Below, in pieces: positions 1 to 64,000 of a stretch of 64,000 nucleotides of DNA (position 1 is the first letter of the stretch; every line of letters starts with the position of its first letter). A program made the translations under genes and the position numbers. The stretch covers positions 32,325,383 to 32,389,382 of the forward strand of contig NC_069124.1 in the NCBI RefSeq assembly GCF_026914265.1, given 5' to 3'. Under the pieces are notes generated by a model that saw only the letters and a program-made list of their open reading frames with translations, searched no databases and was not told the origin of the DNA. The stretch is from Mya arenaria. Its lineage: Eukaryota > Mollusca > Bivalvia > Myida > Myidae.

Positions 1-1290
1 TATGCTGGTCTACTTCGAGTTGATATGTTTCGAGGTAAAAAGTATGTTAGACCACGCTCACTCTAATTCAACCAATCGGCATTCGCTATTTCATTGCTCC
101 TTTTCTCATATACTCATTGTATAATCAGAAGTATATATACAACTCCTAAAACACGATTTCCTCGAGGCAAATTGGATCACATTTGATGAAGTTAAGCATG
201 AAACCTTATTCATAGGCCAAGAAAATAATCTGTATTGTATCACCTATTTATACTTCTGTCATGGTCTAATAATAATCATTGAATATACTTTAATAGCAAA
301 CTGGAAACACTATTCCATAGTGGAACAAAACTAAAATGAGGTTTAAAGAAACGAATTCAGTGGAACCAGAGTAGCTAAACATTATTTTAGTTGATCTTTC
401 CACTTTTTAAGACGCTTAAATTTAGTTGTTACCTCTTGAGGTTTAGTTACATATTCAAAAAAGGTTCAATGCCATATACTTTTATCAGGAATTACGTTAT
501 AGTTTGTACAGGTCTCATTCCTCAATTGTACTGATTTATTATTTATATGCTGATAATGAAAACTTTAGGCATTTTGCACGTTTTATGGTTTGACCGTTCA
601 TCAGTAGGTATCTGTTTCATACAGAAAGTCCAAGGATGGCGTTCTCAGCACCGAACGTGGTGTATCGTCCGATGTATAAATATCAAGTCAACTTATCACC
701 AAAAGCCCCTCCTCCCCCCCCTCTACTCTACACACTACACAAACCACTGTGCCATATTTAAAGAAATAACTGACTTGTGCATGATGCTGTTGGCATTTTA
801 GATAGTTTTTACGTATCTCTACTTGCGTTGGTAACTAGTTCAATGGCGGTTATTATACGTCCAAACAACAGTTAAAAATATTGAAAAAGCATTACATAAC
901 ATTACATTTTCAGAGGTTACAAATCAAACATTTATTTGTAAGGCCATACCATGAACAAACAATGACCCTTTTTGATTTAAAAAATACAGATACGGTTCAT
1001 GTCGATCTCAATATCAATTATATTTATGCAGAAAATGATATTCAATTTAGTTTTTCGATACAGCAATTTCAGTTCTGGCAAATAGGTTAAAATCCTTGCC
1101 TTGCAATGTGTAAGGTAAACATTAATTCTCTAACCATAGAAAATTGAGTGATTGAGCCAAAGCCAAATACGCATTGTCTTCGGTATACAAAGTTAAATGG
1201 TATTTGGATTTTATGAGTCTTTATATTGAAGAACAAGAACCAAACCCCTCCTCCCTTGACGTTACGTGGTCTAAGTCGGAGAGACATCTC

Positions 1291-1359
1291 GTGGACGTAT
1301 CTATGACAAATAAACCCTCGCTACGCTCGGGTATATATATCTATCATAGATACGTCCAC
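1291..1359. repeat. Inverted repeat with 16-bp perfect arms
   Basis: Arms 1291-1306 and 1344-1359 (GTGGACGTATCTATGA and its complement) flank a 37-base spacer. The spacer holds a smaller palindrome-like CCTCGCTACGCTCGG. This looks like the remnant of a small hairpin-type MITE. The copy in unit C is at 44680-44748. Confidence 0.6.
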
Positions 1360-1742
1360 TCGCTGTCTATCCTATACAAATTCACACTGCATTCACTGTC
1401 CTCTTGAATTTATACTTGGTGAAAAGGATTTCGTCTAAGACATCAAATTTTATTTAAAATATCAGTGTGTTTTTTTATTCCTACTTAAACAATTTTTATA
1501 CAAGACAATTAGTGTTTGCTCAATTTTAGCGATTGGAGTATTTGTGGCGATGTGTTATATAAGTTAATACATAACCTCTGCAATATTACAAATGAATGTC
1601 GAAGTTGCCGAAACATATTAAATATCGGAGATTGAAAATTACTTTAAAACTTCTCAGATGCTGCTGAACTAATTACCCTTGAAGACGTATGTACAACGAT
1701 TCACGAAGCAAACGTTTAGTGATCACAGTAAGTTTTTGACTA

Positions 1743-1774
1743 CCGGAGTGGGGGGCGTGGGGGGGGGGGGGGGG
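1743..1774 (+). repeat. G-rich homopolymer tract
   Basis: A run of G interrupted by one CGT, able to form G-quadruplexes. It is shorter in unit C (about 45135-45161), as expected for polymerase slippage or for sequencing error in a homopolymer. Confidence 0.8.
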
Positions 1775-4149
1775 CGTTTCAGTAAAGGGTTTTAGTAGTT
1801 TCTTCAATTATCGTAAATCTGTTTTAATGTCTCAAATGGCAAAACATCGATTTGTTTTTAATACCTCAACTTCGTTTTTATTTTCAATGTTGACAAAGTT
1901 TAATTCTCACAAATATGTAGTAAAATAGTGTAACTAAGATGATTTCAATTCACGACTAAATTCGACTAAAATATTTATGAAAAAGGCCCCTCGGATTAAT
2001 TCCGATTCCCAAATTCATTTGCACATCTGCCTAAAGCCGACTGTAATTCATTTTCATTTGAAAGGAACTTGCTCATGTTTTTGTAAAATGCACTTCTTTG
2101 TGTGATGGAATAAAGTGTGGCAAATAATTAGGAGTGTTAAAACCAAGATATAGACGGCTGGAACCCTTCAACAAATGTTGATATATGCTCAAATATTCTC
2201 TTTGAAGACCACGATTTTAAACACCGTTAGTAACGCTTTTCAACAAAAGGCTTAAAGGTTGAGTTATTTTTATGTTTGAGTAGGAGTCCATGTGGGCGTG
2301 AGGTTTTGTTGTCAGTTTTCTTATTTTTCCTTGATTGTACCGGCGTGGGTCACACCCCACTAAAACAAGAATATCTTTTATATTTCAAGCACCGTATACT
2401 TCAAATTGGGTATCAGAGAGAAAAATAGTTATAATATAAGTGTATTCAGATGCATTAACCGGGGAACAAACGTGAGCGAGTCCCTTTAAGTTACATGCGT
2501 GGCTAAATAGTACACTGTGTTTATTGTTGTTGTTTTTGACGACTTCTGGGAAAAGTTGCTCATTATAATTCTTAAAATCATTTAAAGAATACTAACCTTT
2601 TACAAATATCTACATCGATTTATTTTAAGTTTTACAGAAAACAACAACATCATAACTTCAATTTAAATGAGTTCAAGGGTCTCAAGGCATTATTATGATA
2701 ATACTATGAAAACTACAGGGACAAGCCCAGTTGTCGAAAACCCTGTTTAGATGCACCAGGCAAGTGCTAAAACGACAATGAACTAGAGACACAAACATGT
2801 AAACACCACATACACAAATACGAACACTTCAAACAGACCATTCAATATAAGTTCAATACGCATCTAATACGTTAATTTGACAATTATGAAATTTAAAACC
2901 GTTATCATTTTGAACAATCTATTCCGAACGATTGCAAAGTTATGAGTGGAATTACATGTTGACTCTTATTTCTTTTCTGAAATCGTTAACAATATCATTC
3001 AATTGATAGGTCAGCGAAAAGCTAAACTTATTAATTTACATGTATTCTTCAAAATATGTCTGAATAATAGCCACTTTAATAAAAAAAACATAATATTTGG
3101 TAGCAAAATCTCGCGAAACCTTGCAAAAATATTTTAATTTGAGAATAAACTAATCCTAAACTATATCCAGTTACTCCATATTTATGTGCACCCTTTGTTC
3201 GAGGTATATGATTTGAATACTTTAGAGGATTGGCTGTTCCCAAAATCCTTAGTATGGAGGCCATAAAATAATGCAGGAAAGGAAGCAGCGCAAAAAGGCT
3301 TAGCCTTAGGAAATCAAAGTAATGAAGGTACTGCTGGATGTGATTTGGCTCATTAATATTACATTTTGACTTTCGTTTTATTCATGCCATAGGGTTATCC
3401 AAATACTGTTTTGAATCTTTTTTTAATGCTTCTTAAATAATATGGACGACATTAATATATGAATCATATTATTCATAGTATGTATATATATATTTTTTTA
3501 ATGTTTTTCAATCACATATGATAACTAAACAATAATTCATGTGAGTTTTTTAAATGGCGGTTTCCCTTTGCGCATTCATATTTAATCCATCTGTAAGTAT
3601 TTCCATATGCTATACAGCTTTTTGAATATGACATATAATTATAAGTATACTCTTTAGTATCTAATAAAAGCGAAACATTGTATTAAAATGTTAAAAATCT
3701 ATATTATTGATACTTATATAAGTTTATTCTAAGGCAAAAAGTTGATTTAGTCGGAATAATTATTCAAGACTAAAATGTCTTGATCTATTCAAATTATTTT
3801 TTCCCGTAGATTTGTATCGTGGTTTCTATCCTTGATATGCCATTCATCAAATGAATCAGATCTGGGTATTTTGTTTATCCCATATCAACAATAATGTTCT
3901 GCATTGATAAGACATTGATGCAAATAGGCATATAATCACACCATTATAATGTGTTTCATCTTTTCATACGAATTAAACAACTTTGTGAAATGAAATGATG
4001 TACCAAAATAGAAAATTTCAAATAAGGAATAACGATCTTCAGGTAAATATGAATGCGGACTGTTACATAAGATGTCTTATAATATGCTATTTGGAATACA
4101 CGTAATTAAGAATGTATTGAGTGGGTATCTAATACAAATGCCATATCAA

Positions 4150-4420
4150 TAATGTAAAAAAGCAGTTATCTCATAATGGAAAAACTATGAACAGTGTATT
4201 TAAGAGGATTTTAACGAACGGAATGCGAGTGAACAAACCCCGCGTACAATCAAAAATAAATAAATATTATAATAAAAACTATGCACAGATATAAAACATC
4301 AATACAAGATGTGATTAGTGGTCAAGTTCACAATATGCATATATGAGCAATGTATGTATTATTAACTATGTAAGTTGTACAAGTCTAAATAAAATGTCTG
4401 TACTGTTCTGGTCTTTTCTG
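4150..4420 (+). promoter_or_regulatory. Conserved non-coding block upstream of CHS start
   Basis: Most flanking sequence of units A and B has diverged, but the stretch around 4188-4235 stays close to 25034-25080 in B, including AACGAACGGAATG. A TATTTAAG TATA-like string is at 4197-4204. A second conserved patch with AATAAAATGTCT lies near 4388 (25248 in B). Position 400 bp before the coding start and paralogue conservation suggest core promoter or 5' UTR; this is inference. The equivalent TATA-like string in C is at 47567-47574. Confidence 0.35.
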
Positions 4421-4619
4421 TTTGAATCTAAAACATACAGCTCCCAATCACGGTTAGTTTTGTGATCGCAGTAACAAATATGGAAATGGATTTAAAAAGA
4501 TAATGTCTAAAAGATAACTTCTTTTAAGCTGTTCTTGCCGAAATTGAGAGTGGGAAACAAAGCAACGACTGGGGTAGGCACCTTCTGGCCAGTCCACACC
4601 GCAGAGCACGCGGAGAAAG

Positions 4620-7600
4620 ATGGACGAAGAGGTCAGCCCGCGTCAAGAGAGCGAATCGGCTGTCATGGACCCCAATGAAGAGTAAGATCACTTGCAAGAG
4701 AAAAGAAAACTATTGTAGTGCATTTTTCCATATTGGAAAATTATATACATAAGTGATATAATTCGATGAAAACTTAAGGGACAAACCCAGTAGTCAAAAC
4801 TTGACAACATTATACCGGTGATAAAATGAGTTTATTATCATTTTAAAGCCCTTTCATCTTCATTTTTTCAGGGACTTTCCCACAGAAACTAAGGAAAAGG
4901 AAAACAAGTCCTCAAAATGCGGTGACACATTTTTGAAAATATGCAGAGTTGTTTTCTTTTTTGTTTTGGCGCTATTGCTGCTTTCATGCGGCATACTGCA
5001 CAAGCTTTACTTCTTGACCCTTCTTAACAACCTATCACAGGTAAAACTCACCTCATTTGTTGCAATTAAATTTGCTCATTTGCTAGAAGTTTTTAAAAAC
5101 ATTTGATATGAAATCATATTTTTATTATTTATACCATAAAGGATTTAGCAGTTATAAACAGAATATTAAATTAAACTATTTCAAATATGTGTTTGGTGTT
5201 ACAGTTTGTTGAAAAATCAACGACTGACAAATATCAGTTCTGCAAAAGTATAAAATGTCCACAAGTAGTCATACATGATATTATCATATAGATACGTATA
5301 CAAATTTTGCGTAGACCAGTATGCAAATTAATGTAAAATGATACTATTGTTGGGGTATAATAAACCAACGACTTCCTTCTTTCAGTTCAGATTTGTTTAC
5401 ATAAAAGGTTTGAAAATTAGGTATCAAATCCATAAGATTAAAGTTCCTTTTTAGTCTAAAATTGAAGACAAGAAGAATCGAGCAATTTCAATTCTCGTGT
5501 GCATTGCATTTTTTGAATTCTTGACATCTCTTATAATTCTTTGGAGAGTTGTCTTCCAAGGTCAGAAGACTAAATGGACAAAACGTCACATAGCGGTAAG
5601 TCATCCTCCCTAAATCGATTGTTCTGCTGTTATGATTTAAATAATTTAAATGAATAGATATGACGATTGTATTACATGTATATTATTTGTCAGTTTGTTA
5701 AAGCTTAATATATAAACAAGTACATGCAATTAAATGATAATAATACATTTAAATATGCAGTTAAAATTCATTTAGACATTCAAGTACATGTTTTATTGAC
5801 CATTTTAGACAGCTATCCTGCAGGCCGTGAGCACTATTGGAGAGGTCTATTTGATTATCTATGCGCTTCCATTACTGGACAGTTTGAGGGCATGTTTAGT
5901 TCTAACAACTCTACCAATTATTCCAAGCATCTGCCAGTTCGTGACTTTAATTTGTCGGCTTAAACAAAAGAGTCGCATCAGAAAGAGTTCTTTCCTCAAA
6001 CTTTGTGTAGCTGGTTTCCCGGTTTTGGCACTGGCAGGGAGTGTTTTAGTATTCATGAAGTGGTTGATTCCTTTTGATAGCGACCCGCATCTAAAATGGG
6101 CGTTACCAACTTTTTTGATATTGAAGTCATTATGCTATTTGGATAATTTCCTTTGCTTTAGAAGTAGAGCTGCATATGCTACACAACAAACAGCAGGGGA
6201 ATTGAACTCCCAAGACTCGGAGACAAGCGAATCTAAAATAAAAGAGAAACAGTACAATGCCGAAAATAAACAAGAATTTATACGATTATCTGTTCGTTGG
6301 TTAACATGCTTAATGTTTATTATTTTGATAGTGCTGAATTTAGACATGAAACTGATTGAAACAATCACCAACAAAAACAATCTTGCAACTGAAACATTTC
6401 TGACAAACGAGAAATTCACACTGAATGGAAACATTTCGTCTAATTCAACAGTTTCGACTCCAGTGCAACCACATGACGGGACATTGATATCGACGAACCA
6501 TTTCATTTTTAACCACTTAATGAAGTTTTATTTCCGCGTTAAGTTTGAAGTAAGAATGATGGCATGTTCACTTGTGATTTCTCAATCGGCTTTGTTGGCT
6601 TGTCGATTGTCAATGCAGCAATTTTCATTTGCCTTGCCACTCATTCTTACCCCGCCGTTATCCACAATTGCTGTTGTAAGACTTTCCTGCAATAACTTTC
6701 TTGAAAGTATCCAGTACATAGTCGGAACTGATTTGACATGTTCTTTGCCTGTAGACTATCAGTTTTTCATAACGAGTGGTGCTTTGGCTTGGATTGCTGT
6801 AATCACGTTAACGTGGTACATCTGGGTTCCTCGGGTCGAGCGAATGGCAAAACAGGAAAGGTACAATAACAGGGGATTTAGTTATAGTAACATTTTAAAG
6901 ACTTATGTCAGAAGAATATGATAAGCAATATGATATATCTACATCTAAAGCTATCCGAAGTCAGATTATGTTCACGGTTTATAAAATAGAGTTCTAATAT
7001 GGAAATTAAATTCATCTAGCAAATTAATGTATAAAAAGTTTGAATGTGTTAATGAGACTGTCGAATTTTACGTTTTTACGTTGATAGGTTTTTTTCTGGT
7101 TGTATTTTCGATTTCATCTTCCCCGATTTGAACATGCTCCTGCGAAGGAGAAATGACCATGAAATTGGAGAGCTCCATACGGACAGGATACAACAGAGGG
7201 ATGACATTCCGAAAGTCATCATCTGCGTAACAATGTGGCACGAAACCTGTAAAGAAATGTGTCAGCTACTAAAGTCTATTTGCAGGTTTATAAATGTCTT
7301 GCTCGTCCCTGTATTGTTCATTGTATTATAGCTTATGAAAATAAGAAACTCGACTCTGGAAATTTTACTGCTTCTTTGAGGTAATATCGTTGCGTTACAT
7401 CAATAACACAGCATGCTGTTTTTTCATGTTTTACGTTTGAGAAAGTGATGAAAATTGTAAAACTATTTTTAAAGATATTTATATATCTTTCATTAAGAAA
7501 TTACACCAGTGAACAATACTTTTTAATTGCCTGTTAATACCTTATGCCGCGAATAATAGTGTGCATACATTTTAATTCGAAGTATGAATTCCATCTAATT

Positions 7601-8384
7601 TTCTTATCACATTTTTTCAGATTAGATTTGCACTTATTTACTCGAGGTGAAGCCGACAACGAAGAAGGTGATGGAAAACAAGACACTGAAAAGAAAACAC
7701 AAGACCCTGATAAAATTGAAGTTGAAGGTAAGTACACTAAGCAGAGTATGTTATGCATGTTTTAGTTTCAAACCAAACATATGTCAATTAACATCTGGTA
7801 AAACAATAAGCAATGTCTAAAGATATTGAAGTAAAATCTTCTATATTTCAGTGCAAATAGTATTTGACGACGCATTTTGCTCAACAAAAAACGGTCGAGA
7901 GGTTAATGAATATATGCTCCAGTTTATGCCATGTTTGCAAAAGGCCGTTGGGTATGTAGTAAGCTTTATTCCCGTAGTAAAATAGTGTAGAGGTGTATTT
8001 AGTTGCACAAACTATAAATTATCGGTAAATGTATTTGTAAGTTTGCAAACAAATCAAATTCATAAAGGAATGCTGTTAAAATGTGTTTGAATGTTCCATA
8101 AGAAAATTTAAAACTTCGGTTTACCTTGAGCAACCGTATCACAGCGAAGTAAATCATATGTATTTGAATTTTAAGGAGCAGTTCATTGATGAAAAAAGTG
8201 GTACAGACACCTTATGGCGGAAAACTTATTCTTAAACTCCCAGGAGGAACACAAATGACGTTGCATTTGAAGGATAAGAAAAAGATAAGGGCCAGAAAAC
8301 GTTGGTCTCAGGTAAAATATTTATATGAACAATTACAGAAAGCCTTTTAAAACATGAATTGTATATCGATGATGAGTTGGTGTG

Positions 8385-8424
<40 letters not shown>

Positions 8425-10700
8425 CGTGCGCGTGCGCGTGCGTGTGTGTGTGCGCGCGCGTTGTTTATGTCTTGATAGTTCGTTTGTGTCTCATATGTCG
8501 TTGGATCGGTATGTTATCACGAGAGCATGCACGGTAAATGGTAAATTGGCTTGTCCCTTTAGTTTGCATTACTTTAATACGTCATTGTAATAGTAGTCGG
8601 GCTGTATCAACATGTATCAAAATACCATGACCTTAATATCTACTTTCGTCATTATATCATTTAAGTTAAACAACCTGCATTTTATCACTTTTATTTCATA
8701 CTGTCTTCTAATTTATTTTTATTTAACGTTTTCTTTTCCAATATAGGTGATGTATATGTACTATTGTCTGGTGTACAAAATGAGGAAGGCCTATCCAATA
8801 AAGTTTAAAGACATGGCAAGTTATTTTAATGATTATCAGCCATTTGGGATTTCATTTATATAAATTTATCAAATGAATTTAGTAAAACATTTGCTTACTA
8901 TATATGTGTGTACTATTATTTCATTTATGACGTGTTTTATAATAAAATTGATTTACTGTACAGCTGAAGAACACATTCATTTTAACCCTTGACGGTGATG
9001 TAGACTTTGAGCCGGAGTCAGTCCTACGAATGATGGATCGAATGAAGATGAACAGCCGTGTCGGAGCAGTTTGTGGTAGAATTCACCCCATAGGATCAGG
9101 TAGTTCTATGAGCATTTAACTCTTTTTTTTGATAAAATGATATGCATTTTGTCAATAACTTTATGTTTTTTCATTATTTATCTTTATTCACATCTAACAA
9201 TTATTCACTTAAGGTCCAATGGTCTGGTACCAACAATTCGAATATGCAGTCGGACACTGGCTTCAAAAAGCAAGCGAACATATCTTTGGTTCTGTGCTCT
9301 GTTGTCCTGGATGCTTTTCTTTATTTCGAGCATCTGCCCTAGTTGACGATAACGTCTTGAAAACGTACACCAAAGAGCCAACGGAAGGAATTCACCTTGT
9401 GCAGTTTGAACAAGGCGAGGACAGATGGCTTTGCACCCTGCTCCTTAAACGAGGATACAAGATAGACTACTGCGCAGCCTCAGATGCAAAAACGTTTGCA
9501 CCAGAAAACTTTTGGGATTTTTTTGTTCAAAGACGGCGCTGGTCACCATCAACAATGGCAAACATGATGGACTTGGTCCTTTCTTGGAAACAACTAGTCC
9601 AAAACAACAGAGAAATCAACCATTTGTTCATGCTTTATCAATTGGTGCTAGTTATAACAAGTGTGTTAGCTCCTGGAACTGTCATTCTTATGATAGCAGG
9701 GTCATTCAGTACGGTATTAGGTTTAACGCCATGGTATGCCTTTTTCGTTGCCGTGACTCCGGTAGTTTTGTTCGCAGTGTTATGCCTGACAGTGTCTCAG
9801 AAAAAGCAACTCAATGTAGCCGCAATACTAAGCACAGCATATTCACTTGTAATGGTTATTGTTACAATCGGCACAATGGTAAACATCACAAACGAGACAG
9901 TTCTTTCTCCTACCGTGATCTTCCTCATATCTATCGGTCTAGTATTACTGATATCTGCGTTGCTTCACCCTAAAGAGTTCACATGCTTGTTTCCTGGCTT
10001 GCTTTATTTCGTTTCTGTGCCTTCTACATTTATTTTTCTGACAGTGTTTTACGTGTGCAATCTACATGACATCAGTTGGGGTATTCGAGAATCCAAATCA
10101 CAATCAACTCAGTCTGAAGTAAAAAGTGGAAAGAAATCGTTTGTGCGTTTGCTTTTTACTCTAGTTCGACATATCCTGCAGGCAAAACTCGCTAAAATCA
10201 ACTCCAAAGGTTCAACTTCGGACGATATTGAGAGACAACAATGCGAACAAGGTGAGGAAAAAATAGATCATGAGGACGATAGCTACTGGATAAAGGTACA
10301 ATTAACAGACTCAAAACAAAACTTTGAAACAATTCAGCTCGAGGAAGCTGAAGAGGAATTTTGGACAAAATATATAAACAAGTATTTGAAACCACTAGAA
10401 AGCAACAGGAAACTTCAAGAAAAATTTAATCGTGAATTAATGGCGTTAAGGAACAACTGTGTGTACGGTTTCTTTATGTTGAACTTAATGCTAGCATTAG
10501 CACTGTTGCAATTACAAGTAAGCAAAGAAAGGTTATATGAATCATTATCAATAATGTTTCTGTCAATTTTTGCAATTTTACTTTTGATCCAATTCATCTT
10601 TATGCTTTTTTATCGATGGAAAACTTTCTGCCATATTATTTCAAGCACTGAGGTGTTTGGGTGCCGCTGTTTAAAACGAACAAAGACTAAAGCGCAATAA
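4620..10700 (+). CDS. CHS: Chitin synthase, copy A (11 exons, 1,218 aa)
   Basis: Membrane glycosyltransferase that polymerises UDP-GlcNAc into chitin. My splice model: 4620-4681, 4872-5040, 5455-5595, 5809-6860, 7088-7285, 7621-7727, 7852-7951, 8176-8311, 8747-8815, 8964-9099, 9214-10700; all phases agree and total 3,657 nt. Exons 2-4 encode the N-terminal membrane segments. The core follows in family order: TMWHET with CKEMCQLLKSICR (about 519-541), FDDAF, PYGG and LPGGT, KKIRARKRWSQ, TLDGDVDF (686-693), GRIHP, EDRWLCTLLL (792-801), QRRRW product-binding motif (829-833), SWGIRE (1011-1016), then further membrane helices. The start is the first ATG after an in-frame TAG and has a good context (A at -3, G at +4). 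Intron 9 has a GC donor at 8816. No myosin head is seen, unlike some mollusc chitin synthases. Exon borders are predictions; the catalytic assignment is secure. Confidence 0.93.
8380..8461 (+). repeat. TG/CG dinucleotide microsatellite in CHS intron 8
   Basis: Alternating (TG)n passing into (CG)n-rich sequence, with Z-DNA potential, in the intron between exons 8 and 9. It is shorter and interrupted in unit C (51744-51819), a typical slippage difference. Confidence 0.9.
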
Positions 10701-11036
10701 TTTGAAGAACACATGAAAGGGCATGGGAAAGGTTAAAAATCAGATAAGCCGCCGCCTGATTATAAAAATAAGCTTGCTGCGTATCATAACGACGGCTATA
10801 ATAAAACTAATGATGATACGCATCTCCTTCATAAAGTAAACAAGAGTCAAGGACATTTATGGTTCCGCAACATAAAACAAAGCGGAGAACATCAACACCC
10901 ATGACTTTCAAAAACAAATGAAAGAGTTTGAGCATGATTTGGGGGAAGAGGTAGAATCTGATGAGCCGCCGCCTGATTATTTGCACGAGCCTGATTTTGA
11001 TCATAACGACAGCGATGATGAACCTTCATTAAGATA
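10701..11036 (+). pseudogene. Relic of the chitin synthase C-terminal tail
   Basis: Directly after the TAA at 10698-10700 the DNA still resembles the coding tail of copy B (32580-32700): the GAA codon after KAQ in B is TAA here. The relic contains two imperfect copies of the block encoding an acidic DEPPPDY-like stretch, near 10741-10765 and 10958-10985, so the tail was partly duplicated and then decayed. It is probably now 3' UTR. The copy in C follows 54059. Confidence 0.6.
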
Positions 11037-12022
11037 ACCGAACTCAAGGAAATACGTCTTTACTGGCACAAAATACAATGTGTGCGCAATATAAAAAATG
11101 CTATTGCTGATGGTTGTTTTGAAGACCTGGAATGAAATACACTAACGCCAATATTCATGGGGGAAAATAATTCATATCAGCGGATACAATAACAATGATA
11201 ATATATCCCATATTGAAAGCAAAAACTACATCCATGTTAATCAATATTGTATGTTCGTATCTATCTGTTATCTGTTCTTTTTTATTGATGGTTTATTTTT
11301 CATTCTTGTGCGGTCAGTTTGTGGTATTTGTATTTATGTATGTGGTGTTTACACGTGTGTGTCCTTTGTTCATTGTCGTTCAGGCCCTTACCATGTGCAT
11401 CTAAACAAGGTTTATTTAACAAATCATTTCTTGACTACTGGGCTTGTCCCTGTTATTTTCACTGTATTATTTTAATATAGCACTAAAACGTTAGCTAATA
11501 AACTCATGTTTAAAACATTTTAATTTTTATTTCGCTTTATACTTATATCTGAATAATATCTCAAAATGTGCATTTGTTTTATTTGATATTCGTTTTAAAT
11601 TATGTATGGTTCATTAAAGCGTGCAAACATTTCATTTTTGCAGTTTTTGCTTTAAAAAAAACGATGTCGAATGTATAGATTAACACTAACACAAATTGAA
11701 GTTTGATTACTTTCCAGCACCAATACGTTTATGCATCGTAACGGTAGACACTCTTTGAGTATTTCAATTTAAACAGCTAAAAAGTTATGCGTATTAGAAA
11801 AGAGATCGTTCACAAACACACATATTCATTGTATGGATAATAAGAGGGTATCCAGAGTTTCAGATTATTAGCTAATTTCAAGATTATTTTTGCGAATATT
11901 CACTACTGCTGAATTATGGCAAGCAGTAGATATAATAGCAATATATATAGGTTAGTGCAATATAGTTGTTGAGGTATGCCGGTATGCCCCAAAGTTGAGT
12001 TTGACTCTTTGAATGCAAACAG
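11037..12022. other. Intergenic, AT-rich, nothing recognised
   Basis: Likely 3' UTR and downstream flank of CHS A. Short frames around 11195-11475 are T-rich and hydrophobic by composition only; I see no splice sites or domain signal supporting them. Confidence 0.5.
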
Positions 12023-12430
12023 TTGTCACTGGAATTTATCGCCAATAGCAATGCACATCTTCTGGTCGTCAATAAACGACTTGTAGTATTAGGGTATAAA
12101 CATGTTGAGTTTGAGGCCTGGATAAGGGGAAGGAACGGAATATTCTCCGGTGTTATCGAGGCTGAAAGCCAAACTCCTCATCATGCTGTCTTGTGCGTCT
12201 TACGCAACCACTTGGGATTTTCAGAGGATACATTTCATGTCAGTGATGACATACTCATTGGACGTTATATAACATCAAATGTTGACAATGCGCGCGACAC
12301 ATCAATATCCTTATTATGTACATTCTCTGACATAGATCAGGCATATAAAGTTGGGCATACAAACATTTGTATTTCCCGTGAATTCCCTCGAACAATTCAG
12401 GATGCCCGCAGACAACTTTTGCCAGAATAA
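12023..12430 (+). CDS. Unidentified exon-like ORF, 135 aa
   Basis: An open frame that is long for this AT content and ends at TAA 12428-12430. It is preceded by TGCAAACAG, a possible splice acceptor, so it may be a terminal exon and not a complete gene. The stretch GVIEAESQTPHHAV then LRNHLGF loosely recalls a Nudix box, but the catalytic REVxEE residues are absent and the spacing is off. I do not assign a function. In unit C one A is missing near 55523 and the frame breaks after about 48 codons. The two copies therefore disagree on whether it is intact. No equivalent was seen in unit B. Confidence 0.4.
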   Translation: MSLEFIANSNAHLLVVNKRLVVLGYKHVEFEAWIRGRNGIFSGVIEAESQTPHHAVLCVLRNHLGFSEDTFHVSDDILIGRYITSNVDNARDTSISLLCTFSDIDQAYKVGHTNICISREFPRTIQDARRQLLPE

Positions 12431-13326
12431 GAGTCTGCGTGAGTTCCACGGCATGGAGAAAGTGACCATTATCTTTCCGGCATTCTAACATTTGACATTT
12501 GTCTAGGCTATAACTAAAATTAGGGCCACCGTATCAAGCGGGTAACGTACACTTGGCGTTATTTATAAGTATGTTTTAAATGTTTTTTAAGTAAATACAT
12601 TTGGTTACAATTGACCTTACGACAGCGGTTTCTAAGCCACACCTCCTGATATCAAGGGAGCGAACTCTGCCTATGTCAGTCAAACAAACAAGGAAGCAAT
12701 GGCGTCTCGCGTCGTTTCACTTTCCGATATTCCTGACAATTTATCATAAATGTGACATTTCACTGCGAAAAAATAGTAGTCAAAGGAATCGGAAGGCTCG
12801 ATATATCTTTAGAGGATGAAGATATCTAACACTTACGGGGTAACAACTATCCAAGGATAACCGTTATGTTGTCAACATTGACATGGATACAAAGGAAAAG
12901 CTTGTGTGTGTGAAGCATACTGTCAATGCAAACAAGGGTAAGTTTAACTTTTAATAACACCGGTCATTCTTACAGTATTGTTGAAACAAAGATTAAATCA
13001 TCGCACAATATGAGTAAATCATAAATGGCCCGAATGGGGAACCCGGAAGTGACATTAAATGACAGTTACATGCCAGCTATATAACCTTGTATTCTATAGT
13101 ATGAGCAGAAATGGTTTCTTAGGGTTATGCATAAAAAAGTTCAGTTCTCAGCGACTGAACACTCCCCCTTATGAATAATAATGTAATAGTTGACAAGTTA
13201 CAATCGTGGGTGATACCAATCTGTAACTTTTGCATTTCTTAAACACTCACATGCTTTGATTTTTGTTCTTTTAAAATTGTTGAACATGTTCACACACTCT
13301 GGCTGTAAAAGTGGCTGGAGGAAAAG

Positions 13327-13402
13327 TGCCCCCGGTGTGGGGCTTGAACTCACAATCACCGGAACACTAACACGGCGCTCTAACCAACTAAGCTGACCGG
13401 GC
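13327..13402 (-). repeat. tRNA-derived (SINE-like) sequence, 76 nt
   Basis: The minus strand has the length and layout of a tRNA: GCCCGGT at the 5' end pairs with ACCGGGG except at the first pair. A D-arm/A-box with AGTTGGTTAGAGC and a B-box-like GAGTTCAAGCCCC are present. The anticodon stem does not pair, so this is a tRNA-derived pseudogene or SINE head and not a working tRNA. Related flanking sequence follows on both sides (13283-13470). Confidence 0.6.
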
Positions 13403-13566
13403 AGCTGGTTCTAACCCACACACACTACCATTCCCCCATTAACCTGTTAAGGCTGATGGAGGGCCTCCTGCTGTTTACCGTTGCCACCATTAAAGTATTC
13501 TTATTGATGAATATAATGAAGTCTTCAACAAGCCTACCGCCACAGGGGACATAGCATATGACCAGA

Positions 13567-13596
13567 CCCCCCCCCCCCACACACACACACACACAT
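13567..13596 (+). repeat. Poly-C plus (CA)n microsatellite
   Basis: A run of C followed by CA dinucleotides; its length differs in unit C (56925-56952). A second poly-C tract lies at about 16985-17000 and also differs in C. Confidence 0.85.
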
Positions 13597-14194
13597 GATA
13601 TATGCCAGTCCAGGCAATGTCAACCGCAAGAGAAAACCAGTGATGACAAGTTTTACAAATAATCGGTAGGACCTATTTTAAAGCTTTTTACAACATTTAG
13701 TTTTACTTTGCTGTACAAAAGTAATGGACTATTTCAGAAAATACAACAACCACAAAACATACAGTTAGCTATTATCTTGTCAGTATTTCATTATGATATA
13801 CATGTAGAAAGCAAACACCAAAGGCAGTAGCATTTACAGCTAGTATTAAAATATTTAACAATGCATATAACTGATTTATTTGAATATTGGCATCTTTTAT
13901 TTATTTCAGGAATGTATGGTCTTTTGAAGAGAGTTATTGAAGTTGTTCAGCATGATGTTTTGATGGATTCTTGGAAGGATGTACCTCTATGATGTTAGCT
14001 TCAGTTCTGGAGTATAACACCAGTTGTTGCATATTTAATATCAGATTTATTAAATATATTGTTGTTTTGCAAACATTACTTAAACTTTGATATTTCTTTG
14101 GTGCTTATGTATGGTATTGTAGGTGAACATCTCTTTATTGCAATGACAAATATATTTTAAATTATATAGTATTAACAGAAGTTATTTTTCACTG

Positions 14195-14384
14195 TTAAAG
14201 CTGCACTTTCACAGATTGATCGCTTTGACAACTTACACAAGATCCGATTGTATTTATCATATTTTGGCTAGGAGAAGTTTGCTTTGTGATTTATATATTA
14301 GGTCTTAATTTAAAGAATGCCAAAATAAGCCGATTCTGAGACAAAAAAGTGTCAAAACAGAAATCTGTGAGAGTGCAACTTTAA
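14195..14384. mobile_element. MITE, 190 bp with about 23-bp terminal inverted repeats and TTAA ends
   Basis: The left end TTAAAGCTGCACTTTCACAG (14195 onward) matches the complement of the right end (TGTGAGAGTGCAACTTTAA to 14384) with two mismatches. TTAA at both borders fits a TTAA target-site duplication, as for piggyBac-type non-autonomous elements. There is no coding capacity. It is present at the same place in unit C (57551-57740) and was not seen in B. Confidence 0.8.
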
Positions 14385-14592
14385 GAATACTGGTAATCGA
14401 GTGTACATGTGATCCAAAAGCTGAACATGGGATGAACTATCATTAAATATTATAGATTTACATAAATGGCACCAGATATAAGAATAGCATTGAAATCATG
14501 TACATGTTTGACTTGTTCTTTATTCATAATAAGTCTAGGTCTTTACAGCACATATTTGGCAGAATCAAGTTCTAATGAACTTAATAATTGAT

Positions 14593-15429
14593 TTATATGT
14601 ACAGTGAAATAAATTGATTTATACAGAAAATAATACCCTGGCGATTCAGACCGTTCTGTTGTGTTTGTTTTTTTGGTGGCTCAGATATTAATCTGAGTTT
14701 TGGAGGAGGTCTAGCTGGTGTGAGCTGGTCAAATACAGTAGCTGTTTGAGGGTCAGGGTTCTTGATTGGGTTTCCCGTCGACAAAGTGCTGATATGAAAA
14801 TATAAACCTATGAAATGTGTCGAAATGACAGCTACAATAACCATTGTTTACATAGTAACCATAAAAGGAGATGAGATTCGGAAGCATGCGATGGTTCGGA
14901 CAAAAATTTAGTTGTACGATGTTTCCTGATTTACTTTGAAAGCAAAGCAGTTTATAAGCATACATAACGGTATCAACAAAAATACCTCTATCTTGAATGA
15001 AATCAATTGTGTCCATGTTGAACCTGATATTAAATGGCCATTAATGCCGATTTGACAACAGAAGCCCAAACATAAATGTACGATGTTTATAGTTTAAAAA
15101 TAGTAACACTAATTTAGATCATGCACGGACAATTTCAGTATTAAATAATGTTTATGCGGATTGATCCCCCACCCCCTTATAAGCAAAGAAGTAGTTTTGA
15201 TCAGAAAAATACTTTTGTACAGACGTATAGATGTTTCGCCTTTGATCGATCTTTCAAGATTTTCAAGTTCAGCTGTTGGTGGGGTCTTCCACAGAGTCTG
15301 ATCCAGCGCTTGCATTTTTCCAAATTACTCGCTGGTTTCGAATACGGAACGAATTGCACGCCATCTTTAGTCGGCTTGGCTACCTTGTATCCGAATTACA
15401 AGTGCCATGACAACACCTTTTTTTACCAT
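14593..15429 (-). CDS. THAP-type C2CH zinc-finger gene, frame disturbed
   Basis: DNA-binding protein of the THAP family (domain shared with P-element transposase). On the minus strand, exon 1 (15429-15213) opens with ATG and encodes RCCHGTCNSDTR (first two zinc Cys). After a one-base break come GVQFVPYSKP, EKCKRWIRLCGRPHQQLNL and YVCTK (third Cys). A phase-0 intron (donor GTATTT, acceptor ATATCAG) joins exon 2 (14788-14593), which begins HFVDGKPNQ and so supplies the zinc His as CTKHF. It then runs NPDPQTATVFDQLTPARPPP. Three breaks are visible: A-run length after the ATG, one base at the TAG following DTR, and an A-run before PDPQ. The first and third differ between copies A and C, so they may be assembly errors; the second is shared. 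A possible AATAAA is at 14524-14519. Confidence 0.6.
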
Positions 15430-15494
15430 AATTCTTAAAAAGGCGAGGAAATGCCAGCGCATGTATATGACGGACTCTGGTCAGTTTGACGGAC

Positions 15495-15545
15495 AAAATG
15501 GCGGATAACAACACGGCTTATCAGCGCTACATTCTGATTGGCTGA
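15495..15545 (-). promoter_or_regulatory. Promoter-like block upstream of the THAP gene
   Basis: On the minus strand, about 70-115 bp before the THAP ATG, an inverted CCAAT box (AGCCAATCAG, centred on 15539) is followed by CCGCCATTTTG (15495-15504 region). The latter matches the YY1-type initiator element of many TATA-less animal promoters. Order and spacing suit a promoter for the minus-strand gene. This is inference from motif content only. Confidence 0.4.
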
Positions 15546-15549
15546 TAGG

Positions 15550-17340
15550 ACCTGTCAATCAAATCCTGTCATAAGGTCAATTAACCATATCTTGAGTTTT
15601 TAAAAGTGAGGTTATAGCTGATAATTGTTTGACGTACACATACCGTGCATGAAATGTGTAAAACAAATTAATCTTCAATGAGGTACATTAGATTGCCTTT
15701 TTTATTTTGAAATAATTGTTTACATGTAACTCTGTATGTTTGTATCGAAGATATACATTTTGTTGCTGTAAAAAACCCCTTAAAGAATGAATTTAAGTGT
15801 ATGGTACGGTTCTGCGGTATAGATTGTATTAATAGTAGTTTGTCTATAAGGATCAGTTGGTTATTATAAAAGACATAGAACACAAAATCACAAACAAGAA
15901 ACATAGAACAGCACAAAACTCTACAAACAGCACAGTGCATAAATGCTATATATATATATATAATAATTGGTATGTTTATCAAGAACTGTTAGGTACCGCC
16001 TTGAAACGGTCAGTAAAATGTAAATTTACTGGGGGTTTAAACCAGTTTATGTGCACAAACCTCACTCTTATTCCAACAATTCTTAATAAAGATAAAACGC
16101 AAAAGGTAAATCTTATCAAAGTATGCATTAACTTGAGGAAACTTATAAAACAAATAATAATAAAAAGCGAAAAGGTTTCCCTTATTAACCTGTGTTTTTG
16201 TTTCTATAATTGTTAATATTAACAAATAAGCTAAGAATATTCCTTTTGTGGAATAAACAGGGAAAGGTTATCGAGACTTAGTGGACTGGTTACCTTGATG
16301 CAAGTAAGAATAGTAGTATGTAGCCTGTATTGTAAATCATCTACAATTGGAGCTTCCTCGGCCATTCTTTTTAAAGATATTCAAAAGACAATTTGTATAT
16401 ATGCTGCTGGATAATAAACTTATGTAAATCAAGGCCCAATACTTTGACTGTAATTATTGTCGAGTAATGGCCTTTGTTCTACTAAAATGAGTAGAAGAGT
16501 ATTGGCGCTTGCTTCGCGGCGCTCTTGTCTAGCACCTATGTTTTTCAAGGAAGTTGAGGTATTATGATAGCCTTTGTCGTCGGAGTTATCGAGCAAAAAC
16601 TTTAACCATGGTCGTACTTCAAAAACTGAAAGATATTCAAATGAAACTCGGTACATATATACTGCGAAGCCCATAACATTGGCTTCCATAGTTGTCAATT
16701 TGGAAACATAAAATGATGGTTTTATGGTATTTGTTTTGTCATTCTTGTTAGCTCCTCTTTTACTCTGAAATACTAATGATCAATTTGGACTTAAAAGTCA
16801 TCGGTAAAACTGTATTTTTACAAAGGTTTCTAACAGAAATATATATCTTGAATACTGATGATATATTTGGTAGTTATGTCCTTGGTAAGGCTACATTTTA
16901 TAATGATTTCAAACAGAAACATTTCTCTTGAATATAAATGATGCACTTGGCATTACTGTCCTCAATAAGGCTGCATTTTAGTATACCCCCCCCCCCCCCT
17001 TCCCCCTTACATATTTCCAAGCTAGTTCAATGAAACTATAGCAAGGCAGATATAATTTTAATCACCAAATGATGTAATCACCAAATGATGTAAAATATTT
17101 CTCCAGTTACATTTGAGGGTTAATCTGTTTCTGTGGTTTTCCATCTACCTGAGAAAGAGGGTCAGCCAATGATCGACTTCTTTAACAGCATCTACATCTT
17201 AATGACAGACATCATGGTGTTCATGTGATAAAGAAATGATTATTCAATTTCTAGCTCTGAATGACTACCTTATTCTAAGAGCTGCAAAAATATTAAATAA
17301 GAAGTATACTTTGATACGACACAAGATGATTTTCACTACT
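15550..17340. other. Intergenic region, nothing recognised
   Basis: AT-rich sequence with a (TA)n tract at about 15949-15962 and the poly-C tract near 16985. Near-duplicate short phrases occur around 16840-16980 (ATATTTGG/CTTGGTAAGGCTACATTTTA), hinting at a decayed local duplication. The open frames at 15857-16216 and 16429-16698 have no splice or domain support. Confidence 0.45.
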
Positions 17341-17348
17341 CCTTTTAG

Positions 17349-17504
17349 GTAGTTAGAAGAGGTCTGTGGGAAGATTATGACTCTCAGAAACATCGGAGCC
17401 GTGGACGTACGCAAGCGACTCTGCACCGCCACCGTTTTATCCGGCCTCGTGACATACGCCTGCATCTCGCTTCCACTGACCTACTTCATCATCAGCAGCT
17501 TTAA
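17349..17504 (+). other. Orphan exon-like segment, unusually GC-rich
   Basis: Preceded by CTCCTTTTAG, a good splice acceptor. The frame from 17349 runs 51 codons to TAA 17502-17504 and is rich in Arg and His (for example RPRDIRLHLASTDLLHHQQL). A second frame through the same bases (17377-17589) would give a hydrophobic peptide. GC content is clearly above the surroundings, which suggests past or present coding. I cannot name a family or find a partner exon. The copy in unit C is 60705-60860. Confidence 0.3.
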
Positions 17505-17599
17505 AAAAATATGTGACAAGCCGTGTTTCAGGCTTGGATTATTGCCCATGCCGCATCTAGGTATTGCTGGCGTTAACTTTGTTTTCAAATAAATGCATT

Positions 17600-20428
17600 T
17601 CTTATGTACATGAACACATTACAATATATACTATACTTACATCCGAGCACTGATAACATATATTTATAAACAAGTGTTGCTCCTGTGAGTAACTGAGAAG
17701 AACAGACGAGCTTCAGCTTGTCTTATTCATTAAAACGTCTAGATATGGTCAGCATCGGTCATTTGCGTCGTTATCAACGTGCAATACCGTCTTTAATGTA
17801 TGAACTAATTAAAAAATACTAATACTATCAACTTGATGCACTGATTGATAATGCACAATCTCATATTGAAATTTTTAAAATCCATAAGCTCTGCCTTTTG
17901 CTGCTGTCCTCAACTGAGAGAAAAAGACGAACGTTCATATGATTCGCTTATTTTAACTTTATTCAATTAGATCCTTGTGTAGGAGTACAGGAGTGTGCAA
18001 CATAATTATAACATCGGTGAGATGTATCTAGATCTTATCATACTAGTTTGTTTGATTAGTACCTAGAGTATATATTACATAAGGGGAGAAATTAACGATG
18101 GGTCTAGAATATGTTAACCTTCCTCATAATGATGAGCCATTGTAGCGCCACCCGGCCAGTGTAACGTTTTTACCCTGATATGATTTTAGTTCCTAGGTCG
18201 GTTTTCAATGTTATACTCAGCAAATAAATAACGGACCAATACAGAAATTGAAATCAATGATGTATAACCATAAGATTGACTTAAGTTGCATATAATGTGC
18301 CAACCCTTATATCATTCTAGTTCCGTGATGTCCGTAAGGTACGGTTTATTAACAGTTAACTCTACAGTTCTACAAATCATTAGTACTGATACATTGTTCA
18401 ATATATGTTACGTGACATCGTACATTTTAGTCTTTAAACGAAAGGTAGTTAACTCGTGCAATGTTAGCAACTTTCATATAGCTTATTTAACGAAAGTTGT
18501 TGCGCATTGAAAATTCAACAAGGAAGTTATCCATTAATAATAGACGATTTTTTTTCCAGGATATCTTTATGGTCAGACAATCTGACCTATTTCTTGGGAT
18601 TGGTTTTAGGGTTTTTCTTCAAAATGATGCAAACATCAAAATGTTTACAAGATAACCCTAGAAATCTGATTCACAATCTAATTATTTTAGCGATGAATAT
18701 TCCCTTCTGTTGGTGCTAAACACTTCCCCAAAAATGCCCCAAAAAGACATGTTTTACAACAGATTTTATATATTGCCATATCGTCGTCGATTACCCTTGG
18801 TCCTCGTTTTAGGTTCCGATTTATCGGTACCTTTTAGAGTTCTTTGTTGAGTTTTAACGTATTTATTTTACAACGATTGTGAAATAAGTTACTACAACAA
18901 TATTTTAATGATAGTGTGGTCTTGTGTTATGGGGGAAACCGGACACATCCCAACCCTTTTACCTAGGCAGGGAATAGAACTTTGGTCGCCTAGGTTTAGA
19001 ACTGTAACGTATGAAAATAATAATGCCTTTGAAAAAGCATAATATTCGCACAACAAATTTTATTTTCGCCACAGAAAAAGGTTGGGCATTTTTATGCAAT
19101 AGGAATGCACCACATGAACTGATCAGTTCAATAGCAATGCGTATACTTATCAACAAATAGTTCAGCTAATTCAATAAGAATTTCAATTAAAGAAATCAAA
19201 ATGATTGATATCCTAATTGCATTTTAAACAGAAAACATGTTGATTTAATGATCACTTAGACAATGCGTATTCGATAAAGTAAATAGACGAGGTAATTGTC
19301 GTTACTAATGATTTAGTTTATGGTTTAACTATTTTCGGTTCAATTCAGTGTAGTTCATAGGTGAAACAAATCGCATATGAAATGTTAGTTTTGATAAAGT
19401 TTGCAGGTAATGGGATAAATGGTGTGGCACTGTATGATAAAATGTTTCCATAACAATTTCTTCGCACGTGAAAATAGGATCCTATTCGTCCCAAATGTGA
19501 AGACTGGGATCTCATTTCACAAAACAGAGTCACACATATCTCAAAACAAGTAAAACTTGCGTTCCATACAGGTTTTTGGTGTGAAATGAAATCCCCTTCA
19601 TCGAATTACATTATCAATGTGCAGTTATATTAAAAATGAGCATGTTTACATATGAATCCCGTTTTTCCAAATATTGCTGGTTTATAAACTCCGGAAAGTT
19701 TTACTGTAGTTGTATGTGGATGCACCCAGTAAATGCAGAGTTATGACCGCTGAATAATCTTTAGAACATGCAATATTGAGTCGCGCGTGTCTTAAAAAAT
19801 ATTTAAGCTAGTGTTATGAATCTTTACAAGAGTGTTTACCTGACCAGCATGCGCAATAAGTTTAAGCCCTTTATTTTTTTGAAAATATGGCGACTTTAAA
19901 GCCAGAGTAATGAAAAGTCATGTACATCAGCCCATTGTTTAAAGCCGGTTAAAGTCTTGGTTTTTTAAAGGATTCCAAAATGTTCATTGAAAGGTTTATA
20001 TTTAAGTTATTAAAATACTAACGAATCAAACTGTTTTACTGAGTCAACATGCTAATATAATACCTGTAGAAAAAATATTTTTATACAGTTCGCTACTGAT
20101 GTAATGGGTGTGGTTGCCTCCACTAATAGTAGAGTTCTTGCAGATAAAAGCAAATAATCTTTGGGTGTGTTTATGGTGGTGCTCAACGTCATGGTCCTTG
20201 AATTAATAAAAATAGGCATATTGAGCCTGAAATTTTGTGATGCATTTATCTAATAAGTCATTTGAGATAGAGTCATCATCCTTCGCAATGATGTTAGTCT
20301 GCATATCAAGTTATGCACGTTGGTAAAGGTCAAGGTCACAGTCGCTTGAAATCGTGAGATATGGGTTTTCATCCCCATCTAAACTTCAAATTAGATAAAA
20401 GTGCACGTTGGCATGTTAGTATACTGAA
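17600..20428. other. Non-coding end of unit A
   Basis: No gene seen. About 17880-18720 aligns loosely with 36440-37140 in unit B, and 20100-20420 with 43080-43390. The A/B paralogy therefore resumes here after the A-specific stretch of about 11.5-17.5 kb. The final part (AAAGGTCAAGGTCAC near 20326) belongs to the same repeat phrase as 43300 (CAAGGCCAAGGTCAC). Confidence 0.55.
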
Positions 20429-22254
20429 GGTATATTTCGAGGTGATATGTAGGTATATTTCGAGGGGATATGTATGTGTATTTCGAGGTGATACGTAGGT
20501 ATATTTCGAAGTGATAAGCAAGTATATTTCGAGGTGATATGTAGGTTTATTTCGAGGTGATAAGTAAGTATATTCCGAGGTACACTTCGAGGTGATACGG
20601 AGGTATATTCTGATGTGATAAGTAGGTATTTTCGAGGTGATATGTAGATATACTTCTAGGCGATACGTAGGTATATTCCGATGTGATACGTATGTATATA
20701 GGTATTATTCGTGTTGTTATGTAGGTACATTTCGAGGTGATATGTAGGTATTTTTCGAGATGATATGTAGCTAAACTTCGAGGTGATATGTAGGTACAGT
20801 TCGAGGTGAAGTGTAGGTATATTTCGATGTGATACGTATGTATTTTTCGTGTAGATATGTAGGTGTATTTTGAGGTGATATTTGGGTATACTTCGAGGTG
20901 AAATGTAGGTATATTCCGATGTGATACGTTTGTATTGTTCGTGTAGATGTGTAGGTGTATTTTGAGGTGATATTAGGGTATATTTCGAGGTGAAATGTAG
21001 GTATATTCCGATGTGATGCGTATGTATTTTTCACGTAGATAAAAATTATGTAGATATATTTCGAGGTGATATGTAGGTATATTTCGAGGTGATATGTAGG
21101 CATATTTCAAGGTGATATGTAGGTTTATTTTGAGATGATAAGTAAGTATATTTCGAGGTGATGGGTAGGTATATTTCGAGGTAATAAGTAAGTATATTTC
21201 GAGGTGATGTGTAGGTATATTTCGAGGTGATATGTAGGTTTATTTCGAGGTGATAATTAAGTATATTTCGAGGTGATATGTAGGTATATTTCGAGGTGAT
21301 ATGTACGTATATTTCCAGGTGATATGTACGTATATTTCAAAGTGATATGTTGGTATACTTCGACGTGATGCGTAGGAATATTTCGAGGTGATACGTAGGC
21401 TTTTTTCGAGGTGATACGTATGTATATTTCAACGTGATATATATGTGTAATACGAGGTGATACGTAGGTTTATTGCGAGGTGATATGTAGGTATATTTCG
21501 AGGTGAAATGTAGTTAAAATTGATATATTGGTATACTTCGAGGTGATATGTAAGTATACTTCGAGGTGATATGTAAGTATATTTCTAGGTGACACGTAGG
21601 TGTATTTCGAGGATATATGTTGGTATATTCGAGGTAACACATATGTGTATTTCGAGGTGACACGTATGTTGTATTTCGAGGTGACACGTAGGTTTATTTC
21701 GAGGTGACACGTAGGTGTATTTTGAGTTGATATGAAGGTATATTTCGAAGTGACATGTATATCCACTCCGAGGTGATATTTAGATACACTTCGAGGTGAT
21801 ACGTAGGTGTATTTCGAGGTGACACGTATGTAATTTCAAGGTGACACGTATGTGTATTTCGAGGTAACACGTACGTGTATTTTGAGCAGACACGTAGGTA
21901 TATTTCGAGGTGACACGTAGGTATATTTCGAGGTTATACGTAAGTATACTTCGAGGTGATACGTAGGTGTATTTCGAGTTGATATGTAAGTGTATTTCGA
22001 GGTGATATGTATATAGACTTCGAGGTGGTACGTAGGTATATTTCGGGGTGACACGTAGTGTATTCCGAGTTTATATTAGGTGTATTTCGAGGTGATATGT
22101 AGGTATATTTCGTGTTGATATGTAGGTGTATTTCGAGGCGATATGTATATTCACTTCGAGGTGATATATATAAACACTTGAGGTGGTATGTACATTCTTT
22201 TCGAGGTGATATGTAGGTATAGTTCGAGGTGATATGTAGATATATTTCGAGGTG
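20429..22254 (+). repeat. Minisatellite of about 23-bp units, roughly 80 copies
   Basis: Consensus TATATTTCGAGGTGATATG plus TAGG, repeated with substitutions and small indels. Because 23 is not a multiple of 3, each minus-strand frame cycles through all three phases. Long spurious minus-strand frames result, up to 133 codons, rich in Tyr, Thr, Ser and His. The array sits at the junction of units A and B. It begins again at 63788 in unit C, while only one or two decayed monomers lie at the junction of B and C. Confidence 0.95.
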
Positions 22255-24455
22255 CATAATATCACTTACTATGCGCCCTCTATGGACACTTTTTAGTTCA
22301 AACTTATTTAAGTCACGCATATTATTTAAAATCAAACGCGAATTTTATCATGGTAATAATACACATGAAAAGTAAAAATGAACATGAGCGGCAATAATGC
22401 ACATGGAAAGGAAATGTCATCAAATGTATTTATACATATAAAAGGTCATATACACATGGTAGGTAAAACAAATGGAATGGAACATAGTTTCCGGAACAAT
22501 ATTTCAAGAAGATAACCTACATACATGTTTCAGTTTTGGAAAATAATCATTTAAATGACTTGTAATTACGAATAGTTCTTTACGTTTAGTTTTTATACAT
22601 GCTGTGTATGTCATAAAACTATGTACTTGTTTTTAGGCCTTTTTGAACTTGATTAACGACCAGGTTTTTATGTTATTGAATGAAAAATACAATGAATCTA
22701 TAGATCGAATCGTTTTTTAATGAAACAGTTTCGTATTTCATAAATTCCCAGTGTGTTCAGTGTCATCTTGATCTTGAAGTAGGCGAAAAGATTTACGTAT
22801 TAAATCTCAATATCAAACAGAAAATTGCCCTTCTTGTATTCAATTCAAACGCGGTATTTGTATAAGACATTCCAAGTGTTTGTCCAATTATAACATTCGG
22901 TGCACTCAGCCAAAGTGTTATTGACTAAATACACAATCTCTGCATTTTTTGAAAGTTCTAATACAAATGACTGTCAAAGGTGCCGATGTGAAGGTTGAAA
23001 TTAATTTTTAAAAATTTCCCAGATGCAGATATTTGAAAAAGTTATTTTGAAGACGTAATTAAAGCGATTCACGAAGCGAGCATTTTAATGATCATAATAT
23101 AAAACCGTATACGTATGTGTGTATGTTTTACATGTTTATCTTGGTCATTTCCGGTTCTTTATTTCATTTGCACATCTACTTTAACTCCATTGTAATTATT
23201 TTTCATTTGAAGGTGAACCCGTGGATAAAGAGTACACATGTAACCGTGCTTTTTCAACTTCTGAGAAAGGTAACACATTTTCATTATTAAAAACTTATAT
23301 ATTCTATGTATACTAGCTTGTCAAAAATATCAACATCGATTTTTATTTAAAGTTCTAACATTGAAATATAACTTCCTTTAAATGGTTGCATAAATCTCAA
23401 GGCATTTCATTCAATAGCAGAGCATGTAAATTTGTTAATCATAAAATATGACACCGAGGTCATGAACGAAGTCAATGTTATTAAGTGTAGATAAGGAAAT
23501 GTGCTTAGTTGAGATCATATTGCGCTTCAAATATCAAATATTTCAAGTTTGTACGAATTTATACTGAATATTATAATAATGTTTTAAGTTTTAATCAAAT
23601 CTGAAGCAATATTTGATTATCTTAATCATTTATTATATGATGGCAGGATGGTGTCAATGCTAAGAAGGGTGCTACCAAAAAGCAGCACCCTGCAGCACCC
23701 TTCTTAAACTATTTGGTCAAGCACTTCTTACCTTCTTTGAATAAAACAATGGCTTGTCAGTTCCAAAAAATACATTTATAGATGCCATGAAAGAAAGCAA
23801 AGAAAAAGCAGCAAAATGTGTGCTTTATATATATAAAAAAAAATTATCATTGTGATGACCAAATGTTGAAATTTCTTTGGTTGCGAAGTTACTGTCATGT
23901 GTTGAAAATTCTGGAGCTTTCGTACACATGCGATATTGAGATAGCGTTTAAGGATACAAGGTGGTTGATGTGCGCACAATATTGTATTTAAGAACATATT
24001 TAAAATGCCGTAATAAAAACTTGTCAGTTAAAACGTATTTGAGAACGTCGTAAACAATGCACAATAACTAATCAATTATTTTAATTAAGATTTGATCTTT
24101 TTAAAGAGGAAGTAAACCGATATATTGAAGCTAACCAATCGAAGGTAACGAAGCCAAGTTCAGAATGCCGAACAAATTGGTCATTCAAATATTTAATGCT
24201 GACACTTCCTTGAAAAAAATCTAAAAATATTGAATTTGGAAAGCACAATGTTTTAGTATATAATAAGCGGGTATCCAAAAGATATTTCATTCACTTGCAG
24301 GACTTGGTACGGTATATTTCATGAATGATCAGTAAGTGTTCTCTTTTTAAAAGACTATATATTTGTTTTGATTAATTGATTGATTGAATTCAATTTGATT
24401 AATTGATTGATTGATCGATTGATTGATTATTTGTTTGTTTGTTTGACTGATCAAT

Positions 24456-24490
<35 letters not shown>

Positions 24491-25390
24491 TTATTTATTT
24501 ATTTATTTTTTTATTTATTTATTTATTATTTTATTTATTATTGATTGATTGACTGATTCATTCATTGATTTATTGATTGATATAATGAGTCAATTTATTC
24601 AATTTATCCATTAAGTTACTTTATCATTTACTATTTCTTAATTTCAATATTTCTTTGTTCGTAGAGTGGTGCCTTTAATTATGTATGTAATTACGTCAAG
24701 GCGAATAGTAGGACTTTAGTGGAGTAATTTTTTTTACTTAATAAAAAGCTATTGCATAAGTTTAAGATATGCAAACAGTTCTACGTGGTTAAATCAGATT
24801 CGATTTTTTCTGATTAATCAAAGCGATTCAAAGCTAATTAACGTTTATTAAACTGTTAAAATAGCATTTTTAACGTTACATATTAACACTCTTTCTTTTA
24901 TTTTACTAAAACAAAATCATTTTGTCAATAATTGCCCAATTCATTTTCGATTAAATGTCTGACAATAAAATAATTAGTAAATGAAAATGACAAAACTCAT
25001 AAATAATGTAAATAAGCTGTTATTTATGGACTTATTATAAACAGTGTATTTTAGAGGACTTGAACGAACGGAATGGAAGTGAAAATCACATGTTTAGTGA
25101 GAAATAAATAATAAATGGCATTTTATAAACTATATACTTGTTTTAAAGTGAAAAAAAGGATAAATGGTCATGTTCACAATCTGGACTTTCATTTCTGATA
25201 TACGAACAGGTTATGTATTTAAGGCGATATATGTTATACAAGCCTTAATAAAATGTCTATTCTGTTCTCTTCTGATTGATGTTATAATGTCTTAAACATA
25301 AAGCCCCCCACTAATGATTATATGTTTGATTGAAGTAAAAATATGGACATGGACTAGATGAAATAATTCAAAAAAAAACAATTAAACAAG
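22255..25390. other. Upstream flank of CHS B
   Basis: No gene seen. It contains a small perfect hairpin (arms 23662-23673 and 23694-23705, AAGAAGGGTGCT) and the simple-repeat tract listed separately. Similarity to unit A is visible at 22720-23250 and 25030-25350. Confidence 0.5.
24370..24600 (+). repeat. ATTG / ATTT tetranucleotide tract
   Basis: Runs of TTGA/ATTG, then (TTTA)n with interruptions, then TTGA again. It is a compound microsatellite with no counterpart in unit A. Confidence 0.9.
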
Positions 25391-28300
25391 ATGCTTTTGA
25401 CTAAATTTAGAATCCGAGAGATGCAAACTCAGCAACGAATGGGGGAGGCTCCTTCCGGTCAATCGCGTCAGACCGGTCAGCGGCAGCCCCCTTCTGGTCG
25501 GTCGACGCCGCGGAGCACGCTGAGAAAGAGTGGCGATGAGGGAAGTCCGCTCCCCGAAAGCGCTTGTGTTAACATAGGCCCTAAAGTAGAAAAAGATGAC
25601 TTGCAGGGGATATCAGAAATACGGTAATACATTTGCTTTCATTCTGTTATTGCATTTTGTTCCTCATATTGGAATACCATATATAAACGTGTCATGGCAA
25701 CCAAAAGGGAGAATACAATAACCTAAGCTTAGTGATAAAAGGTGTTTGTTTTTGAGCTCTCATTATCTTAAAGTGACACTCTTATTTAAAATCAATACAT
25801 ACACATGTATAACACACATCAATATTGACTGATAAACCTTTTACTATTTACTAAATAAGGCATTTTAGGAAAAAAATAATTACTGGTAACAAGATTGTTA
25901 CCGTGTATTTAATAGCAGTAAGCGGAAAAAATATTAAATGATTGGTGAATGCTAAAAGATTTACTGTGATCTACTATAGAGTCTATAGTCTCATAAGGTA
26001 GAAATACCGTGTTTTATGATAATTTCTGAAATTAAACTCGGTATCCTTCATAAGAACCATTGTTTTCGACATTTATTCATCCGTTTTTTAGTATTAAAAC
26101 AATACCATTAATTGTGGTAAATCTTATCTGTGAGTGACAGTACATCTTTAATTTTTAGGAATCTTCCAAAGAAACTAAGAAAAAGGAAAACAAGTCCTCC
26201 GTCTTCGATGTCATATTTTTTAAAAATGTGCAGAGTTGTGCTCTTTATTGTTTTGACGCTATTGCTGCTTTCGTGCGGCATACTGCACAAGCTTTACTTC
26301 TTGACCCTTCTGAATAATCTCTCTGAGAAACTGCATGCTCCAGTCCATAGCGATTTGGTATGATTTTAAATTCAAGCAGTTAAGGCTTATATAACATTAA
26401 AAAATTAACATAATCATATTAACAAAATTAAGATAAGCTACTTGAAATATGTGTTTGGTAAAGGAAATTGTTCGAAACTAGTAATTAAGGACTCATGTAT
26501 GTTATTTCAAAACATATATTCATAAATTGTCCATATATGGTTATACATGATTTCATCGTAAATGTACGTCCTGAAATCCCTATTTTACACTGCAGGACTG
26601 TGTAAAAAGAATTAATGTATGTTAGTCCACTTTAATTCACGAGCCAACTTAGGTTAAATAATTCTTTTATTTTCTAAGTAATATTTATAAACCAACGACT
26701 ACCTGCATTTAGTTCAGATTCATTTGCAAAAGATGCTAAAAATAAGTAATCAAATCCTTGTTATAAGTTCAATTTCTTTTTTAGTCGAAAGTTGAAAACA
26801 AGAAAAGTCAAGCAATTTCAATTCTCGTGTGCATTGCATTTGTTGAATTCTGCACATCTCTTGTTACTCTTTGGAGAGTTGTTTTCCAAGATCAGAAGAC
26901 TAATTGGACACGACAACACTTAGTGGTATGTCTTTCCTAAATCGATTGTTTTTGTTGTATATGAATTAAATGTTTTAATGAAAAGATAATTATGACGCTC
27001 GTATTAATAATATGTTCGAGTTTAATATACATACTAGTTCATATAATGTATGTAAATTGACTTAACTTATCAACATATGCAGTTTAAGTCAATGGAGATA
27101 AAGCCCTGGTACATTTGTATGACCATTTCAGACAGCTATCCAGCAGGCCGTGAGCACTATTGGAGAGGTATATTTGATCATCTATGCCCTTCCATTACTG
27201 GGCAGTTTGAGGGCATGTTTAGTTGTAACAGTTCTACCACTTATGTCAAGCATATGCAAGTTCGTGAGCACAATTGGTCGGCTCAGGGTCAAGCGATGTA
27301 TTAGAAAAGGTTCTTTACTCAAACTTTGTGTAGCGGGTTTCCCGGTTTTGGCACTGGCAGGGAGTGTTTTCTTATTCATGAATGGGCTAATACCATTTGA
27401 CAGAGACTTGCACCTAAAATGGGCGTTACCAACTCTTTAAATGTGTAAGTCAGTATGCTATTTGGATAATTTTCTTTGCTGAAGAAGAACTGCAAATGTT
27501 CCAAAACAAACAACAGGTGAACCAGATTCCCATTCGGAGACAAGTGAATCTAAAATAGAAGAAAAACAGTACAAGACAGAACATAAACAAGAATTTATTC
27601 AATTAACTGTTCGTTGGTTAATATGTTTATTGTTTATCATTTCGATAGTGTTGAATTTAAATATAAAACTAATAGGAATAGTCGACAAACAGAAAAATTC
27701 TGAATCATCTCTGACAAACGAGAACATCGAATCTTTAGCGTACAATTCAACAACAAATTCCACACTCGTACCACAACAGGAGAATGGAAATGTGACATTA
27801 GATTCTACGAATGCTTTTTACCCAATTTTCAAACAATTGATGGAGTTGCTGTTGTTAGTCTTTCGTGCAATAACTTTCCTGAGAGTTTCGAGCACATGGC
27901 CGGAATAAGCCTGACATGTTTTATATCTGAAACAATGAAATTGAGTTTTTCATCGCTTGTTGGGCTTTGGCTTGGATTGCTGTTATCACCTTAACGTGGT
28001 ACATTTGGGTTCCTCGGGTCGAGAGAATGGCAAAACTGGAGAGGTAAGTTTTTGTTATATTACTATTCTACAGACGCATGTAAGAAGATTGTGAGTATCA
28101 ATATGATATATTTACATCTAAAGTTGTCCTTTTCTCAGTCGAATTATGTTCACGGTAATAAAACATATTTCTTAAATGTTTATTAAAGATTACACGCAAA
28201 TCAACACATATAAACTTTTTAAAGTTTGAATATGTTAATGACAACGTCGAATTTTACGTTTCATTTCAGGTTGTTTTCCGGCAGTTTTTACCATTTCTTC

Positions 28301-31300
28301 TTCCCTGATTTGAATATGTTCCTTCAAAGGAGAAATGACCATCAAATTGGAGCAACACACAAACAATGTACAATCGAGTGACGTTCCAAAAGTTATTATC
28401 TGCGTAACAATGTGGCACGAAACATGCCAAGAAATGTGTCAGCTTCTAAAGTCTATTTGCAGGTTTGATAACTTTAACCTGCCCTTTTCATTTGATTTTG
28501 CCGTGCTTATTGTCGCGGGAAATTGAAATGTTTCTTTAATCAGATATCGTTTCAAAAGTAACGAAGCATGCTGCATAATATTTATTTTGAGAAAGTCAAG
28601 ATATCTCGTTTCGCTTTTTCCAGTATTTTATTCATGTTTTGAGAACAACGTTTAAAGTTATAGAATTCGATCAAAATTTTGGAGTAATGTTATTTTGAAA
28701 TATAATTTTTGACCATTTATACACCTTTTATCAACTAATGGCTTACCGTTACGAGTCCAGAGGTCTTTATTTATAAACTGCCTGATTATTCAATACCAGA
28801 TTTGATGCATGCACTGTTATTGAGTAGCATAAAAATTCAATCTATTTTTCTATTGACGCATTTTTCAGATTAGATCTGCATTTATCAATTCGAGAGGAAG
28901 CTGACACTGTAGGAGAGGACGGAATCGGGACAGAAGACGGAAAACAAAACGCTGAAAAGAAAACACAAGACCCTGATAAAATTCAAATTGAGGGTAAGTA
29001 TATTCCATAAAGTCTTCAATGAATCCGTTTATTTTGTTATTGTTTCATGTAAATGATATTCAATGAAAACTTTTTGTTATTTCAGTTCAAATAGTATTTG
29101 AAGATGCATTTTGCTCAACAAAAAACGGTCGTGAGGTTAATGAATATCTGCTCCAGTTTATGTCATGTTTGCAAAAGGCTGTTGGGTATGTAGTTTGCAT
29201 TACTTGCGTGTTTTAAATTAAAGGACTGTACACCAGATTGGCACCAACAAAAGTTTTCCGTAACGAATCTCAGGACAATTATTTAATAAAATGTTATACT
29301 CTTTGATATCATAATTATAAAAAAAATACCAAAATGTAAAATAAAAACCGAGTCGGCGACCGGTTCGAACCGGTGTCGCCAAATTGCAGTCCAGCGTTGT
29401 ATCCACTGTGCAACGAAGGCCTACCCTAACCCGTTGGAATATGTAAGGTATATACCTAACTTGGTTATATCACGTTATAACATCGACTAGCCAATTACGC
29501 ATCAGGAATGAATTATACTAGTTAGACATACCTTTTAATCATTTTTAATAGACACATACGAAAAAACTGCAATTTTTTTAATTAATTGTAAACTATGTGG
29601 TACTTCAGTTAGTAAGTTTCAATGCATTGTACACATCCTTACCAAGTTTATGTCAGTTTTCGACAATTTTCTCTTTTCTCGTTTTTTATCATACGGAGTA
29701 CAGCCCCTTTAAGAAGTGGGTTTTTTGTTGACATATTTTCAGTAAATATGCTTGTTAGTTTTCAAACATATAAGATGCTGAAAGTAATGCCGGTTATATT
29801 TGTTTGCATCTTCCATTAACGAAATTTAGCGTTGCGGCTTCCGATTACCTTTAGCAAGCGTATCACAACGTAGAAAATTATTTCGTATAAATCATATTTC
29901 TACGAGAAGATCCGTGTTAAAAGTCAAGGAGCTCGTGAAGTGGAATAAAACATTCCAAAGGAAAGTGGTTCAGACCCCTTATGGTGGACAATTCGTTCTA
30001 CAACTCCCAGGCGGTACACAAATGACGGTGCATTTGAAGGATAAGAAAAAGATAAGGGCCCGAAAACGATGGTCGCAGGTAACAACCGTCATTTCCGACA
30101 TGAGTTGTAAACAATTTATTTACATCGATCATAAGTGCATGTGTCCGTGTGCTTGTGCGTGTATTTTTGAACATACAAGAGTGGGTGCGGTAGCGTTGTG
30201 TTGTTTACGTCTGGTTTGGACGTTTATTTTGCATTTGTTATTGAATCGTTGTGTCACGTTACGAGAGAATGAGCAGTTTATGGCTACCTGGCTTTACTAT
30301 CAATTGGAATTGTCTTGTCCCTGTAGTTTCCAATGTAGTAATAGCTTAATTGTAATAGTAATTGTGTCAGGCTGTTTCAACAAGTATAATAACCTTCATA
30401 TCTATCATCTATCATACGCATTCAAACATTTTAGTTGGAAAACATATAAGAACAATTTACCAGTCTTTTTTCTGAGTTGTTTTCTCTTGTATTTAATTTC
30501 CATTTAACGTTTTCTTGTTTCATTACAGGTGATGTTTGTACTATTGTTTGTTGTACAAAATGGGAAAGACCTATCCAGATACAATTAAAGACGAGGCAAG
30601 CCTTTTTTTGTTTATCCTTTAAACCGTTTGGGGTTTTATTTATAAAAAAAAATCAAAGAAAACTTAGTCAATCATGACATTCACCTATTAAATAGGGTGC
30701 AATATTGTGTGACCTTTAAAATCAACGGTATTTTTTTTTAATTCAATTTGCGACGTAATTTATGATAACTCTTATTCGTTAAACAGCTGAAAAAGACATT
30801 CATTCTAACCCTTGACGATGATGTAGACTTTGAACCGAAGTCAGTTCTACGAATGATGGATCGAATGAAGATGAACAACCGTGTCGAAGCAGTTTGTGGC
30901 AGGATTCACCCAATAGGATCAGTACTTAACAACTATTGACATATTACAACTTCATTGATTAGTACATAACATTTAGTTTAAAAATGCAATTCAAAACGCT
31001 GCCTTAATTTTATTGTATGTGTATAGCTTATTTTACAGAAGTTTTCTGTGTAACATTTTATGTCTTTATTCACATTCAATAATTATTCACTTCAGGTCCA
31101 ATGGTGTGGTACCAACAATTCGAATATGCAGTCGGCCACTGGCTTCAAAAGGCATGCGAACATATCTTCGGTTCTGTGCTATGTTGCCCTGGATGCTTTT
31201 CTATCTTTCGAGCTTCTGCCCTAGTTGACGATAACGTACACTAAAGAGCCAGAGGAGGGAAAACACCTTGTGCAGTTTGAACAAGGCGAGGATAGGTGGC

Positions 31301-32937
31301 TTTGTACTCTTCTCATTAAACGAGGATACAAGATAGACTACTCTGCAGCCGCAGATGCAAAAACTTTTGCGCCAGAAAACTTGTGGGATTTTTTGTACAA
31401 CGACGGCGCTGGTCACCATCAACAATGGCAAATATGATTGACTTGGTCCTTTGTTGGAAACAAATAGTCCAAAACAACAGAGAAATCAACCATTTCTTTA
31501 TGCTTTATCAATTAGTACTGGATGTAACAAGTGTATTAGCTCCTGGAACTGTCCTTGTTATGATAGCAGGGTCATTTAGTTCAGTATTAAGTTTGAAGCC
31601 ATGGAATGCATTTTTCGTAGCCGTGACTCCGGTAGTTTTGTTCGCAGTGTTATACCTGACAGTAACTCAGAAAAAGCAACTCCTTGTTGCCGCAATACTA
31701 AGCACAGCATATACGTTTGTAATGGTTATTGTGATGATTTTAAACATTGTGAGCGAGACAGTTCTTTCTCCAAGCGTGATTTTCCTTATATTTGTTGGAG
31801 CAGTATTTTTAATATCGGCCTTGCTTCACCCTCAAGAATTCACATGTCTCCTTCCTGGCTTACTATATTACGTTTCTGTGCCTTCTACATTTATTTTATG
31901 ACTGTTTTTTATATGTGCAATTTACATGACATTAGTTGGGGAACTCGAGAATTCAAATCTCCATTATCCCAATCGGAAGGAGAGAGTACAAATAAGAAAT
32001 CGTTTATGCGTTTGCTTCTCACTCTTGTTCAACATTACCTGCAAACAAAACTCGCTGAAATCAACTCCAATGGTTCAATTTTAGAACGCATTGAAAGACA
32101 ACAAAGCGAACAACACGTGGAAATGACAAATCATGAAGACGATAGCTACTGGATAGGAGCACAATTAACAGACTCAAAACATAAGTTTAAAAAATATTTA
32201 CTCAGCAAAGATGAGAACACATTTTGGACATATACAATTCAAAAATATTTGAAGCCACTTGAAAACAATAAGAAACTCCAAGAAAAATTTAATCGTGAAT
32301 TAATTTCGTTGAGGAACAACTGTGTGTACGGTTTCTTTATGTTGAACTTTATGCTAGCATTAGCACTGTTGCAATACAAGTAAGCAAAGAAAGTTTAAAT
32401 GGGTTTTATATCGCGGGGAAATATGAACCATTATCAGTAACTTTCCTGTCTATTTTTGCAATTTTACTTTTGACCCAATTCATTTTTATGCTTTCCCATC
32501 GATGGAGAACTTTCTGCCATTTTATTTCGAGCACCAAGGTCTTTGAGTGCTTCTGTTCAAGACGAAAAAAGACTAAAGCGCAAGAATTTCAAGAACACTT
32601 GAAGGAGATTGAGCATGATTTGGAGGAAGATGAAGAAGCAGATGATCCCCCGCTTAATAATATGAATGAGCCTGATGTTGATTATGACGAATTTGATTGC
32701 GAAATATTTCTGATACGGCATCTTTTTCACCAAGTAAACCAAACGCAAGAACATTCAATATTTACCGTCACAGGATACAGACTGTGCGCAATAAAAAAAC
32801 TACATAGACAGCCGATTGATGAATGTTTGTATCATCTTGACCATGGTCGTGTTGATGGATCTTTTTTACGACCTGGAGTTAAATACCCTAGCAACATTTT
32901 TCATGACGACAGAAGAGGTGGTGAGCTGAAAGAGTGA
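25391..32937 (+). pseudogene. Chitin synthase, copy B, pseudogene
   Basis: Exon equivalents in order: 25391-25623, 26159-26357, 26785-26925, 27132-28043, 28270-28462, 28869-28993, 29086-29185, about 29929-30078, 30529-30595, 30787-30921, 31096-32937. The early exons are open, but exon 4 has a TAA at 27438-27440 and then a deletion of about 140 bp near 27853 that removes a conserved hydrophobic segment. Further lesions compared with copy A: a length change of 5 nt near 28345-28385, 2 bp missing in exon 9, one base missing at the exon 10 donor, 11 bp missing at about 31238, one base missing at about 31393 (breaking QRRRW), one near 31897, and indels near 32373. DGD is DDD here. The tail after 32580 is open and acidic and ends at TGA 32935-32937. 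It cannot encode a working enzyme. Confidence 0.92.
29218..29712 (-). mobile_element. TTAA-ended element carrying an internal tRNA-like promoter
   Basis: The ends are imperfect inverted repeats of about 15 bp: TTAAAGGACTGTAC at 29218-29231 and the complement of GTACAGCCCCTTTAA ending at 29712. On the minus strand, a tRNA-like block lies at about 29430-29351 with A-box-like TTGCACAGTGG and a clear B-box GGTTCGAACC. The element sits in the intron between exons 7 and 8 of CHS B and is absent from the same intron in A and C, so it inserted after the split. A related copy starts at 42277. It could be a SINE with TIR-like ends, or a MITE that captured a tRNA. Confidence 0.65.
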
Positions 32938-33201
32938 TAATGAAGTCCGCTTTAAAGTAACATAATACAGTCAACTGATACTATCTTTGTAATGTTCCAT
33001 GTTTTTAATTGTACACGTGTTTGTTAAGAAATACATTTAATCGTATTTAAAAATTAAATAAGTGGTTTTATGGCCGAGTATTGTCTGTTGTACCGACCGT
33101 ACATATGTCATAAAAGAAATGTGTTAAACGGATAATAGGAAAATAAAATATTTTAATTGACTTTTTAATTATTGTATAATTGTTAATACATGACTGTATT
33201 A

Positions 33202-33314
33202 AAGGATTGAAATTCATTTCGGGGGCATTCATACAAACACGCTTCACGGGAAATGCCATTTCGATCGGTATATTCAAGATCGCATGTATGCCCCCAAAAT
33301 GAATTTCAAGCCTT
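33202..33314. repeat. Inverted repeat, arms about 33 bp, MITE-like
   Basis: AAGGATTGAAATTCATTTCG and onward at 33202 matches the complement of the sequence ending at 33314 (AATGAATTTCAAGCCTT). The matched arms include a GGGGGCAT block and have a few mismatches; the spacer is about 45 bases. TTAA/TTATA-like bases flank it. This is likely a tiny hairpin element. Confidence 0.7.
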
Positions 33315-34104
33315 ATATTTACAATATTTGTTTTCTGCATACTTATTAAAATCCATTTTTTTCTCGAAACCTTTAAAGCATTTATTTTTTGCATACGAAT
33401 GAGAACCACGCGTCACTGTAAAAATGAATAGAACATTGAAGTACCGCCCCTTTTTAACAGCATCACTACAATGTAATTTTATCATAACGCAGAACATAGT
33501 TCTGTTTTATTGTGTCGTACTTTTATCTTTATTTTATATTTAAAATGTTAAAAAAGAAACGGCCCGACATGATTCATTTGATGACAGCTTATAACTATTT
33601 GTTTTAAAGAATTTTGACATGCTCTAGTTTTTACCAAAAGTCGACAAGTCAATGTGTACTCCCACAAAGAAAAGAAAATAGAAATGAGATTAAAGTAAAA
33701 CGAATTCATGCCATTGAAGTAAAAACAATGCGTATTGTATTGTGATAGTATGCGTTACCTTATTAAAATTCAATAAAGTCGCACTGTTCGTCTTTTGTAA
33801 GTAAACTACATAAGGGTAAATAAAAAAAAAACTTTACCACCATTCCCCTTTCATTTGTATTCCTGTCTTCTTCAACCTTCACCACGATGCGTGAACATAC
33901 TCTCAAATTAAATATAGTTTTTAGAGTAAATCAAGTTAATAAAAAGCAAACAACATAGTGCTGCCAATTTGTTTTTCCATCATTTCCATTCTTTGCCTGA
34001 AAAAAGCACAAGAAGCATACCTGAATGTGTTCTGTACGAATCACTGGCACTCTTTCCTTCCATATTTTCATTTCACAATTGATTTTAATAATAATGAACT
34101 CGTA

Positions 34105-34236
34105 TCAAGTAGAACTAATCTCTTTCTTAAATAAACAAAAACATTTTAATATTGATGTAACAAATTTGACATGTATTTGTTACATCAATATTACAATGTT
34201 TTTGTTTATTTAAGAAAAGAGATTAGTTCTACTTGA
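34105..34236. repeat. Near-perfect long hairpin, 61-nt arms, 9-nt loop
   Basis: Arm 34105-34165 (from TCAAGTAGAACTAATCTC) pairs with 34175-34236, with one mismatch and one single-base bulge. The loop is TTGACATGT. The arms are far longer and cleaner than expected by chance. Confidence 0.9.
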
Positions 34237-34298
34237 AAACTGCTCAAAATGTAAAGACATACAAATTCACCGCGACATTTGTATTGTTTTTAATGTCA

Positions 34299-34389
34299 AC
34301 ATTTGGATCACCTCGGCCATCCCATCTAAAACACCTTGGATAATACATCCAAGGTCTTTTAGATGGGATGGCCGAGGTGATCCAAATGT
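34299..34389. repeat. Near-perfect hairpin, 42-nt arms, 7-nt loop
   Basis: Arm 34299-34340 (from ACATTTGGATCACCTCGGCC) pairs with 34348-34389 with a single mismatch; the loop is TAATACA. It lies only 63 bases after the preceding hairpin and shares no sequence with it. Confidence 0.9.
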
Positions 34390-34578
34390 CCAAAGCATAT
34401 AAATTATGCGCAATTCCTGATTAAGTTTGAAAGGCCTGTATATGTTATTAGTAACAGCTTTATCTAGGCTAAGGAGCGCGTGAAATTTGATCTGCTGAGG
34501 GACGAATTATATAATGAAATTTAGCATGTAGCCCACCTAGATGTAGCCTGTGAAACAGGCGAACCCAGTGTCCCTTAG

Positions 34579-34791
34579 GTGTCAAACCGGATGGAGATGA
34601 CCACCGAACCTGAACAGCTGGTACATGAATTAGGGAACATGAGACATAGGCAATATTCCGCGAGAATCGGCCCTGCGAGAAGACACCTATTGGCCCTTAA
34701 GTTGGAAGAGCGTCACCGGCCAAGCCTCTTAGAGTTGGTCATACTAATGTTATTTACGGGGGACTGGATTCACTTACTCAATCCAGCGTAA
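34579..34791 (+). other. GC-rich ORF fragment, unidentified, possibly mobile-element debris
   Basis: A 70-codon frame (EMTTEPEQLVHELGN, then GPARRHLLALKLEERHRP) within about 34450-35120, which is GC-richer than its surroundings. Charged, protein-like composition suggests a fragment of former coding DNA. No family was recognised and there are no splice partners. It is not present in unit A. Confidence 0.25.
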
Positions 34792-35119
34792 AGCTCACAT
34801 CTTTGCAAACCCACGAGTTCCGACAGTTCGACAGCCAGGAGTGACGACATACTTGTGTAGAACGAGGGGGTACTTTCAAGCTCAACAGACCACATATATC
34901 AAATTATATACTGAGTTCAATGCACTCTCCTCCAAACACGCCAGTAATGACGCCATCACCTAGGCTGCCAATACCAAGGAGTCTTAAAGGACGGACCGGT
35001 TGTGAGCGGACCTAGCGAGGAGACGGCCACCTAGACGATATGCAGCAATAAAAGGGTAACACAGGCGGTAGTGGGAACGCCTGGCGCGATGCAAACAACT
35101 CCGGAAGAGGATAATATAA

Positions 35120-37690
35120 TATAACGAAAGGTACGCACATATATAGATCAATTGAAGTGGAGGCCACAGAGAAACATCAAATACTAATCAGTTTTCATGG
35201 TGAAATAAAAGTCTACTGACCCCACCAATGATTGGATACATAAGAAGAAAATATTAAGTGAAAGATTAAATTTATAGTGACTAACAATTTAAAAGTGTTC
35301 AACTAGTTTAAAGTGTTATTCAATTTTACTTGGTATTGTTAATCTTAAGTGAATTTAATAACAGAAGGGCTAGCCTAGTCCAGCATGTTTTTGCAAATAA
35401 TTTAACCATTGAGAAAGGCATTTTGAATGGTATTGATGTCTGGATTTAACATTATTTTCACATAACGTGTACTGATCTCAAACCTGTTGTTTTAGGGCAC
35501 ACAGCGAAATGAGGTGATTCTTGATTGCAATTTAAGTCAACATATTTCCTTAATAGTTTCGCCATTTTACTTTGAATCGTGGATAACTTCGCTATAGATT
35601 TTGACCTTTCTCCTTATACATTTCTCGAAAAATGTATAAGGCGGCATTGATATTGCGTTTATTACAGAATGCCTTAATAAGAAGGTGATAATGCTATTTA
35701 GTTGATAATTCATAATTCACCTTGTTTGTTATAATATATTGTAATAATCTACTGTTTGATGTTTTCCAACTTTGGAAATTTCACGATCTTTGTCGATTCG
35801 TACGCCATCTTGAATACACCCCATGACTGTCAACCAATCGGGTCATTTGACGAAATCTGAGTGATATTGTGCCGGGTCATTTTGGGTCAGGTAGAATGAC
35901 CATTATCGGGATATTTAACTATTTGAGCAAAAAACAACGTGAAATAATTGTTTCGGGACAGTGACATTGTGACCAATGCCTGCTTAGTATACATTACAAT
36001 GAAACGTAACAAAACAGAAGGATAAGTCCAGCCTGATTATTGAATAAATCACTTGCAGGCACTCAATTAACAGGCAGCGGATTTATACTGAATTGACATC
36101 CTTATACAGATTAATCTTTAAGTTATTCATTTACCATATATTTATTCCATGGGAAACATACCTACATTACTGTATTACTGTGTCATGCTTTGCCACCGCA
36201 ATTATTGAATTACGCGTTTTGCTTTTGACGGTGCCGCCGACTACTTTATATGTATCATTGCATCATTGTGTCATATATACATATATGACCGATACAGACA
36301 CTACCTATACGATTTATGATAATATATATAAATATTGCCGTAATTCAAAAATATTATGAATATAAACTTGATACACTTATTAATGACACATATTGAAAAT
36401 ACAAAACTTCTATCGCTCTAATATGGATATTTCATGAGTTTTTGCGCCAGTCATCAACTGTAAAACAGGCGAGCGTTCATGTGATTCTGTTATTTTCATT
36501 TTATTCAATTTGGTCCTTGTATATGCAGAAGAATGATTACATCCATCAGATATATGTTGATCTTATTACACTAGTACTTATAAATAGTACCTAGAATATA
36601 TAAATAACAGTAAGCGAAGAAAGGAAGGATAGGTCTAGAAGATGATAACGGTCAATGACGAGTCACTGTAGCGCCACATCGCCAGTGCAACGTATTCTCA
36701 CTGATATAATTTCTGGAACTAGGTTGGTATTCAATGCAGGTCTTAATTGAATCTAAGAAAGATGTAGTTAATGTGTTGCATGATATAAATAAAAACTTAT
36801 ACAGTGAATGATGTCAATCATGTATGACTGACTTAAGTACAATATGTTTTATGTGACATCGTTTGTTTTAGTCCCGAAACAAAAGGTGGTGACTCTTGTT
36901 ATGTAGGCTTCTTCAAATCGCTGATATAACATTGTTATTTCGCATTGAACAATGCATTTAAAGAAATGATATTAATAAAGTGATTAGACTTTTTCAATGA
37001 TATACCAGTGATCAGACAATCCATTCCTTGGGGTTGGGGTTGTGTGGGTTTTTTTTTCAAAATGATGCCGAAATCATATTGACAAGATAGTTCTGGATTT
37101 TTCATTCACAATCCAAATATTTCAACTTTTGGCGCTGTAACCTTGTCAAAAAAAGCCCAGAAATTATCCTCTTTTAAAAAGATGTTATTTATTGCAATAA
37201 CAATAGTGAGGCATTTAAGAATCGGTTAACACGTCAATAGCTTTACATGTTATGATGAGAGTAATGTTTGCAAATATATGTAACTCCCTATATCGGACAC
37301 CTATACAGAGCAAAACTATAGGGAGCCTAAGGGAAATCACTAAAACTTTAACTCTAAATATTCAGTCTCGTAACAATACAGACAGAAGGTATGTGTCAAA
37401 GTGAAAAGTTACATTTAATAAATACTTCTAGATGTACGCAATTATGTGTACTCTTCAAAGTGTACTTATTTTGTTTTAGGTTAGAGTTACTACACCAGAC
37501 GTTTTTGTATACATCATTAACGAAACTATCACTTTCGAATTAGTGTTACTAAATAGCTGAACACTCACTTATGTAACAGTAATTCTATGTAAAAGGTATC
37601 TCATACATGTTTGTTAAACGAGTAAATATTCATAACTAACTTTGCAATACAAAACGTTACATGATGAACGGATAGATCACAATACCCATG
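35120..37690. other. Non-coding, partly paralogous to unit A
   Basis: No gene seen. A small hairpin with 11-12-bp arms lies at 35612-35641 (CCTTATACATTT). From about 36440 to 37140 the sequence aligns loosely with 17880-18720 in A, marking where A-B similarity resumes. Confidence 0.5.
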
Positions 37691-37696
37691 TTATGC

Positions 37697-38020
37697 TTAG
37701 GACGCATACATGTCAAGTGATCTAACTAAAAATGCATTGTAAACATATATACTAATTTTTCTTTTTAGGTCTTTTTTATCAGATGTTATTAATTGCATAA
37801 ACTTTTGCATGTTTGGTCTACGTCTATAAAATAGTGGTATACATTCATGTCTTATATCAGAGTATAGGCCACATTCCAGAACAAAATGATATTCGTCTTC
37901 TAAGACTTGACATGTGTTACATTTCCTCTCTTCAACGGGTATAGGATTGGGCTTCGCCCATCTTCCACTCTCGATCATAAGTTTATGTGCAGATACACGT
38001 AACCTTTATAAACTAAATCG
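37697..38020 (-). pseudogene. C-terminal relic of a LINE-type reverse transcriptase
   Basis: The minus strand encodes the typical tail of non-LTR retrotransposon ORF2 proteins. RLRVSAHKLMIESGRW is followed by a zinc-knuckle-like CNTCQVLEDEYHFVLECGLY (C-x2-C-x8-H-x4-C), then RPNMQKFMQLITSD and a terminal basic stretch. A stop codon interrupts the frame just upstream (near 38006), and the rest of the element is not visible before the assembly gap. It is a dead 5'-truncated insertion. Confidence 0.75.
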
Positions 38021-38266
38021 AAACTTTTTAATACTGCATGAGATTAAGTAAGGTTGGATGTAAACATGCTATAATGTTATAAAACAATGCTCTACTAGGA
38101 AACTTCTAATCTTCCGTTCCAGTTTTGGATAAAATTATCATCAAGTCAAGAGGGATGATCGAATATAATCGAAAGCCGAACATCTGCTATTATCGATTAT
38201 GATCACCCTCGATCGTTTTTTTACTTAAAAACATACACTACATGTCGAGGGGTGAAATGCAAAAAG

Positions 38267-38366
38267 NNNNNNNNNNNNNNNNNNNNNNNNNNNNNNNNNN
38301 NNNNNNNNNNNNNNNNNNNNNNNNNNNNNNNNNNNNNNNNNNNNNNNNNNNNNNNNNNNNNNNNNN
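38267..38366. other. Assembly gap, 100 N
   Basis: Exactly 100 unknown bases, the usual placeholder for a scaffold join of unknown size. Order and distance of the sequences on either side are therefore uncertain. Confidence 1.
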
Positions 38367-38522
38367 TAAAAGTGATTATTATCGGTCTCATACTAGCTCA
38401 TATTGACAATTAGAGGATTGTTTTGAAGAAATAAAGTATTTTCTGATTTTGGGACCAGCGAATTCTAGTCCATTTAAAGGCGTCGTCACTATAAGTATCA
38501 TCCATGGCCAAGAGTGTAATAG

Positions 38523-38611
38523 GTTCATTTCGACCCGAGCGTAGGGTGTTTTGCGGAAACGAGGTTTACCGAGTTTCCGCAAAACACCCTGCGCGAGGGT
38601 CGGGATGAAAC
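38523..38611. repeat. Inverted repeat with 38-nt arms, MITE-like
   Basis: Arm 38523-38560 (with GGGTGTTTTGCGGAAAC) matches the complement of 38573-38611 with several mismatches and one extra base; the loop is about 12 bases. It is GC-richer than its flanks and lies 157 bases after the gap. Its form suggests a palindromic MITE. Confidence 0.75.
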
Positions 38612-39039
38612 TATCTTACACGAGCAGCTATGGTAGATGCTTTTTCTCCCACCTCAGTTAAAAATAATTAAGTGAAAATGTGTTTTTTGCTGGAACTCTT
38701 TTGTGCTTAGTGAAAATTATTGCGTATGGATATGCGACAATTCGTGGTTGTCATGGATATGCGCTCAGTGATTCCGATTATATTAATAGTCAAACAGGTC
38801 TTTAAATAGTCCTAAGGAGAGTGAAGCATTATTTCTTGAATGGTGCTTGAAAACTGTTTTCTGGTGACATTTGAAGCGAGAAATAATTAACTAGCGTTCT
38901 AAGTATTGCCACAAGACAAGGTTTCCATGATGCTACAGAAGACAGTCTTCAACAAGGGAGGTAAATACAATGTGGTGACCATAAAAAAGGAGTTCCATAC
39001 GGGCATTGTATCCTCGCCCGTGGTCTTTTTTTCACAACT

Positions 39040-39420
39040 CTTCGTCCGCACAGTAACTCGATAACGGTTTATCTTAGGTCTATCGAACTTTAGCGGTAGA
39101 TTTCCTTTAACGAGTAGGTCAAGGATACGGTCAACAGTCTTATGAAAATTCGTCCTCCTAGAAACTCTAGAACGGGTTGACCTAGAATCGACACTCTCAC
39201 TAGGTTTCCCTTGACCATTATATGACCCCTGCTAATTTTAAGGACAAAAGTTAAAGGTAAAAAGGTTAACAGTCTCATGAGATCTTTGGCCGCAAAATAA
39301 CTCGAGAAAGATTTGACCTAGAACCATGGACTTGAATGGTAGATTGCCATCAAACAGTAGATGACCCTTATTGTTTTTGGGGTTGGAAGGTCAATGATCA
39401 CGACTGACAGTATTAAGAAG
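39040..39420. repeat. Diverged tandem repeat of a dispersed family
   Basis: Two or three imperfect copies of a segment containing AACTCGAGAAAGATTTGACC, then a GGTAGATTgCC phrase and TAGATGACCCTTATTG, at about 39053-39240 and 39298-39400. GGTCAA phrases recur. The style matches dispersed repeats common in bivalve genomes, and related phrases occur near 20326 and 43300. Confidence 0.45.
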
Positions 39421-39597
39421 TTTGCCTTCGCAATAACTACAGATCAGTTTGATATTCGACCCTGAAACTTCATCATATGTTCATTGTTAGGTTGCCAATA
39501 ATTTCAAATCACGTGACACAAATATCCTCCCTTGTCGGAGTTACCGGAAGTATTCATCGTTTCGAACAATAAGCTTGCATTTTTGTTCTATTTCCAG

Positions 39598-42008
39598 TCC
39601 TCCGCATTCGGACAGTTCATATCATGTTGTCTGGTTGTTGCGTGTGTTTATTTCTACGTGACGCGTGTAGCACGTGCAGAGACCCGGATGGACAATATTG
39701 GAGTCATATGGCTCACGTGGTGTACAGTTCTTCAAATCACGCCATTGTTGGATGTTGTAAGGATTATATATTTGTTTTGTTTTTATTCATCCATTATTTA
39801 AATCAATATGATTATATATATAAATAAATAATATATTATTAGGCTCGCTCTGTGGCATTTTTTAGTGATTGGTTTATGCACTGGAGACGGAAATGATTGA
39901 TTTTAGCCTTTCGATTGTAAGTGAATGCACAGAAAAGTGTCATGGAAAATTAAGAATTAGAGAATGAAACTATTTTGACTACTGTAGAGTGATTTCGATT
40001 TATCTTTTGTTATTTTTTTCTTTTACCTAATTGGCAAAAGGTTTAAAAGAAATAATGTAATTTGTCGATTTCGATGCGTATAAACAAAGGCCCGGAGGAC
40101 AATAACTCCATATGTGTACATGCACTTAGATTTATTATACGCATATGTACAAGTTCCGTGATGACTTCTACATATGTGTGCATGCACCTAGATTTATTAT
40201 ACGCATATGCACGTGTTCTGTGATGACTTCTACATATGTGTGCATGCACTTAGATTTATTATACGCATATGTAAGTGTTCCGCGATTACTTCTACATATG
40301 TGTGCATGCACCTAGATTTATTATACTCATATGTCCGTGTTCCGTGATGACTTTTACATATGTGTGTATGCACCTAGATTTATTATACTCATATGTCCGT
40401 GTTCCGTGATGACTTCTACATATGTGTGCATGCACTTAGATTTATTATACACATATGTACGTGTTCCGTGATGACTTCTACATATGTGTGTATGCACCTA
40501 GATTTATTATACACATATGTCCGTATTCCGTGATGACTTCTACATATGTGTGCATGCACTTAGATTTATTATACACATATGTCCGTGTTCCGTGATGACT
40601 TCTACATATGTGTACATGAACCTAGATTTATCATACACATATGTCCGTGTTCCGTGATTACTTCTACATATGTGTGTATGCACCTAGATTTATTATACAC
40701 ATATGTCCGTGTTCCGTGATGACTTCTACATATGTGTACATGAACCTAGATTTATTATACTCATATGTCCGTGTTCCGTGATGACTTCTACATATGTGTG
40801 CATGCACCTAGATTTATTATACTCATATGTCCGTGTTCCGTGATGACTTCTACATATGTGTGTATGCACCTAGATTTATTATACTCATATGTCCGTGTTC
40901 CGTGATGACTTCTACATATGTGTGCATGCACCTAGATTTATTATACTCATATGTCCGTGTTCCGTGATGACTTCTACATATGTGTGCATGCACCTAGATT
41001 TATTATACTCATATGTCCGTGTTCCGTGATGACTTCTACATATGTGTGCATGCACCTAGATTTATTATACTCATATGTCCGTGTTCCGTGATGACTTCTA
41101 CATATGTGTGCATGCACTTAGATTTATTATACACATATGTAAGTGTTCCGTGATTACTTCTACATATGTGTGTATGCACCTAGATTTATTATACGCATAT
41201 GTAAGTTTACCGGGTTGACTTCTACACATGTGTACGTGGGTGTACATGTTGTATTTAAGCTTTAACATTTTTCTGACAGTATGACGCTCTCTTGACTTAA
41301 TTTGTTTTCCCGGGGTATATCAATTCATGTCAACCCTGCTTATTTCCGTCACCTATTACGACGTTTAAACTTATGTATTCCTCCATTCGAATTATGATGA
41401 AAATACTTTTTCACTCTTGAACCTATTCAACCGCATCTTTTATGTCTTGCATCAAAGTACGTCTTGTCGCCCCTGTGATGGCTCTAGTTTCAAGTCGGTT
41501 ATGATAAACATAATAACACTAGCTAATAGCTATTTTCCGACACATAACATGGATTATCCAATAACAAGCAAACAAGTCGTCTAAAAAGAGAGATAAATAA
41601 ATTTATACATGACATGTTGTAATAAAGTACAAGTATCTATTATAAATGCTTTTCAAAGTTCCAGCTCAAAATCGAGTTTTCAGCGTACATCTGACCATAG
41701 CAGAGTTTTCAGCGTACATCTGACCATAGCCGAGTTTTCAGCGTACATCTGACCATAGCCGAGTTTTCAGCGTACATCTGAACAGAGCAATGTGGTTATA
41801 ATTAGTTACGATTAGAATAGCTATGTTTTGCATAGTGAAAATGGTGACAGTACTACACATTCCAATTTCATTTAAATGGAAGTATTCTTTATCACAGACT
41901 ATTTGTTTATTACAGGCCCCTAACGTTGTTGGCGTGTTTTCATACGGTTGTCAGATGGCGGCAATTGCGGTTTACGGCAGGCAGCCTATCAAGACACGGA
42001 TAGACTAA
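39598..42008 (+). CDS. Two terminal exons of a small multi-pass membrane protein
   Basis: Exon 39598-39756 (159 nt) is bounded by TATTTCCAG and GTAAGG. It encodes two hydrophobic segments (FISCCLVVACVYFYVT and NIGVIWLTWCTVLQI) linked by a charged RVARAETRMD loop. Exon 41916-42008 is preceded by TTATTACAG, joins in phase 0, and encodes VVGVFSYGCQMAAIAVYGRQ and then TAA. The layout would suit the C-terminal half of a four-helix membrane protein, but I do not recognise a family. The 5' exons are not found; they may lie in or beyond the gap. The connecting intron contains the 62-bp minisatellite. No copy exists in unit A. Confidence 0.5.
40107..41240 (+). repeat. Minisatellite of 62-bp units, about 18 copies
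   Basis: The unit contains CTAGATTTATTATAC, CATATGTCCGTGTTCCGTG and ATGACTTCTACATATG with TGCATGCA-type palindromes. The most central copies are nearly identical, and the outer ones are more diverged (for example TATAAGT-, GCATATG- variants). This is the usual pattern of unequal exchange. Confidence 0.95.
41673..41788 (+). repeat. Short tandem repeat, 29 bp x 4
   Basis: Four copies of a unit with GAGTTTTCAGCGTACATCTG followed by ACCATAGC. The first three are almost identical and the fourth differs at its end. Confidence 0.95.
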
Positions 42009-42276
42009 TTACTGGCAAAACTCGCTATGTCAAAGTCATTTGGACCTCGGGGAATACTTCGAGAAAACGAACATTCGATGTAACCGAAATATAAAAAAGT
42101 GAATTACTTATTCCAAAACATCTAAAAAAGTTCGACATAAACAGAACATCGAGATAACAGAGTTCTACATAGCAAGTTTCCATTGTAGTAATTTTGATTA
42201 TTCAACGTCCTCAGGGTATCATCCATCTGGCTAGCATTGTTGTTTTATGGTGCTAACATGTTTCTAACATATCAGT

Positions 42277-42480
42277 TTAAAGGGGCTATACACCGGAATA
42301 TTCGAATGCAAGAAAAAAGAGAAAATTGTCAAACATTAACATACAATTTATATCGTTGTGTACAACGCATTGGATCTTGCTTACTACCACAGCGCCTTAG
42401 ACAAATTCATTTTTTCGCAGTTTTTGCGTATTTTCAATTCGAAATCTACAGGGTTTGTATACAACGTAAGTCCCAGTAGG
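42277..42480 (+). mobile_element. Fragment related to the TTAA-ended element in CHS B
   Basis: It starts TTAAAGGGGCTATACACCGG and shares GAGAAAATTGTC, TGTGTACAACGCATTG and CGCAGTTTTTGCGTATTTT-like phrases with the minus strand of 29218-29712. The tRNA-like part and right end are not evident, so it is a truncated or decayed copy. Confidence 0.55.
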
Positions 42481-42489
42481 TTTAAAACT

Positions 42490-43390
42490 AGAGTTCGTTT
42501 GTTTATCATCACATTCACCTGCTAAATTGCTTCCTAAAAGGACGAAGAGTCCAAGGAAGCGAAAAACTGCTGCGAAACAACATAGACACAGAGCCCGACA
42601 GATCAACATCGGTGATGAAACTATTGATGGAAACTTTTGAAAGAATTACACGCTGCTGAAATTGACAGAAAGTTAGATAAAACGCTTATTGACAGGTTAT
42701 TGTGTGAAAAGATCACGTGACTTGCAATGTGTTCGGAAATAAAAAAAAATCTGCGCATTTTTACGGAAACCATTTGAATGAGCGCTATTTTTAAACGGGG
42801 AAAATCTGCTGTGACTGCATATGAGCGGACACGATTGGTGCGTTTATTCTTGAAATCATGTATAATGGTGTGTTATCGGCCACATAATAGCGCGTTATGA
42901 CAATTCTAAGCTTGTTTTGAAAAATAGTGTTTGCCGATTTTTTCCGGACCATCTGGTCTAATCCCTGTGAGAAACCAAAATAGTTCCTTTTGCCAGAAAG
43001 GTTATTTGGTGTATTGTTTTGTGTTTTAAATTGTACATTTACCGGTATCTCTACTTTTGTTTTTATACAATGGCTAGTTTTATTTTGCTCCGTGCAGGTG
43101 TTTTATTAAACAGAAATATTGTTTATAGCGGTTCTCATCAAAGTAATGGTCCTCAAAATGATTAAAAATTGGCATAAAGAGCCTAGATATTTTATTTAGC
43201 ACTTATCTTAAAAGTATTTTGAGATAAAGAATCATAGACCTTCACAAACGTGTAAGTCTGCATGCGATATCAGTCTGCATGTGAACTCATTCATCTGGGT
43301 CAAGGCCAAGGTCACTGATGCTTAAAATTGTAAAAAAAAGTGTTTTACTCCTTATCTCTAGTTTAAATAAAACTAAAGTGATGACTATGG
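42490..43390. other. Distal end of unit B, non-coding
   Basis: No gene seen. The last 300 bases resemble 20100-20420 in A in order and wording (GGCATA..GAGCCT, GTCTGCAT, CAAGG(C/T)CAAGGTCAC). This fixes B as a unit of the same array. Confidence 0.5.
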
Positions 43391-44679
43391 TATGCTGGTC
43401 TACTTCGAGTTGATATGTTTCGAGGTAAAAAGTATGTTAGACCACGCTCACTCTAATTCAACCAATCGGCATTCGCTATTTCATTGCTCCTTTTCTCATA
43501 TACTCATTGTATAATCAGAAGTATATATACAACTCCTAAAACACGATTTCCTCGAGGCAAATTGGATCACATTTGATGAAGTTAAGCATGAAACCTTATT
43601 CATAGGCCAAGAAAATAATCTGTATTGTATCACCTATTTATACTTCTGTCATGGTCTAATAATAATCATTGAATATACTTTAATAGCAAACTGGAAACAC
43701 TATTCCATAGTGGAACAAAACTAAATGAGGTTTAAAGAAACGAATTCAGTGGAACCAGAGTAGCTAAACATTATTTTAGTTGATCTTTCCACTTTTTAAG
43801 ACGCTTAAATTTAGTTGTTACCTCTTGAGGTTTAGTTACATATTCAAAAAAGGTTCAATGCCATATACTTTTATCAGGAATTACGTTATAGTTTGTACAG
43901 GTCTCATTCCTCAATTGTACTGATTTATTATTTATATGCTGATAATGAAAACTTTAGGCATTTTGCACGTTTTATGGTTTGACCGTTCATCAGTAGGTAT
44001 CTGTTTCATACAGAAAGTCCAAGGATGGCGTTCTCAGCACCGAACGTGGTGTATCGTCCGATGTATAAATATCAAGTCAACTTATCACCAAAAGCCCCTC
44101 CCCCCCCCCTCTACTCTACACACTACACAAACCACTGTGCCATATTTAAAGAAATAACTGACTTGTGCATGATGCTGTTGGCATTTTAGATAGTTTTTAC
44201 GTATCTCTACTTGCGTTGGTAACTAGTTCAATGGCGGTTATTATACGTCCAAACAACAGTTAAAAATATTGAAAAAGCATTACATAACATTACATTTTCA
44301 GAGGTTACAAATCAAACATTTATTTGTAAGGCCATACCATGAACAAACAATGACCCTTTTTGATTTAAAAAATACAGATACGGTTCATGTCGATCTCAAT
44401 ATCAATTATATTTATGCAGAAAATGATATTCAATTTAGTTTTTTCGATACAGCAATTTCAGTTCTGGCAAATAGGTTAAAATCCTTGCCTTGCAATGTGT
44501 AAGGTAAACATTAATTCTCTAACCATAGAAAATTGAGTGATTGAGCCAAAGCCAAATACGCATTGTCTTCGGTATACAAAGTTAAATGGTATTTGGATTT
44601 TATGAGTCTTTATATTGAAGAACAAGAACCAAACCCCTCCTCCCTTGACGTTACGTGGTCTAAGTCGGAGAGACATCTC

Positions 44680-44748
44680 GTGGACGTATCTATGACAAAT
44701 AAACCCTCGCTACGCTCGGGTATATATATCTATCATAGATACGTCCAC
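44680..44748. repeat. Inverted repeat, copy C counterpart of 1291-1359
   Basis: The same 16-bp perfect arms and loop as in unit A. Confidence 0.6.
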
Positions 44749-44799
44749 TCGCTGTCTATCCTATACAAATTCACACTGCATTCACTGTCCTCTTGAATT

Positions 44800-47540
44800 T
44801 ATACTTGGTGAAAAGGATTTCGTCTAAGACATCAAATTTTATTAAAATATCAGTGTGTTTTTTTATTCCTACTTAAACAATTTTTATACAAGACATTAGT
44901 GTTTGCTCAATTTTAGCGATTGGAGTATTTGTGGCGATGTGTTATATAAGTTAATACATAACCTCTGCAATATTAAAATGAATGTCGAAGTTGCCGAAAC
45001 ATATTAAATATCGGAGATTGAAAATTACTTTAAAACTTCTCAGATGCTGCTGAACTAATTACCCTTGAAGACGTATGTACAACGATTCACGAAGCAAACG
45101 TTTAGTGATCACAGTAAGTTTTTGACTACCGGAGTGGGGGGCGTGGGGGGGGGGGGGGCGTTTTAGTAAAGGATTTTAGTAGTTTCTTCAATTATCGTAA
45201 ATCTGTTTTAAAGTCTCAAATGGCAAAACATCGATTTATTTTTAAACTTCGTTTTTATTTTCAATGTTGACAAAGTTTAATTCTCACAAATATGTAGTAA
45301 AATAGTGTAACTAAGATGATTTCAATTCACGACTAATTCGACTAAAATATTTATGAAAAAGCCCCTCGGATTAATTCCGATTCCCAAATTCATTTGCACA
45401 TCTGCCTAAAGCCGACTGTAATTCATTTTCATTTGAAAGGAACTTGCTCATGTTTTTGTAAAATGCACTTCTTTGTGTGATGGAATAAAGTGTGGCAAAT
45501 AATTAGGAGTGTTAAAACCAAGATATAGACGGCTGGAACCCTTCAACAAATGTTGATATATGCTCAAATATTCTCTTTGAAGACCACGATTTTAAACACC
45601 GTTAGTAACGCTTTTCAACAAAAGGCTTAAAGGTTGAGTTATTTTTATGTTTGAGTAGGAGTCCATGTGGGCGTGAGGTTTTGTTGTCAGTTTTCTTATT
45701 TTTCCTTGATTGTACCGGCGTGGGTCACACCCCACTAAAACAAGAATATCTTTTATATTTCAAGCACCGTATACTTCAAATTGGGTATCAGAGAGAAAAA
45801 TAGTTATAATATAAGTGTATTCAGATGCATTAACCGGGGAACAAACGTGAGCGAGTCCCTTTAAGTTACATGCGTGGCTAAATAGTACACTGTGTTTATT
45901 GTTGTTGTTTTTGACGACTTCTGGGAAAGGTTGCTCATTTTAATTCTTAAAATCATTTAAAGAATACTAACCTTTTACAAATATCTACATCGATTTATTT
46001 TAAGTTTTACAGAAAACAACAACATCATAACTTCAATTTAAATGAGTTCAAGGGTCTCAAGGCATTATTATGATAATACTATGAAAACTACAGGGACAAG
46101 CCCAGTTGTCGAAAACCCTGTTTAGATGCACCAGGCAAGTGCTAAAACGACAATGAACTAGAGACACAAACATGTAAACACCACATACACAAATACGAAC
46201 ACTTCAAACAGACCATTCAATATAAGTTCAATACGCATCTAATACGTTAATTTGACAATTATGAAATTAAAACCGTTATCATTTTGAACAATCTATTCCG
46301 AACGATTGCAAAGTTATGAGTGGAATTACATGTTGACTCTTATTTCTTTTCTGAAATCGTTAACAATATCATTCAATTGATAGGTCAGCGAAAAGCTAAA
46401 CTTATTAATTTACATGTATTCTTCAAAATATGTCTGAATAATAGCCACTTTAATAAAAAAAACATAATATTTGGTAGCAAAATCTCGCGAAACCTTGCAA
46501 AAATATTTTAATTTGAGAATAAACTAATCCTAAACTATATCCAGTTACTCCATATTTATGTGCACCCTTTGTTCGAGGTATGTGATTTGAATACTTTAGA
46601 GGATTGGCTGTTCCCAAAATCCTTAGTATGGAGGCCATAAAATAATGCAGGAAAGGAAGCAGCGCAAAAGGCTTAGCTAAGGAAATCAAAGTAATGAAGG
46701 TACTGCTGGATGTGATTTGGCTCATTAATATTACATTTTGACTTTCGTTTTATTCATGCCATAGGGTTATCCAAATACTGTTTTGAATCTTTTTTTAATG
46801 CTTCTTAAATAATATGGACGACATTAATATATGAATCATATTATTCATAGTATGTATATATATATTTTTTTTGTTTTTTCAATCACATATGATAACTAAA
46901 CAATAATTCATGTGAGTTTTTTAAATGGCGGTTTCCCTTTGCGCATTCATATTTAATCCATCTGTAAGTTTTCCATATGCTATACAGCTTTTTGAATATG
47001 ACATATAATTATAAGTATACTCTTTAGTATCTAATAAAAGCGAAACATTGTATTAAAATGTTAAAAATCTATATTATTGATACTTATATAAGTTTATTCT
47101 AAGGCAAAAAGTTGATTTAGTCGGAATAATTATTCAAGACTAAAATGTCTTGATCTATTCAAATTATTTTTTCCCGTAGATTTGTATCGTGGTTTCTATC
47201 CTTGATATGCCATTCATCAAATGAATCAGATCTGGGTATTTTGTTTATCCCATATCAACAATAATGTTCTGCATTGATAAGACATTGATGCAAATAGGCA
47301 TATAATCACACCATTATAATGTGTTTCATCTTTTCATACGAATTAAACAACTTTGTGAAATGAAATGATGTACCAAAATAGAAAATTTCAAATAAGGAAT
47401 AACGATCTTCAGGTAAATATGAATGCGGACTGTTACATAAGATGTCTTATAATATGCTATTTGGAATACACGTAATTAAGAATGTATTGAGTGGGTATCT
47501 AATACAAATGCCATATCAATAATGTAAAAAAGCAGTTATC
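44800..47540. other. Non-coding flank upstream of CHS copy C
   Basis: As 1410-4150 in unit A; no exon supported. The G-rich tract is at about 45135-45161. The TATA-like string is at 47567-47574, in the block conserved with B. Confidence 0.55.
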
Positions 47541-47987
47541 TCATAATGGAAAAACTATGAACAGTGTATTTAAGAGGATTTTAACGAACGGAATGCGAGT
47601 GAACAAACCCCGCGTACAATCAAAAATAAATAAATATTATAATAAAAACTATGCACAGATATAAAACATCAATACAAGATGTGATTAGTGGTCAAGTTCA
47701 CAATATGCATATATGAGCAATGTATGTATTATTAACTATGTAAGTTGTACAAGTCTAAATAAAATGTCTGTACTGTTCTGGTCTTTTCTGTTTGAATCTA
47801 AAACATACAGCTCCCAATCACGGTTAGTTTTGTGATCGCAGTAACAAATATGGAAATGGATTTAAAAAGATATGTCTAAAAGATAACTTCTTTTAAGCTG
47901 TTCTTGCCGAAATTGAGAGTGGGAAAAAAGCAACGACTGGGGTAGGCACCTTCTGGCCAGTCCACACCGCAGAGCACGCGGAGAAAG

Positions 47988-50900
47988 ATGGACGAAGAGG
48001 TCAGCCCGCGTCAAGAGAGCGAATCGGCTGTCATGGACCCCAATGAAGAGTAAGATCACTTGCAAGAGAAAAGAAAACTATTGTAGTGCATTTTTCCATA
48101 TTGGAAAATTATATACATAAGTGATATAATTCGATGAAAACTTAAGGGACAAACCCAGTAGTCAAAACTTGACAACATTATACCGGTGATAAAATGAGTT
48201 TATTATCATTTTAAAGCCCTTTCATCTTCATTTTTTCAGGGACTTTCCCACAGAAACTAAGGAAAAGGAAAACAAGTCCTCAAAATGCGGTGACACATTT
48301 TTGAAAATATGCAGAGTTGTTTTCTTTTTTGTTTTGGCGCTATTGCTGCTTTCATGCGGCATACTGCACAAGCTTTACTTCTTGACCCTTCTTAACAACC
48401 TATCACAGGTAAAACTCACCTCATTTGTTGCAATTAAATTTGCTCATTTGCTAGAAGTTTTTAAAAACATTTGATATGAAATCATATTTTTATTATTTAT
48501 ACCATAAAGGATTTAGCAGTTATAAACAGAATATTAAATTAAACTATTTCAAATATGTGTTTGGTGTTACAGTTTGTTGAAAAATCAACGACTGACAAAT
48601 ATCAGTTCTGCAAAAGTATAAAATGTCCACAAGTAGTCATACATGATATTATCATATAGATACGTATACAAATTTTGCGTAGACCAGTATGCAAATTAAT
48701 GTAAAATGATACTATTGTTGGGGTATAATAAACCAACGACTTCCTTCTTTCAGTTCAGATTTGTTTACATAAAAGGTTTGAAAATTAGGTATCAAATCCA
48801 TAAGATTAAAGTTCCTTTTTAGTCTAAAATTGAAGACAAGAAGAATCGAGCAATTTCAATTCTCGTGTGCATTGCATTTTTTGAATTCTTGACATCTCTT
48901 ATAATTCTTTGGAGAGTTGTCTTCCAAGGTCAGAAGACTAAATGGACAAAACGTCACATAGCGGTAAGTCATCCTCCCTAAATCGATTGTTCTGCTGTTA
49001 TGATTTAAATAATTTAAATGAATAGATATGACGATTGTATTACATGTATATTATTTGTCAGTTTGTTAAAGCTTAATATATAAACAAGTACATGCAATTA
49101 AATGATAATAATACATTTAAATATGCAGTTAAAATTCATTTAGACATTCAAGTACATGTTTTATTGACCATTTTAGACAGCTATCCTGCAGGCCGTGAGC
49201 ACTATTGGAGAGGTCTATTTGATTATCTATGCGCTTCCATTACTGGACAGTTTGAGGGCATGTTTAGTTCTAACAACTCTACCAATTATTCCAAGCATCT
49301 GCCAGTTCGTGACTTTAATTTGTCGGCTTAAACAAAAGAGTCGCATCAGAAAGAGTTCTTTCCTCAAACTTTGTGTAGCTGGTTTCCCGGTTTTGGCACT
49401 GGCAGGGAGTGTTTTAGTATTCATGAAGTGGTTGATTCCTTTTGATAGCGACCCGCATCTAAAATGGGCGTTGCCAACTTTTTTGATATTGAAGTCATTA
49501 TGCTATTTGGATAATTTCCTTTGCTTTAGAAGTAGAGCTGCATATGCTACACAACAAACAGCAGGGGAATTGAACTCCCAAGACTCGGAGACAAGCGAAT
49601 CTAAAATAAAAGAGAAACAGTACAATGCCGAAAATAAACAAGAATTTATACGATTATCTGTTCGTTGGTTAACATGCTTAATGTTTATTATTTTGATAGT
49701 GCTGAATTTAGACATGAAACTGATTGAAACAATCACCAACAAAAACAATCTTGCAACTGAAACATTTCTGACAAACGAGAAATTCACACTGAATGGAAAC
49801 ATTTCGTCTAATTCAACAGTTTCGACTCCAGTGCAACCACATGACGGGACATTGATATCGACGAACCATTTCATTTTTAACCACTTAATGAAGTTTTATT
49901 TCCGCGTTAAGTTTGAAGTAGAATGATGGCATGTTCACTTGTGATTTCTCAATCGGCTTTGTTGGCTTGTCGATTGTCAATGCAGCAATTTTCATTTGCC
50001 TTGCCACTCATTCTTACCCCGCCGTTATCCACAATTGCTGTTGTAAGACTTTCCTGCAATAACTTTCTTGAAAGTATCCAGTACATAGTCGGAACTGATT
50101 TGACATGTTCTTTGCCTGTAGACTATCAGTTTTTCATAACGAGTGGTGCTTTGGCTTGGATTGCTGTAATCACGTTAACGTGGTACATCTGGGTTCCTCG
50201 GGTCGAGCGAATGGCAAAACAGGAAAGGTACAATAACAGGGGATTTAGTTATAGTAACATTTTAAAGACTTATGTCAGAAAATATGATAAGCAATATGAT
50301 ATATCTACATCTAAAGCTATCCGAAGTCAGATTATGTTCACGGTTTATAAAATAGAGTTCTAATATGGAAATTAAATTCATCTAGCAAATTAATGTATAA
50401 AAAGTTTGAATGTGTTAATGAGACTGTCGAATTTTACGTTTTTACGTTGATAGGTTTTTTTCTGGTTGTATTTTCGATTTCATCTTCCCCGATTTGAACA
50501 TGCTCCTGCGAAGGAGAAATGACCATGAAATTGGAGAGCTCCATACGGACAGGATACAACAGAGGGATGACATTCCGAAAGTCATCATCTGCGTAACAAT
50601 GTGGCACGAAACCTGTAAAGAAATGTGTCAGCTACTAAAGTCTATTTGCAGGTTTATAAATGTCTTGCTCGTCCCTGTATTGTTCATTGTATTATAGCTT
50701 ATGAAAATAAGAAACTCGACTCTGGAAATTTTACTGCTTCTTTGAGGTAATATCGTTGCGTTACATCAATAACACAGCATGCTGTTTTTCATGTTTTACG
50801 TTTGAGAAAGTGATGAAAATTGTAAAACTATTTTTAAAGATATTTATATATCTTTCATTAAGAAATTACACCAGTGAACAATACTTTTTAATTGCCTGTT

Positions 50901-53900
50901 AATACCTTATGCCGCGAATAATAGTGTGCATACATTTTAATTCGAAGTATGAATTCCATCTAATTTTCTTATCACATTTTTTCAGATTAGATTTGCACTT
51001 ATTTACTCGAGGTGAAGCCGACAACGAAGAAGGTGATGGAAAACAAGACACTGAAAAGAAAACACAAGACCCTGATAAAATTGAAGTTGAAGGTAAGTAC
51101 ACTAAGCAGAGTATGTTATGCATGTTTTAGTTTCAAACCAAACATATGTCAATTAACATCTGGTAAAACAATAAGCAATGTCTAAAGATATTGAAGTAAA
51201 ATCTTCTATATTTCAGTGCAAATAGTATTTGACGACGCATTTTGCTCAACAAAAAACGGTCGAGAGGTTAATGAATATATGCTCCAGTTTATGCCATGTT
51301 TGCAAAAGGCCGTTGGGTATGTAGTAAGCTTTATTCCCGTAGTAAAATAGTGTAGAGGTGTATTTAGTTGCACAAACTATAAATTATCGGTAAATGTATT
51401 TGTAAGTTTGCAAACAAATCAAATTCATAACGGAATGCTGTTAAAATGTGTTTGAATGTTCCATAAGAAAATTTAAAACTTCGGTTTACCTTGAGCAACC
51501 GTATCACAGCGAAGTAAATCATATGTATTTGAATTTTAAGGAGCAGTTCATTGATGAAAAAAGTGGTACAGACACCTTATGGCGGAAAACTTATTCTTAA
51601 ACTCCCAGGAGGAACACAAATGACGTTGCATTTGAAGGATAAGAAAAAGATAAGGGCCAGAAAACGTTGGTCTCAGGTAAAATATTTATATGAACAATTA
51701 CAGAAAGCCTTTTAAAACATGAATTGTATATCGATGATGAGTTGGTGTGTGTGTGTGTGTGTGTTGTGTGTGTGGTGTGTGTGCGTGCGCGTGCGCGTGC
51801 GTGTGTGTGTGCGCGCGCGTTGTTTATGTCTTGATAGTTCGTTTGTGTCTCATATGTCGTTGGATCGGTATGTTATCACGAGAGCATGCACGGTAAATGG
51901 TAAATTGGCTTGTCCCTTTAGTTTGCATTACTTTAATACGTCATTGTAATAGTAGTCGGGCTGTATCAACATGTATCAAAATACCATGACCTTAATATCT
52001 ACTTTCGTCATTATATCATTTAAGTTAAACAACCTGCATTTTATCACTTTTATTTCATACTGTCTTCTAATTTATTTTTATTTAACGTTTTCTTTTCCAA
52101 TATAGGTGATGTATATGTACTATTGTCTGGTGTACAAAATGAGGAAGGCCTATCCAATAAAGTTTAAAGACATGGCAAGTTATTTTAATGATTATCAGCC
52201 ATTTGGGATTTCATTTATATAAATTTATCAAATGAATTTAGTAAAACATTTGCTTACTATATATGTGTGTACTATTATTTCATTTATGACGTGTTTTATA
52301 ATAAAATTGATTTACTGTACAGCTGAAGAACACATTCATTTTAACCCTTGACGGTGATGTAGACTTTGAGCCGGAGTCAGTCCTACGAATGATGGATCGA
52401 ATGAAGATGAACAGCCGTGTCGGAGCAGTTTGTGGTAGAATTCACCCCATAGGATCAGGTAGTTCTATGAGCATTTAACTCTTTTTTTTGATAAAATGAT
52501 ATGCATTTTGTCAATAACTTTATGTTTTTTCATTATTTATCTTTATTCACATCTAACAATTATTCACTTAAGGTCCAATGGTCTGGTACCAACAATTCGA
52601 ATATGCAGTCGGACACTGGCTTCAAAAAGCAAGCGAACATATCTTTGGTTCTGTGCTCTGTTGTCCTGGATGCTTTTCTTTATTTCGAGCATCTGCCCTA
52701 GTTGACGATAACGTCTTGAAAACGTACACCAAAGAGCCAACGGAAGGAATTCACCTTGTGCAGTTTGAACAAGGCGAGGACAGATGGCTTTGCACCCTGC
52801 TCCTTAAACGAGGATACAAGATAGACTACTGCGCAGCCTCAGATGCAAAAACGTTTGCACCAGAAAACTTTTGGGATTTTTTTGTTCAAAGACGGCGCTG
52901 GTCACCATCAACAATGGCAAACATGATGGACTTGGTCCTTTCTTGGAAACAACTAGTCCAAAACAACAGAGAAATCAACCATTTGTTCATGCTTTATCAA
53001 TTGGTGCTAGTTATAACAAGTGTGTTAGCTCCTGGAACTGTCATTCTTATGATAGCAGGGTCATTCAGTACGGTATTAGGTTTAACGCCATGGTATGCCT
53101 TTTTCGTTGCCGTGACTCCGGTAGTTTTGTTCGCAGTGTTATGCCTGACAGTGTCTCAGAAAAAGCAACTCAATGTAGCCGCAATACTAAGCACAGCATA
53201 TTCACTTGTAATGGTTATTGTTACAATCGGCACAATGGTAAACATCACAAACGAGACAGTTCTTTCTCCTACCGTGATCTTCCTCATATCTATCGGTCTA
53301 GTATTACTGATATCTGCGTTGCTTCACCCTAAAGAGTTCACATGCTTGTTTCCTGGCTTGCTTTATTTCGTTTCTGTGCCTTCTACATTTATTTTTCTGA
53401 CAGTGTTTTACGTGTGCAATCTACATGACATCAGTTGGGGTATTCGAGAATCCAAATCACAATCAACTCAGTCTGAAGTAAAAAGTGGAAAGAAATCGTT
53501 TGTGCGTTTGCTTTTTACTCTAGTTCGACATATCCTGCAGGCAAAACTCGCTAAAATCAACTCCAAAGGTTCAACTTCGGACGATATTGAGAGACAACAA
53601 TGCGAACAAGGTGAGGAAAAAATAGATCATGAGGACGATAGCTACTGGATAAAGGTACAATTAACAGACTCAAAACAAAACTTTGAAACAATTCAGCTCG
53701 AGGAAGCTGAAGAGGAATTTTGGACAAAATATATAAACAAGTATTTGAAACCACTAGAAAGCAACAGGAAACTTCAAGAAAAATTTAATCGTGAATTAAT
53801 GGCGTTAAGGAACAACTGTGTGTACGGTTTCTTTATGTTGAACTTAATGCTAGCATTAGCACTGTTGCAATTACAAGTAAGCAAAGAAAGGTTATATGAA

Positions 53901-54059
53901 TCATTATCAATAATGTTTCTGTCAATTTTTGCAATTTTACTTTTGATCCAATTCATCTTTATGCTTTTTTATCGATGGAAAACTTTCTGCCATATTATTT
54001 CAAGCACTGAGGTGTTTGGGTGCCGCTGTTTAAAACGAACAAAGACTAAAGCGCAATAA
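47988..54059 (+). pseudogene. CHS: Chitin synthase, copy C, one-base frameshift in exon 4
   Basis: Exons: 47988-48049, 48240-48408, 48823-48963, 49177-50227, 50454-50651, 50986-51092, 51217-51316, 51541-51676, 52106-52174, 52323-52458, 52573-54059. Each has the same length as in copy A except exon 4, which is 1,051 nt and not 1,052. An A is missing at about 49920, giving a TGA at 49924-49926 inside a conserved membrane segment and before the catalytic core. Exon 11 encodes the same 494 residues as in A, with the identical EDRWLCT and QRRRW motifs and the same early TAA. Either a very young pseudogene or an intact gene with one assembly error; everything else argues for the latter. Confidence 0.85.
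51744..51819 (+). repeat. TG/CG microsatellite, copy C
   Basis: Counterpart of 8380-8461, shorter and with a broken phase (TGTTGTG, TGGTG). Confidence 0.9.
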
Positions 54060-55381
54060 TTTGAAGAACACATGAAAGGGCATGGGAAAGGTTAAAAATC
54101 AGATAAGCCGCCGCCTGATTATAAAAATAAGCTTGCTGCGTATCATAACGACGGCTATAATAAAACTAATGATGATACGCATCTCCTTCATAAAGTAAAC
54201 AAGAGTCAAGGACATTTATGGTTCCGCAACATAAAACAAAGCGGAGAACATCAACACCCATGACTTTCAAAAACAAATGAAAGAGTTTGAGCATGATTTG
54301 GGGGAAGAGGTAGAATCTGATGAGCCGCCGCCTGATTATTTGCACGAGCCTGATTTTGATCATAACGACAGCGATGATGAACCTTCATTAAGATAACCGA
54401 ACTCAAGGAAATACGTCTTTACTGGCACAAAATACAATGTGTGCGCAATATAAAAAATGCTATTGCTGATGGTTGTTTTGAAGACCTGGAATGAAATACA
54501 CTAACGCCAATATTCATGGGGGAAAATAATTCATATCAGCGGATACAATAACAATGATAATATATCCCATATTGAAAGCAAAAACTACATCCATGTTAAT
54601 CAATATTGTATGTTCGTATCTATCTGTTATCTGTTCTTTTTTATTGATGGTTTATTTTTCATTCTTGTGCGGTCAGTTTGTGGTATTTGTATTTATGTAT
54701 GTGGTGTTTACACGTGTGTGTCCTTTGTTCATTGTCGTTCAGGCCCTTACCATGTGCATCTAAACAAGGTTTATTTAACAAATCATTTCTTGACTACTGG
54801 GCTTGTCCCTGTTATTTTCACTGTATTATTTTAATATAGCACTAAAACGTTAGCTAATAAACTCATGTTTAAAACATTTTAATTTTTATTTCGCTTTATA
54901 CTTATATCTGAATAATATCTCAAAATGTGCATTTGTTTTATTTGATATTCGTTTTAAATTATGTATGGTTCATTAAAGCGTGCAAACATTTCATTTTTGC
55001 AGTTTTTGCTTTAAAAAAAACGATGTCGAATGTATAGATTAACACTAACACAAATTGAAGTTTGATTACTTTCCAGCACCAATACGTTTATGCATCGTAA
55101 CGGTAGACACTCTTTGAGTATTTCAATTTAAACAGCTAAAAAGTTATGCGTATTAGAAAAGAGATCGTTCACAAACACACATATTCATTGTATGGATAAT
55201 AAGAGGGTATCCAGAGTTTCAGATTATTAGCTAATTTCAAGATTATTTTTGCGAATATTCACTACTGCTGAATTATGGCAAGCAGTAGATATAATAGCAA
55301 TATATATAGGTTAGTGCAATATAGTTGTTGAGGTATGCCGGTATGCCCCAAAGTTGAGTTTGACTCTTTGAATGCAAACAG
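54060..55381. other. CHS tail relic and intergenic DNA, copy C
   Basis: The first part, to about 54395, is the decayed C-terminal tail, as at 10701-11036. The remainder is AT-rich with no supported gene. Confidence 0.5.
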
Positions 55382-55788
55382 TTGTCACTGGAATTTATCG
55401 CCAATAGCAATGCACATCTTCTGGTCGTCAATAAACGACTTGTAGTATTAGGGTATAAACATGTTGAGTTTGAGGCCTGGATAAGGGGAAGGAACGGAAT
55501 ATTCTCCGGTGTTATCGAGGCTGAAGCCAAACTCCTCATCATGCTGTCTTGTGCGTCTTACGCAACCACTTGGGATTTTCAGAGGATACATTTCATGTCA
55601 GTGATGACATACTCATTGGACGTTATATAACATCAAATGTTGACAATGCGCGCGACACATCAATATCCTTATTATGTACATTCTCTGACATAGATCAGGC
55701 ATATAAAGTTGGGCATACAAACATTTGTATTTCCCGTGAATTCCCTCGAACAATTCAGGATGCCCGCAGACAACTTTTGCCAGAATAA
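55382..55788 (+). pseudogene. Copy C of the unidentified 135-aa ORF, frameshifted
   Basis: Identical to 12023-12430 except that one A of the GAAAGCC run is missing near 55523, which breaks the frame after about 48 codons. The downstream frame is still open to TAA 55786-55788. Confidence 0.4.
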
Positions 55789-56056
55789 GAGTCTGCGTGA
55801 GTTCCACGGCATGGAGAAAGTGACCATTATCTTTCCGGCATTCTAACATTTGACATTTGTCTAGGCTATAACTAAAATTAGGGCCACCGTATCAAGCGGG
55901 TAACGTACACTTGGCGTTATTTATAAGTATGTTTTAAATGTTTTTTAAGTAAATACATTTGGTTACAATTGACCTTACGACAGCGGTTTCTAAGCCACAC
56001 CTCCTGATATCAAGGGAGCGAACTCTGCCTATGTCAGTCAAACAAACAAGGAAGCA

Positions 56057-57348
56057 ATGGCGTCTCGCGTCGTTTCACTTTCCGATATTCCTGACAATTT
56101 ATCATAAATGTGACATTTCACTGCGAAAAAATAGTAGTCAAAGGAATCGGAAGGCTCGATATATCTTTAGAGGATGAAGATATCTAACACTTACGGGGTA
56201 ACAACTATCCAAGGATAACCGTTATGTTGTCAACATTGACATGGATACAAAGGAAAAGCTTGTGTGTGTGAAGCATACTGTCAATGCAAACAAGGGTAAG
56301 TTTAACTTTTAATAACACCGGTCATTCTTACAGTATTGTTGAAACAAAGATTAAATCATCGCACAATATGAGTAAATCATAAATGGCCCGAATGGGGAAC
56401 CCGGAAGTGACATTAAATGACAGTTACATGCCAGCTATATAACCTTGTATTCTATAGTATGAGCAGAAATGGTTTCTTAGGGTTATGCATAAAAAAGTTC
56501 AGTTCTCAGCGACTGAACACTCCCCCTTATGAATAATAATGTAATAGTTGACAAGTTACAATCGTGGGTGATACCAATCTGTAACTTTTGCATTTCTTAA
56601 ACACTCACATGCTTTGATTTTTGTTCTTTTAAAATTGTTGAACATGTTCACACACTCTGGCTGTAAAAGTGGCTGGAGGAAAAGTGCCCCCGGTGTGGGG
56701 CTTGAACTCACAATCACCGGAACACTAACACGGCGCTCTAACCAACTAAGCTGACCGGGCAGCTGGTTCTAACCCACACACACTACCATTCCCCCATTAA
56801 CCTGTTAAGGCTGATGGAGGGCCTCCTGCTGTTTACCGTTGCCACCATTAAAGTATTCTTATTGATGAATATAATGAAGTCTTCAACAAGCCTACCGCCA
56901 CAGGGGACATAGCATATGACCAGACCCCCCCCCCCCACACACACACACACATGATATATGCCAGTCCAGGCAATGTCAACCGCAAGAGAAAACCAGTGAT
57001 GACAAGTTTTACAAATAATCGGTAGGACCTATTTTAAAGCTTTTTACAACATTTAGTTTTACTTTGCTGTACAAAAGTAATGGACTATTTCAGAAAATAC
57101 AACAACCACAAAACATACAGTTAGCTATTATCTTGTCAGTATTTCATTATGATATACATGTAGAAAGCAAACACCAAAGGCAGTAGCATTTACAGCTAGT
57201 ATTAAAATATTTAACAATGCATATAACTGATTTATTTGAATATTGGCATCTTTTATTTATTTCAGGAATGTATGGTCTTTTGAAGAGAGTTATTGAAGTT
57301 GTTCAGCATGATGTTTTGATGGATTCTTGGAAGGATGTACCTCTATGA
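56057..57348 (+). pseudogene. Copy C of the broken small gene
   Basis: Same ATG context (56057), same internal breaks, same donor (after 56295) and acceptor (57265), and same terminal exon 57266-57348 as in unit A. The breaks shared by both copies are therefore not random read errors. Confidence 0.4.
56685..56760 (-). repeat. tRNA-derived sequence, copy C
   Basis: The same 76 bases as 13327-13402 in unit A. Confidence 0.6.
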
Positions 57349-57550
57349 TGTTAGCTTCAGTTCTGGAGTATAACACCAGTTGTTGCATATTTAATATCAG
57401 ATTTATTAAATATATTGTTGTTTTGCAAACATTACTTAAACTTTGATATTTCTTTGGTGCTTATGTATGGTATTGTAGGTGAACATCTCTTTATTGCAAT
57501 GACAAATATATTTTAAATTATATAGTATTAACAGAAGTTATTTTTCACTG

Positions 57551-57740
57551 TTAAAGCTGCACTTTCACAGATTGATCGCTTTGACAACTTACACAAGATC
57601 CGATTGTATTTATCATATTTTGGCTAGGAGAAGTTTGCTTTGTGATTTATATATTAGGTCTTAATTTAAAGAATGCCAAAATAAGCCGATTCTGAGACAA
57701 AAAAGTGTCAAAACAGAAATCTGTGAGAGTGCAACTTTAA
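57551..57740. mobile_element. TTAA-flanked MITE, copy C
   Basis: Counterpart of 14195-14384, with the same terminal inverted repeats and TTAA borders. Confidence 0.8.
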
Positions 57741-57948
57741 GAATACTGGTAATCGAGTGTACATGTGATCCAAAAGCTGAACATGGGATGAACTATCATT
57801 AAATATTATAGATTTACATAAATGGCACCAGATATAAGAATAGCATTGAAATCATGTACATGTTTGACTTGTTCTTTATTCATAATAAGTCTAGGTCTTT
57901 ACAGCACATATTTGGCAGAATCAAGTTCTAATGAACTTAATAATTGAT

Positions 57949-58785
57949 TTATATGTACAGTGAAATAAATTGATTTATACAGAAAATAATACCCTGGCGA
58001 TTCAGACCGTTCTGTTGTGTTTGTTTTTTTGGTGGCTCAGATATTAATCTGAGTTTTGGAGGAGGTCTAGCTGGTGTGAGCTGGTCAAATACAGTAGCTG
58101 TTTGAGGGTCAGGGTTTCTTGATTGGGTTTCCCGTCGACAAAGTGCTGATATGAAAATATAAACCTATGAAATGTGTCGAAATGACAGCTACAATAACCA
58201 TTGTTTACATAGTAACCATAAAAGGAGATGAGATTCGGAAGCATGCGATGGTTCGGACAAAAATTTAGTTGTACGATGTTTCCTGATTTACTTTGAAAGC
58301 AAAGCAGTTTATAAGCATACATAACGGTATCAACAAAAATACCTCTATCTTGAATGAAATCAATTGTGTCCATGTTGAACCTGATATTAAATGGCCATTA
58401 ATGCCGATTTGACAACAGAAGCCCAAACATAAATGTACGATGTTTATAGTTTAAAAATAGTAACACTAATTTAGATCATGCACGGACAATTTCAGTATTA
58501 AATAATGTTTATGCGGATTGATCCCCCACCCCCTTATAAGCAAAGAAGTAGTTTTGATCAGAAAAATACTTTTGTACAGACGTATAGATGTTTCGCCTTT
58601 GATCGATCTTTCAAGATTTTCAAGTTCAGCTGTTGGTGGGGTCTTCCACAGAGTCTGATCCAGCGCTTGCATTTTTCCAAATTACTCGCTGGTTTCGAAT
58701 ACGGAACGAATTGCACGCCATCTTTAGTCGGCTTGGCTACCTTGTATCCGAATTACAAGTGCCATGACAACACCTTTTTTACCAT
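57949..58785 (-). CDS. THAP-type zinc-finger gene, copy C, frame disturbed
   Basis: Exon 1 is 58785-58570 and exon 2 is 58145-57949, with the same splice sites as copy A. The A-run after the ATG has six A and not seven. The A-run before PDPQ in exon 2 has one more A than in copy A. The break after CNSDTR is shared. Because the two copies disagree only in homopolymers, base-calling uncertainty is a real alternative to pseudogenisation. The CCAAT and YY1-like block lies upstream at about 58851-58897. Confidence 0.55.
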
Positions 58786-60704
58786 AATTCTTAAAAAGGC
58801 GAGGAAATGCCAGCGCATGTATATGACGGACTCTGGTCAGTTTGACGGACAAAATGGCGGATAACAACACGGCTTATCAGCGCTACATTCTGATTGGCTG
58901 ATAGGACCTGTCAATCAAATCCTGTCATAAGGTCAATTAACCATATCTTGAGTTTTTAAAAGTGAGGTTATAGCTGATAATTGTTTGACGTACACATACC
59001 GTGCATGAAATGTGTAAAACAAATTAATCTTCAATGAGGTACATTAGATTGCCTTTTTTATTTTGAAATAATTGTTTACATGTAACTCTGTATGTTTGTA
59101 TCGAAGATATACATTTTGTTGCTGTAAAAAAACCCCTTAAAGAATGAATTTAAGTGTATGGTACGGTTCTGCGGTATAGATTGTATTAATAGTAGTTTGT
59201 CTATAAGGATCAGTTGGTTATTATAAAAGACATAGAACACAAAATCACAAACAAGAAACATAGAACAGCACAAAACTCTACAAACAGCACAGTGCATAAA
59301 TGCTATATATATATATATAATAATTGGTATGTTTATCAAGAACTGTTAGGTACCGCCTTGAAACGGTCAGTAAAATGTAAATTTACTGGGGGTTTAAACC
59401 AGTTTATGTGCACAAACCTCACTCTTATTCCAACAATTCTTAATAAAGATAAAACGCAAAAGGTAAATCTTATCAAAGTATGCATTAACTTGAGGAAACT
59501 TATAAAACAAATAATAATAAAAAGCGAAAAGGTTTCCCTTATTAACCTGTGTTTTTGTTTCTATAATTGTTAATATTAACAAATAAGCTAAGAATATTCC
59601 TTTTGTGGAATAAACAGGGAAAGGTTATCGAGACTTAGTGGACTGGTTACCTTGATGCAAGTAAGAATAGTAGTATGTAGCCTGTATTGTAAATCATCTA
59701 CAATTGGAGCTTCCTCGGCCATTCTTTTTAAAGATATTCAAAAGACAATTTGTATATATGCTGCTGGATAATAAACTTATGTAAATCAAGGCCCAATACT
59801 TTGACTGTAATTATTGTCGAGTAATGGCCTTTGTTCTACTAAAATGAGTAGAAGAGTATTGGCGCTTGCTTCGCGGCGCTCTTGTCTAGCACCTATGTTT
59901 TTCAAGGAAGTTGAGGTATTATGATAGCCTTTGTCGTCGGAGTTATCGAGCAAAAACTTTAACCATGGTCGTACTTCAAAAACTGAAAGATATTCAAATG
60001 AAACTCGGTACATATATACTGCGAAGCCCATAACATTGGCTTCCATAGTTGTCAATTTGGAAACATAAAATGATGGTTTTATGGTATTTGTTTTGTCATT
60101 CTTGTTAGCTCCTCTTTTACTCTGAAATACTAATGATCAATTTGGACTTAAAAGTCATCGGTAAAACTGTATTTTTACAAAGGTTTCTAACAGAAATATA
60201 TATCTTGAATACTGATGATATATTTGGTAGTTATGTCCTTGGTAAGGCTACATTTTATAATGATTTCAAACAGAAACATTTCTCTTGAATATAAATGATG
60301 CACTTGGCATTACTGTCCTCAATAAGGCTGCATTTTAGTATACCCCCCCCCCCCCTTCCCCCTTACATATTTCCAAGCTAGTTCAATGAAACTATAGCAA
60401 GGCAGATATAATTTTAATCACCAAATGATGTAATCACCAAATGATGTAAAATATTTCTCCAGTTACATTTGAGGGTTAATCTGTTTCTGTGGTTTTCCAT
60501 CTACCTGAGAAAGAGGGTCAGCCAATGATCGACTTCTTTAACAGCATCTACATCTTAATGACAGACATCATGGTGTTCATGTGATAAAGAAATGATTATT
60601 CAATTTCTAGCTCTGAATGACTACCTTATTCTAAGAGCTGCAAAAATATTAAATAAGAAGTATACTTTGATACGACACAAGATGATTTTCACTACTCCTT
60701 TTAG

Positions 60705-60860
60705 GTAGTTAGAAGAGGTCTGTGGGAAGATTATGACTCTCAGAAACATCGGAGCCGTGGACGTACGCAAGCGACTCTGCACCGCCACCGTTTTATCCGG
60801 CCTCGTGACATACGCCTGCATCTCGCTTCCACTGACCTACTTCATCATCAGCAGCTTTAA
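60705..60860 (+). other. Orphan exon-like segment, copy C
   Basis: The same as 17349-17504, acceptor included. A one-base gain downstream (CAAAATAAA) lengthens the alternative hydrophobic frame. Confidence 0.3.
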
Positions 60861-60899
60861 AAAAATATGTGACAAGCCGTGTTTCAGGCTTGGATTATT

Positions 60900-63787
60900 G
60901 CCCATGCCGCATCTAGGTATTGCTGGCGTTAACTTTGTTTTCAAAATAAATGCATTTCTTATGTACATGAACACATTACAATATATACTATACTTACATC
61001 CGAGCACTGATAACATATATTTATAAACAAGTGTTGCTCCTGTGAGTAACTGAGAAGAACAGACGAGCTTCAGCTTGTCTTATTCATTAAAACGTCTAGA
61101 TATGGTCAGCATCGGTCATTTGCGTCGTTATCAACGTGCAATACCGTCTTTAATGTATGAACTAATTAAAAAATACTAATACTATCAACTTGATGCACTG
61201 ATTGATAATGCACAATCTCATATTGAAATTTTTAAAATCCATAAGCTCTGCCTTTTGCTGCTGTCCTCAACTGAGAGAAAAAGACGAACGTTCATATGAT
61301 TCGCTTATTTTAACTTTATTCAATTAGATCCTTGTGTAGGAGTACAGGAGTGTGCAACATAATTATAACATCGGTGAGATGTATCTAGATCTTATCATAC
61401 TAGTTTGTTTGATTAGTACCTAGAGTATATATTACATAAGGGGAGAAATTAACGATGGGTCTAGAATATGTTAACCTTCCTCATAATGATGAGCCATTGT
61501 AGCGCCACCCGGCCAGTGTAACGTTTTTACCCTGATATGATTTTAGTTCCTAGGTCGGTTTTCAATGTTATACTCAGCAAATAAATAACGGACCAATACA
61601 GAAATTGAAATCAATGATGTATAACCATAAGATTGACTTAAGTTGCATATAATGTGCCAACCCTTATATCATTCTAGTTCCGTGATGTCCGTAAGGTACG
61701 GTTTATTAACAGTTAACTCTACAGTTCTACAAATCATTAGTACTGATACATTGTTCAATATATGTTACGTGACATCGTACATTTTAGTCTTTAAACGAAA
61801 GGTAGTTAACTCGTGCAATGTTAGCAACTTTCATATAGCTTATTTAACGAAAGTTGTTGCGCATTGAAAATTCAACAAGGAAGTTATCCATTAATAATAG
61901 ACGATTTTTTTTTCCAGGATATCTTTATGGTCAGACAATCTGACCTATTTCTTGGGATTGGTTTTAGGGTTTTTCTTCAAAATGATGCAAACATCAAAAT
62001 GTTTACAAGATAACCCTAGAAATCTGATTCACAATCTAATTATTTTAGCGATGAATATTCCCTTCTGTTGGTGCTAAACACTTCCCCAAAAATGCCCCAA
62101 AAAGACATGTTTTACAACAGATTTTATATATTGCCATATCGTCGTCGATTACCCTTGGTCCTCGTTTTAGGTTCCGATTTATCGGTACCTTTTAGAGTTC
62201 TTTGTTGAGTTTTAACGTATTTATTTTACAACGATTGTGAAATAAGTTACTACAACAATATTTTAATGATAGTGTGGTCTTGTGTTATGGGGGAAACCGG
62301 ACACATCCCAACCCTTTTACCTAGGCAGGGAATAGAACTTTGGTCGCCTAGGTTTAGAACTGTAACGTATGAAAATAATAATGCCTTTGAAAAAGCATAA
62401 TATTCGCACAACAAATTTTATTTTCGCCACAGAAAAAGGTTGGGCATTTTTATGCAATAGGAATGCACCACATGAACTGATCAGTTCAATAGCAATGCGT
62501 ATACTTATCAACAAATAGTTCAGCTAATTCAATAAGAATTTCAATTAAAGAAATCAAAATGATTGATATCCTAATTGCATTTTAAACAGAAAACATGTTG
62601 ATTTAATGATCACTTAGACAATGCGTATTCGATAAAGTAAATAGACGAGGTAATTGTCGTTACTAATGATTTAGTTTATGGTTTAACTATTTTCGGTTCA
62701 ATTCAGTGTAGTTCATAGGTGAAACAAATCGCATATGAAATGTTAGTTTTGATAAAGTTTGCAGGTAATGGGATAAATGGTGTGGCACTGTATGATAAAA
62801 TGTTTCCATAACAATTTCTTCGCACGTGAAAATAGGATCCTATTCGTCCCAAATGTGAAGACTGGGATCTCATTTCACAAAACAGAGTCACACATATCTC
62901 AAAACAAGTAAAACTTGCGTTCCATACAGGTTTTTGGTGTGAAATGAAATCCCCTTCATCGAATTACATTATCAATGTGCAGTTATATTAAAAATGAGCA
63001 TGTTTACATATGAATCCCGTTTTTCCAAATATTGCTGGTTTATAAACTCCGGAAAGTTTTACTGTAGTTGTATGTGGATGCACCCAGTAAATGCAGAGTT
63101 ATGACCGCTGAATAATCTTTAGAACATGCAATATTGAGTCGCGCGTGTCTTAAAAAATATTTAAGCTAGTGTTATGAATCTTTACAAGAGTGTTTACCTG
63201 ACCAGCATGCGCAATAAGTTTAAGCCCTTTATTTTTTTTGAAAATATGGCGACTTTAAAGCCAGAGTAATGAAAGGTCATGTACATCAGCCCATTGTTTA
63301 AAGCCGGTTAAAGTCTTGGTTTTTTAAAGGATTCCAAAATGTTCATTGAAAGGTTTATATTTAAGTTATTAAAATACTAACGAATCAAACTGTTTTACTG
63401 AGTCAACATGCTAATATAATACCTGTAGAAAAAATATTTTTATACAGTTCGCTACTGATGTAATGGGTGTGGTTGCCTCCACTAATAGTAGAGTTCTTGC
63501 AGATAAAAGCAAATAATCTTTGGGTGTGTTTATGGTGGTGCTCAACGTCATGGTCCTTGAATTAATAAAAATAGGCATATTGAGCCTGAAATTTTGTGAT
63601 GCATTTATCTAATAAGTCATTTGAGATAGAGTCATCATCCTTCGCAATGATGTTAGTCTGCATATCAAGTTATGCACGTTGGTAAAGGTCAAGGTCACAG
63701 TCGCTTGAAATCGTGAGATATGGGTTTTCATCCCCATCTAAACTTCAAATTAGATAAAAGTGCACGTTGGCATGTTAGTATACTGAA
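60900..63787. other. Non-coding distal part of unit C
   Basis: Counterpart of 17540-20428; no gene seen. Confidence 0.5.
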
Positions 63788-64000
63788 GGTATATTTCGAG
63801 GTGATATGTAGGTATATTTCGAGGGGATATGTATGTGTATTTCGAGGTGATACGTAGGTATATTTCGAAGTGATAAGCAAGTATATTTCGAGGTGATATG
63901 TAGGTTTATTTCGAGGTGATAAGTAAGTATATTCCGAGGTACACTTCGAGGTGATACGGAGGTATATTCTGATGTGATAAGTAGGTATTTTCGAGGTGAT
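63788..64000 (+). repeat. Start of the 23-bp minisatellite, copy C
   Basis: The first nine or so monomers match those of 20429-20641 one for one, including irregular ones, and the array runs out of the window. Its length beyond cannot be judged. Confidence 0.9.

Follow-up and report, generated by a model that had tools for sequence, protein, structure and literature searches.

A chitin synthase gene pair almost certainly counted twice at a contig gap in the Mya arenaria assembly

Does the genome assembly of Mya arenaria contain a real A-B-A' array, in which two near-identical blocks (A and C) flank a strongly diverged block (B), or has one locus been assembled twice? The arrangement appears in a stretch of 64,000 nucleotides, referred to here as the window (C3:32325383-32389382, in an assembly of 1.216 Gb in 18 sequences). 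The window was analyzed together with added flanks of 90 kb on the left and 100 kb on the right, for a region of 254 kb. Coordinates are those of the window, where 0 is the base preceding position 1 and negative coordinates lie in the left flank. The copy at the end of the left contig is designated C3L and the copy at the start of the right contig C3R, both on C3, and C7 and C5 are further assembled sequences with copies of the locus. Features are collected in Table 1.

Table 1. Features of the window and their basis
Feature	Position	Strand	Basis or remark
C3L (left copy), end of left contig: A + B	1..38266	+	begins outside the window at -5025
A block	1..20641		within C3L
A upstream ORF, 364 aa	5827..6918	+	weak ChitinSynthase_IV_N match, below Pfam cut-off
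A catalytic exon, 493 aa, chitin synthase, QRRRW	9219..10697	+	Pfam PF03142
B block	20642..38266		within C3L
B stretch homologous to A upstream ORF, two pieces	27150..28044	+
B degraded catalytic exon	31101..32583	+	stops and frame changes
100-N gap, both copies terminate there	38267..38366		N-run scan
C3R (right copy), start of right contig	38367..64000	+	runs on beyond the window to 81654
Part of C3R matching left flank -5025 to 0	38369..43390	+	flank comparison
62-bp minisatellite, 18 copies	40109..41233		repeated by the presumed false duplication at -3287 to -2160
Block C, piece of C3R inside the window, matches A	43391..64000	+	self-comparison
Second copy of A upstream ORF, judged false, two frames	49195..50282	+
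Second copy of A catalytic exon, judged false	52578..54056	+	homology to A exon

Extent of the match and its relation to the gap

The initial annotation described A and C as near-identical, with few substitutions and more indels, and A and B as strongly diverged, and both descriptions are borne out. Comparison of the window with itself aligns A and C in 20,647 columns at 99.73% identity, the differences being 13 mismatches and 43 gap bases. Matches between A and B come in separate pieces only, of 66-84% identity (e.g., 81.0% over 1,730 columns and 77.9% over 1,074). The block size of 20.6 kb does not survive, as A and C appear 20.6 kb long only because the window stops at 64000. With the flanks included, blastn matches -5025..38266 to 38369..81654 at 99.71% over 43,343 columns; B is repeated too, and the 43-kb unit size that had been guessed agrees with this 43.3-kb match.

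The two copies are separated by exactly 100 N, the sole N run of the 254-kb region, of which the initial annotation made no mention. C3L ends on the last base ahead of this gap, and the alignment on the other side begins two bases into the right contig. The match is therefore bounded by the gap on both sides, with a suffix of the left contig equaling a prefix of the right contig, as in a dovetail. A gap also separates the duplicated pair on one scaffold, which is a false-duplication criterion of Ko et al. (2022). No junction is found inside continuous sequence, as would be expected of a true tandem segmental duplication, the junction here being the gap itself. Since the match both starts and ends at the gap, it points to an unmerged overlap of ~43.3 kb between neighboring contigs and not to a 43-kb dimer. 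The check proposed for such a dimer, alignment of the 5 kb left of the window with 38.4-43.39 kb, does give a match, but the interpretation attached to it, a tandem 43-kb dimer, is not supported.

Copies on other assembled sequences and differences at contig ends

A search of the whole genome with window positions 1-2000 returned, besides the two C3 copies, matches of 99% on C7 (minus strand) and C5 (plus strand). On C5, a 100-N gap (64358069-64358168) is followed by sequence whose first base is that of the C3R contig; the two are identical for 14,123 bases from this common start and then diverge. C7 likewise has a 100-N gap (63360702-63360801), its minus-strand end base is the end base of C3L, and 10,000 of the 10,000 bases compared at the common end are identical. 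Among the candidates scored, full sequence to the left of the overlap occurs on C3L and C7, with C5 and C3R beginning at the overlap start, and near-identical sequence to the right occurs on C3R and C5, with C7 and C3L stopping at the overlap end. A 2-kb query from ~108 kb right of the gap has its C5 match at the corresponding distance, and paired weaker matches on C7 hold order and spacing to ~222 kb left of the gap; collinearity with both sequences is thus given by matches at a few points. The base-by-base comparison with C7 covers ~24 of the 43 kb, and two 2-kb searches cover the middle. Short pieces taken from beyond the C5 gap (668 bases) and the C7 gap (1,901 bases) match nothing within the 254-kb region.

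Several length differences and match pairs were seen in passing. C3L contains one 62-base minisatellite unit (-2529 to -2468) that is missing from C7, an ordinary haplotype length difference, and ~6.5 kb of C5 (64468357-64474909) is missing from the corresponding place on C3, probably an insertion that differs between haplotypes. At the A/B border (20428-22254) lies a degenerate 23-bp tandem array with a unit like AGGTATATTTCGAGGTGATATGT. Elsewhere in the assembly, pairs of matches with equal or similar scores fall within one sequence, namely, on C2 (8.65/9.45 Mb), C12 (14.43/15.14 Mb), C10 (3.97/9.91 Mb), C17 (0.31/5.23 Mb), and C11 (52.1/57.9 Mb). These may be retained haplotype copies, young duplications, or repeats.

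The differences between C3L and C3R are unevenly distributed along the overlap. A MAFFT alignment of the 43.3 kb shows 27 substitutions; of its 72 indel events, 59 are single-base (18 mismatches and 108 gap bases by blastn). Bases are missing from C3R in 29 of the 33 indels of the left half and from C3L in 32 of the 39 indels of the right half, a reversal of polarity with a Fisher P value of 3e-9. A single switch point fits 62 of the 72 indels, a fit equaled in 0 of 5,000 permutations on the same grid; the 10 that run against the polarity count against a false duplication. From this reversal, each copy looks poor toward its contig end and better beside its own unique flank.

Loss of a base where haplotypes disagree is a product of mixed reads in long-read consensus. 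Across the left 14,200 columns, there are 45 SNP columns between C3L and C7. At 24 columns of this stretch, C3R is without a base that C3L and C7 carry and is the same as C5. Ten of these 24 deletion columns coincide with C3L/C7 SNP columns, where 0.08 would be expected (hypergeometric P value, 7e-20). The right 10,028 columns give the mirror image: with 39 SNP columns between C3R and C5, C3L, there the same as C7, is without a base carried by C3R and C5 at 25 columns, 7 of which are C3R/C5 SNP columns (0.10 expected; 3e-12), all such deletion and SNP counts varying somewhat with the alignment, as some gaps shift by one base between alignments. Two genuine gene copies would not be expected to lose bases at SNPs, and judging from the sequences, these deletions mark a consensus of mixed haplotypes from a single diploid locus. 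The remaining deletion columns (14 of 24 and 18 of 25) lie off the SNPs and count against this account. It was also considered that the off-SNP deletions fall mostly in single-base runs; this fails, as only 16 of the 32 are in runs of at least 3, so that half are without a simple homopolymer cause.

In the alignments, SNPs set C3 apart from C7 and C5, and C3L and C3R are almost alike. Over the four 5-kb bins that span 10-30 kb of the aligned copies, 132 columns differ, and in 88 of them C5 stands alone; C3L and C3R therefore look like one haplotype, with the other haplotype on C7 and C5. Of the 35 differing columns in the last bin, 17 have C3L standing alone, as expected of a poor C3L end. The individual appears to be heterozygous at the locus, with the SNP columns above amounting to 45 in 14.2 kb and 39 in 10 kb.

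Chitin synthase genes of the region

The catalytic exon of A scores 88 bits with PF03142 (Chitin_synth_2), for which the curated cut-off is 27 (E value, 7.5e-25), and it contains QRRRW, a chitin synthase motif. The corresponding stretch of C3R, 52578-54059, is identical to 9219-10700. The upstream ORF of A reads through in C3L and C7; in C3R and C5 it is split, and the one-base deletion in C3R sits at a C3L/C7 SNP. B had been called a diverged paralogue of A, and this tandem paralogy is real. In all four contigs (C3L, C7, C3R, and C5), the catalytic exon of B is interrupted by the same four in-frame stops ahead of QRRRW, so that B appears to be a genuine pseudogene in each haplotype. Two extra frame changes, present in C3L and C7 only, look like artefacts. 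That the breakage of the B exon in C3L is wholly an artefact, as considered because the exon forms one unbroken alignment in C3R, is ruled out by the four stops common to all contigs.

In the 254 kb, tblastn (E values up to 1e-8) finds nine copies of the catalytic exon, at about -74.4, -42.7, 9.2, 31.1, 52.6, 74.5, 103.8, 124.5, and 145.0 kb. We judge those at 52.6 and 74.5 kb to be false, which leaves seven of the nine.

On C3, a tandem array of chitin synthase paralogues extends from -89 kb to 147 kb of the window, with collinear blocks that are, by arithmetic, ~100-106 kb apart after removal of the false 43.4 kb. In the paralogous unit upstream, a 4.7-kb tract (-82489 to -77737) is 98% identical to B 23100-27847 and is flanked by stretches at 89% and 94%. 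A 2-kb query from B has 98% identity to this upstream unit on C3 and 94% to the corresponding place on C7, and the tract could be a recent gene conversion on one haplotype.

Competing explanations and consequences

The initial annotation had left two options open, one locus assembled twice and an A+B dimer of very recent origin. The former, and not the latter, is sustained by the gap, by the contig ends that coincide, by the two further copies that share those ends, and by the deletions at heterozygous sites. We hold it to be very nearly certain, from the assembled sequences, that this is a false duplication, in which two C3 contigs that overlap by ~43.3 kb were joined by a 100-N gap rather than merged. 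Most likely, one shared node of the assembly graph was written into four contigs, and the halves of the second haplotype were scaffolded onto C7 and C5. Such a node, of ~43 kb, would have been entered by two paths and left by two, and it may have been a single long corrected read that mixed the two haplotypes. The assembler would have broken at the node and copied it into all four contigs, after which polishing would have repaired every copy next to its unique flank and left the far end. The scaffolder would then have ordered the two haplotype-1 contigs on C3 and misplaced those of haplotype 2, the left half on C7 and the right half on C5.

One rival is a real 43-kb tandem duplication (A-B-A'-B') of very recent origin, at whose junction the assembly broke. 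This reading has some appeal in a region where tandem paralogues are plentiful, as near-identical tandem repeats are known to break assemblies. We nevertheless regard it as very improbable: it needs a contig break exactly on the junction and predicts neither the end base common to C7 and C3L nor the start base common to C5 and C3R. Identical ends shared across chromosomes and SNP-site deletions of reversed polarity are likewise not predicted by it. Equally slight is the chance that a real 43-kb A-B duplication happens to coincide with a contig break and that the segments on C5 and C7 are real too. Still less credible is a heterotype duplication within C3, in which C3L and C3R would be two alleles placed in tandem. 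The heterozygosity seen between C3L and C7 and between C3R and C5 is compatible with alleles, but only 27 substitutions in all separate C3L from C3R, and the columns in which C5 stands alone make them look like a single haplotype. We give as little credence to a genuine segmental duplication common to C3, C5, and C7; near-identical copies do stand on three assembled sequences, yet C7 has the left flank only and C5 the right flank only, both in C3 order, and each is cut by a 100-N gap at a common end base.

The overlap read as a false duplication can be set beside assembly artefacts already described. The marks named in the account of Ko et al. (2022; PMC9516828) include a gap between the members of a pair, half or very low read depth, discordant read pairs, and single-copy k-mers. 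Half depth is there a mark of heterotype and very low depth of homotype duplication, and single-copy k-mers in both members mark heterotype duplication only. As in cases described in that study, a duplicated pair stands on one scaffold with an intervening gap and produces false gene gains, and an alternative haplotype is kept as extra sequence on another scaffold. Unlike those cases, both types seem to be combined here, the C3L/C3R overlap being apparently of one haplotype and C7/C5 of the second, and one junction segment is common to all four contigs. A study of phased human assemblies (PMC10234299) describes loss of heterozygosity in overlapping contigs of the same haplotype, one of them nearly identical to the opposite haplotype; in its description, the overlaps are assembly artefacts of unclear origin. 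Contigs of one haplotype that overlap, with opposite-haplotype sequence in the overlap, appear to be present at this locus as well. Whereas the cases reported there often (85 of 118) have one contig embedded within a larger one, four contigs here meet at one segment, and their shared ends look like a mixed-haplotype consensus.

The A-B-A' array is almost certainly an artefact and no real feature, with the pair of chitin synthase copies almost certainly counted twice in the assembly. Shared contig end bases together with SNP-site deletions could be used to test an assembly for such artefacts without any reads. On the sequence evidence, the A-B pair would be present once per haplotype at this locus, and the tandem chitin synthase array would be real, with A and B occurring once each. 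As two of the nine catalytic-exon copies in the 254 kb are judged false and C5 and C7 carry additional copies of the locus, counts of chitin synthase expansion, dating of duplications, and linkage studies based on this assembly would be misled.
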